Below are positions 1-64,000 of a stretch of DNA of 64,000 nucleotides, piece by piece. The stretch is from Lamellibrachia columna (taxonomy: Eukaryota > Annelida > Polychaeta > Sabellida > Siboglinidae). The position numbers and the translations under genes were made by a program. The stretch covers positions 28,250,023-28,314,022 of the forward strand of contig OY759263.1 in the NCBI GenBank assembly GCA_963662155.1, read 5' to 3'. Under the pieces are notes generated by a model. The model searched no databases. It saw only the letters and a list, made by a program, of their open reading frames with translations, and was not told where the DNA came from. The number at the start of each line of letters is the position of its first letter. Positions within the stretch are counted from its first letter, which is position 1.

Positions 1-294
1 TGCTCGGCGCCTCTCACGCGCCGGGAATCGGTGGGTTACAGATAGAGTCATAATTAGAGACCACCACTCTTTGAGTCCACGACAGGTTACACATTTACCC
101 CCGTGTGGGATATTTTACTTCCCCTGGCATAGACACCAGGTAGAAGGGACCAACGGCTTTTAGTGTGTCTTCCGAAAGACACGGGCAAAATGGGGCGAAC
201 GAAATTGCCTAGGTTTTGAAACGGCAGCAGGTGGTTTTGAATCCCGGTTCCCTCGACCGAAAGTCCGACGCTCTACCACGCGACCACCGCGCCC
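1..294 (-). mobile_element. tRNA-derived SINE, 3' part cut by window edge
   Basis: Read on the minus strand, the element starts near 294 with a tRNA-like head: GGGCGCGGTGGTCGCGTGG (A-box-like) followed by TAGAGCGTCGGACTTTCGG, then a degenerate B-box-like stretch. Downstream (lower coordinates) is a body with GTGTCTTTCGGAAGACAC and GCCGTTGGTCCC. This resembles the central domain shared by many invertebrate SINEs (MetaSINE/Nin-like groups), although I cannot assign a family by eye. The body runs off the window at base 1, so the tail and target duplication are not visible. Confidence 0.65.
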
Positions 295-572
295 TTTCAG
301 CACACACAAACCACCTTAGACCGTTTGTTCCCATAATTTACTAAAATAAACGCATTTCCGGTTTTTTTTTCTCAAAATGATATCGGTCTGTTTACATAAT
401 AAAGAAATGGAAATTAACATTTGCTATATATAGGGTAGGGATGAGTATACTTTTAACTTAAACAAGGTAGTATAGAACAGTTATGATTTTATGTAGTTGA
501 TTAGCCATAATGTTTGTATTAATATAATACAACATATATTGCTAGTATGACATACGATTAGAACTATCGTAC
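295..572. other. AT-rich non-coding DNA
   Basis: No open frame, RNA gene or repeat of note is seen. The stretch lies between the SINE head and the donor site of the exon at 573-704, so it would be intron if that exon is used. Confidence 0.5.
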
Positions 573-704
573 CTGTGATTGTCATCTGGTCGGATTGCAT
601 CGTAGTTGCATCTGTTACTGTTCCAGTTAATAAAGACCCACTTTCTGTAGATTCGGTAATTTCCACCGTGGCTGTGTTCAAACCATTCTCTGAAGCGGTA
701 ATAC
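573..704 (-). CDS. Phase 1-1 Thr/Ser-rich exon, probable diverged exon of the mucin-like gene
   Basis: On the minus strand the segment is bounded by an acceptor (TTCTTGCAACAG) and a donor (ACAG then GTACGA). It begins with two bases of a split codon and ends with one, so it is a symmetric phase 1-1 exon of 132 nt (44 codons), like the 141 exons of the arrays upstream. The frame has no stop and reads as Thr/Ser/Glu-rich sequence including TATVEITESTESGSLLTGTV, without cysteine. STES and TVEITE echo the array exons. It lies 3.8 kb downstream of the last array exon in the direction of transcription. Whether it is spliced into the same message cannot be told from sequence. An inverted repeat covers its acceptor. 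Confidence 0.5.
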
Positions 705-869
705 CTGTTGCAAGAACACTATCTGTCCTGATGATGCTTAAAGACAAAACCCCGAGTTCGTTTACGGTGAGTAAGTGTTGATAAAAGCACCTTTAACAAC
801 ACTTACTTGAACTCAGGGTTTTGCATTTAAGCATCATCAGGACATAATTATATTGTTCTTGCAACAGGT
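703..869. repeat. Inverted repeat (hairpin) over a splice acceptor
   Basis: The left arm is 703-780, the right arm 797-869 and the spacer 781-796. The outer 15 bases (ACCTGTTGCAAGAAC at 703-717) are perfectly complementary to 855-869. GTCCTGATGATGC (725-737) pairs with 831-843, and GTAAGTGTTG (771-780) pairs with 797-806 with small interruptions between. The left arm contains the acceptor of the exon at 573-704, so the right arm is an inverted copy of that acceptor region. The likely origin is an inverted duplication rather than a transposon. Confidence 0.8.
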
Positions 870-933
870 GTATATGTATACACAGCGAAAACTGTAAATT
901 CAACTTAACTAGATTCGGCGATATCAAAAGTAC

Positions 934-943
934 GATATATATA

Positions 944-979
<36 letters not shown>

Positions 980-987
980 TGTATGTA

Positions 988-1023
<36 letters not shown>

Positions 1024-1081
1024 TGTATGTATGTATGTATGTATGTATGTATGTATGTGCGTACGTGCGTACGTGCGTGCG

Positions 1082-1118
<37 letters not shown>

Positions 1119-1191
1119 GTATGTACGTACGTACGTACGTACGTACGTATGTACGTACGTACGTACATACATACATACATACATACATACA

Positions 1192-1227
<36 letters not shown>

Positions 1228-1230
1228 TAT
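934..1230. repeat. Compound microsatellite (TA)n (GTAT)n (GTAC)n (ATAC)n
   Basis: The left half is mainly GTAT repeats, with GTAC/GTGC and TA blocks in the middle and ATAC repeats on the right. GTAT and ATAC are reverse complements, so the two halves can pair into a long hairpin. Long frames with Tyr/Val/Cys/Met or Thr/His periodicity on both strands are artefacts of the repeat. Confidence 0.9.
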
Positions 1231-1237
1231 GCTAAAT

Positions 1238-1765
1238 ATGTGAGGTTTGACGAGAAGATAACTGTGTAACATTTCAAAACAATCCGCTGAGGGGAAGTGA
1301 CTGTTCAGCCGACACAAAGTTTGTCATATATAGATATACACATTTAAACCCGAAATTTCAATATCTATTATATAATGCAATATCTCGAAAACTATTTAAC
1401 CGATTTTTTTAAATTCACTGTGACCGACATAGTAGACACGGTTGATTCGTTGACAAATTTAGCTCAATCAACCCGTTAGCGTTAGGGCTTAAGTTAGATA
1501 TTTCTAGGTTAGGATTAGGGTTAGAGAATCGTAACCAGTTGATCGAGCTAACCTTTTCATTGAATAAACTTTGTCTCATAAATATGACATTTTTTGACAA
1601 TCAGATCAGTAGTTTTCGACATATTGCATTATTTATAGATATTGAAATTTTGGGTTTATATGTGTACATACACTCAGTGGTAAACGTTGTGTTGTTTGAG
1701 CGTTCACTTCCTCAACGGATTGCTCTGAAATTTTAAAAAAGTTGTCTTCTCACAAAACCTCACAT
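1238..1765. mobile_element. Old palindromic foldback/MITE-like element, about 0.53 kb
   Basis: The two ends are imperfect inverted copies: ATGTGAGGTTT near 1236-1246 against AAAACCTCACAT near 1755-1765; AATCCGCTGAGG (about 1281) against CCTCAACGGATT (about 1712); TTTCAATATCTATTATATAATGCAATAT (described in two halves, 1357-1383) against the complementary block near 1617-1645; and GCTCAATCAACCCGTTAG (about 1462) against CAGTTGATCGAGC (about 1537). The centre is near 1500. There is no coding frame. Microsatellites flank both ends, so no target duplication can be read. The divergence between arms suggests an old insertion. Confidence 0.65.
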
Positions 1766-1824
1766 CCCATATACATAGATGTGACTTGCTGACCAATCTA
1801 AAATACTATATATATATATATATA

Positions 1825-2360
<536 letters not shown>

Positions 2361-2454
2361 GATATTTCCTATCGTCGAAACTTATTAAGTTAATTTTACA
2401 GTTTTCGCTCTAGACTCACAAGATATACAACGACTTAATTGTATAGCTCACAGT

Positions 2455-2460
<6 letters not shown>

Positions 2461-2542
<82 letters not shown>

Positions 2543-2552
2543 AGAAGTTTGT

Positions 2553-2612
<60 letters not shown>
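2461..2612. repeat. (TA)n microsatellite with one interruption
   Basis: Two TA tracts are split by GAAAGAAGTTTGTAG at about 2540-2554. Between this and the previous TA tract (2358-2460) lies about 100 bp of unique AT-rich DNA with nothing recognisable. Confidence 0.95.
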
Positions 2613-2616
<4 letters not shown>

Positions 2617-2784
2617 TGTGTTGTTGACAATTTCCCAGAAAGCAACTGCTGCAAATAACAAACAATGCATACTTTTACATTAAAATGTAGGCCCACAGCA
2701 ACTTGCACATCACTCACTGGGGTGAAAATTATTGCACGTAGTCGATGACATTTCATACTTCTAATATGGTAAAGGCACAACATC

Positions 2785-2890
2785 TTATAACGCCAGCAAT
2801 ATAATTTGCTGTTTGTAACACTTACGTTAGACGTTTCTACTGACGAAGCCGTGTGCTCAGTCGCAGCTATTTGTTGCTCACAGACACATA
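2785..2890 (-). other. Exon-like segment with consensus donor, copy 1
   Basis: On the minus strand, sequence reading [13 protein letters not shown] is followed directly by a perfect donor GTAAGTG (exon side begins at 2826). The frame is open upstream to a possible acceptor, ACATGTACAG. The segment recurs 440 bp away at 3226-3330. The Ser/Thr content and the SSVET motif recall the array exons. However, the exon would end in phase 0 and not phase 1, so it may be a decayed or unrelated exon. Confidence 0.3.
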
Positions 2891-3225
2891 AAAGTGTAGT
2901 GTCTGTACATGTCAAATTCAAAGTCATAGTATCAAGGCCGTAACGAGATGATGTAGGAACTGCAATTCACACTTTGTACCATCTATGTAATGGTGTTCCT
3001 ATTCATTATTTAAGAGCGGTTGCTCGAATGTCAGATGTCTTCTAATCTGAAATTGTGTTAGCGCAGTCAACACTTCGCTTTTGTAGTTTCAATAATTTTG
3101 CTGCAGAATATTTCGACGCCGAAGTTTCGCGAGAAATCGTAACCTCGTTTCATCTCTGGATTTGGTGTCGTAGTTGTTGTGTTCGTTCTGCATTCCTTTT
3201 CTAAACTTGTAATTACACAACACCT

Positions 3226-3330
3226 GTATAACATCAGTAATATAATTGAATATTAGTAATACTTACGTTAGTCGTTTCTACTGACGAAGTCGTGTTCAGT
3301 CGCAGTTGTTTATTGCTCACTGACAAAGAC
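3226..3330 (-). pseudogene. Exon-like segment with consensus donor, copy 2
   Basis: This is a diverged duplicate of 2785-2890. The minus strand reads TTSSVETTN before a GTAAGTA donor (exon side begins at 3267). Relative to copy 1 there is a two-base deletion, and the copy-1 frame meets a stop (CAA to TAA). At least one of the two is therefore unlikely to encode the same peptide. Confidence 0.3.
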
Positions 3331-3478
3331 AATATCGTAGATGTTCTGAACCAACTTGCAAAGTTCTTTTAAAAAATAACACGACATCTAGTAATGTTCC
3401 TCCCGACGTTTCTTTGTAGAACAATACTAATATGCCATGTAGTCGATACGGACGACGGGGCTGAAGTCGTGAGTTGCG

Positions 3479-3481
<3 letters not shown>

Positions 3482-3531
<50 letters not shown>

Positions 3532-3668
3532 GATCTCTCTCCTTCCGTCCCTCTTTCTCTCTCTCCCTCTATCTCTCCCCTCTCGCTTTCTCTCTCTCTC
3601 TCTGACAACTATCTACTTACCTACCTACCTACCTACCTACCTACCTACCTACCTACCTACCTACCTAT
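3482..3668. repeat. (CT)n and (TACC)n microsatellites
   Basis: Pure CT runs from 3482 to about 3531, CT-rich degenerate repeat follows to about 3603, and TACC tetranucleotides run from about 3616 to 3668. Arg/Glu or Ser/Leu frames through it are repeat artefacts. Confidence 0.95.
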
Positions 3669-4500
3669 CTCTCTCTCACCTTCTCTCTCACATTCTATCT
3701 CTATATATCATGTTCATGTCATGTTATGTTCTGTCAGCAGCAACATGTAAAGTTCGTGTGCGCCTATCAAGTATTGCATTAAAAATGCAGTCGTAGAAAT
3801 TATACAAAAATGAGCGATTTATGAAATATATATAAATTTTGAAGTGCTGGCATCAAGTCGTCTAACTAGCCTATACAATGCTACATATCACCACCTGGAG
3901 ACTCGGTAATAGAATAGAACGCTGCATATTTTTCTTACGAATACCAGTTGTTTCTGTCACTTTACTAGCGTTATGGTTATATAAATATAGCATACAATTC
4001 ATTCCTGCAATATTGGAAGAATATTGAATATCTGAATATTACAGCATATATTTATATAAATTGCATATAACGTATTTATCAAAAACAAATGAAGTCGACG
4101 TTTTCTGAAAACATTCAATTCCGTAGTTTTTGTTGGACAGAGTATATATATATTGGACTCTCGATAAGCCAATGGCTTCCTTGTCCACTTGTTATCTGGG
4201 CCTTTGGCTCGGATGGCAAATCTTGTTAAATCTTGTTAAATATTCAGCTAGTCCTTAGATATATTACTATTTATTTGCTTTTTATCTTTCCACCATAAGT
4301 TGGTAACCAACTACACTCTTTGACAAATATGAAGATGCAATCAAAACAAATGCTGTTTGTTTGGATTATTTAAATGTATACGACTTTTTTTCACATTTTT
4401 GTGATTGTTGACGCTAGAAGTGTAAATCAGGTAAACGGGAGGTAACCGTATAAATCAAAGTCGAATATATTGAAATAGTCAAAACAAACAGCAATTGTAC
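3669..4500 (-). other. Diverged edge of array 1 (intron remnants)
   Basis: From about 4070 the sequence matches the D-to-A intron of array 1 (GACGTTTTCTGAAAA and TAGTTTTTGTTGGAC motifs), and from about 4320 it matches the flank beside exon A. Sequence that would carry exons D, C and B has been lost between these pieces, and a LINE fragment sits at 4153-4241. From 3669 to about 4070 I recognise nothing. Confidence 0.5.
4153..4241 (+). mobile_element. 3'-terminal fragment of a CR1/jockey-like LINE
   Basis: TTGGACTCTCGATAAGCCAA, then GGCTTCCTTGTCCACTTG, and the tandem tail ATCTTGTTAAATCTTGTTAA match, in opposite orientation, the 3' end of the LINE at 62552-62640. Only about 90 bp is present, as expected for a severely 5'-truncated target-primed insertion. 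It interrupts array-1-like intron sequence. No clear target duplication is visible because the left flank is a TA run. Confidence 0.8.
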
Positions 4501-6224
4501 CTCCGCTTGTTGATTCGACGGAAAGTGTCGTTTCCTCGGTTGTAGTTGGTGCGGCACTATCTGTGGCCACAGCAGAAGACAATGATTCCGTAGACCCAGT
4601 TCTTTCCACCGCTGTGGTGGAGGCTGGTGCAAATCGAGGAGAATGAATATAAATAAACACATGTGCAATTCTAGTAACATATAAAACTATTTGTTATATA
4701 TAATTGTACTGCCATAGTGTAGTGTACGTCCATAATGCAATGCACATTTCTAAAATATATTATTTGGCAGGGAAAATGTTTGTATCAAAAATAAATGAAA
4801 TATTCAATTTGGTAGTTTTTGTTGGACGGAATATATTTTTTAACACAGTCTTTAAACATATCAGTATTTACTTGCATTGACTTTGTGTACCCTAAGTTAG
4901 TACACAACTCCATCGATTAACATATATGAGGATGCAATCAAAACAAAACAATTTGTTTGAATATGCAACTTATATATGTGGAACAACAAAAGGAGTTAGT
5001 TACCTTCGCTCGTTGTCACACCTGACTGCGATGTCTCTTCAATCGTTCCTGTTGCGACTGACTCTGCAGCTGTGTCATCGGTAACTGTGGTGGCTGCAAC
5101 ATATTGTATATTCACGTTAACATCGTAATGTAATATATATTTGATGGTTGTCATTCAAAATATTTGTTTTGCAACTGACTATATGCTATAATATTATTTT
5201 TATGAATAATTGTTATTCTGTTCCGTACTTACTTACTTCCAGCAGTAGCAGTGAAACGCAACCTCTATATTAACGTAATAATACGACGTTGCACTGTTAC
5301 CATTATTTATAAAGCAACAGTTTCAATAGAATTCGTTGAACTTCTTGATGCCAAATTAGAAAGATTGTATATTGAGCAAAATAGTGACATTAATTGACAA
5401 TGAAGGAAGGCTAAAATGAAATAATTATAGAAAACACATGTCTACCTTCACTCGTTGATTCGACGGAAAGTGTTGCTTCTTCGCTAGTAGCTGGGGCATC
5501 TGTACCTGTTGCTGCTGTCGAAGACACGGTTTCGATTGATCGCGTGGTTTCCATCTCTGCGGTAGAAGCTGATGCAAAAGGTGTGCGAATATGAGTCGTA
5601 ATATGCATTTGATTGATGTAGATATTTATTGATGATCTAAAATGTTCAGTCATATGACGCGTGGTGACGAAACGGTACATGTAACACCTAGAATAATTAT
5701 TCCACATAGCAGCAAAATAAAAATATTTGGAAAACATTCAAATCAATAATTGTTTCTGGATTGAACATTCCTTTTTGGACAATATATCTTTATATATTTA
5801 TATAGGTAGATAGTTTATAACACTTACATTTCTGCCAACTTAGTTTAATAATATGGTACAACGAATGGAGCTAGTTACCTTCGCTCTCTGTCTCAATGGC
5901 CTGCGTCGTTTCTTCACTCGTACCTGTTGCAACTGTTTCTGTTGCCGCAGAGGACGACAAGCTCTCTGTCGATCCCGATGTTTCATCGACGCCTGTGGTT
6001 GTTGCGTCAGATCGAACATTCAGCTTAACATTGTAACTGATTTTATAAAAACATTTGACAGTTGTCAATATTAAACTAAATCATATCTTCAGTGTCTGTT
6101 TCGTGCTATTTTTTTCACATATCTGTGAATGTTGATGCTAGAAGAGTATTTCAGGTAAACGGGAGGTAACCGTGCAAATCAAAGTCGAATACATTGAAAT
6201 AGTCAAAACAAACAGCAATTGTAC
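4501..6224 (-). repeat. Array 1 unit 1 (downstream-most)
   Basis: Exons A1 4501-4623, D1 5004-5093, C1 5446-5568, B1 5879-6001. This is among the most diverged units. A1 ends SGG instead of SEG. C1 reads AEMETTRSIETV and EEATLSVES. The B1 acceptor has changed from AG to AA (+ strand TT at 6002-6003), so B1 may be skipped; skipping keeps the frame. Confidence 0.8.
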
Positions 6225-9200
6225 CTTCGCTTGTTATTTCGACGGAAAGTGTCGTTTCCTCGGTTGTAGTTGGTGCGGAACTATCTGTGGCCACAGCAGA
6301 AGACAATGATTCCGTAGACCCAGTTCTTTCCACCTCTGTGGTGGAGGCTGGTGCAAATCGAGGAGAATGAATATAAATAAACACATGTGCAATTCTAATA
6401 ACATATACAAATATTTGTTATATATAATTGTACCATAGTGTAGTGTACATCCATAATACAATGTGTATTCCGAAAATATATTATTTGGCAGGGAAATGCT
6501 TGTATAAAAAATAAATGAAGTTAACGTTTTATGAAAATATTCATTTGGGTAGTTTTTGTTGGACGGAATATATTTGTGAACACAGTCTTTAAACATAACA
6601 GTATTTACTTGTATTGACTTTGTGTACCCTAAGTTAGTACACAACTCCATCGATTAACAAATATGAGGATGCAATCTAAACAAAACAATTTGTTTGAATA
6701 TGCAACTTATCTATGTGGAACAACAAAAGGACTTAATTACCTTCGATCGTTGTCACACCTGACTGCGATGTCTCTTCGGTCGTTCCTGTTGCAACTGCCT
6801 CTGTAGCTGTGTCAACGGCAACAGTTTTGGCTGCAACAGATTGAATATTTATGTTAACATCTTAATTTAATATCAATTTGATTGTTGTCATTCAAAATAT
6901 TTGTTTTGTAACTGACTATATGTTACAATATTATTTGTACGAATAATTGTTATTCTGTTCCTTACTTATTTACAGCAGTATCTATGAAACGCAACCTCTA
7001 TATTAATGTAATAATACGACGTTGCAATGTTACCATTATTTGTAATGCATCAGGTTCAATAGAATTCTTTGAACATTTTGATGCCAAATTAGAAAGATTG
7101 TATATTGAGAAAAATAGTGACATCAATTGACAATGAAGAAAGGCTAAAACGAAATAATTATTGAAAACAAGTGTCTACCTTCGCTCGTTGGTTCGACGGA
7201 AAGTGTAGTTTCTTCACTTGTAGCTGGGGCATCTGTACCTGTTGCTGCTGTCGAAGACACGGTTTCGGTTGATCGCGTGGTTTCCATCTCTGCGGTAGAA
7301 GCTGATGCAAAAGGTGTGCGAATATGAGTCGTAATATGCATTTGATTGATGTAGGTATTTATTGCTGATCTAAAATGTTCAGTCACTTGGGGTTCGGTCG
7401 TCATATGACGCGTGGTGACGAACCGGTACATGTAACACCTAGAATAATTATTCCACATAGCAGCAAAATAAAAATGTTTGGAAAACATTCAAATCAATAG
7501 TTGTTTCTGGATTGAACATTCCTTTTTGGACAATATATCTTTATATATTTATATAGGTAGATAGTTTATAACACTTACATTTCTGCCAACTTAGTTTAAT
7601 AATATGGTACAACGAATGGAGCTAGTTACCTTCGCTCGCTGTCTCAATGGCCTGCGTCGTTTCTTCACTCGTACCTGTTGCAACTGTTTCTGTTGCCGCA
7701 GAGGACGACACGCTCTCCGTCGATCCCGATGTTTCAAAGCCGCCTGTGGTGGCTGCGTCAGATCGAACATTCAGCTTAACATTGTAACTGATTTCATAAA
7801 AACATATGATAGTTGTCAATATAAAACTAAATCATAATTTCAATGTCTGTTATGTGCTATTTTTTTCACATTTCTGTGAATGTTGACGCTAGAAGAGTAT
7901 TTCTGGTAAGCGGGAGGTAGCCGTGCAAATCAAAGTCGAATACATTGAAATAGTCAAAACAAACAGCAATTGTACCTTCGCTTGTTGATTCGACGGAAAG
8001 TGTCGTTTCCTCGGTTGTAGTTGGTGCGGCACTATCTGTGGCCACAGTAGAAGACAATGATTCCGTAGACCCAGTTCTTTCCACCTCTGTGGTGGAGGCT
8101 GGTGCAAATCGAGGAGAATGAATATAAATAAACACATGTGCAATTCTAATAACATATACAAATATTAGTTATATATAATTGTACCATAGTGTAGTGTACG
8201 TCCATAATACAATGTGTAATCCGAAAATATATTATTTGGCAGGGAAATGCTTGTGTCAAAAATAAATGAAGTGGACGTTTTCTGAAAATAAACATTTGGG
8301 TAGTTTTTGTTGGGCGGAATATATTTGTGAACACAGTCTTTAAACATATCAGTATTTACTTGTATTGACTTTGTGTACCCTAAGTTAGTACACAACTCCA
8401 TCGATTAACAAATATGAGGATGCAATCTAAACAAAACAATTTGTTTGAATATGCAACTTATCTATGTGGAACAACAAAAGGAGTTAATTACCTTCGCTTG
8501 TTGTCACACCTGACTGCGATGTCTCTTCGGTCGTTCCTGTTGCAACTGCCTCTGTAGCTGTGTCAACGGCAACTGTGGTGGCTGCAACAGATTGTATATT
8601 TATGTTAACATCTTAATTTAATATTAATTTGATGATTGTCATTCAAAATATTTGTTTTGTAACTGACTATATGTTACAACATTATTTGTATGAATAATTG
8701 TTATTCTGTTCCTTACTTATTTGCAGCAGTATCTCTGAAACGCAAACTCTATATTAACGTAATAATACGACGTTGCACTGTTACCATTATTTGTCTTGCA
8801 TCAGGTTCAATAGAATTCTTTGAACATTTTGATGCCAAATTAGAAAGATGGTATATTGAGCAAAATAGTGACATTAATTGACAATGAAGGAAGGCTAAAA
8901 CGAAATAATTATTGAAAACAAGTGTCCACCTTCGCTCGTTGGTTCGACGGAAAGTGTAGTTTCTTCGCTTGTAGCTGGGGCATCTGTACCTGTTGTTGCT
9001 GTCGAAGACACGGTTTCGGTTGATCGCGTGGTTTCCACCTCTGCGGTAGAAGCTGATGCAAAATGTGTACGAATATGAGTCGTAATATGCATTTGATTGA
9101 TGTAGATATTTAGTGATGATCTAAAATGTTCAGTCACTTTGGGGTTCGGCCGTCATATGACGCGTGGTGACGAAACGGTACATTTATCACCTAAAATAAT

Positions 9201-12200
9201 TATTCCACATAGCAGCAAAACAAAAATATTGGAAAACATTAAAATCAATAGTTATTTCTGGATTGAACATTCCTTTTTGAACAACATATCTTTATATATT
9301 TATATAGGTAGATAGTTTATAAGACTTACATATCTGCCAACTAAGTTTAATAATATGGTACAACGAATGGAGCTAGTTACCTTCGCTCGTTGTCTCAATG
9401 GCCTGCGTCGTTTCTTCACTCGTACCTGTTGCAACTGTTTCTGTTGCGGCAGAGGACGACAAGCTCTCCGTCGATCCCGATGTTTCAACGCTGCCTGTGG
9501 TGGCTGCGTCAGATCGAACATTCAGCTTAACATTGTAACTGATTTCATAAAAACATATGGTAGTTGTCAATATAAAACTAAATCATTATTTCAATGTCTG
9601 TTATGTGCTATTTTTCTCACATTTCTGTGAATGTTGACGCTAGAAGAGTATTTCTGATAAGCGGGAGGTAGCCGTGCAAATCAAAGTCGAATACATTGAA
9701 ATAGTCAAAACAAACAGCAATTGTACCTTCGCTTGTTGATTCGACGGAAAGTGTCGTTTCCTCGGTTGTAGTTGGTGCGGCACTATCTGTGGCCACAGTA
9801 GAAGACAATGATTCCGTAGACCCAGTTCTTTCCACCTCTGTGGTGGAGGCTGGTGCAAATCGAGGAGAATGAATATAAATAAACACATGTGCAATTCTAA
9901 TAACATATACAAATATTTGTTATATATAATTGTAACATAGTGTAGTGTACGTCTATAATACAATGTGTCATCCGAAAATATATTATTTGGCAGGGAAATG
10001 CTTGTGTCAAAAATAAATGAAGTGGACGTTTTCTGAAAATAATCATTTGGGTAGTTTTTGTTGGACGGAATATATTTGTGAACACAGTCTTTAAACATAT
10101 CAGTATTTACTTGTATTGACTTTGTGTACCCTAAGTTAGTACACAACTCCATCGATTAACAAATATGAGGATGCAATCTAAACAAAACAATTTGTTTGAA
10201 TATGCAACTTATCTATGTGGAACAACAAAAGGAGTTAATTACTTTCGCTCGTTGTCACACTTGACTGCGATGTCTCTTCGGTCGTTCCTGTTGCAACTGC
10301 CTCTGTAGCTGTGTCAACGGCAACTATGGTGGCTGCAACAGATTGTATATTTATGTTAACATCTTAATTTAATATCAATTTGATGATTGTCATTCAAAAT
10401 ATTTATTTTGTAACTGACTATATGTTACAACATTATTTGTATGAATAATTGTTATTCTGTTCCTTACTTATTTGCAGCAGTATCTCTGAAACGCAACCTC
10501 TATATTAACGTAATAATACGACGTTGCACTGTTACCATTATTTGTATTGCATAAGGTTCAATAGAATCTTTGAACATTTTGATGCCAAATTAGAAAGATG
10601 GTATATTGAGCAAAATAGTGACATTAATTGACAATGAAGGAAGGCTAAAACGAAATTATTATTGAAAACAAGTGTCCACCTTCGCTCGTTGGTTCGACGG
10701 AAAGTGTAGTTTCTTCGCTTGTAGCTGGGGCATCTGTACCTGTTGCTGCTGTCGAAGACACGGTTTCGGTTGATCGCGTGGTTTCCACCTCTGCGGTAGA
10801 AGCTGATGCAAAATGTGTACGAATATGAGTCGTAATATGCATTTGATTGATGTAGATATTTAGTGATGATCTAAAATGTTCAGTCACTTTGGGGTTCGGC
10901 CGTCATGTGACGCGTGGTGACGAAACGGTACATTTATCACCTAAAATAATTATTCCACATAGCAGCAAAACAAAAATATTGGAAAACATTAAAATCAATA
11001 GTTATTTCTGGATTGAACATTCCTTTTTGAACAACATATCTTTATATATTTATATAGGTAGATAGTTTATAAGACTTACATATCTGCCAACTAAGTTTAA
11101 TAATATGGTACAACGAATGGAGCTAGTTACCTTCGCTCGTTGTCTCAATGGCCTGCGTCGTTTCTTCACTCGTACCTGTTGCAACTGTTTCTGTTGCGGC
11201 AGAGGACGACAAGCTCTCCGTCGATCCCAATGTTTCAACGCTGCCTGTAGTGGCTGCGTCAGATCGAACATTCAGCTTAACATTGTAACTGATTTCATAA
11301 AAACATATGGTAGTTGTCAATATAAAACTAAATCATTATTTCAATGTCTGTTATGTGCTATTTTTCTCACATTTCTGTGAATGTTGACGCTAGAAGAGTA
11401 TTTCTGATAAGCGGGAGGTAGCCGTGCAAATCAAAGTCGAATACATTGAAATAGTCAAAACAAACAGCAATTGTACCTTCGCTTGTTGATTCGACTGATA
11501 GTGTCGTTTCCTCGGTTGTAGTTGGTGCGGCACTATCTGTGGCCACAGTAGAAGACAATGATTCCGTAGACCCAGTTCTTTCCACCTCTGTGGTGGAGGC
11601 TGGTGCAAATCGAGGAGAATGAATATAAATAAACACATGTGCAATTCTAATAACATATACAAATATTTGTTATATATAATTGTAACATAGTGTAGTGTAC
11701 GTCTATAATACAATGTGTCATCCGAAAATATATTATTTGGCAGGGAAATGCTTGTGTCAAAAATAAATGAAGTGGACGTTTTCTGAAAATAATCATTTGG
11801 GTAGTTTTTGTTGGACGGAATATATTTGTGAACACAGTCTTTAAACATATCAGTATTTACTTGTATTGACTTTGTGTACCCTCAGTTAGTACACAACTCC
11901 ATCGATTAACAAATATGAGGATGCAATCTAAACAAAACAATTTGTTTGAATATGCAACTTATCTATGTGGAACAACAAAAGGAGTTAATTACTTTCGCTC
12001 GTTGTCACACTTGACTGCGATGTCTCTTCGGTCGTTCCTGTTGCAACTGCCTCTGTAGCTGTGTCAACGGCAACTATGGTGGCTGCAACAGATTGTATAT
12101 TTATGTTAACATCTTAATTTAATATCAATTTGATGATTGTCATTCAAAATATTTATTTTGTAACTGACTATATGTTACAACATTATTTGTATGAATAATT

Positions 12201-15200
12201 GTTATTCTGTTCCTTACTTATTTGCAGCAGTATCTCTGAAACGCAACCTCTATATTAACGTAATAATACGACGTTGCACTGTTACCATTATTTGTATTGC
12301 ATAAGGTTCAATAGAATCTTTGAACATTTTGATGCCAAATTAGAAAGATGGTATATTGAGCAAAATAGTGACATTAATTGACAATGAAGGAAGGCTAAAA
12401 CGAAATTATTATTGAAAACAAGTGTCCACCTTCGCTCGTTGGTTCGACGGAAAGTGTAGTTTCTTCGCTTGTAGCTGGGGCATCTGTACCTGTTGCTGCT
12501 GTCGAAGACACGGTTTCGGTTGATCGCGTGGTTTCCACCTCTGCGGTAGAAGCTGATGCAAAATGTGTACGAATATGAGTCGTAATATGCATTTGATTGA
12601 TGTAGATATTTAGTGATGATCTAAAATGTTCAGTCACTTTGGGGTTCGGCCGTCATGTGACGCGTGGTGACGAAACGGTACATTTATCACCTAAAATAAT
12701 TATTCCACATAGCAGCAAAACAAAAATATTGGAAAACATTAAAATCAATAGTTATTTCTGGATTGAACATTCCTTTTTGAACAACATATCTTTATATATT
12801 TATATAGGTAGATAGTTTATAAGACTTACATATCTGCCAACTAAGTTTAATAATATGGTACAACGAATGGAGCTAGTTACCTTCGCTCGTTGTCTCAATG
12901 GCCTGCGTCGTTTCTTCACTCGTACCTGTTGCAACTGTTTCTGTTGCGGCAGAGGACGACAAGCTCTCCGTCGATCCCAATATTTCAACGCTGCCTGTGG
13001 TGGCTGCGTCAGATCGAACATTCAGCTTAACATTGTAACTGATTTCATAAAAACATATGGTAGTTGTCAATATAAAACTAAATCATTATTTCAATGTCTG
13101 TTATGTGCTATTTTTCTCACATTTCTGTGAATGTTGACGCTAGAAGAGTATTTCTGATAAGCGGGAGGTAGCCGTGCAAATCAAAGTCGAATACATTGAA
13201 ATAGTCAAAACAAACAGCAATTGTACCTTCGCTTGTTGATTCGACTGATAGTGTCGTTTCCTCGGTTGTAGTTGGTGCGGCACTATCTGTGGCCACAGTA
13301 GAAGACAATGATTCCGTAGACCCAGTTCTTTCCAACTCTGTGGTGGAGGCTGGTGCAAATCGAGGAGAATGAATATAAATAAACACATGTGCAATTCTAA
13401 TAACATATACAAATATTTGTTATATATAATTGTAACATAGTGTAGTGTACGTCTATAATACAATGTGTCATCCGAAAATATATTATTTGGCAGGGAAATG
13501 CTTGTGTCAAAAATAAATGAAGTGGACGTTTTCTGAAAATAATCATTTGGGTAGTTTTTGTTGGACGGAATATATTTGTGAACACAGTCTTTAAATATAT
13601 CAGTATTTACTTGTATTGACTTTGTGTACCCTAAGTTAGTACACAACTCCATCGATTAACAAATATGAGGATGCAATCTAAACAAAACAATTTGTTTGAA
13701 TATGCAACTTATCTATGTGGAACAACAAAAGGAGTTAATTACTTTCGCTCGTTGTCACACTTGACTGCGATGTCTCTTCGGTCGTTCCTGTTGCAACTGC
13801 CTCTGTAGCTGTGTCAACGGCAACTATGGTGGCTGCAACAGATTGTATATTTATGTTAGCATCTTAATTTAATATCAATTTGATGATTGTCATTCAAAAT
13901 ATTTATTTTGTAACTGACTATATGTTACAACATTATTTGTATGAATAATTGTTATTCTGTTCCTTACTTATTTGCAGCAGTATCTCTGAAACGCAACCTC
14001 TATATTAACGTAATAATACGACGTTGCACTGTTACCATTATTTGTATTGCATCAGGTTCAATAGAATTCTTTGAACATTTTGATGCCAAATTAGAAAGAG
14101 GGTATATTGAGCAAAATAGTGACATTAATTGACAATGAAGGAAGGCAAAAACATAATAATTATTGAAAACAAGTGTCCACCTTGGCTCGTTGGTTCGACG
14201 GAAAGTGTAGTTTCTTCGCTTGTAGCTGGGGCATCTGTACCTGTTGCTGCTGTCGAAGACACGGTTTCGGTTGATCGCGTGGTTTCCACCTCTGCGGTAG
14301 AAGCTGATGCAAAATGTGTACGAATATGAGTCGTAATATGCATTTGATTGATGTAGATATTTAGTGATGATCTAAAATGTTCAGTCACTTTGGGGTTCGG
14401 CCGTCATATCAGCAAAACAAAAATATTTGGAAAACATTCAAATCAATAGTTATTTCTGGATTGAACATTCCTTTTTGAACAATATATCTTTATATATTTA
14501 TATAGGAAGATAGTTTATAAGACTTACATATCTGTAAACTAAGTTTAATAATATGGTACAACGAATGGAGCTAGTTACCTTCGCTCGCTGTCTCAATGGC
14601 CTGCGTCGTTTCTTCACTCGTATCTGTTGCAACTGTTTCTGTTGCCGCAGAGGACGACAAGCTCTCCGTCGATCCCGATGTTTCAACGCCGGCTGTGGTG
14701 GCTGCGTCAGATCGAACATTCAGCTTAACATTGTAACTGATTTCATAAAAACATATGATAGTTGTCAATATAAAACAAAATCATAATTTCAATGTCTGTT
14801 ATGTGCTATTTTATTCACATTTCTGTGAATGTTGACGCTAGAAGAGTATTTCTGGTAAGCGGGAGGTAGCCGTGCAAATCAAAGTCGAATACATTGAAAT
14901 AGTCAAAACAAACAGCAATTGTACCTTCGCTTGTTGATTCGACGGAAAGTGTCGTTTCCTCGGTTGTAGTTGGTGCGGCACTATCTGTGGCCACAGTAGA
15001 AGACAATGATTCCGTAGACCCAGTTCTTTCCACCTCTGTGGTGGAGGCTGGTGCAAATCGAGGAGAATGAATATAAATAAACACATGTGCAATTCTAATA
15101 ACATATACAAATATTTGTTATATATAATTGTACCATAGTGTAGTGTACGTCCATAATACAATGTGTAATCCGAGAATATATTATTTGGCAGGGAAATGCT

Positions 15201-18200
15201 TTTGTCAAAAATTAATGAAGTGGACGTTTTCTGAAAATAATCATTTGGGTAGTTTTTGTTGGACGGAATATATTTGTGAACACAGTCTTTAAACATATCA
15301 GTATTTACTTGTATTGACTTTGTGTACCCTAAGTTAGTACACAACTCCATCGATTAACAAATATGAGGATGCAATCTAAACAAAACAATTTGTTTGAATA
15401 TGCAACTTATCTATGTGGAACAACAAAATGAGTTAATTACCTTCGCTCGTTGTCACACCTGACTGCGATGTCTCTTCGGTCGTTCCTGTTGCAACTGCCT
15501 CTGTAGCTGTTTCAACGGCAACTGTGGTGGCTGCAACTGATTGTATATTTATGTTAACATCGTAATTTAATATCAATTTGATGATTGTCATTCAAAATAT
15601 TTGTTTTGTAACTGACTATATGTTACAACATTATTTGTATGAATAATTGTTATTCTGTTCCTTACTTATTTGCAGCAGTATCTCTGAAACGCAACCTCTA
15701 TATTAACGTAATAATAAGACGTTGCGCTGTTACCATTATTTGTATTGCATCAGGTTCAATAGAATTCTTTGAACATTTTGATGCCAAATTAGAAAGATGG
15801 TATATTGAGCAAAATAGTGACATTAATTGACAATGAAGGAAGGCTAAAACGAAATAATTATTGAAAACAAGTGTCCACCTTCGCTCGTTGGTTCGACGGA
15901 AAGTGTAGTTTCTTCGCTTGTAGCTGGGGCATCTGTACCTGTTGCTGCTGTCGAAGACACGGTTTCGGTTGATCGCGTGGTTTCCACCTCTGCGGTAGAA
16001 GCTGATGCAAAATGCGTACAAATATGAGTCGTAATATGCATTTGATTGATGTAGATATTTAGTGATGATCTAAAATGTTCAGTCACTTTGGGGTTCGGCC
16101 GTCATATGACGCGTGGTGACGAAACGGTACATTTATCACCTAAAATAATTAATCCACATAGCAGCAAACATTCAAAACAATAGTTATTTCTGGATTGAAC
16201 ATTCCTTTTTGAACAATATATCTTTATATATTTATATAGGTAGATAGTTTATAAGACTTACATATCTGTCAACTAAGTTTAATAGTATGGTACAACGAAT
16301 GGAGCTAGTTACCTTCGCTCGCTGTCTCAATGGCCTGCGTCGTTTCTTCACTCGTACCTGTTGCAACTGTTTCTATTGCCGCAGAGGACGACAAGCTCTC
16401 CGTCGATCCCGATGTTTCAACGCCGGCTGTGGTGGCTGCGTCAGATCGAACATTCAGCTTAACATTGTAACTGATTTCATAAAAACATATGATAGTTGTC
16501 AATATAAAAGTAATTCATAATTTCAATGTCTGTTATGTGCTATTTTTTTCACATTTCTGTGAATGTTGACGCTAGAAGAGTATTTCTGGTAAGCGGGAGG
16601 TAGCCGTGCAAATCAAAGCCGAATACATTGAAATAGGCAAAACAAAGAGCAATTGTACCTTCGCTTGTTGATTCGACGGAAAGTGTCGTTTCCTCGGTTG
16701 TAGTTGGCGCGGCACTATCTGTGGCCACAGTAGAAGACAATGATTCCGTAGACCCAGTTCTTTCCACCTCTGTGGTGGAGGCTGGTGCAAATCAAGGAGA
16801 ATGAATATAAATAAACACATGTGCAATTCTAATAACATATACAAATATTTGTTATATATAATTGTACCATAGTTTAGTGTACGTCCATAATACAATGTGT
16901 AATCCGAAAATATATTATTTGGCAGGGAAATGCTTGTGTCAAAAATAAATGAAGTGGACGTTTTCTGAAAATAATCATTTGGGTAGTTTTTGTTGGACGG
17001 AATATATTTGTGAACACAGTCTTTAAACATATCAGTATTTACTTGAATTGATTTTGTGTACCCTAAGTTAGTACACAACTCCATCGATTAACAAATATGA
17101 GGATGCAATCTAAACAAAACAATTTGTTTGAATATGCAACTTATCTATGTGGAACAACAAAAGGAGTTAATTACCTTCGCTCGTTGTCACACCTGACTGC
17201 GATGTCTCTTCGGCCGTTCCTGTTGCAACTGCCTCTGTAGCTGTGTCAACGGCAACTGTGGTGGCTGCAACAGATTGTATATTTAAGTTAACATCTTAAT
17301 TTAATATAAATTTGATGATTTTCATTCAAAATATTTGTTTTGTAACTGACTATATGTTACAACATTATTTGTATGAATAATTGTTATTCTGTTCCTTACT
17401 TATTTGCAGCAGTATCTCTGAAACGCAACATATATATTAACGTAATAATACGACGTTGCACTGTTACCATTATTTGTATTGCATCAGGTTCAATAGAATT
17501 CTTTGAACATTTTGATGCCAAATTAGAAAGATGGTATATTGAGCAAAATAGTGACATTAATTGACAATGAAGGAAGGCTAAAACGAAATAATTATTGAAA
17601 ACAAGTGTCCACCTTCGCTCGTTGGTTCGACGGAAAGTGTAGTTTCTTCGCTTGTAGCTGGGGCATCTGTACCTGTTTCTGCTGTCGAAGACACGTTTTC
17701 GGTTGATCGCGTGGTTTCCACCTCTGCGGTAGAAGCTGATGCAAAATGTGTACGAATATGAGTCGTAATATGCATTTGATTGATGTAGATATTTAGTGAT
17801 GATCTAAAATGTTCAGTCACTTTGGGGTTCGGCCGTCATATGACGCGTGGTGACGAAACGGTACATTTATCACCTAAAATAATTAATCCACATAGCAGCA
17901 AAACAAAAATATTTGGAAAACATTCAAATCAATAGTTATTTCTGGATTGAACATTCCTTTTTGAACAATATATCTTTATATATTTATATAGGTAGATAGT
18001 TTATAAGACTTACATATCTGCCAACTAAGTTTAATAATATGGTACAACGAATGGAGCTAGTTACCTTCGCTCGCTGTCTGAATGGCCTGCGTCGTTTCTT
18101 CACTCGTACCTGTTGCAACTGTTTCTGTTGCCGCAGAGGACGACAAGCTCTCCGTCGAATCCGATGTTTCAACGCCGGCTGTGGTGGCTGCGTCAGATCG

Positions 18201-21200
18201 AACATTCAGCTTAACATTGTAACTGATTTCATAAAAACATATGATAGTTGTCAATATAAAACTAAATCATAATTTCAATGTCTGTTATGTACTATTTTTT
18301 TCACATTTCTGTGAATGTTGACGCTAGAAGAGTATTTCTGGTAAGCGGGAGGTAGCCGTGCAAATCAAAGTCGAATACATTGAAATAGTCAAAACAAACA
18401 GCAATTGTACCTTCGCTTGTTGATTCGACGGAAAGTGTCGTTTCCTCGGTTGTAGTTGGTGCGGCACTATCTGTGGCCACAGTAGAAGACAATGATTCCG
18501 TAGACCCAGTTCTTTCCACCTCTGTGGTGGAGGCTGGTGCAAATCGAGGAGAATGAATATAAATAAACACATGTGCAATTCTAATAACATATACAAATAT
18601 TTGTCATATATAATTGTACCATAGTGTAGTGTACGTCCATAATACAATGTGTAATCCGAAAATATATTATTTGGCAGGGAAATGCTTGTGTCAAAAATAA
18701 ATGAAGTGGACGTTTTCTGAAAATAATCATTTGGGTAGTTTTTGTTGGACGGAATATATTTGTGAACACAGTCTTTAAACATATCAGTATTTACTTGTAT
18801 TGACTTTGTGTACCCTAAGTTAGTACACAACTCCATCGATTAACAAATATGAGGATGCAATCTAAACAAAACAATTTGTTTGAATATGCAACTTATCTAT
18901 GTGGAACAACAAAAGGAGTTAATTACCTTCGCTCGTTGTCACACCTGACTGCGATGTCTCTTCGGTCGTTCCTGTTGCAACTGCATCTGTAGCTGTGTCA
19001 ACGGCAACTGTGTTGGCTACAACAGATAGTATATTTATGTTAACATCTTAATTTAATATCAATTTGATGATTGTCATTCAAAATATTTGTTTTGTAACTG
19101 ACTATATGTTACAACATTATTTGTATGAATAATTTTTATTCTGTTCCTTACTTATTTGCAGCAGTATCTCTGAAACGCAACCTCTATATTAACGTAATAA
19201 TACGACGTTGCACTGTTACCATTATTTGTATTGCATCAGGTTCAATAGAATTCTTTGAACATTTTGATGCCAAATTAGAAAGATGGTATATTGAGCAAAA
19301 TAGTGACATTAATTGACAATGAAGGAAGGCTAAAACATAATAATTATTGAAAACAAGTGTCCACCTTCGCTCGTTGGTTCAACGGAAAGTGTAGTTTCTT
19401 CGCTTGTAGCTGGGGCATCTGTACCTGTTGCTGCTGTCGAAGACACGGTTTCGGTTGATCGCGTGGTTTCCACCTCTGCGGTAGAAGCTGATGCAAAATG
19501 TGTACGAATATGAGTCGTAATATGCATTTGATTGATGTAGATATTTAGTGATGATCTAAAATTTTCAGTCACTTTGGGGTTCGGCCGTCATATGACGCGT
19601 GGTGACGAAACGGTACATTTATCACCTAAAATAATTAATCCACATAGCAGCAAAACAAAAATATTTGGAAAACATTCAAATCAATAGTTATTTCTGGATT
19701 GAACATTCCTTTTTGAACAATATATCTTTATATATTTATATAGGTAGATAGTTTATAAGACTTACATATCTGTAAACTAAGTTTAATAATATGGTACAAC
19801 GAATGGAGCTAGTTACCTTCGCTCGCTGTCTCAATGGCCTGCGTCGTTTCTTCACTCGTACCTGTTGCAACTGTTTCTGTTGCCGCAGAGGACGACAAGC
19901 TCTCCTTCGATCCCGATGTTTCAACGCCGGCTGTGGTGGCTGCGTCAGATCGAACATTCAGCTTAACAGTGTAACTGATTTCATAAAAACATATCATAGT
20001 TGTCAATATAAAACTAAATCATAATTTCAATGTCTGTTATGTGCTATTTTTTCACATTTCTGTGAATGTTGACGCTAGAAGAGTATTTCTGGTAAGCGGG
20101 AGGTAGCCGTGCAAATCAAAGTCGAATACATTGAAATAGTCAAAACAAACAGCAATTGTACCTTCGCTTGTTGATTCGACGGAAAGTGTCGTTTCCTCGG
20201 TTGTAATTGCTGCGGCACTATCTGTGGCCACAGTAGAAGACAATGATTCCGTAGACCCAGTTCTTTCCACCTCTGTGGTGGAGGCTGGTGCAAATCGAGG
20301 AGAATAAATATAAATAAACACATGTGCAATTCTAATAACATATACAAATATTTGTTGTATATAATTGTACCATAGTGTAGTGTACGTCCATAATACAATG
20401 TGTAATCCGAAAATATATTATTTGGCAGGGAAATGCTTGTGTCAAAAATAAATGAAGTGGACGTTTTCTGAAAATAATCATTTGGGTAGTTTTTGTTGGA
20501 CGGAATATATTTGTGAACACAGTCTTTAAACATATCAGTATTTACTTGTATTGACTTTGTGTACCCTCAGTTAGTACACAACTCCATCGATTAACAAATA
20601 TGAGGATGCAATCTAAACAAAACAATTTGTTTGAATATGCAACTTATCTATGTGGAACAACAAAAGGAGTTAATTACCTTCGCTCGTTGTCACACCTGAC
20701 TGCGAAGTCTCTTCGGTCGTTCCTGTTGCAACTGCCTCTGTAGCTGTGTCAACGGCAACTGTGGTGGCTGCAACAGATTGTATATTTATGTTAACATCTT
20801 AATTTAATATCAATTTGATGATTGTCATTCAAAATATTTGTTTTGTAACTGACTATATGTTACAACATTATTTGTATGAATAATTGTTATTCTGTTCGTT
20901 ACTTATTTGCAGCAGTATCTCTGAAACGCAACCTCTATTTTAACGTAATAATACGACGTTGCACTGTTACCATTATTTGTATTGCATCAGGTTCAATAGA
21001 ATTCTTTGAACATTTTGATGCCAAATTAGAAAGATGGTATATTGAGAAAAATAGTGACATTAATTGACAATGAAGGAAGGCTAAAACATAATAATTATTG
21101 AAAACAAGTGTCCACCTTCGCTCGTTGGTTCGACGGAAAGTGTAGTTTCTTCGCTTGTAGCTGGGGCATCTGTACCTGTTGCTGCTGTCGAAGACACGGT

Positions 21201-24200
21201 TTCGGTTGATCGCGTGGTTTCCACCTCTGCGGTAGAAGCTGATGCAAAATGTGTACGAATATGAGTCGTGATATGCATTTGATTGATGTAGATATTTAGT
21301 GATTATCTAAAATGTTCAGTCACTTTGGGGTTCGGCCGTCATATCAGCAAAACAAAAATATTTGGAAAACATTCAAATCAATAGTTATTTCTGGATTGAA
21401 CATTCCTTTTTGAACAATATATCTTTATATATTTATATAGGTAGATAGTTTATAAGACTTACATATCTGCCAACTAAGTTTAATAATATGGTACAACGAA
21501 TGGAGCTAGTTACCTTCGCTCGCTGTCTGAATGGCCTGCGTCGTTTCTTCACTCGTACCTGTTGCAACTGTTTCTGTTGCCGCAGAGGACGACAAGCTCT
21601 CCGTCGAATCCGATGTTTCAACGCCGGCTGTGGTGGCTGCGTCAGATCGAACATTCAGCTTAACATTGTAACTGATTTCATAAAAACATATGATAGTTGT
21701 CAATATAAAACTAAATCATAATTTCAATGTCTGTTATGTACTATTTTTTTCACATTTCTGTGAATGTTGACGCTAGAAGAGTATTTCTGGTAAGCGGGAG
21801 GTAGCCGTGCAAATCAAAGTCGAATACATTGAAATAGTCAAAACAAACAGCAATTGTACCTTCGCTTGTTGATTCGACGGAAAGTGTCGTTTCCTCGGTT
21901 GTAGTTGGTGCGGCACTATCTGTGGCCACAGTAGAAGACAATGATTCCGTAGACCCAGTTCTTTCCACCTCTGTGGTGGAGGCTGGTGCAAATCGAGGAG
22001 AATGAATATAAATAAACACATGTGCAATTCTAATAACATATACAAATATTTGTTATATATAATTGTACCATAGTGTAGTGTACGTCCATAATACAATGTG
22101 TAATCCGAAAATATATTATTTGGCAGGGAAATGCTTGTGTCAAAAATAAATGAAGTGGACGTTTTCTGAAAATAATCATTTGGGTAGTTTTTGTTGGACG
22201 GAATATATTTGTGAACACAGTCTTTAAACATATCAGTTTTTACTTGTATTGACTTTGTGTACCCTAAGTTAGTACACAACTCCATCGATTAACAAATATG
22301 AGGATGCAATCTAAACAAAACAATTTGTTTGAATATGCAACTTATCTATGTGGAACAACAAAAGGAGTTAATTACCTTCGCTCGTTGTCACACCTGACTG
22401 CGATGTCTCTTCGGTCGTTCCTGTTGCAACTGCATCTGTAGCTGTGTCAACGGCAACTGTGTTGGCTACAACAGATAGTATATTTATGTTAACATCTTAA
22501 TTTAATATCAATTTGATGATTGTCATTCAAAATATTTGTTTTGTAACTGACTATATGTTACAACATTATTTGTATGAATAATTTTTATTCTGTTCCTTAC
22601 TTATTTGCAGCAGTATCTCTGAAACGCAACCTCTATATTAACGTAATAATACGACGTTGCACTGTTACCATTATTTGTATTGCATCAGGTTCAATAGAAT
22701 TCTTTGAACATTTTGATGCCAAATTAGAAAGATGGTATATTGAGCAAAATAGTGACATTAATTGACAATGAAGGAAGGCTAAAACATAATAATTATTGAA
22801 AACAAGTGTCCACCTTCGCTCGTTGGTTCAACGGAAAGTGTAGTTTCTTCGCTTGTAGCTGGGGCATCTGTACCTGTTGCTGCTGTCGAAGACACGGTTT
22901 CGGTTGATCGCGTGGTTTCCACCTCTGCGGTAGAAGCTGATGCAAAATGTGTACGAATATGAGTCGTAATATGCATTTGATTGATGTAGATATTTAGTGA
23001 TGATCTAAAATTTTCAGTCACTTTGGGGTTCGGCCGTCATATGACGCGTGGTGACGAAACGGTACATTTATCACCTAAAATAATTAATCCACATAGCAGC
23101 AAAACAAAAATATTTGGAAAACATTCAAATCAATAGTTATTTCTGGATTGAACATTCCTTTTTGAACAATATATCTTTATATATTTATATAGGTAGATAG
23201 TTTATAAGACTTACATATCTGTAAACTAAGTTTAATAATATGGTACAACGAATGGAGCTAGTTACCTTCGCTCGCTGTCTCAATGGCCTGCGTCGTTTCT
23301 TCACTCGTACCTGTTGCAACTGTTTCTGTTGCCGCAGAGGACGACAAGCTCTCCTTCGATCCCGATGTTTCAACGCCGGCTGTGGTGGCTGCGTCAGATC
23401 GAACATTCAGCTTAACATTGTAACTGATTTCATAAAAACATATCATAGTTGTCAATATAAAACTAAATCATAATTTCAATGTCTGTTATGTGCTATTTTT
23501 TCATATTTCTGTGAATGTTGACGCTAGAAGAGTATTTCTGGTAAGCGGGAGGTAGCCGTGCAAATCAAAGTCGAATACATTGAAATAGTCAAAACAAACA
23601 GCAATTGTACCTTCGCTTGTTGATTCGACGGAAAGTGTCGTTTCCTCGGTTGTAATTGCTGCGGCACTATCTGTGGCCACAGTAGAAGACAATGATTCCG
23701 TAGACCCAGTTCTTTCCACCTCTGTGGTGGAGGCTGGTGCAAATCGAGGAGAATAAATATAAATAAACACATGTGCAATTCTAATAACATATACAAATAT
23801 TTGTTATATATAATTGTACCATAGTGTAGTGTACGTCCATAATACAATGTGTAATCCGAAAATATATTATTTGGCAGGGAAATGCTTGTGTCAAAAATAA
23901 ATGAAGTGGACGTTTTCTGAAAATAATCATTTGGGTAGTTTTTGTTGGACGGAATATATTTGTGAACACAGTCTTTAAACATATCAGTATTTACTTGTAT
24001 TGACTTTGTGTACCCTCAGTTAGTACACAACTCCATCGATTAACAAATATGAGGATGCAATCTAAACAAAACAATTTGTTTGAATATGCAACTTATCTAT
24101 GTGGAACAACAAAAGGAGTTAATTACCTTCGCTCGTTGTCACACCTGACTGCGAAGTCTCTTCGGTCGTTCCTGTTGCAACTGCCTCTGTAGCTGTGTCA

Positions 24201-27200
24201 ACGGCAACTGTGGTGGCTGCAACAGATTGTATATTTATGTTAACATCTTAATTTAATATCAATTTGATGATTGTCATTCAAAATATTTGTTTTGTAACTG
24301 ACTATATGTTACAACATTATTTGTATGAATAATTGTTATTCTGTTCGTTACTTATTTGCAGCAGTATCTCTGAAACGCAACCTCTATTTTAACGTAATAA
24401 TACGACGTTGCACTGTTACCATTATTTGTATTGCATCAGGTTCAATAGAATTCTTTGAACATTTTTATGCCAAATTAGAAAGATGGTATATTGAGAAAAA
24501 TAGTGACATTAATTGACAATGAAGGAAGGCTAAAACATAATAATTATTGAAAACAAGTGTCCACCTTCGCTCGTTGGTTCGACGGAAAGTGTAGTTTCTT
24601 CGCTTGTAGCTGGGGCATCTGTACCTGTTGCTGCTGTCGAAGACACGGTTTCGGTTGATCGCGTGGTTTCCACCTCTGCGGTAGAAGCTGATGCAAAATG
24701 TGTACGAATATGAGTCGTGATATGCATTTGATTGATGTAGATATTTAGTGATTATCTAAAATGTTCAGTCACTTTGGGGTTCGGCCGTCATATCAGCAAA
24801 ACAAAAATATTTGGAAAACATTCAAATCAATAGTTATTTCTGGATTGAACATTCCTTTTTGAACAATATATCTTTATATATTTATATAGGTAGATAGTTT
24901 ATAAGATTTACATATCTGCCAACTAAGTTTAATAATATGGTACAACGAATGGAGCTAGTTACCTTCGCTCGCTGTCTGAATGGCCTGCGTCGTTTCTTCA
25001 CTCGTACCTGTTGCAACTGTTTCTGTTGCCGCAGAGGACGTTAAGTTCTCCGTCGATCCCGATGTTTCAACGCCGGCTGTGGTGGCTGCGTCAGATCGAA
25101 CATTCAGCTTAACATTGTAACTGATTTCATAAAAACATATGATAGTTGTCAATATAAAACTAAATCATAATTTCAATGTCTGTTATGTGCTATTTTTTTC
25201 ACATTTCTGTGAATGTTGACGCTAGAAGAGTATTTCTGGTAAGCGGGAGGTAGCCGTGCAAATCAAAGTCGAATACATTGAAATAGTCAAAACAAACAGC
25301 AATTGTACCTTCGCTTGTTGATTCGACGGAAAGTGTCGTTTCCTCGGTTGTAGTTGGTGCGGCACTATCTGTGGCCACAGTAGAAGACAATGATTCCGTA
25401 GACCCAGTTCTTTCCACCTCTGTGGTGGAGGCTGGTGCAAATCGAGGAGAATGAATATAAATAAACACATGTGCAATTCTAATAACATATACAAATATTT
25501 GTTATATATAATTGTACCATAGTGTAGTGTACGTCCATAATACAATGTGTAATCCGAAAATATATTATTTGGCAGGGAAATGCTTGTGTCAAAAATAAAT
25601 GAAGTGGACGTTTTCTGAAAATAATCATTTGGGTAGTTTTTGTTGGACGGAATATATTTGTGAACACAGTCTTTAAACATATCAGTATTTACTTGTATTG
25701 AATTTGTGTACCCTAAGTTAGTACACAACTCCATCGATTAACAAATATGAGGATGCAATCTAAACAAAACAATTTGTTTGAATATGCAACTTATCTATGT
25801 GGAACAACAAAAGGAGTTAATTACCTTCGCTCGTTTTCACACCTGACTGCGATGTCTCTTCGGTCGTTCCTGTTGCAACTGCCTCTGTAGCTGTGTCAAC
25901 GGCAACTGTGGTGGCTGCAACAGATTGTATATTTATGTTAACATCTTAATTTAATATCAATTTGATGATTGTCATTCAAAATATTTGTTTTGTAACTGAC
26001 TATATGTTACAACATTATTTGTATGAATAATTGTTATTCTGTTCCTTACTTATTTGCAGCAGTATCTCTGAAACGCAACCTCTATATTAACGTAATAATA
26101 CGACGTTGCACTGTTACCATTATTTGTATTGCATCAGGTTCAATAGAATTCTTTGAACATTTTGATGCCAAATTAGAAAGATGGTATATTGAGCAAAATA
26201 GTGACATTAATTGACAATGAAGGAAGGCAAAAACATAATAATTATTGAAAACAAGTGTCCACCTTGGCTCGTTGGTTCGACGGAAAGTGTAGTTTCTTCG
26301 CTTGTAGCTGGGGCATCTGTACCTGTTGCTGCTGTCGAAGACACGGTTTCGGTTGATCGCGTGGTTTCCACCTCTGCGGTAGAAGCTGATGCAAAATGTG
26401 TACGAATATGAGTCGTACTATGCATTTGATTGATGTAGATATTTAGTGATGATCTAAAATGTTCAGTCACTTTGGGGTTCGGCCGTCATATGACGCGTGG
26501 TGACGAAACGGTACATTTATCACCTAAAATAATTAATCCACATAGCAGCAAAACAAAAATATTTGGAAAAAAATTCAAATCAATAGTTATTTCTGGATTG
26601 AACATTCCTTTTTGAACAATATATCTTTATATATTTATATAGGTAGATAGTTTATAAGACTTACATATCTGTCAACTAAGTTTAATAATATGGTACAACG
26701 AATGGAGCTAGTTACCTTCGCTCGCTGTCTCAATGGCCTGCGTCGTTTCTTCACTCGTACCTGTTGCAACTGTTTCTGTTGCCGCAGAGGACGACAAGCT
26801 CTCCGTCGAACCCGATGTTTCAACGCCGGCTGTGGTGGCTGCGTCAGATCGAACATTCAGCTTAACATTTTAACTGATTTCATAAAAACATATGATAGTT
26901 GTCAATATAAAACTAAATCATAATTTCAATGTCTGTTATGTACTATTTTTTTCAAATTTCTGTGAATGTTGACGCTAGAAGAGTATTTCTGGTAAGCGGG
27001 AGGTAGCCGTGCAAATCAAAGTCGAATACATTGAAATAGTCAAAACAAACAGTAATTGTACCTTCGCTTGTTGATTCGACGGAAAGTGTCGTTTCCTCGG
27101 TTGTAGTTGGTGCGGCACTACCTGTGGCCACAGTAGAAGACAATGATTCCGTAGACCCAGTTCTTTCCACTTCTGTGGTGGAGGCTGGTGCAAATCGAGG

Positions 27201-30200
27201 AGAATGAATATAAATAAACACATGTGCAATTCTAATAACATATACAAATATTTGTTATATATAATTGTACCATAGTGTAGTGTACGTCCATAATACAATG
27301 TGTAATCCGAAAATATATTATTTGGCAGGGAAATGCTTGTGTAAAAAAATAATGAAGTGGACGTTTTCTGAAAATAATCATTTGGGTCGTTTTTGTTGGA
27401 CGGAATATATTTGTGAACACAGTCTTTAAACATATCAGTATTTACTTGTATTGACTTTGTGTACCCTAAGTTAGTACACAACTCCATCGATTAACAAATA
27501 TGAGGATGCAATCTAAACAAAACAATTTGTTGGAATATGCAACTTATCTATGTGGAACAATAAAAGGAGTTAATTACCTTCGCTCGTTGTCACACCTGAC
27601 TGCGATGTCTCTTCGGTCGTTCCTGTTGCAACTGCCTCTGTAGCTGTGTCAACGGCAACTGTGGTGGCTGCAACTGATTGTATATTTATGTTAACATCGT
27701 AATTTATTATCAATTTGATGATTGTCATTCAAAATATTTGTTTTGTAACTGACTATATGTTACAACATTATTTGTATGAATAATTGTTATTCTGTTCCTT
27801 ACTTATTTGCAGCAGTATCTCTGAAACGCAACCTCTATATTAACGTAATAATAAGACGTTGCGCTGTTACCATTATTTGTATTGCATCAGGTTCAATAGA
27901 ATTCTTTGAACATTTTGATGCCAAATTAGAAAGATGGTATATTGAGCAAAATAGTGACATTAATTGACAATGAAGGAAGGCTAAAACGAAATAATTATTG
28001 AAAACAAGTGTCCACCTTCGCTCGTTGGTTCGACGGAAAGTGTAGTTTCTTCGCTTGTAGCTGGGGCATCTGTACCTGTTGCTGCTGTCGAAGACACGGT
28101 TTCGGTTGATCGCGTGGTTTCCACCTCTGCGGTAGAAGCTGATGCAAAATGTGTACGAATATGAGTCGTGATATGCATTTGATTGATGTAGATATTTAGT
28201 GATGATCTAAAATGTTCAGTCACTTTGGGGTTCGGCCGTCATATCAGGAAAACAAAAATATTTGGAAAACATTCAAATCAATAGTTATTTCTGGATTGAA
28301 CATTCCTTTTTTTCAATATATCTTTATATATTTATATAGGAAGATAGTTTATAAGACTTACATATCTGCCAACTAAGTTTAATAATATAGTACAACGAAT
28401 GGAGCTAGTTACCTTCGCTCGCTGTCTCAATGGCCTGCGTCGTTTCTTCACTCGTACCTGTTGCAACTGTTTCTGTTGCCGCAGAGGACGACAAGCTCTC
28501 CGTCGATCCCGATGTTTCAACGCCGGCTGTGGTGGCTGCGTCAGATCGAACATTCAGCTTAACATTGTAACTGATTTCATAAAAACATATGATAGTTGTC
28601 AATATAAAACTAAATCATAATTTCAATGTCTGTTATGTGCTATTTTTTTCACATTTCTGTGAATGTTGACGCTAGAAGAGTATTTCTGGTAAGCGGGAGG
28701 TAGCCGTGCAAATCAAAGTCGAATACATTGAAATAGACAAAACAAACAGCAATTGTACCTTCGCTTGTTGATTCGACGGAAAGTGTCGTTTCCTCGGTTG
28801 TAGTTGGTGCGGCACTATCTGTGGCCACAGTAGAAGACAATGATTCCGTAGACCCAGTTCTTTCCACCTCTGTGGTGGAGGCTGGTGCAAATCGAGGAGA
28901 ATGAATATAAATAAACACATGTGCAATTCTAATAACATATACAAATATTTGTTATATATAATTGTACCATAGTTTAGTGTACGTCCATAATACAATGTGT
29001 AATCCGAAAATATATTATTTGGCAGGGAAATGCTTGTGTCAAAAATAAATGAAGTGGACGTTTTCTGAAAATAATCATTTGGGTAGTTTTTGTTGGACGG
29101 AATATATTTGTGAACACAGTCTTTAAACATATCAGTATTTACTTGTATTGATTTTGTGTACCCTAAGTTAGTACACAACTCCACCGATTAACAAATATGA
29201 GGATGCAATCTAAACAAAACAATTTGTTTGAATATGCAACTTATCTATGTGGAACAACAAAAGGAGTTAATTACCTTCGCTCGTTGTCACACCTGATTGC
29301 GATGTCTCTTCGGTCGTTCCTGTTGCAACTGCATCTGTAGCTGTGTCAACGGCAACTGTGTTGGCTACAACAGATAGTATATTTATGTTAACATCTTAAT
29401 TTAATATCAATTTGATGATTGTCATTCAAAATATTTGTTTTGTAACTGACTATATGTTACAACATTATTTGTATGAATAATTGTTATTCTGTTCCTTACT
29501 TATTTGCAGCAGTATCTCTGAAACGCAACCTCTATATTAACGTAATAATACGACGTTGCACTGTTACCATTATTTGTATTGCATCAGGTTCAATAGAATT
29601 CTTTGAACGTTTTGATGCCAAATTAGAAAGATGGTATATTGAGCAAAATAGTGACATTAATTGACAATGAAGGAAAGCTAAAACGAAATAATTATTGAAA
29701 ACAAGTGTCCACCTTCGCTCGTTGGTTCGACGGAAAGTGTAGTTTCTTCGCTTGTAGCTGGGGCATCTGTACCTGTTGCTGCTGTCGAAGACACGGTTTC
29801 GGTTGATCGCGTGGTTTCCACCTCTGCGGTAGAAGCTGATGCAAAATGTGTACGAATATGAGTCGTGATATGCATTTGATTGATGTAGATATTTAGTGAT
29901 GATCTAAAATGTTCAGTCACTTTGGGGTTCGGCCGTCATATCAGCAAAACAAAAATATTTGGAAAACATTCAAATCAATAGTTATTTCTGGATTGAACAT
30001 TCCTTTTTGAACAATATATCTTTATATATTTATATAGGTAGATAGTTTATAAGACTTACATATCTGTCAACTAAGTTTAATAATATGGTACAACGAATGG
30101 AGCTAGTTACCTTCGCTCGCTGTCTCAATGGCCTGCGTCGTTTCTTCACTCGTACCTGTTGCAACTGTTTCTGTTGCCGCAGAGGACGACAAGCTCTCCG

Positions 30201-33200
30201 TCGATCCCGATGTTTCAACGCCGGCTGTGGTGGCTGCGTCAGATCGAACATTCAGCTTAACATTGTAACTGATTTCATAAAAACATATGATAGTTGTCAA
30301 TATAAAACTAAATCATAATTTCAATGTCTGTTATGTGCTATTTTTTTCAAATTTCTGTGAATGTTGACGCTAGAAGAGTATTTCTGGTAAGCGGGAGGTA
30401 GCCGTGCAAATCAAAGTCGAATACATTGAAATAGTCAAAACAAACAGCAATTGTACCTTCGCTTGTTGATTCGACGGAAAGTGTCGTTTCCTCGGTTGTA
30501 GTTGGTGCGGCACTATCTGTGGCCACAGTAGAAGACAATGATTCCGTAGACCCAGTTCTTTCCACCTCTGTGGTGGAGGCTGGTGCAAATCGAGGAGAAT
30601 GAATATAAATAAACACATGTGCAATTCTAATAACATATACAAATATTAGTTATATATAATTGTACCATAGTGTAGTGTACGTCCATAATACAATGTGTAA
30701 TCCGAAAATATATTATTTGGCAGGGAAATGCTTGTGTCAAAAATAAATGAAATGGACGTTTTCTGAAAATAAACATTTGGGTAGTTTTTGTTGGGCGGAA
30801 TATATTTGTGAACACAGTCTTTAAACATATCAGTATTTACTTGTATTGACTTTGTGTACCCTAAGTTAGTACACAACTCCATCGATTAACAAATATGTGG
30901 ATGCAATCTAAACAAAACAATTTGTTTGAATATGCAACTTATCTATGTGGAACAACAAAAGGAGTTAATTACCTTCGCTTGTTGTCACACCTGACTGCGA
31001 TGTCTCTTCGGTCGTTCCTGTTGCAACTGCCTCTGTAGCTGTGTCAACGGCAACTGTGGTGGCTGCAACAGATTGTATATTTATGTTAACATCTTAATTT
31101 AATATTAATTTGATGATTGTCATTCAAAATATTTGTTTTGTAACTGACTATATGTTACAACATTATTTGTATGAATAATTGTTATTCTGTTCCTTACTTA
31201 TTTGCAGCAGTATCTCTGAAACGCAAACTCTATATTAACGTAATAATACGACGTTGCACTGTTACCATTATTTGTCTTGCATCAGGTTCAATATAATTCT
31301 TTGAACATTTTGATGCCAAATTAGAAAGATGGTATATTGAGCAAAATAGTGACATTAATTGACAATGAAGGAAGGCTAAAACGAAATAATTATTGAAAAC
31401 AAGTGTCCACCTTCGCTCGTTGGTTCGACGGAAAGTGTAGTTTCTTCGCTTGTAGCTGGGGCATCTGTACCTGTTGCTGCTGTCGAAGACACGGTTTCGG
31501 TTGATCGCGTGGTTTCCACCTCTGCGGTAGAAGCTGATGCAAAATGTGTACGAATATGAGTCGTAATATGCATTTGATTGATGTAGATATTTAGTGATGA
31601 TCTAAAATGTTCAGTCACTTTGGGGTTCGGCCGTCATATGACGCGTGGTGACGAAACGGTACATTTATCACCTAAAATAATTAATCCACATAGCAGCAAA
31701 ACAAAAATATTTGGAAAACATTCAAATCAATAGTTATTTCTGGATTGAACATTCCTTTTTGAACAATATATCTTTATATATTTATATAGGTAGATAGTTT
31801 ATAAGACTTACATATCTGTCAACTAAGTTTAATAATATGGTACAACGAATGGAGCTAGTTACCTTCGCTCGCTGTCTCAATGGCCTGCGTCGTTTCTTCA
31901 CTCGTACCTGTTGCAACTGTTTCTGTTGCCGCAGAGGACGACAAGCTCTCCGTCGATCCCGATGTTTCAACGCCGGCTGTGGTGGCTGCGTCAGATCGAA
32001 CATTCAGCTTAACATTGTAACTGATTTCATAAAAACATATGATAGTTGTCAATATAAAACTAAATCATAATTTCAATGTCTGTTATGTGCTATTTTTTTC
32101 ACATTTCTGTGAATGTTGACGCTAGAAGAGTATTTCTGGTAAGCGGGAGGTAGCCGTGCAAATCAAAGTCGAATACATTGAAATAGTCAAAACAAACAGC
32201 AATTGTACCTTCGCTTGTTGATTCGACGGAAAGTGTCGTTTCCTCGGTTGTAGTTGGTGCGGCACTATCTGTGGCCACAGTAGAAGACAATGATTCCGTA
32301 GACCCAGTTCTTTCCACCTCTGTGGTGGAGGCTGGTGCAAATCGAGGAGAATGAATATAAATAAACACATGTGCAATTCTAATAACATATACAAATATTA
32401 GTTATATATAATTGTACCATAGTGTAGTGTACGTCCATAATACAATGTGTAATCCGAAAATATATTATTTGGCAGGGAAATGCTTGTGTCAAAAATAAAT
32501 GAAATGGACGTTTTCTGAAAATAAACATTTGGGTAGTTTTTGTTGGGCGGAATATATTTGTGAACACAGTCTTTAAACATATCAGTATTTACTTGTATTG
32601 ACTTTGTGTACCCTAAGTTAGTACACAACTCCATCGATTAACAAATATGTGGATGCAATCTAAACAAAACAATTTGTTTGAATATGCAACTTATCTATGT
32701 GGAACAACAAAAGGAGTTAATTACCTTCGCTTGTTGTCACACCTGACTGCGATGTCTCTTCGGTCGTTCCTGTTGCAACTGCCTCTGTAGCTGTGTCAAC
32801 GGCAACTGAGGTGGCTGCAACAGATTGTATATTTATGTTAACATCTTAATTTAATATTAATTTGATGATTGTCATTCAAAATATTTGTTTTGTAACTGAC
32901 TATATGTTACAACATTATTTGTATGAATAATTGTTATTCTGTTCCTTACTTATTTGCAGCAGTATCTCTGAAACGCAAACTCTATATTAACGTAATAATA
33001 CGACGTTGCACTGTTACCATTATTTGTCTTGCATCAGGTTCAATAGAATTCTTTGAACATTTTGATGCCAAATTAGAAAGATGGTATATTGAGCAAAATA
33101 GTGACATTAATTGACAATGAAGGAAGGCTAAAACGAAATAATTATTGAAAACAAGTGTCCACCTTCGCTCGTTGGTTCGACGGAAAGTGTAGTTTCTTCG

Positions 33201-36200
33201 CTTGTAGCTGGGGCATCTGTACCTGTTGCTGCTGTCGAAGACACGGTTTCGGTTGATCGCGTGGTTTCCACCTCTGCGGTAGAAGCTGATGCAAAATGTG
33301 TACGAATATGAGTCGTAATATGCATTTGATTGATGTAGATATTTAGTGATGATCTAAAATGTTCAGTCACTTTGGGGTTCGGCCGTCATATGACGCGTGG
33401 TGACGAAACGGTACATTTATCACCTAAAATAATTAATCCACATAGCAGCAAAACAAAAATATTTGGAAAACATTCAAATCAATAGTTATTTCTGGATTGA
33501 ACATTCCTTTTTGAACAATATATCTTTATATATTTATATAGGTAGATAGTTTATAAGACTTACATATCTGTCAACTAAGTTTAATAATATGGTACAACGA
33601 ATGGAGCTAGTTACCTTCGCTCGCTGTCTCAATGGCCTGCGTCGTTTCTTCACTCGTACCTGTTGCAACTGTTTCTGTTGCCGCAGAGGACGACAAGCTC
33701 TCCGTCGATCCCGATGTTTCAACGCCGGCTGTGGTGGCTGCGTCAGATCGAACATGCAGCTTAACATTGTAACTGATTTCATAAAAACATATGATAGTTG
33801 TCAATATAAAACTAAATCATAATTTCAATGTCTGTTATGTGCTATTTTTTTCACATTTCTGTGAATGTTGACGCTAGAAGAGTATTTCTGGTAAGCGGGA
33901 GGTAGCCGTGCAAATCAAAGTCGAATACATTGAAATAGTCAAAACAAACAGCAATTATACCTTCGCTTGTTGATTCGACGGAAAGTGTCGTTTCCTCGGT
34001 TGTAGTTGGTGCGGCACTATCTGTGGCCACAGTAGAAGACAATGATTCCGTAGACCCAGTTCTTTCCACCTCTGTGGTGGAGGCTGGTGCAAATCGAGGA
34101 GAATGAATATAAATAAACACATGTGCAATTCTAATAACATATACAAATATTAGTTATATATAATTGTACCATAGTGTAGTGTACGTCCATAATACAATGT
34201 GTAATCCGAAAATATATTATTTGGCAAGGAAATGCTTGTGTCAAAAATAAATGAAATGGACGTTTTCTGAAAATAAACATTTGGGTAGTTTTTGTTGGGC
34301 GGAATATATTTGTGAACACAGTCTTTAAACATATCAGTATTTACTTGTATTGACTTTGTGTACCCTAAGTTAGTACACAACTCCATCGATTAACAAATAT
34401 GTGGATGCAATCTAAACAAAACAATTTGTTTGAATATGCAACTTATCTATGTGGAACAACAAAAGGAGTTAATTACCTTCGCTTGTTGTCACACCTGACT
34501 GCGATGTCTCTTCGGTCGTTCCTGTTGCAACTGCCTCTGTAGCTGTGTCAACGGCAACTGAGGTGGCTGCAACAGATTGTATATTTATGATAACATCTTA
34601 ATTTAATATTAATTTGATGATTGTCATTCAAAATATTTGTTTTGTAACTGACTATATGTTACAACATTATTTGTATGAATAATTGTTATTCTGTTCCTTA
34701 CTTATTTGCAGCAGTATCTCTGAAACGCAAACTCTATATTAACGTAATAATACGACGTTGCACTGTTACCATTATTTGTCTTGCATCAGGTTCAATAGAA
34801 TTCTTTGAACATTTTGATGCCAAATTAGAAAGATGGTATATTGAGCAAAATAGTGACATTAATTGACAATGAAGGAAGGCTAAAACGAAATAATTATTGA
34901 AAACAAGTGTCCACCTTCGCTCGTTGGTTCGACGGAAAGTGTAGTTTCTTCGCTTGTAGCTGGGGCATCTGTACCTGTTGCTGCTGTCGAAGACACGGTT
35001 TCGGTTGATCGCGTGGTTTCCACCTCTGCGGTAGAAGCTGATGCAAAATGTGTACGAATATGAGTCGTAATATGCATTTGATTGATGTAGATATTTAGTG
35101 ATGATCTAAAATGTTCAGTCACTTTGGGGTTCGGCCGTCATATGACGCGTGGTGACGAAACGGTACATTTATCACCTAAAATAATTAATCCACATAGCAG
35201 CAAAACAAAAATATTTGGAAAACATTCAAATCAATAGTTATTTCTGGATTGAACATTCCTTTTTGAACAATATATCTTTATATATTTATATAGGTAGATA
35301 GTTTATAAGACTTACATATCTGTCAACTAAGTTTAATAATATGGTACAACGAATGGAGCTAGTTACCTTCGCTCGCTGTCTCAATGGCCTGCGTCGTTTC
35401 TTCACTCGTACCTGTTGCAACTGTTTCTGTTGCCGCAGAGGACGACAAGCTCTCCGTCGATCCCGATGTTTCAACGCCGGCTGTGGTGGCTGCGTCAGAT
35501 CGAACATTCAGCTTAACATTGTAACTGATTTCATAAAAACATATGATAGTTGTCAATATAAAACTAAATCATAATTTCAATGTCTGTTATGTGCTATTTT
35601 TTTCACATTTCTGTGAATGTTGACGCTAGAAGAGTATTTCTGGTAAGCGGGAGGTAGCCGTGCAAATCAAAGTCGAATACATTGAAATAGTCAAAACAAA
35701 CAGCAATTGTACCTTCGCTTGTTGATTCGACGGAAAGTGTCGTTTCCTCGGTTGTAGTTGGTGCGGCACTATCTGTGGCCACAGTAGAAGACAATGATTC
35801 CGTAGACCCAGTTCTTTCCACCTCTGTGGTGGAGGCTGGTGCAAATCGAGGAGAATGAATATAAATAAACACATGTGCAATTCTAATAACATATACAAAT
35901 ATTAGTTATATATAATTGTACCATAGTGTAGTGTACGTCCATAATACAATGTGTAATCCGAAAATATATTATTTGGCAGGGAAATGCTTGTGTCAAAAAT
36001 AAATGAAGTGGACGTTTTCTGAAAATAATCATTTGGGTAGTTTTTGTTGGACGGAATATATTTGTGAACACAGTCTTTAAACATATCAGTATTTACTTGT
36101 ATTGACTTTGTGTACCCTAAGTTAGTACACAACTCCATCGATTAACAAATATGAGGATGCAATCTAAACAAAACAATTTGTTTGAATATGCAACTTATCT

Positions 36201-39200
36201 ATGTGGAACAACAAAAGGAGTTAATTACCTTCGATCGTTGTCACACCTGATTGCGATGTCTCTTCGGTCGTTCCTGTTGCAACTGCCTCTGTAGCTGTGT
36301 CAACGGCAACTGTGGTTGCTGCAACAGATTGTATATTTATGTTAACATCTTAATTTAATATTAATTTGATGATTGTCATTCAAAATATTTGTTTTGTAAC
36401 TGACTATATGTTACAACATTATTTGTATGAATAATTGTTATTCTGTTCCTTACTTATTTGCAGCAGTATCTCTGACACACTACCTCTATATTAACGTAAT
36501 AATACGACGTTGCACTGTATCCATTATTTGTATTGCATCAGGTTCAATATAATTCTTTGAACAATTGGTGCCAAATTAGAAAGATGGTATATTGAGCAAA
36601 ATAGTGACATTAATTGACAATGAAGAAAGGCTAAAACGAAATAATTATGGAAAACAAGTGTCTACCTTCGCTCGTTTGTTCGACGGAAAGTGTAGATTCT
36701 TCGCTTGTAGCTGGGGCATCTGTACCTGTTGCTGCTGTCGAAGACACGGTTTCGGTTGATCGCGTGGTTTCCACCTCTGCGGTCGAAGCTGATGCAAAAT
36801 GTGTACGAATATGAGTCGTAATATTCATTTGATTGATGTAGATATTTACTGATAATCTAAAATATTCAGTCACTTTGGGGTTCGGCCGTCATATGACGCG
36901 TAGTGACGAAACGGTACATTTATCACCTAAAATAATTATTCCACATAGCAGCAAAACAAAAATATTTGGAAAACATTCAAATCAAAAGTTATTTCTGGAC
37001 AGAACATTCCTTTTTGAACAATATAGCTTTATATATTTATATAGGTAGATAGTTTATAACACTAACATATCTGCAAACTAAGTGTAATAATATGGTAAAA
37101 CGAATGGAGCTAGTTACATTCGCTCGCTGTCTCAATGGCCTGCGTCGTTTCTTCACTCGTACCTGTTGCAACTGTTTCTGTTGCCGCAGAGGACGACAAG
37201 CTCTCCGTCGATCCCGATGTTTCAACGCCGGCTGTGGTGGCTGCGTCAGATCGAACATTCAGCTTAACATTGTAATTGATTTCATAAAAACATATGATAG
37301 TTGTCAATATAAAATTAAATCATAATTTTAATGTCTGTTATGTGCTATTTTTTTTCTCACATTTCTGTGAATGTTGACGCTAGAAGAGTATTTCTGGTAA
37401 ACGGGAGGTAGCCGTGCAAATCAAAATCGAATACATTGAAATAGTCAAAACAAACAGCATTTGTACCTTCGCTTGTTGATTCGACGGAAAGTGTCGTTTC
37501 CTCGGTTGTAGTTGGTGCGGCACTATCTGTGGCCACAGTAGAAGACAATGATTCCGTAGACCCAGTTCTTTCCACCTCTGTGGTGGAGGCTGGTGCAAAT
37601 CGAGGAGAATGAATATAAATAAACACATGTGCAATTCTAATAACATATACAAATATTTGTTATATATAATTGTACCATAGAGTAGTTTACGTCTATAATA
37701 CAATGTGTAATCCGAAAATATATTATTTGGCAGGGAAATGCTTGTGTCAAAAATAAATGAAGTGGACGTTTTCTGAAAATAATCATTTGGGTAGTTTTTG
37801 TTGGACGGAATATATTTGTGAACACAGTCTTTAAACATATCAGTATTTACTTGTATTGACTTTGTGTACCCTAAGTTAGTACACAACTCCATCGATTAAC
37901 AAATATGAGGATGCAATCTAAACAAAACAATTTGTTTGAATATGCAACGTATCTATGTGGAACAACAAAAGGAGTTAATTACCTTCGCTCGTTGTCACAC
38001 CTGATTGCGATGTCTCTTCGGTCGTTCCTGTTGCAACTGCCTCTGTAGCTGTGTCACCGGCAACTGTGGTGGCTACAACAGATTGTATATTTATGGTAAC
38101 ATCTTCATTTAATATCAATTTGATGATTGTCATTCAAAATATTTGTTTTGTAACTGACTATATGTTACAACATTATTTGTATGAATAATTGTTATTCTGT
38201 TCATTACTTATTTGAAGCAGTATCTCTGAAACGCAAACTCTATATTAACGTAATAATACGGCGTTGCACTGTTACCATTATTTGTAATGCACCAGGTTCA
38301 ATAGAATTCTGTGAACATTTTGATGCCAAATTAGAAAGATGGTATATTGAGCAAAATAGTGACATTAATTGACAATGAAGAAAGGCTAAAACGAAATAAT
38401 TATGGAAAACAAGTGTCCACCTTCGCTCGTTGGTTCGACGGAAAGTGTAGTTTCTTCGATTGTAGCTGGGGCATCTGTACCTGTTGCTGCTGTCGAAGAC
38501 ACGGTTTCGGTTGATCGCGTGGTTTCCACCTCTGCGGTCGAAGCTGATGCAAAATGTGTACGAATATGAGTCGTAATATTCATTTGATTGATGTAGATAT
38601 TTACTGATGATCTAAAATGTTCAGTCACTTTGGGGTTCGGCCGTCATATGACGCGTAATGACGAAACGGTACATTTATTATCTAAAATAATTATTCCACA
38701 TAGCAGCAAAACAAAAATATTTGGAAAACATTCAAATCAATAGTTATTTCTGGACTGAACATTCCTTTTTGAACAATATATCTTTATATATTTATATAGG
38801 TAGATAGTTTATAACACTTACATATCTGCAAACTAAGTGTAATAATATGGTAAAACGAATGGAGCTAGTTACCTTCGCTCGCTGTCTCCATGGCCTGCGT
38901 CGTTTCTTCACTCGTACCTGTTGCAACTGTTTCTGTTGCCGCAGAGGACGACAAGCTCTCCGTCGATCCCGATGTTTCAACGCCGCCTGTGGTGGCTGCG
39001 TCAGATCGAACATTCAGCTTAACATTGTAACTGATTTCATAAAAACATATGATAGTTGTCAATATAAAACTAAATCATAATTTTAATGTCTGTTATGTGC
39101 TATTTTTTTTCTCACATTTCTGTGAATGTTGACGCTAGAAGAGTATTTCTGGTAAACGGGAGGTAGCCGTGCAAATCAAAATCGAATACATTGAAATAGT

Positions 39201-42200
39201 CAAAACAAACAGCATTTGTACCTTCGCTTGTTGATTCGACGGAAAGTGTCGTTTCCTCGGTTGTAGTTTGTGCGGCACTATCTGTTGCCACAGCAGAAGA
39301 CAATGATTCCGTAGACCCAGTTCTTTCCACCTCTGTGGTGGAGGCTGGTGCAAATCGAGGAGAATGAATATAAATAAACACATGTGCAATTCTAATAACA
39401 TATAAAACATATTTGTTATATATAATTGTACCATAGTGTAGTGTACGTCCATAATACAATGTGTATTCAGAAAATATAGTATTTGGCAGGGAAATGCTTG
39501 TATCAAAAATAAATGAAGCGGACGTTTTCTGAAAATATTCATTTGGGTAGTTTTTGTTGGACGGAAGATATATTTGATCATAGTCTTTAAACATATCAGT
39601 ATTTACTTGTATTGACTTTGTGTACCATAAGTTAGTACACAACCCCATCGATTAACAAATATGAGGAAGCAATCTGAACAAAACAATTTGTTTGAATATG
39701 CAACTTATCTATGTGGAACAACGAAAGGAGTTAATTACCTTCGCTCGTTGTCAGACCTGACTGCGATGTCTCTTCGGTCGTTCCTGTTGCAACTGCCTCT
39801 GTAGCTGTGTCAACGGCAATTGTGGTGGCTACAACAAATTGTATATTAATGATAACTTCTTAATTTAATATCAATTTGATGATTGTCATTCAACATATTT
39901 GTTTTGTAACTGACTATATGTTACAACATTATTTGTATGAATAATTGTTATTCTGTTCCTTACTTATTTGCAGCAGTATCTCTGAAACGCAACATCTATA
40001 TTAACGTAATAATACGACGTTGCACTATTACCATTATTTGTAATGCATCAGGTTCAATAGAATTCTTTGAACATTTTGATGCCAAATTAGAAAGATTGTA
40101 TATTGAGCAAAATAGTGACATTAATTAACAATGAAGAAAGGCTAAAACGAAATAATTATTGAAAACAAGTGTCTACCTTCGCTCGTTTGTTCGACGGAAA
40201 GTGTAGTTTCTTCGCTTGTAGCTGGGGCATCTGTACCTGTTGCTGCTGTCGAAGACACGGTTTCTGTTGATCGCGCGGTTTCCACCTCTGCGGTAGAAGC
40301 TGATGCAAAATGTGTGCGAATACGAGTCGTAATATGCATTTGATTGATGTAGATATTTATTGATGATCTAAAATGTTCAGTCACTTTGGGGTTCGGCCGA
40401 CATATGACGCGTGGTGACGAAACGGTACATTTATCACCTAAAATAATTATTCCACATAGCAGCAAAACAAAAATGTTTGGAAAACATTCAAATGAATAGT
40501 TATTTCTGGTTTGAACATTCCTTTTTGAACAATATATCTTTATATATTTATATAGGTAGATAGTTTATAACACATACATATCTGCCAACTAAGTTTAACA
40601 ATATGGTACAACGAATGGAGCTAGTTACCTTCGCTCTCTGTCTCAATGGCCTGAGTCGTTTCTTCACTCGTACCTGTTGCAACTGTTTCTGTTGCCGCAG
40701 AGGACGACAAGCTCTCCGTCGATCCCGATGTTTCAACGCCGCCTGTAGTGGCTGCGTCAGATCGAACATTCAGCTTAAAATTGTAACATATTTCATAAAA
40801 ACATATGATAGTTGTCAATATCAAACTAAATCATATCTTCATTGTCTGTTATGTGCTATTTTTTCATATTTCTGTGAATGTTGACGTTAGAAGAGTATTT
40901 CTGGTAAACGGGAGGTTGCCGTGCAAATCAAAGTCGAATACATTGAAATAGTCAAAACCAACAGCATTTGTACCTTCGCTTGTTGATTCGACGGAAAGTG
41001 TCGTTTCCTCGGTTGTAGTCGGTGCTTCACTATCTGTAGCCACAGCAGAAGACAATGATTCCGTAGACCCAGTTCTTTCCACCTCAGTCGTGGAGGCTGG
41101 TGCAAATTGAGGAGAATTAATATAAATAAACACATGTGCAATTCTAATAACATATACAAATATTTGTTATATATAATTGTACCATAGTGTAGTGTACGTC
41201 TATATTACAATGTGTAACCCGAAAATATATTATTTGGCAGGGAAATGCTTGTGTCAAAAATAAATGAAGTGGACGTTTTCTGAAAATAATCATTTGGATA
41301 GTTAGGTATGTTAACATCTTAATTTAATATCAATTTGATGATTGTCATTCAAAATATTTGTTTTGTAACTGACTGTATGTTACAACATTATTTGTATGAA
41401 TAATTGTTATTCTGTTTCTTACTTATTTGCAGCAGTATCTCTGAAACGCAACCTCTTTATTAACGTATTAATACGACGTTGCACTGTTACCATTATTTGT
41501 AATGCATCAGGTTCAATAGAATTCTTTGAACATTTTGATGCCAAATTAGAAAGATTGTTTATTGAGCAAAATAGTGACATTAATTGACAATGAAGAAAGG
41601 CTAAAACGAAATAATTATTGAAAACAAGTGTCTACCTTATAGTTTTATTGGTAAACAAGTCACATTGCCTACCCATCAAAATTACACTTATTGTTTAAAC
41701 AGAAATGACAGTCATTTACCTTCGCTTGTTGTCTCAACGGATTGCGTCGTTCCTTCGATTGTACTTGTTTCAACTGATTCTGTAGTCGCTGCCGACGACA
41801 AGCTATCCGTCGATTCCGTGGTTTCCACTTGGGCCGTGGTGGATCCTGGCAGAAGAATATCATGTCAAATACATTCATTGGTTTGAACGAAGACATTGTT
41901 TTAACAACACATTGAACATCCATATATATATATAGATAAATGTAATAATATTTAACATTATGCTGATTCATAAATATTATATGATTTTTTTCCAAGCTAC
42001 AAGTTGTGCTTTTGCATTATCAAACCTCATGTATTCATTTTGAAATATGAAACAACGAATATGATTGATATTTTCAATACAACTTTATATTTTAAAATAG
42101 CTGTTTAGCACTCCTTCTGTTTTCTTCGTGTGGTATCAAAATAGAGCTATATCGTTTCTATATTTCCAAAATAACAACTGGAAAGGGATACACATAACTG

Positions 42201-43016
42201 CATTTGTAAACATTCGGTCGGTGTTACCTGAAGCAGTCGTACTTTCTATCTCGAGAGTAGTAGTATCGAATGATGCAGTAGTAGAAGACGTCGCTGAAGC
42301 AGTGTCTTCCAGGGTAATTTTCCCTTCTACTACCGTACTTGCTACAGTTGGTGAATAATCAATATTCAACAATAAATTACAAATATCATAGTTATATGAT
42401 ATTTATTTTCTATTTATTATAATTAATATCAATCGTTCCATATGTTCAACAAATTAGCAGTTTCGTAGATATTTCAATTGGGTAATAAAATATTAATAAC
42501 GGTCGAATAGATAAAACGATTAATTTCGATCAAACTTTTACCTTCGCTTGTTGTTTCGACGAAAGATGTTGTTCCTTCGATTGTTGTTTGTGCAGCAGTT
42601 CCAGTGGTCTCTGTCGAAGTTATTGTTTCGATTGACCCCGTTGTAACATCCGCAGCTGTGGTTGTTGCTGAAAAAAATATTTGAAATAGAGCTGAGCATT
42701 TAGTAGATGCAGGAATTAAATTATTTTCTGTAATGACAGTTATATTGGTAAACAAGTCACATTGCCTACCCATCAAAATTACACTTATTGTTTCAACAGA
42801 AACGACAGTCATTTACCTTCGCTCGTTTTCTCAACGGATTGCGTCGTTCCTTCGATAGTACTTGTTTCAACTGATTCTGTAGTCGCTGCCGACGACAAGC
42901 TATCCGTCGATTCCGTGGTTTCCACAGGGGCTGTGGTGGATCCTGCCAGAAGAATATCATGTCAAATACATTCATTGGTTTGAACGAAGACATTGTTTTA
43001 ACAACACTTTGAACAT

Positions 43017-43094
<78 letters not shown>

Positions 43095-44157
43095 AACATT
43101 ATGCTGATTCATCAATGTTATATGATTTTTTTCCAAGCTACAAGTTATGCTTTTGCATTACCAAACCTCATGTATTCATTTTTAAATATGAAACAACGAA
43201 TATGATTGATATTTTCAATACAACTTTATATTTTAAAATAGATGTATAGCACTCTTTCTGTTTTATTCTTGTGGTATCAAAATAGAGCTATATCATTTCT
43301 ATATTTCCAAAATAACAACTAGAAAGGGATACACATCACTGCATTTGTAAACATTCGTTCGGTGTTACCTGAAGCAGTCGTACTTTCTATCACGAGAGTA
43401 GTAGTATCGAATGATGCAGTAGTAGAAGACGTCGCTGAAGCAGTGTCTTCCACGGTAGTTTTCCCTTCTACTACCGTACTTGCTACAGTTACTGAATAAT
43501 CAATATTCAACAATAAATTTCAAATATCATAGTTATATTATATTTATTTTCTATTTATTATTATTAATATCAATCGTTCCATATGTTCAACAAATTAGCA
43601 GTTTCGTAGATATTTCAATTCGGTTATAAAATATTAATAACGGACGAATAGATTAAACGATTAGTTGCGATCAAACTTTTACCTTTGCTTGTTGTTTCGA
43701 CGAAAGATGTGGTTCCTTCGATTGATGTTTGTGCAGCTGTTCCAGTGGTCTCTGTCGAAATTATTGTTTCGGTTGACCCCGTGGTAACATCCGCAGCTGT
43801 GGTTGTTGCTGAAAAATATATTTTAAATAGAGCTAAGCATTTAGTAGATGCTGGAATTAAATTATTTTCTGTAATGACAGTTATATTGGTAAACAAGTCA
43901 CATTGCCTACCAATCAAAATTACACTTATTGTTTCAACAGAAATGACAGTAATTTACCTTCGCTCGTTGTCTCAACGGATTGCGTCGTTCCTTCGATTGT
44001 ACTTGTTTCAACTGACTCTGTAGCCGCTGCCGACGACAAGCTACCCGTCGATTCCATGGTTTCCACAGGGGCTGTGGTGGATCCTGCCAGAACAATATCA
44101 TATCAAACACATTCATTGATTTGAACAAAGATATTGTTTTAACAATACATTGAACAT

Positions 44158-44253
<96 letters not shown>

Positions 44254-47200
44254 GTAATAATATTGAACATTATGCTGATTCATAAATGTTATGTGATGTT
44301 TTCCAAGCTACAAATTGTGCTTTTGCATTATCAAACCTGATGTATTCATTTTGAAATATGAAACAACGAATATGTTTGATATTTTCAATACAAATTTATA
44401 TTTTAAAATAGCTGTATATAACACTCCTGTTTTCTTCGTGTGGTATCAAAATAGAGCTATAGCGTTTCTATATTTCCAAAATGACAACTGGAAAGGGATA
44501 CACATAACTGCATTTGTAAACATTCGGTCGGTGTTACCTGAAGCAGTCGTACTTTCTATCTCGAGAGTAGTAGTATCGAATGATGCAGTAGTAGAAGACG
44601 TCGCTGAAACAGTTTCTTCCAGGGTAGTTTTCCCTTCTACTAGCGTACTTGCTACAGTTGCTGAATAATCAATATTCCACAATAAATTACAAATATCATA
44701 GTTATATTATATTTATTTTCTATTTATTATAATTAATATCAATCGTTCCATATGTTCAACAAATTAGCAGTTTCGTAGATATTTCAATTGGGTAATAAAA
44801 TATTAATAACGGACGAATAGATAAAACGATTAGTTGCGATCAAACTTTTACCTTCGCTTGTTGTTTCGACGAAAGATGTTGTTCCTTCGATTGTTGTTTG
44901 TGCAGCTGTTCCAGTGGTCTCTGTCGAAGTTATTGTTTCGGTTGAACCAGTGGTAACATCCGCAGCTGTGGTTGTTGCTGAAAAAAAAATATTTTAAATA
45001 GAGCTAAGCATTTAGTAGATGCAGGAATTAAATTATTTTCTGTAATGACAGTTATATTGGTAAACAAATAACATTGCCTACCCATCAAAATTACACTGAT
45101 TGTTTAAACAGAAATGACATTCATTTACCTTCGCTCGTTGTCTCAAGGGATTGCGTCGTTCCTTCGATTGTACTTGTTTCAACTGACTCTGTAGTCGCTG
45201 CCGACGACAAGCTATCCGTCGATTCCGTGGTTTCCACAGGGGCTGTGGTGGATCCTGCCAGAAGAATATCATGTCAAATATATTCATTGGTTTGAACGAA
45301 GACATTGTTTTAACAACACATTGAAAACCCATATATATATATAAATGTAATTATATTGAACATTATGCTGATTCATCAATATTACGTGATTTGTTTCCAA
45401 GATAAAAGTTGTGCTTATGCATTACCAAACCTGATGTATTGATTTTGAAATATGAAACCAAGAATATGATTGATATTTTCAATACAACTTTATATTTTAA
45501 AATAGCTGTATAGCACTCCTTCTGTTTTCTTCGTGTGGTATCAAAATAGAGCTATATCATTTCTATATTTCCAAAATGACAACTGGAAAAGGATACACAT
45601 AACTGCATTTGTAAACATTCGGTCGGTGTTACCTGAAGCAGTCGTACTTTCTATCTCGAGAGTAGTAGTATCCAATGATGCAGTAGTAGAAGATGTCGCT
45701 GAAGTAGTTTCTTCCAAGGTAGTTTTCCCTTCTACTACCGTACTTGCTTCAGTTGCTGAATAATCAATATTCAACAATAAATTACAAATATCATAGTTAT
45801 ATTATATTTATTTTCTATTTATTATAATTAATATCAATCGTTCCATATGTTCAACAAATTAGCAGTTTCGTAGATATTTCAATTGGGTAATAAAATATTA
45901 ATAACGGACGAATAAATAAAACGATTAGTTGAGATCAATTTGTACCTTCGCTAGTTGTTTCAACGAAAGATGTTGTTCCTTCGATTGTTGTTTGTGCAGC
46001 TGTTCCAGTGGTCTCTGTCGAAGTTTTTGTTTCGGTTGACCCCGTAGTAACATCCGCAGCTGTGGTTGTTGCTGAAAAAAAATATTTTAAATAGAGCTAA
46101 GCATTTAGTAGATTCAGGAATTAAATTATTTTCTGTAATGACAGTTATATTGGTAAACAACTCACATTGCCTACCCATCAAAATTACACTTATTGTTTAA
46201 ACAGAAATGACAGTCATTTACTTTCGCTCGTTGTCTCAACGGATTGCGTCGTTCCTTCGATTGTACTTATTTCAACTGACTCGATAGTCGCTGCCGACGA
46301 CAAGCTATCCGTCGATTCTGTGGTTTCCACATGGGCTGTGGTGGATCCTGCCAGAAGAATATCATGTCAAATGAATTTATTAGTTTGAACGAAGACTTTT
46401 TTAACAACACATTGAACATCCATATATATAAATGGAATAACATTGAACATTATGCTGATTCATAAATGTTATGTGATTTGTTTCCAAGCTACAAGTTGCG
46501 CTTTTCCATTATCAAAACTCATATATTAATTTTGAAATATGAAACCACGAATATGATTGATATTTTCAATACAACTTTATATTTTAAAATAGCTGCATAG
46601 CACTCCTTCTGTTTTCTTCGTGTGGTATCAAAGATAGAGCTATATCATTTCTATATTTCAAAATGACAACTAGAAAGGGATACACATTACTGCATTTGTA
46701 AACATTCGGTCGGTGTTACCTAAAGCAGTCGTACTTTCTATCTCGAGAATAGAAGTATCCAATGATGCAGTAGTAGAAGACGCCGCTGAAGTAGTGTCTT
46801 CCACGGTAGTTTTCCCTTCTACTACCGTACTTGCTACAGTTGCTGAATAATCAAAAGTAAAAAATAAAATACAAATATCATAGTTATATTATAATTATTT
46901 TCTATTTATTATAATTAATATCAATCGTTCTATACGTTCAACAAATTAGCAGTTTCTTAGATATTTCAATTGGGTAATAAAATATTAATAACCGACGAAT
47001 AGATAAAATTATTAATTTAGATCAATCTTGTACCTTCGCTAGTTGTTTCGACGAAAGATGTTGTTCCTTCGAATGTTGTTTGTGCAGCTGTTCCAGTGGT
47101 CTCTGTCGAAGTTATTGTTTCGGTTGACCCTGTGGTAACATCCGCAGCTGTGGTTGTAGCTGAAAAAAAATTATTTGAAAAAGACCTCAGCATTTAGTAG

Positions 47201-50200
47201 ATTCAGGAACTAAATTATTTTCTGTAATGACAGTTATATTGGTAAACAAGTCTCATTGCTTACCCATCAAAATTACACTTATTTTTAACAGAAATGACAG
47301 TCATTTACCTTCGCTCGTTGTCTCAACGGATTGCGTCGTTCCTTCGATTGTACTTGTTTCAACTGACTCTGTAGTCGCTGCCGACGACAAGCTATCCGTC
47401 GCTTCCGTGGTTTCCACAGGGGTTGTGTTGGATCCTGCCAGAAGAATATCATGTCAAATACATTCATTGATTTAAACGAAGACATTGTTTTAATAACACA
47501 TTGAACATCCATATATATAAATGGAATAACATTGAACATTATGCTGATTCATAAATGTTATGTGATTTGTTTCCAAGCTACAAGTTGCGCTTTTGCATTA
47601 TCAAACCTCATGTATTCATTTTGAAATATGAAACAACGAATATGATTGATAATTTCAATGCAACTTTATATTTTAAAATAGCTGCACAGCATTCCTTTTG
47701 TTTTCTTCTTGTGGTATCAAAGATAGAGCTATATCATTTCTATATTTCCAAAATGACAACTGGAAAGGGATACACATAACTGTATTTGTAAACATTCGGT
47801 TGGTGTTACCTGAAGCAGTCGTACTTTCTATCTCGAGAGTAGTAGTATGCAATGATGGAATAGTAGAAGACGACGCTGAAGTAGTGTCTTCCTCGGTAGT
47901 TTTCCATTCTACTACCGTACTTGCTACAGTTGGTGAATAGTCAAAATTCAACAATAAATTACAAATATCAGAGTTATAATATATTTATTTTCTATTTATT
48001 ATAAGTAATATCAATCGTTCCGTATGTTCAACAAATTAGCAGTTTCGTAGATATTTCAATTGGGTAATAAAATATTAATAACAGGCGAATAGATCAAACG
48101 ATTAGTTGAGATCATTATTGTACCTTCGCTAGTTGTTTCGACGAAAGATATTGTTCCTTCGATTGCTGTTTGTGCAGCTGTTCCTGTGGTCTCTGTCGAA
48201 GATATTGTTTCGGTTGACCCCGTGGTAACATCCGCAGCTGTGGTTGTTGCTGAAAAAAAAATACTTCAAATAGAGCTAAGCATTTAGTAGATGCAGGAAT
48301 TTAATTATTTTCTGTAATGACAGTTATATTGGTAAACAAGTCACATTGCCTACCCATAAAATTACATTTAATGTTTAAACAGAAATGACAGTCATTTACC
48401 TTCGCTCGTTGTCTCAACGGATTGCGTCGTTCCTTCGATTGTACTTGTTTCAACTGACTCTGTAGTCGCTGCCGACGACAAGCTATCCGTCGATTCCGTG
48501 GTTTCCACAGGGGCTGTGGTGGATCCTGCCAGAAGAATATCATGTCAAATGCATTCATTGATTTGAACGAAGACATTGTTTTAACAACACATTGAACATC
48601 CATATATATAAATGGAATAACATTGAACATTATGCTGATTCATAAATGTTATGTGATTCGTTTCCAAGCTACAAGTTGCGCTTTTGCATTAACAAAACTC
48701 ATGTATTAATTTTGAAACATGAAACAACGAATGTGATTGATATTTTCAATACAAATTTATATTTTAAAATAGCTGCATAGAACTCCTTCTGTTTTCTTCG
48801 TGTGGTATCAAAGATAGAGCTATATCGTTTCTATATTTCCAAAATGACAACTAGAAAGGGATACACATAACTGCATTTGTAAACATTCGGTCGGTGTTAC
48901 CTGAAGTAGTCGAACTTTCTATCTCGAGAATAGTAGTATCCAATGTTGCAGTAGTAGAAGACGTCGCAGAAGTAATGTCTTCCAAGGTAGTTTTCCCTTC
49001 TACTACCGTACTTGCTACAGTTGCTGAATAATCTAAATGAAAAAATAAATTACAAATATCATAGTTATATTATATTTATTTTCTATTGATTATAATTAAT
49101 ATCAATCGTTCCATCTGTTCAACAAATTAGCAGTTTTGTAGATATTTCAATTGGGTAATAAAATATTAATAACGGACGAATAAATAAAACGATTAGTTGA
49201 GATCAATTTGTACCTTCGCTAGTTGTTTCAACGAAAGATGTTGTTCCTTCGATTGTTGTTTGTGCAGCTGTTCCAGTGGTCTCTGTCGAAGTTATTGTTT
49301 CGGTTGACCCCGTGGTAACATCCGCAGCTGTGGTGGTCGCTGATAAAAATACTTGAAATATAGCTAAGCATTTAGTAGATGCAGGAATTAAATTATTTTC
49401 TGTAATGACAGTTATATTGGTAAACATGTCACGTTGCCTACCCATCAAAATTACACTCATTGTTTAAACAGAAATGACTGTAATTTACCTTCGCTCGTTG
49501 TCTCAACGGATGGCGTCGTTCCTTCAATTGTATTTGTTTCAATTGACTCTGTAGTCGCTGCCGACGACAAGCTATCCGTCGATTCCGTGGTTTCCACAGG
49601 GGCTGTGGTGGATCCTGCCAGAAGAATATCATGTCAAATGCATTTATTGGTTTGAACGAAGACATTGTTTTAACAACACATTGAACATCCATATATATAA
49701 ATGGAATAACATTGAACATTATGATGATTCATAAATGTTATGTGATTTGTTTCCAAGCTACAAGTTGCGCTTTTGCATTATCAAACCTAATGTATTAATT
49801 TTGAAATATGAAACAACGAATATGATTGATATTTTCAATACTACTTTATATTTTAAAATAGCTGCATAGCACTCCTTCTGTTTTTTCGTGTGGTATCAAA
49901 GATAGAGCTATATCTTTTCTATATTTCCAAAATGACAACTGGAAAGGTATACACATAAATGCATTTGTAAACATTCGGTCGGTGTTACCTGAAGCAGTCG
50001 TACTTTCTATCTCGAGAATAGTAGTATCCAATGATGCAGTAGTAGAAGACGTCGCTGAAGTAGTGTCTTCCACGGTAGTTTTCCCTTCTACTACCGTACT
50101 TGCTACAGTTGCTGAATAATCAAAATTTAAAAATAAAATACAAATATCATAGTTATATTATAATTATTTTCTATTTATTATAATTAATATCAATCGTTCT

Positions 50201-53200
50201 ACATGTTCAACAATTTAGCAGTTTCGTAGATATTTCAATTGGGTAATAAAATATTAATAACGGACGAATAGATAAAATGATTAATTTAGATCAATCTTGT
50301 ACCTTCGCTAGTTGTTTCGACGAAAGATGTTGTTCTTTCGATTGTTGTTTGTGCAGCTGTTCCAGTGGGCTCTGTCGAAGATACTGTTTCGGTTGACCCC
50401 GTGGTAACATACGCAGCTGTGGTGGTCGCTGAAAAAAAATACTTGAAATATAGCTAAGCATTTAGTAGATGCAGGAATTAAATTATTTTCTGTAATGACA
50501 GTTATATTGGTAAACATGTCACGTTGCCTACCCATCAAAATTACACTTATTGTTTAAACAGAAATGACAGTCATTTACCTTCGCTCGTTGTCTCAAAGGA
50601 TTGCGTCGTTCCTTCGATTGTATTTGTTTCAACTGACTCTGTAGTCGCTGCCGACGACAAGCTATCCGTCGATTCCGTGGTTTCCACAGGGGCTGTGGTG
50701 GATCCTGCCAGAAGAATATCATGTCAAATGCATTCATTGGTTTGAAAGAAGACATTGTTTTAACAACACATTGAACATCCATATATATAAATGGAATAAC
50801 ATTGAACATTATGCTGATTCATAAATGTTATGTGATTTTTTCCAAGCTACAAGTTGCGCTTTTGCATTATCAAACCTAATGTATTAGTTTTGAAATATGA
50901 AACAACGAATATGATTGATATTTTCAATACAACTTTACATTTTAAAATAGCTGCATAGCACTCCTTCTGTTTTCTTCGTGTGGTATCAAAGATAGAACTA
51001 TATAATTTCTATATTTCCAAAATGACAACTAGAAAGGGATACACATAACTGCATTTCTAAACATTCGGTCGGTGTTACCTGAAGCAGTCGTACTTTCTAT
51101 CTCGAGAATAGTAGTATCCAATGTTGCAATAGTAGAAGACGTCGCTGAAGTAGTGTCTTCCACGGTAGTTTTCCCTTCTACTACCGTACTTGCTACAGTT
51201 GCTGAATAATCAAAATTTAAAAATAAAATACAAATATCATAGTTATATTATAATTATTTTCTATTTATTATAATTAATATCAATCGTTCTACATGTTCAA
51301 CAAATTAGCAGTTTCGTAGATATTTCAATTGGGTAATAAAATATTAATAACGGACGAATAGATAAAATGATTAATTTAGATCAATCTTTTACCTTCGCTA
51401 GTTGTTTCGACGAAAGATGTTGTTCTTTCGATTGTTGTTTGTGCAGCTGTTCCAGTGGTCTCTGTCGAAGATACTGTTTCGGTTGACCCCGTGGTAACAT
51501 ACGCAGCTGTGGTGGTCGCTGAAAAAAAAAACTTGAAATATAGCTAAGCATTTAGTAGATGCAGGAATTAAATTATTTTCTGTAATGACAGTTATATTGG
51601 TAAACAAGTCACATTCCCTACCCATCAAAATTACACTTATTGTTTAAACAGAAATGACAGTCATTTACCTTCGCTCGTTGTCTCAAAGGATTGCGTCGTT
51701 CTTTCGATTGTACTTGTTTCAACTGACTCTGTAGTCGCTGCCGACGACAAGCTATCCGTCGATTCCGTGGTTTCCACAGGGGCTGTGGTGGATCCTGCTA
51801 GAATAATATCATGTCAAATGCATTCATTGGTTTGAACGAAGACATTGTTTTAACAACACATTGAACATCCATATATATAAATGGAATAACATTGAACATT
51901 ACGCTGATTCATAAATGTTATGTGACTTTATCCAAGCTACAAGTTGCGCTTTTGCATTATCAAACCTAATGTATTAATTTTGAAATATGAAACAAAGAAT
52001 ATGATTGATATTTTCTATACTACTTTATATTTTAAAATAGCTGCATAGCATTCCTTCTGTTTTCTTCGTGTGGTATCAAAGATAGAGCTATATCTTTTCT
52101 ATATTTCCAAAATGACAACTAGAAAGGTATACACATCACTGCATTTGTAAACATTCGATCGGTGTTACCTGAAGCAGTCGTACTTTCTATCTCGAGAATA
52201 GTAGTATCCAATGATGCAGTAGTAGAAGACGTCGCTGAAGTAGTGTCTTCCACGGTAGTTTTCCCTTCTACTACCGTACTTGCTACAGTTGCTGAATAAT
52301 CAAAATTTTAAAATAAAATACAAATATCATAGTTATATTATAATTATTTTCTATTTATTATGATTAATATCAATCTTTCTACATGTTCAACAAATTAGCA
52401 GTTTCGTAGATATTTCAATTGCGTAATAAAATATTAATAACCGACGAATAGATAAAATGATTAATTTAGATCAATCTTGTACCTTCGCTAGTTGTTTCAT
52501 AGAAAGATGTTGTTCCTTCGATTGTTGTTTGTGCAGCTGTTCCAGTGGTCTCTGTCGAAGTTATTGTTTCGTTTGACCCCGTGGTAACATCCGCAGCTGT
52601 GGTGGTCGCTGAAAAAAAATTATTTGAAATAGAACTAAGCATTTAGTAGATGCAGGAATTAAATTATTTTCTGTAATGACATTTATATTGGTAAAGAAGT
52701 CTCATTGCCTACCCATCAAAATTACACTTATTTTTTAAACAGAAATTACAGTCATTTACCTTCGCTCGTTGTCTCAACGGATTGCGTCGTTCCTTCGATT
52801 GTACTTGTTTCAACTGACTCTGTAGTCGCTGCCGACGACAAGCTATCCGTCGATTCCGTGGTTTCCACAGGGGCTGTGGTGGATCCTGCAAGAAGAATAT
52901 CATGTCAAATGCATTTATTGGTTTGAACGAAGACATTGTTTTAATAACACAGTGAACATCCACATATATAAATGGAATAACATTGAACATTATGCTGATT
53001 CATAAAAGTTATGTGATTTGTTTCCAAGCTACAATTTGCGCTGTTGCATTATCAAACCTAATATATTAATTTTGAAATATGAAACAACGAATATGATTGA
53101 TATTTTCAATACAACTTTATACTTAATAATAGCTGCATAGCACTCCTTCTGTTTTCTTCGTGTGGTATCAAAGATAGAGCTATATCATTTCTATATTTCC

Positions 53201-56200
53201 AAAATGACAACTGGAAAGGGATACACATAACTGCATTTGTAAACATTCGGTCGGTGTTACCTAAAGCAGTCGTACTTTCTATCTCGAGAATAGTAGTATC
53301 CAATGATGCAGTAGTAGAAGACGTCGCTGAAGTAGTGTCTTCCACGGTAGTTTTCCCTTCTACTACCGTACTTGCTACAGTTGCTGAATAATCAAAAGTA
53401 AAAAATAAAATAAAAATATCATAGTTATATTATAATTATTTTCTATTTATTATAACTAATATCAATCGTTCTATATGTTCAACAAATTAGCAGTTTCGTA
53501 GATATTTCAATTGGGTAATAAAATATTAATAACCGAAGAATAGATAAAATGATTAATTTAGATCAATCTTGTACCTTCGCTAGTTGTTTCGACGAAAGAT
53601 GTTGTTCTTTCGATTGTTGTTTGTGCAGCTGTTCCAGTGGTCTCTGTCGAAGATACTGTTTCGGTTGACCCCGTGGTAACATCCGCAGCTGTGGTTGTTG
53701 CTGAAAAAAAATACTTAAATAGAGCTAAGCATTTAGTAGATGCAGGAATTAATTATTTTCTGTAATGACAGTTATATTGGTAAACAAGTCACATTCCCTA
53801 CCCATCAAAATTACACTTATTGTTTAAACAGAAATGACAGTCATTTACCTTCGCTCGTTGTCTCAACGGATGGCGTCGTTCCTTCAATTGTACTTGTTTC
53901 AACAGACTCTGTAGTCGCTGCCGACGACAAACTATCCGTCGATTCCGTGGTTTCCACAGGGGCTGTGGTGGATCCTGCCAGAAGAATATCATGTCAAATG
54001 CATTCATTGGTTTGAACGAAGACTTTGTTTTAACAACACATTGAACATCCATATATATAAATGGAATAACATTGAACATTATGCTGATTCATAAATGTTA
54101 TGTGATTTGTTTCCGAGCTAGAAGTTGCGCTTTTGCATTATCAAAACTAATGTATTAATTTTGAAATATGAAACAACGAATATGATTGATATATTCAATA
54201 CAACTTTATATTTTAAAATAGCTGCATAGAACTCCTTCTGTTTTCTTCGTGTGGTATCAAAGATAGAGCTATATCATTTATATATTTCCAAAATGACAAC
54301 TAGAAAGGGATACACATAACTGCATTTGTAAACATTCGGTCGGTGTTACCTGAAGCAGTCGTACTTTCTATCTCGAGAATAGTAGTATCCAATGATGCAG
54401 TAGTAGAAGACGTCGCTGAAGTAGTGTCTCCCACGGTAGTTTTCCCTTCTACTACCGTACTTGCTACAGTTGCTGAATAATCAAAAGTAAAAAATAAAAT
54501 ACAAATGTCATAGTTATATTATAATTATTTTCTATTTATTATAATTAATATCAATCATTCCATATGTTCAACAAATTAGCAGTTTCGTAGATATTTCAAT
54601 TGGGTAATAAAAAATTAATAACCGACGAATAGATAAAATGATTAATTTTGATCAATCTTGTACCTTCGCTAGTTGTTTCGACGAAAGATGTTGTTCCTTC
54701 GATTGTTGTTTGTGCAGCTGTTCCAATGGTCTCTGTCGAAGTTATTGTTTCGGTTGACCCCGTGGTAACATCCGCAGCTGTGGTTGTTGCTGAAAAAAAA
54801 TTATTTGAAAAACACCTAAGCATTTAGTAGATTCAGGAACTAAATTATTTTCTGTAATGACAGTTATATTGGTAAACAAGTCTTATTGCATACCCATCAA
54901 AATTACACTTATTTTTAAACAGAAATGACAGTCATTTACCTTCGCTTGTTGTCTCAACGGATTGCGTCGTTCCTTCGATTGTACTTGTTTCAACACACTC
55001 TGTAGTCGCTGCCGACGACAAGCTATCCGTCGATTCCGTGGATTCCACAGGGGCTGTGGTGGATCCTGCCAGAAGAATATCATGTCAAATGCATTCATTG
55101 GTTTGAACGAAGACTTTTTTAGCAACACATTGGACATCCATATATATAAATGAAATAACATTGAACATTATGCTGATTCATCAATGTTATGTGATTTGTT
55201 TCCAAGCTACAATTTTCGCTTTTGCATTATAAAACCTCATAATTATATTTATTTTGAAATATGAAACAACGAATATGATTGATAATTTCAATGCAACTTT
55301 ATATTTTAAATAGCTGCTTTGCACTCCTTCTGTTTTCTTCGTGTGGTATCAAAGATAGAGCTATATCATTTCTATAATTCCAAAATGACAACTAGAAAGG
55401 GATACACATAACTGCATTTGTAAACATTCGGTCGGTGTTACCTGAAGCAGTCGTACTTTCTATCTCGAGAATAGTAGTATCCAATGATGCAATAGTAGAA
55501 GACGTCGCAGAAGTAATATCTTCCACGGTAGTTTTCACTTCTACTACCGTACTTGCTACAGTTGCTGAATAATCAAAAGTAAAAATATAAAATACAAATA
55601 TCTTAGTTATATTATAATTATTTTCTATTTATTATAATTAATATCAATCGTTCTATATGTTCAACAAATTAGCAGTTTCGTAGATATTTCAATTCGGTAA
55701 TAAAATATTAAAAAAGGCCGAATAGATAAAACGATTAGTTGAGATCAAATTGTACCTTCGCTAGTTGTTTCGACGAAAGATGTTGTTCCTTCGATTGTTG
55801 TTTGTGCAGCTGTTCCAGTGGTCTCTGTCGAAGTTATTGTTTCGGTTGACCCCGTGGTAACATCCGCAGCTGTGGTTGTTGCTGAAAAAAAAATACTTGA
55901 AATAGAGCTAAGCATTTAGTAGATGCAGGAATTAAATTATGTTCTGTAATGACAGTTATATTGGTTAACAAGTCACATTGTCTACCCTTCAAAATTACAC
56001 TTATTGTTTAAACAGAAATTACAGTCATTTACTTTCGCTCGTTGTCTCAACGGATTGCGTCGTTCCTTCGATTGTACTTGTTTCAACTGACTCTGTAGTC
56101 GCTGCCGACGACAAGCTATCCGTCGATTCCGTGGTTTCCACAGGGGTTGTGGTGGATCCTGCCAGAAGAATATCATGTCAAATACATTCATTGATTTAAA

Positions 56201-59200
56201 CGAAGACATTGTTTTAATAACACATTGAACATCCATATATATATATAAATGTAATAATATTGAACATTATGCTGATTCATAAATGTTATGTGATTTGTTT
56301 CCAAGCTACAAGTTGCGCTTTTGCATTATCAAACCTCATGTATTCATTTTGAAATATCAAACATCGAATATGATTGATATTTTCAATATTGCTTTATATT
56401 TTAAAATATCTGCATAGCACTCCTTCTGTTTTCGTCGTGTTGTATCAAAGATAGAGCTATATAATTTCTATATTTCCAAAATGACAACCGGAAAAGCATA
56501 CACATCACTGCATTTGTAAACATTCTGTCGGTGTTACCTGAAGCAGTCGTACTTTCTATCTCGAGAATAGTAGTATCCAATGATGCAGTAGTAGAAGACG
56601 TCGCTGAAGTAGTGTCTTCCACGGTTGTTTTCCCTTCTACTACTGTACTTGCTACAGTTGGTGAATAGTCAAAATTCAACAATAAATTACAAATATCAGA
56701 GTTATAATATATTTATTTTCTATTTATTATAATTAATATCAATCGTTCCATCTGTTCAAAAAATTAGCAGTATCGTAGATATTTCAATTGGGTAATAAAA
56801 TATTAATAACGGCCGAATAGATAAAACGATTAGTTGAGATCAATCTTGTACCTTCGCTAGTTGTTTCGACGAAAGATGTTCCTTCGATTGTTGTTTGTGC
56901 AGCTGTTCCAGTGGTCTCTGTCGAAATAATTGTTTCTGTTGACCCCGTGGTAACATCCGCAGCTGTGGTTGTTGCTGAAAAAAAAATACTTGAAATAGAC
57001 CTAAGCATTTAGTAGATGCAGGAATTAAATTATTTTCTGTAATGACAGTTATATTTGGTAAACAAGTCACATTGTCTACCCATCAAAATTACACTTATTG
57101 TTAAAACAGAAATTACAGTCATTTACCTTCTCTCGTTGTCTCAACGGATTGCGTCGTTCCTTCGATTGTACTTGTTTCAACTGACTCTGTAGTCGCTGCC
57201 GACGACAAGCTATTCGTCGATTCCGTGGTTTCCACAGGGGCTGTGGTGGATCCTGCCAGAAGAATATCATGTCAAATACATTCATTGACTTAAACGAAGA
57301 CATTGTTTTAACAACACATTGAACATCCATATATATATAAATGTAATAATATTGAACATTATGCTGATTCATCAATGTTATGTGATTTGTTTCCAAGCTA
57401 CAAGTTGCGCTTTTGCATTATCAAACCTCATGTATTCATTTTGAAATATCAAACATCGAATATGATTGATATTTTCAATACTGCTTTATATTTAAAAATA
57501 GCTGCATAGCACTCCTTCTGTTTTCGTCGTGTTGTATCAATGATAGAGCTATATCATTTCTATATTTCCAAAATGACAACCGGAAAAGGATACACATCAC
57601 TGCATTTGTAAACATTCGGTCTGTGTTACCTGAAGCAGTCGTACTTTCTATCTCGAGAATAGTAGTATCCAATGATGCAGTAGTAGAAGATGTCGCAGAT
57701 GTAATGTTTTCCACGGTAGTTTTCCCTTCTACTACCGTACTTGCTACAGTTGCTGAATAATCAAAATGAAAAAATAAATTACAAATATCAGAGTTATAAT
57801 ATATTTATTTTCTATTTATTATAATTAATATCAATCGTTTCATATGTTCAACAAATTAGCAGTTTCGTAGATATTTCAATTGGGTAATAAAATATTAATA
57901 ACGGACGAATAGATAAAACGATTAGTTGAGATCAAATTGTACCTTCGCTAGTTGTTTCGACGAAAGATGTTGTTCCTTCGATTGTTGTTTGTGCAGCTGT
58001 TCCAGTGGTATCTGTCGAAATTATTGTTTCGGTAGACCCCGTGGTAACATCCGCAGCTGTGGATGTTGCTGAAAAAAAAATACTTGAAATAGAGCTAAGC
58101 ATTTAGTAGATGCAGGAATTAAATTATTTTCTGTAATGACAGTTATATTGGTAAACAAGTCACATTGTCTACCCATCAAAATTACACTTATTGTTTAAAC
58201 AGAAATTACAGTCATTTACCTTCGCTCGTTGTCTCAACGGATTGCGTCGTTCCTTCGATTGTACTTGTTTCAACTGACTCTGTAGTCGCTGCCGACGACA
58301 AGCTATCCGTCGATTCCGTGGTTTCCACAGGGGCTGTGGTGGATCCTGCCAGAAGAATATCATGTCAAATACATTCATTGATTTAAACGAAGACATTGTT
58401 TTAACAACGCATTGAACATCCATATATATATAAATGTAATAATATTGAACATTATGCAGATTCATAAATGTTATGTGATTTGTTTCCAAGCTACAAGTTG
58501 CGCTTTTGCATTATCAAACCTCATGTATTCATTTTGATATATCAAACATCGAATATGATTGATATTTTCAATACTGCTTTATATTTTAAAATAGTTGCAT
58601 AGCACTCCTTCTGTTTTCGTCGTGTTGTATCAATGATAGAGCTATATAATTTCTATATTTCCAAAATAACAACCGGAAAAGGATACACATCACTGCTTTT
58701 GTAAACATTCGGTCTGTGTTACCTGAAGCAGTCGTACTTTCTATCTCGAGAATAGTAGTATCTAATGATGCAGTAGTAGAAGACGTCGCAGAAGTAATGT
58801 CTTCCACGGTAGTTTTCCCTTCTACTACCGTACTTGCTACAGTTGCTGAATAATCAAAATGAAAAAATAAATTACAAATATCAGAGTTATAATATATTTA
58901 TTTTCTATTTATTATAATTAATATCAATCGTTTCATATGTTCAACAAATTAGCAGTTTCGTAGATATTTCAATTGGGTAATAAAATATTAAAAAAGGCCG
59001 AATAGATAAAACGATTAGTTGAGATCAAATTGTACCTTCGCTAGTTGTTTCGACGAAAGATGTTGTTCCTTCGATTGTTGTTTGTGCAGCTGTTCCAGTG
59101 GTCTCTGTCGAAGTTATTGTTTCGGTTGACCCCGTGGTAACATCCGCAGCTGTGGTTGTTGCTGAAAAAAAAAAACTTGAAATAGAGCTAAGCATTTAGT

Positions 59201-62200
59201 AGATGCAGGAATTAAATTATGTTCTGTAATGACAGTTATATTGGCACATGTTTGTGGGTGACCTTGTGGCGAAATGGCCCCACCTGTTTGTAATTAAATT
59301 TGTGTATTGGTGGTGTAATGTCTGTATTCTTTGCATTACATGTTCATGACGACTTCTTGATGTATATATGTTATCGTCATGCCTGTAGGAATGTGGGCTC
59401 TGAGAAACTTGCCGGACGGGCTGTACATGTGTTCAGTTCCTGTCTGGTTTGCTTTGAGGAGCTCACATTCCTGTTAATGTGCTTCCCAAAGTGGCTGCGT
59501 GATAAGCAGTCCACTTTGCAATAAAACGTCATTTATTTGGCCCTTTTCAATCTCTACTACATCAGACTTGTGTTGGTTATTGCATAAATATTGGTTAACA
59601 AGTCACATTGTCTACCCATCAAAATTACACTTATTGTTTAAACAGAAATTACAGTCATTTACTTTCGCTCGTTGTCTCAACGGATTGCGTCGATCCTTCG
59701 ATTGTACTTGTTTCAACTGACTCTGTAGTCGCTGCCGACGACAAGCTATCCGTCGATTCCGTGGTTTCCACAGGGGCTGTGGTGGATCCTGCCAGAAGAA
59801 TATCATGTCAAATACATTCATTGATTTAAACGAAGACATTGTTTTAACAACGCATTGAACATCCATATATATATAAATGTAATAATATTGAACATTATGC
59901 AGATTCATAAATGTTATGTGATTTGTTTCCAAGCTACAAGTTGCGCTTTTGCATTATCAAACCTCATGTATTCATTTTGAAATATCAAACATCGAATATG
60001 ATTGATATTTTCAATATTGCTTTATATTTTAAAATATCTGCATAGCACTCCTTCTGTTTTCGTCGTGTTGTATCAAAGATAGAGCTATATCATTTCTATA
60101 TTTCCAAAATGACAACTGGAAAGGGATACACATGACTGCATTTGAAAACATTCGGTCGGTGTTACCTGAAGCAGTCGTACTTTCTATCTCGAGAGTAGTA
60201 GTATCCAATGATGGAGTAGTAGGAGACGTCGCTGAAGTAGTGTCTTCCACGGTAGTTTTCCCTTCTACTACCGTACTTGCTACAGTTGCTGAATAAACAA
60301 AATAAAAAAAAAAATTACAAATATCATAGTTATATTATATTTATTTTCTATTTATTATAATTAATATCAATCGTTCCATATGTTCAACAAATTAGCAGTT
60401 TCGTAGATATTTCAATTGGGTAATAAAATATTAATAAAGGCCGAATATATAAAATGATTAGTTGAGATCAATCTTGTACCTTCGCTAGTTGTTTCGACGA
60501 AAGATGTTGTTCCTTCGATTGTTGTTTGTGCAGCTGTTCCAGTGGTCTCTGTCGAAATTATTGTTTCAGTTGACCCCGTGGTAACATCCGCAGCTGTGGA
60601 TGTTGCTGGAAAAAAAATACTTGAAATAGAGCTAAGCATTTAGTAGATGCAGGAATTAAATTATTTTCTGTAATGACAGTTATATTGGTAAACAAGTCAC
60701 ACTGCCTACCCATCAACATTAAACTTATTGTTTAAACATAAATGACAGTCATTTACCTTCGCTCGTTGTCTCAACGGATTGCGTCGTTCCTTCGATTGTA
60801 CTTGTTTCAACTGACTCTGTAGTCGCTGCCGACGACAAGCTATCCGTCGATTCAGTGGTTTCCACAGGGGCTGTGGTGGATCCTGCCAGAAGAATATCAT
60901 GTCAAATACATTCATTGATTTAAACGAAGACATTGTTTTAACAACACATTGAACATCCATATATATATATAAATGTAATAATATTGAACATTATGCTGAT
61001 TCATTAATATTATGTGATTTGTTTCCAAGCTACAAGTTGCACTTTTGCATTATCAAACTTCATGTATTCATTTTGAAATATCAATCATCGAATATGATTG
61101 ATATTTTCAATACTGCTTTATATTTTAAAATAGCTGCATAGCACTCCTTCTGTTTTCGTCGTGTTGTATCAAAGATAGAGCTATATCATTTCTATATTTC
61201 CAAAATGACAACTGGAAAGGGATACACATAACTGCATTTGTAAACATTCGGTCGGTGTTACCTGAAGCAGTCGTACTTTCTATCTCGAGAGTAGTAGTAT
61301 CCAATGATGGAGTAGTAGGAGACGTCGCTGAAGTAGTGTCTTCCACGGTAGTTTTCCCTTCTACTACCGTACTTGCTACAGTTGCTGAATAAACAAAATA
61401 AAAAAATAAATTACAAATATCATAGTTATATTATATTTATTTTCTATTTATTATAATTAATATCAATCGTTCCATAGGATCAACAAATTAGCAGTTTCGT
61501 AGATATTTCAATTGGGTAATAAAATATTAATAACGGCCGAATATATAAAATGATTAGTTGAGATCAATCTTGTACCTTCGCTAGTTGTTTCGACGAAAGA
61601 TGTTGTTCCTTCGATTGTTGTTTGTGCAGCTGTTCCAGTGGTCTCTGTCGAAATTATTGTTTCAGTTGACCCCGTGGTAACATCCGCAGCTGTGGATGTT
61701 GCTGAAAAAAAAATACTTGAAATAGAGCTAAGCATTTAGTAGATGCAGGAATTAAATTATTTTCTGTAATGAAAGTTATATTGGTAAACAAGTCACACTG
61801 CCTACCCATCAAAATTAAACTTATTGTTTAAACATAAATGACAGTAATTTACCTTCGCTCGTTGTCTCAACGGATTGCGTCGTTCCTTCGATTGTACTTG
61901 TTTCAACTGACTCTGTAGTCGCTGCCGACAACAAGCTATCCGTCGATTCCGTGGTTTCCACAGGGGCTGTGGTGGATCCTGCCAGAAGAATATCATGTCA
62001 AATACATTCATTGATTTAAACGAAGACATTTTTTAACAACACATTGAACATCCATATATATATAAATGTAATAATATTGAACATTATGCTGATTCATAAA
62101 TGTTATGTAATTTGTTTCCAAGCTACAAGTTGCGCTTTTGCATTATCAAACCTCATGTATTCATTTTGAAATATCAAACATCGAATATGATTGATATTTT

Positions 62201-62468
62201 CAATACTGCTTTATATTTTAAAATAGCTGCATAGCACTCCTTCTGTTTTCGTCGTGTTGTATCAAAGATAGAGCTATATCATTTCTATATTTTCAAAATG
62301 ACAACTGGAAAGGGATACACATCACTGCATTTGTAAACATTCGGTCGGTGTTACCTGAAGCAGTCGTACTTTCTATCTCGAGAATAGTAGTATCCAATGA
62401 TGCAGTAGTAGAAGACGTCGCAGAAGTAATGCCTTCCACGGTAGTTTTCCCTTCCACTACCGTACTTG
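4501..62468 (-). CDS. Giant mucin-like Ser/Thr/Glu-rich gene, internal part (141 exons)
   Basis: A minus-strand gene made of 141 short exons: 22 A, 21 B, 21 C, 21 D, 19 E, 19 F and 18 G; positions are given with each unit. Every exon starts with two bases and ends with one base of a split codon (phase 1-1), so the joined product is one continuous frame of about 5,530 residues. I saw no stop in any exon. Exon A, for example, is about half Ser plus Thr with net negative charge; none has cysteine. Most exons end in a T(T/S)SE motif followed by a donor reading AGCGAAG|GTA. This composition is typical of O-glycosylated mucin-like proteins that are secreted or on the cell surface; the specific role is unknown. 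No signal peptide, membrane span, folded domain, first exon or terminal exon lies in the window. The 5' side is interrupted by a LINE at 62.55 kb, inside an intron if the gene continues. Confidence 0.75.
6225..7975 (-). repeat. Array 1 unit 2
   Basis: Exons A2 6225-6347, D2 6741-6830, C2 7179-7301, B2 7630-7752. A2 carries SSAPTTT and SVEITSE variants, D2 starts with a Thr-to-Lys change and ends TTIE, and B2 reads GGFETSGSTESVSS. All splice sites are canonical and all frames open. Confidence 0.85.
7976..9726 (-). repeat. Array 1 unit 3
   Basis: Exons A3 7976-8098, D3 8492-8581, C3 8930-9052, B3 9381-9503. Intron variants in its A-to-C half (AATATTAGTTATAT at 8161, TTGTTGGGCGG near 8310, TTTGTCTTGCATC near 8791, CGCAAACTC near 8741) are shared with units 16-18 over 22 kb away, while its B-exon flank matches units 4-5. 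Confidence 0.9.
9727..11476 (-). repeat. Array 1 unit 4
   Basis: Exons A4 9727-9849, D4 10243-10332, C4 10680-10802, B4 11131-11253. The last base of D4 is A (AGCGAAA before GT), changing the split codon to Thr and weakening the donor. It forms a nearly identical block with unit 5 (both 1,750 bp). Confidence 0.9.
11477..13226 (-). repeat. Array 1 unit 5
   Basis: Exons A5 11477-11599, D5 11993-12082, C5 12430-12552, B5 12881-13003. D5 ends in A as in unit 4. A5 has two changes near its 3' end (CTTTCC to CTATCA) that leave Leu-Ser unaltered. B5 reads VEILGSTES. Confidence 0.9.
13227..14924 (-). repeat. Array 1 unit 6
   Basis: Exons A6 13227-13349, D6 13743-13832, C6 14181-14303, B6 14579-14701. 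D6 ends in A. C6 ends SQ instead of SE, a change shared only with C13. The B-C intron (near 14408) carries the deletion of about 53 bp that defines the short class. Confidence 0.9.
14925..16658 (-). repeat. Array 1 unit 7
   Basis: Exons A7 14925-15047, D7 15441-15530, C7 15879-16001, B7 16313-16435. D7 has VETATE for VDTATE. A separate deletion of about 18 bp in the B-C intron near 16168 makes the unit 1,734 bp long. Confidence 0.9.
16659..18410 (-). repeat. Array 1 unit 8
   Basis: Exons A8 16659-16781, D8 17175-17264, C8 17613-17735, B8 18065-18187. C8 has ENVSSTAETG. B8 carries SDSTES and AIQTASE, both shared with B10, which marks the left edge of the duplicated 3.45-kb block. Confidence 0.9.
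18411..20161 (-). repeat. Array 1 unit 9
   Basis: Exons A9 18411-18533, D9 18927-19016, C9 19365-19487, B9 19817-19939. D9 carries NTVAV and TATDAV, and B9 carries SGSKES. The same variants occur in unit 11, its near-identical copy. Confidence 0.9.
20162..21859 (-). repeat. Array 1 unit 10
   Basis: Exons A10 20162-20284, D10 20678-20767, C10 21116-21238, B10 21514-21636. A10 reads SAAITTEE. The short-class deletion lies in the B-C intron near 21343. Unit 12 is its copy. Confidence 0.9.
21860..23610 (-). repeat. Array 1 unit 11
   Basis: Exons A11 21860-21982, D11 22376-22465, C11 22814-22936, B11 23266-23388. It has the same length as unit 9 (1,751 bp) and repeats its private variants. Confidence 0.9.
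23611..25308 (-). repeat. Array 1 unit 12
   Basis: Exons A12 23611-23733, D12 24127-24216, C12 24565-24687, B12 24963-25085. It matches unit 10 up to the B-C intron deletion near 24792. B12 then departs (STENLTSS), which sets the right edge of the duplicated block. Confidence 0.9.
25309..27061 (-). repeat. Array 1 unit 13
   Basis: Exons A13 25309-25431, D13 25825-25914, C13 26263-26385, B13 26716-26838. D13 has Lys in place of a Thr (GVKTSE). C13 ends SQ and has the same intron-side variants as C6, 12 kb away. Confidence 0.9.
27062..28758 (-). repeat. Array 1 unit 14
   Basis: Exons A14 27062-27184, D14 27578-27667, C14 28016-28138, B14 28413-28535. A14 has ATGSAAP. The short-class deletion is near 28243, with a further small change at about 28309. 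Confidence 0.9.
28759..30456 (-). repeat. Array 1 unit 15
   Basis: Exons A15 28759-28881, D15 29275-29364, C15 29713-29835, B15 30111-30233. D15 shares NTVAV and TATDAV with D9 and D11. The short-class deletion is near 29940. Confidence 0.9.
30457..32208 (-). repeat. Array 1 unit 16
   Basis: Exons A16 30457-30579, D16 30973-31062, C16 31411-31533, B16 31863-31985. It is the first of three almost identical 1,752-bp units (16-18), marked by TTGTTGGGCGG and ATATGTGGATGC in the D-A intron. Confidence 0.9.
32209..33960 (-). repeat. Array 1 unit 17
   Basis: Exons A17 32209-32331, D17 32725-32814, C17 33163-33285, B17 33615-33737. D17 begins TTSVAV-like (Thr to Ser at its third residue), shared with D18. 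Confidence 0.9.
33961..35712 (-). repeat. Array 1 unit 18
   Basis: Exons A18 33961-34083, D18 34477-34566, C18 34915-35037, B18 35367-35489. The A18 donor is GTATAA where its neighbours have GTACAA. Confidence 0.9.
35713..37466 (-). repeat. Array 1 unit 19
   Basis: Exons A19 35713-35835, D19 36229-36318, C19 36666-36788, B19 37118-37240. It is more diverged than units 3-18. B19 ends GCGAAT before GT, making the split codon Ser and the donor weak. C19 reads EESTLSVEQTSE. Confidence 0.85.
37467..39221 (-). repeat. Array 1 unit 20
   Basis: Exons A20 37467-37589, D20 37983-38072, C20 38421-38543, B20 38873-38995. C20 has APATIEE, and D20 has VAGDTATE in place of VAVDTATE. At 1,755 bp it is the longest unit in the array. 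Confidence 0.9.
39222..40973 (-). repeat. Array 1 unit 21
   Basis: Exons A21 39222-39344, D21 39739-39828, C21 40177-40299, B21 40629-40751. A21 has SAAQTTTEE, D21 has SGLTTSE and C21 has VETARSTE. Divergence rises towards this edge of the array, as at the other edge. Confidence 0.85.
40974..41637 (-). repeat. Array 1 unit 22, partial (exon A only)
   Basis: Exon A22 is 40974-41096 (DSEAPTTT variant). Exon D is missing: the D-A intron breaks near 41300 (CATTTGGATAGTT) and resumes beyond D at TATGTTAACATC (about 41307). At 41637 the sequence leaves array 1 just inside the donor end of what would be exon C and enters array 2. Confidence 0.85.
41720..42816 (-). repeat. Array 2 unit 1
   Basis: Exons E1 41720-41845, F1 42228-42341, G1 42542-42667. 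It is the junction unit with array 1 (breakpoint 41637/41638). E1 has TTAQVE, G1 has GSIETITS, and F1 has GKITLEDTA and a single-AG acceptor. Confidence 0.85.
42817..43957 (-). repeat. Array 2 unit 2
   Basis: Exons E2 42817-42942, F2 43369-43482, G2 43683-43808. A TA tract at 43019-43092 in the F-E intron adds about 50 bp. F2 has TTTLVIES. Confidence 0.85.
43019..43092. repeat. (TA)n expansion in F-E intron, unit 2
   Basis: A pure TA tract lies where sister units have only CATATATATAAATG. This is a microsatellite expansion private to this unit. Confidence 0.95.
43958..45128 (-). repeat. Array 2 unit 3
   Basis: Exons E3 43958-44083, F3 44538-44651, G3 44852-44977. At 1,171 bp it is long because of the TA tract at 44160-44251. 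E3 reads TAPVETMESTGS. Confidence 0.85.
44160..44251. repeat. (TA)n expansion in F-E intron, unit 3
   Basis: It occupies the same site as the tract in unit 2 but is longer, so the short TA core carried by every unit expanded here too. Confidence 0.95.
45129..46221 (-). repeat. Array 2 unit 4
   Basis: Exons E4 45129-45254, F4 45633-45746, G4 45946-46071. E4 has TQSLETTSE. G4 has ETKTSTE, a Lys in an otherwise Thr/Ser stretch. F4 has EASTVVE with a CTGAAG acceptor. Confidence 0.85.
46222..47308 (-). repeat. Array 2 unit 5
   Basis: Exons E5 46222-46347, F5 46720-46833, G5 47034-47159. E5 ends in A (GCGAAA before GT). The last full codon of F5 is Leu where others have Ser. G5 begins ATTTAAD after a TAG-type change near 47158 that leaves the acceptor AG intact. 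Confidence 0.85.
47309..48399 (-). repeat. Array 2 unit 6
   Basis: Exons E6 47309-47434, F6 47810-47923, G6 48124-48249. E6 has NTTPVETTEATDS. F6 reads EWKTTEEDTTSASSS and has a single-AG acceptor. G6 has GTTGTAAQTAIEG with ETISSTE. Confidence 0.85.
48400..49488 (-). repeat. Array 2 unit 7
   Basis: Exons E7 48400-48525, F7 48901-49014, G7 49214-49339. F7 has TTLEDITSATSSTATLDTT. G7 has GCGACCACC at its start, a variant seen from here to G10. Confidence 0.85.
49489..50578 (-). repeat. Array 2 unit 8
   Basis: Exons E8 49489-49614, F8 49989-50102, G8 50303-50428. E8 has ESIETNTIEGTTPSVE. G8 carries AAYVTTG (Asp to Tyr), EPTGTAA and IERTTSF (Gly to Arg). Confidence 0.85.
50579..51668 (-). repeat. 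Array 2 unit 9
   Basis: Exons E9 50579-50704, F9 51079-51192, G9 51393-51518. G9 shares the AAYV and IERTTS variants with G8. E9 has TTQSFETTSE. Confidence 0.85.
51669..52759 (-). repeat. Array 2 unit 10
   Basis: Exons E10 51669-51794, F10 52169-52282, G10 52483-52608. E10 has TIERTTQSFE. G10 reads SFYETTSE where others have SFVETTSE, and NETITS in place of TETITS. Confidence 0.85.
52760..53848 (-). repeat. Array 2 unit 11
   Basis: Exons E11 52760-52885, F11 53261-53374, G11 53575-53700. The last codon of F11 is Leu, as in F5, and the two units also share AATCAAAAGTAAAAAAT beside the F acceptor. Confidence 0.85.
53849..54939 (-). repeat. Array 2 unit 12
   Basis: Exons E12 53849-53974, F12 54350-54463, G12 54664-54789. 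E12 has TIEGTTPSVE as in E8. F12 has VGDTTSATS (Glu to Gly). G12 has TETIGTAAQ. Confidence 0.85.
54940..56032 (-). repeat. Array 2 unit 13
   Basis: Exons E13 54940-55065, F13 55442-55555, G13 55756-55881. E13 has VESTEST and ECVETST; the latter puts a cysteine codon in an array that otherwise lacks cysteine. F13 has EVKTTVEDI. The G-side flank (AAAAAAGGCCG near 55709) recurs in unit 16. Confidence 0.8.
56033..57126 (-). repeat. Array 2 unit 14
   Basis: Exons E14 56033-56158, F14 56538-56651, G14 56852-56974. E14 ends in A. G14 is 123 nt: one Thr codon is missing from IEGTTS (reads IEGTS), an in-frame deletion. F14 has a single-AG acceptor. Confidence 0.85.
57127..58219 (-). repeat. Array 2 unit 15
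   Basis: Exons E15 57127-57252, F15 57630-57743, G15 57943-58068. E15 ends with a REG-type change (AGA for AGC, Ser to Arg) and has TNSLSS. F15 has VENITSATS. Confidence 0.85.
58220..59662 (-). repeat. Array 2 unit 16, with element insertion
   Basis: Exons E16 58220-58345, F16 58723-58836, G16 59036-59161. The unit is 1,443 bp long because a 343-bp element sits in the intron between E17 and G16 (59245-59587). Without it the unit would be of ordinary length. Confidence 0.85.
59245..59587 (+). mobile_element. Short interspersed element, copy 2, with 7-bp target duplication
   Basis: ATATTGG at 59238-59244 is repeated at 59588-59594. Removing the element and one copy restores the uninterrupted array sequence seen in unit 13-14 (TTATATTGGTTAACAAG). 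The body matches 1842-2188 almost throughout, starting about 17 bases in, so it is 5'-truncated. It lies in an intron in antisense orientation to the mucin-like gene. Confidence 0.85.
59663..60756 (-). repeat. Array 2 unit 17
   Basis: Exons E17 59663-59788, F17 60166-60279, G17 60480-60605. E17 ends in A and has TIEGSTQ. F17 has TSPTTPSLDTT, shared with F18. G17 begins with Ser from its changed acceptor-side codons (GCATCC). Confidence 0.85.
60757..61852 (-). repeat. Array 2 unit 18
   Basis: Exons E18 60757-60882, F18 61262-61375, G18 61576-61701. It is near-identical to unit 17 in F and G, including the changed AATAAACAAAAT flank beside the F acceptor. Confidence 0.85.
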
Positions 62469-62551
62469 CTACAGTTGCTGAATAATCAAAATTAAAAAAT
62501 AAATTACAAATATCATAGTTATATTATATTTATGTTCTATTAATTATAATT
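61853..62551 (-). repeat. Array 2 unit 19, cut by LINE
   Basis: Exons E19 61853-61978 (CRQ-frame change gives LLSAA in place of LSSAA) and F19 62355-62468 (VEGITSATS). The F-G intron runs only to about 62551, where the LINE tail begins, so G19 is not in the window. It may lie beyond the LINE. Confidence 0.85.
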
Positions 62552-64000
62552 TAACAAGATTTAACAAGATTCGCCACCCAAGCCAAAGGCCCAGATGGCA
62601 AGTGGACAAGGAAGCCATTGGCTTATCGAGAGTCCAACAATGTTCATCTACTTATAGCCCGCCCTCCTGAGATATGTGTCAACCTTGTTTTTAAACATAT
62701 TCACGCTGCTAGCAGTTACACAATCTGTAGACAATTTGTTCCATTCATTTATTGTCCTCTGTGAGAACGAGTGCTTCCTGATGTCCAATCTACATTGATC
62801 CTTTACTAATATTACCTTATGTCCTCTAGTTCTGCTATCCTTCTTGAGTGAGAAAAACATATTTCTATCAATATTTTCATACCCATTCAATATCTTAAAA
62901 ACTTCAATCTGATCTCCTCTTAACCTCCTTGTCTCTAGAGTTGTTAAACCACATTCTTTCAGGCGTTCTTCATAACTAAGGTCTCTCAGTTCTGGAATCA
63001 TTTTAGTTGCTCTCCTTTGTATGCGTTCAAGCGTATCTATATCCTTCTTACGATATGGTCTCCATGCTTGTATACAGTATTCTAAATGAGATCTAACTAT
63101 TGCTTTATAAAGAGGTATAATTAACTTTTTTCCCTTGTATGTTATGTTTCTTCTAATCAATCCAAGAATTTGATTACCCTTTGAAGCTGCAATACCACAC
63201 TGCTCTGAAACTTTCATATCAGCGCTTATTGTAACTCCTAATTCCTTTTCTTTTACAGTAGTATCCAGAACAGTATCTCCCATTTTATAGTTTACATTCA
63301 AGTTCCTATGTCCTGTATGTAGGCATTTACATTTCCCAAAATTGAACAACATCTGCCATTTCTCAGTCCATTTCACTAATCTGTCTAGATCGTTTTGTAA
63401 ATGTTGTTTATCACCATCAGTATTAACCTTTCTAAACAGTTTTGTGTCATCCGCAAATTTCAGTACGTTACTTGTTATACTGTCGTCCAAGTCATTGATA
63501 TAAATTAAGAATAATATAGGTCCTAATACTGATCCTTGAGGTACCCCACTCAAAACCGATTTCCAATTTGAAACTTCTCCATCTACTACAACTCGTTGTC
63601 TTCTGTCAGTCAGCCATTGTTCTATCCAGTCAGTTATGCTATCCCCGATACCATGGGCTTTTAATTTAAGTAGTAATCTTTGATGTGGCACTTTGTCAAA
63701 AGCTTTCTGAAAATCTAAGTAGATAATATCTACTGGCGATCCCACGTCTATCCACTTAGTGATTTCTTCCAAAAAACATAACATATTTGTTAAGCATGAC
63801 CTCGCTTTAAGGAATCCATGTTGAGATGAATTTAATAATTTATTCTTAACGAGGAAGTCCACCATATGGTCTTTAATTAACCTTTCTAATAATTTACAAA
63901 TCACTGACGTTAAACTCACTGGTCTGTAATTCTCTTACTTATTTCTCGAACCCTTTTTAAATAATGGTATGATGTTTGCTTCTTTCCATTCAAACGGAAC
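62552..64000 (-). mobile_element. CR1/jockey-like LINE, 3' part
   Basis: On the minus strand the element runs from beyond the window through a reverse-transcriptase frame (stop at 62648-62650), a short 3' UTR of about 95 bp (TTGGACTCTCGATAAGCCAA near 62640-62620) and a tandem tail of ATCTTGTTAA units at 62552-62575. It sits in an array-2 intron in the same orientation as the gene. The 5' half (endonuclease) and any target duplication are outside the window. Confidence 0.9.
62648..64000 (-). pseudogene. LINE reverse transcriptase, partial, with in-frame stop
   Basis: The open part (62648-63919, 423 codons counted from a GTG at 63917-63919) shows reverse-transcriptase landmarks in order: HGFLKARSC (about residue 34), YLDFQKAFDKVPH (67), SGVPQGSVLGP (124) and the catalytic KFADD (154-158). 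After these comes the C-terminal region usual for CR1-like elements (ERIQRRATKM, TRGH), ending YLRRAGYK. The frame continues upstream to the window edge (NIIPLFKKGSRNK), but a TAA at 63935-63937, just before ENYRPVSLTSV, interrupts it. This copy is therefore probably inactive. The role in an intact element is target-primed reverse transcription. Confidence 0.85.

Follow-up and report, generated by a model that had tools for sequence, protein, structure and literature searches.

An estimated 1,170 symmetric mini-exons in Lamellibrachia columna, the predicted stalk of a giant MUC4-like transmembrane mucin

A stretch of 64,000 nucleotides of the Lamellibrachia columna genome (C3:28250023-28314022; genome of 880 Mb in 30 contigs), referred to here as the window, is occupied for most of its length by two tandem arrays of short open segments, and raises the question of whether these are the exons of a single gene and, if so, what such a gene would encode. 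Here it is proposed, with a probability of about 0.83 and from the reading of the DNA, that the arrays encode the mucin domain of a single giant gene on the minus strand, whose predicted product is a MUC4-like transmembrane mucin.

Between positions 4501 and 62477, the minus strand of the window contains 141 exon-like segments of seven types (Table 1), which in transcription order follow one another as (E-F-G) repeated and then (A-D-C-B) repeated. Their lengths are 90, 123 or 126 nt, multiples of three in 141/141, and all begin and end in phase 1. Each is followed by a GT donor (141/141), and AG acceptors precede 137 of the 141, the exceptions being three E segments with AC and one D with AA. 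Joined, the segments give 5,585 codons without a stop, against 120 and 191 stops in the other two sense frames, and the two arrays remain in phase across the F-to-A junction. The 141 phase 1-1 segments described in the earlier note, as well as its two arrays of 1.75-kb and 1.09-kb units feeding one frame of about 5,530 codons, are thus recovered; its end at 62468 and its codon number differ because of the second AG, 9 nt inside exon E. A plus-strand reading of the joined exons was rejected, with 314, 181 and 5 stops in its frames and therefore no fully open one. No tRNA or Rfam features were found in the window.

The joined product has the long Ser/Thr-rich repeat domain by which mucins are recognized. 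Its composition over 5,585 residues (T 30.9%, S 17.2%, E 14.8%, A 12.4%, P 1.5%) agrees with the Ser/Thr/Glu richness described before, and is of a Thr/Ser/Glu type, not classical PTS, having low proline and high glutamate. At the protein level F is 65% identical to D, A is 70% identical to C and G is 58% identical to C, with exon E being the most diverged type (18-31% to the others), and by these identities the E-F-G and A-D-C-B arrays are read as one exon family. To the left of the last well-conserved exon A, the diverged candidate exon at 573-671 has longer starts at 689, 704 or 722 that are likewise open. In the same part of the window a 128-bp segment is duplicated (2759-2886 and 3199-3325, 81% identity); the two copies contain only short open Thr/Ser-rich pieces on the minus strand, and may be further decayed exons of the array gene.

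Table 1. Features of the locus in window coordinates (position 1 is the first base of the window); strand is left empty where none was assigned.
Feature	Position	Strand	Remarks
E-F-G array, window part, 56 mini-exons (E 19, F 19, G 18)	41720..62477	-	1.09-kb unit; extends ~400 kb past the right window edge
A-D-C-B array, 85 mini-exons (A 22, D 21, C 21, B 21)	4501..41096	-	1.75-kb unit; downstream of the E-F-G array, in phase
Exon E, example	62355..62477	-	123 nt with the outer and 114 nt with the inner AG (at 62468); acceptors in tandem, same frame
Exon F, example	61853..61978	-	126 nt, 42 codons
Exon G, example	61576..61701	-	126 nt
First exon A of the A-D-C-B array	40974..41096	-	Joined to exon F 41720-41845 in this reading; in phase; intron 623 bp
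Array junction intron	41097..41719	-	Mostly 1.75-kb-unit intron (95-97% identical); upstream end 1.09-kb-unit sequence (93%)
Exon D, example	40629..40751	-	123 nt
Exon C, example	40177..40299	-	123 nt
Exon B, example	39739..39828	-	90 nt
Last well-conserved exon A	4501..4623 (C3:28254523-28254645)	-	From the exon census
Diverged candidate exon of the repeat family	573..671	-	99 nt, open, phase 1-1, donor GTACGA; tblastn E 0.002 without composition correction
LINE reverse transcriptase ORF	62648..63919	-	Pfam RVT_1 3.4e-29; part of a LINE insertion, not mucin
Mobile-element-like insertion, ~350 bp	59240..59595		In the intron between F 59663-59788 and G 59036-59161; limits by eye

The E-F-G array begins far upstream of the window. 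At the right window edge, a 5.2-kb LINE-bearing intron (window 62478 to ~67683) separates exon E (62477) from the exon F starting at C3:28,317,706, where the array resumes; one G exon is missing at this intron, and the reverse transcriptase ORF lies on the strand of the gene. E-F-G copies were found in every fetched stretch up to C3:28,685,222, with the last conserved exon (a G) ending at C3:28,692,105, and none were present in six probes from C3:28,714,023 onward; downstream, the E-F-G array ends at C3:28,291,742. A motif of 24 bases across the exon E donor, allowing up to two mismatches, had 363 reverse matches in the 880-Mb genome, no forward match and none with a reversed control. The motif recovers 151/151 known E exons in the fetched DNA, and the first places listed for it are all on C3 inside the array. 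Among 40 genome matches to the array, the only other place is a 541-bp segment about 8 Mb away.

A contiguous stretch of 433 exons includes 116 E, 117 F, 115 G and 85 A-D-C-B exons, whose strict order is interrupted only by one F-to-E junction (at the LINE) and one F-to-A junction. Because E, F and G are nearly equal in number there, F and G counts were taken as equal to that of E, which gives an estimate of ~1,090 E-F-G exons (F and G extrapolated) and, with the 85 of the other array, of ~1,170 array exons or 47,500-48,600 codons depending on the exon E acceptor used, a length that depends on the assembly. The earlier claim of at least 141 mini-exons in one gene is well supported at the DNA level as regards a minus-strand gene, although the 141 are its window part, about an eighth of the whole array. 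That the assembly inflated or scrambled the copy number and the true array is much shorter is unlikely; units of 1.09 kb at ~94% identity over 400 kb are hard to assemble, but the fetched array pieces contain no gaps (N runs), and among 114 compared units no neighbouring pair (lag 1) is more than 99.9% identical.

Such near-identity was found in 32 of 6,441 unit pairs, at lags 3, 4, 7, 8, 9, 12, 14 and 16, with a mean identity of 94.3% (gaps counted), and the arrays may have expanded through unequal exchange and gene conversion, the breakpoints lying in introns. Near both edges of the arrayed part of the window, segments 4153-4241 and 62549-62637 are 94% identical in opposite orientation; both are probably LINE 3' ends, since the LINE has its 3' end at the right one. 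Within E-F introns, at the site of a short AT run in other units, uninterrupted (AT) repeats of 37 and 45 copies occur (43019-43092 and 44160-44250, respectively); microsatellites likewise separate the repeats of SmPoMuc (PMC2576457).

Whether the segments behave as coding exons was examined in a larger set, including the window, the fetched stretches L009-L018 and L029-L031, and the probes L032-L045 and L052, which amounts to ~42% of the E-F-G array. From 539 complete matches, two diverged ones upstream of the array (identity <85%), one of which reads a stop in a badly aligned part, were dropped. The remaining 537 exons (E 151, F 151, G 150, A 22, D 21, C 21, B 21) comprise 22,086 codons with no stop and no length off a multiple of three, and the 433 contiguous exons, when joined, read through 17,752 codons without a stop, against 627 and 598 stops in the other sense frames. 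Donors are GT in 535/537, the other two being G copies with TT, and acceptors are AG in F (151/151), G (148/150), A (22/22), C (21/21), B (21/21) and D (20/21). In exon E the outer acceptor is AG in 56 of 151 copies only (AC in 94, AT in one); the inner AG, 9 nt further in and in the same phase, is present in 151/151, and was taken as the working acceptor because it is kept in every copy and the outer one is lost in 95/151.

The distribution of changes between exons and introns is consistent with this reading. In the window, 39 units are complete (18 E-F-G and 21 A-D-C-B); they show one exonic indel, of 3 nt, against 43 intronic ones, 39 of which are not multiples of three (P ~4e-6). No stop is realized in their exons against ~10 expected from the intron mutation spectrum; one one-step stop class was counted, yet no exon holds a stop. 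The pN/pS of ~0.78 indicates weak restraint on replacement changes, which is what a mucin stalk, dependent mainly on its composition, would be expected to show, and diversity in exons and introns is 0.044 versus 0.069 in E-F-G and 0.028 versus 0.031 in A-D-C-B. In a set of 132 E-F-G units, which excludes units that are incomplete or longer than 1,600 bases, there is again one exonic indel (3 nt) against 42 intronic, 39 of the latter with lengths not divisible by three (P 3e-7), no stop against ~16 expected, and a pN/pS of ~0.86; two one-step stop changes are never realized as stops, there being a second change in the same codon.

Distinct substitutions in the 132 units number 260 in 375 exon sites and 500 in 716 intron sites, and codon position 2 is the most variable. 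As exon substitutions are as dense as intronic ones and position 2 varies most, the residues themselves appear nearly free, and it is the reading frame, the absence of stops and the splice sites that show constraint. The splice dinucleotides carry three distinct variants over 28 sites against 16.9 expected when the inner AG of E is used, a choice made after seeing the data, and five over 28 with the outer AG; the P value for the former (4e-5), like those given above, is optimistic because array copies share ancestry and are not independent. These restrictions on frame, indels and splice dinucleotides support the earlier proposal that every repeat is its own exon with its own splice sites, which at the DNA level holds for 141/141 segments in the window and for the 537 sampled overall.

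The 541-bp segment outside the array (C3:36435883-36436423, plus strand) is ~95% identical to the 1.75-kb unit and includes partial exons C and B. Its 144 exon nt carry one in-frame stop and one 1-nt insertion, and no such lesion occurs in the 66,258 exon bases sampled from the array, so that a copy outside the gene has decayed and constitutes a natural decay control, as a single case. This bears on a reading of the array as a satellite-like amplification of a once-coding, now silent segment, in which frames would be open only because the copies are young and homogenized. The near-identical unit pairs at lags up to 16, the presence of one genomic locus and one relic among the places listed, and the exon substitutions as dense as the intronic ones would all fit; however, the units differ by 5.7% on average (gaps counted), 42 intronic indels stand against a single exonic one of 3 nt, no stop occurs where ~16 are expected, splice dinucleotides are conserved and the displaced copy is decayed, which together leave a silent array highly improbable.

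At the upstream end, a candidate first coding exon was located on the minus strand at C3:28,699,463-28,699,508 (L053 441-486), reading MKYIHFILIMALVAA and then G before a GTGAGT donor. It encodes a predicted signal peptide and ends in phase 1, matching the phase of the array. Some 2.0 kb downstream of it lies the outermost of the diverged repeat exons, which is open and phase 1-1 (90 nt, L052 8310-8399). Five diverged exon-like places were found upstream of the array in L052, one fully open, one a 60-nt piece and three not open. When both strands of eight 10-kb loci and of the end of L052 were scanned for signal-peptide exons (~174 kb of strand), one further such exon turned up, at another place.

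Downstream of the array, minus-strand exons were identified between about C3:28,238.7 and 28,215.5 kb (to about C3:28,215,542). Their products are, in order, a Cys-rich segment (AMOP-like as judged by eye), a VWD domain, an Ig-like segment, several EGF domains and finally a hydrophobic helix that is followed by a tail. The VWD is split over three exons, the two outer pieces of which alone fall just below the Pfam cut-off, and when joined matches PF00094 (1.4e-12, 48.7 bits against a cut-off of 22.9). The EGF domains after it match PF07645 (EGF_CA, 1e-9 and 1.8e-7) and PF00008 (4.9e-7), all above cut-off. A transmembrane helix was predicted from hydropathy only, within approximate exon limits (L022 5520-6125, minus strand; 20-residue mean hydropathy 2.77), and is followed by a Cys-rich and acidic stretch. 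As read from the DNA, the VWD junctions are in phase 1 and the junction within the AMOP-like segment is in phase 0; automatic exon chaining recovered only some of these C-terminal exons.

A concatenation of the C-terminal exons, including several unconfirmed exon joins, matched seven proteins at E 0.001, with P0001 (2.2e-158) and P0002 (3.1e-108) among them. These include annelid "mucin-like proteins" of Lamellibrachia (P0001, P0002) and Ridgeia (P0003-P0005), as well as a shark and a tardigrade protein. Three of the seven were scanned (P0002, P0004 and P0006) and have NIDO, VWD, EGF and C8-3_MUC4 (PF23263), the last below cut-off in P0002 and P0004 and above it in P0006. In tblastn searches with P0001, P0002, P0004 and P0005, the exons of the locus were matched in the expected order, with EGF exons cross-matching, and the second half of the AMOP-like segment is 50% identical to P0004. 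Where a C8-3_MUC4 segment was looked for, only the Ig-like exon was seen, which aligns to residues 495-570 of P0005. No NIDO exon was found with these four relatives in the readable sequence of the locus. Pfam AMOP had no match in the joined C-terminal piece, and the locus is not among 36 genome matches to it (40 candidates scored); P0002 and P0004 themselves have no AMOP match at E 0.001. No SEA domain is present among the Pfam matches of 17 ORFs at the locus. As VWD and EGF domains were found and AMOP was not, the gene is classed as a MUC4-like relative and not as MUC4. Elsewhere in the genome AMOP exons lie at C14:6.93-7.18 Mb, 22.06-22.10 Mb and 24.96-25.02 Mb, at C9:43.6-44.4 Mb, and on C2 and C10, and the AMOP-bearing (MUC4/SUSD2-like) family looks expanded from these matches.

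Directly left of the window, the 7,500 bases of C3:28,242,523-28,250,022 read N, and this is where any NIDO exon of the gene would be expected. Because of this stretch, the link between array and C-terminus rests on strand, phase, order and known layout. It is quite unlikely that the array ends in its own 3' end within the N stretch and the VWD-EGF-transmembrane exons belong to a neighbour gene: the 7.5 kb of N and the fact that no NIDO exon was seen between the two would allow it, but the exons are on the same strand, in the right order and in compatible phases (VWD junctions phase 1), and a stalk followed by VWD, EGF and transmembrane segments is the expected MUC4-like layout.

The proposed MUC4-like gene draws its direct support from the frame, splice-site and indel constraint, the copy number of exon E, the order of C-terminal homology and the near-identical units. 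Its predicted transcription order would start with the signal-peptide exon, at least one diverged repeat exon, the E-F-G array and the A-D-C-B array, and would continue with the diverged exon 573-671, the AMOP-like segment, VWD, Ig-like segment, EGFs, transmembrane helix and a short tail. The product would be a stalk that is rich in Thr, Ser and Glu and acidic overall: 21,549 predicted residues include 3,730 Asp+Glu, 311 Lys+Arg and a single Cys. Heavy O-glycosylation is expected, and the VWD-EGF-transmembrane end would tether the stalk to the cell surface, where it would act as an extended barrier. Since every array exon begins and ends in phase 1, units could be gained, lost or skipped without a frame shift, and stalk length could be altered in whole repeats by unequal exchange, conversion or even exon skipping.

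How much of the array enters each mRNA is a separate matter. The possibility that a single transcription unit of ~484 kb, with ~1,170 array exons and both ends, is transcribed whole and all its exons spliced into one mRNA of ~145-150 kb for ~48,000-50,000 residues is put forward tentatively, at somewhat less than an even chance. Alternatively, though with a lower likelihood that is still considerable, the gene would be real and any one mRNA would include no more than a fraction of the array, as a result of exon skipping, internal promoters or premature polyadenylation, giving far shorter proteins of variable length. All sampled exons being phase 1-1, skipping would be harmless, exon E has tandem acceptors of which the outer one is lost in most copies, and splicing control of PTS length has been proposed for chicken Muc13 (PMC1552070); on the other hand, the 537 exons sampled from ~42% of the E-F-G array and from the A-D-C-B array have no stops or frameshifts and have lost few splice sites.

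If transcribed whole, the gene would have an exon count about threefold that of titin and would raise the question of how the spliceosome handles more than 1,000 near-identical introns in order; if spliced into one mRNA, it would have the most exons of any gene found described, and possibly the longest predicted protein. The yardsticks here are titin and PKZILLA-1, the latter, at about 45,000 residues, being among the longest proteins known; few genes might then have as many exons, and few predicted proteins be as long. In a narrow search of the open-licence literature, the papers listed included no gene with more than 1,000 exons and no comparably large array of mucin exons. When a 555-aa piece of the array was searched against 5.8 billion protein sequences, no homologue was found at E 0.001 (7,989 candidates scored, with limits on length and on the number of candidates); as no predicted protein resembling the repeats was found there, annotation pipelines may miss or fragment such genes. 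The locus would permit a direct test of the idea that exons with the same phase (1-1) at both ends allow changes in copy number to drive the evolution of protein length, and of the idea, proposed for chicken Muc13, that splicing or recombination sets mucin stalk length (PMC1552070).

Similarities with known systems are partial in each case. Titin, too, combines very many exons with a very long protein in a single gene; it is an intracellular muscle protein with 363 exons in human (PMC5852582), as compared with ~1,170 near-repeated exons predicted here. In MUC16 the repeat unit is also spread over several exons, with five exons per repeat and at least 60 repeats, these being SEA-domain repeats of 156 residues (PMC3431878) and not Thr/Ser/Glu-rich as here. 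Human MUC4 shares with the array gene the membrane mucin type, a giant tandem-repeat domain and a VWD-bearing C-terminus (PMC8567686, PMC9080433); however, its more than 100 repeats of 48 nt are inside exon 2 (PMC8567686), and its hallmarks are NIDO, AMOP and VWD (PMC9080433), of which neither NIDO nor AMOP was seen in the readable sequence of the array gene. The annelid mucin-like proteins (Lamellibrachia P0001, P0002; Ridgeia P0003-P0005) are 30-36% identical to the locus and share its exon order from the AMOP-like part through VWD and Ig-like to the EGF domains; P0001, P0002, P0004 and P0005 are short or partial and have no comparable repeat array.

Chicken Muc13 is an SEA-type mucin with far fewer exons. 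The earlier note had not recognized the architecture as a described gene family, but there are precedents: in chicken Muc13 each PTS repeat is its own exon, with length control by recombination and splicing proposed (PMC1552070), and a mini-exon array occurs in SmPoMuc. The Schistosoma mansoni SmPoMuc genes have a 27-bp exon 2 (9 residues) in tandem genomic repeats of ~1 kb, with up to ~20 genomic repeats, up to ~55 in transcripts and 15 exon types (PMC2576457), and thus likewise a mini-exon in a ~1-kb tandem unit multiplied within one mucin gene, although with one exon per unit as described, where the array gene has three or four. With chicken Muc13, the array gene shares one repeat per exon, here at the DNA level, and differs from it in having seven exon types, two composite units, ~1,170 estimated copies and a VWD/EGF C-terminus. 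As far as checked, one repeat per exon was already known, and what is new is the scale of the array together with its MUC4-like C-terminus.
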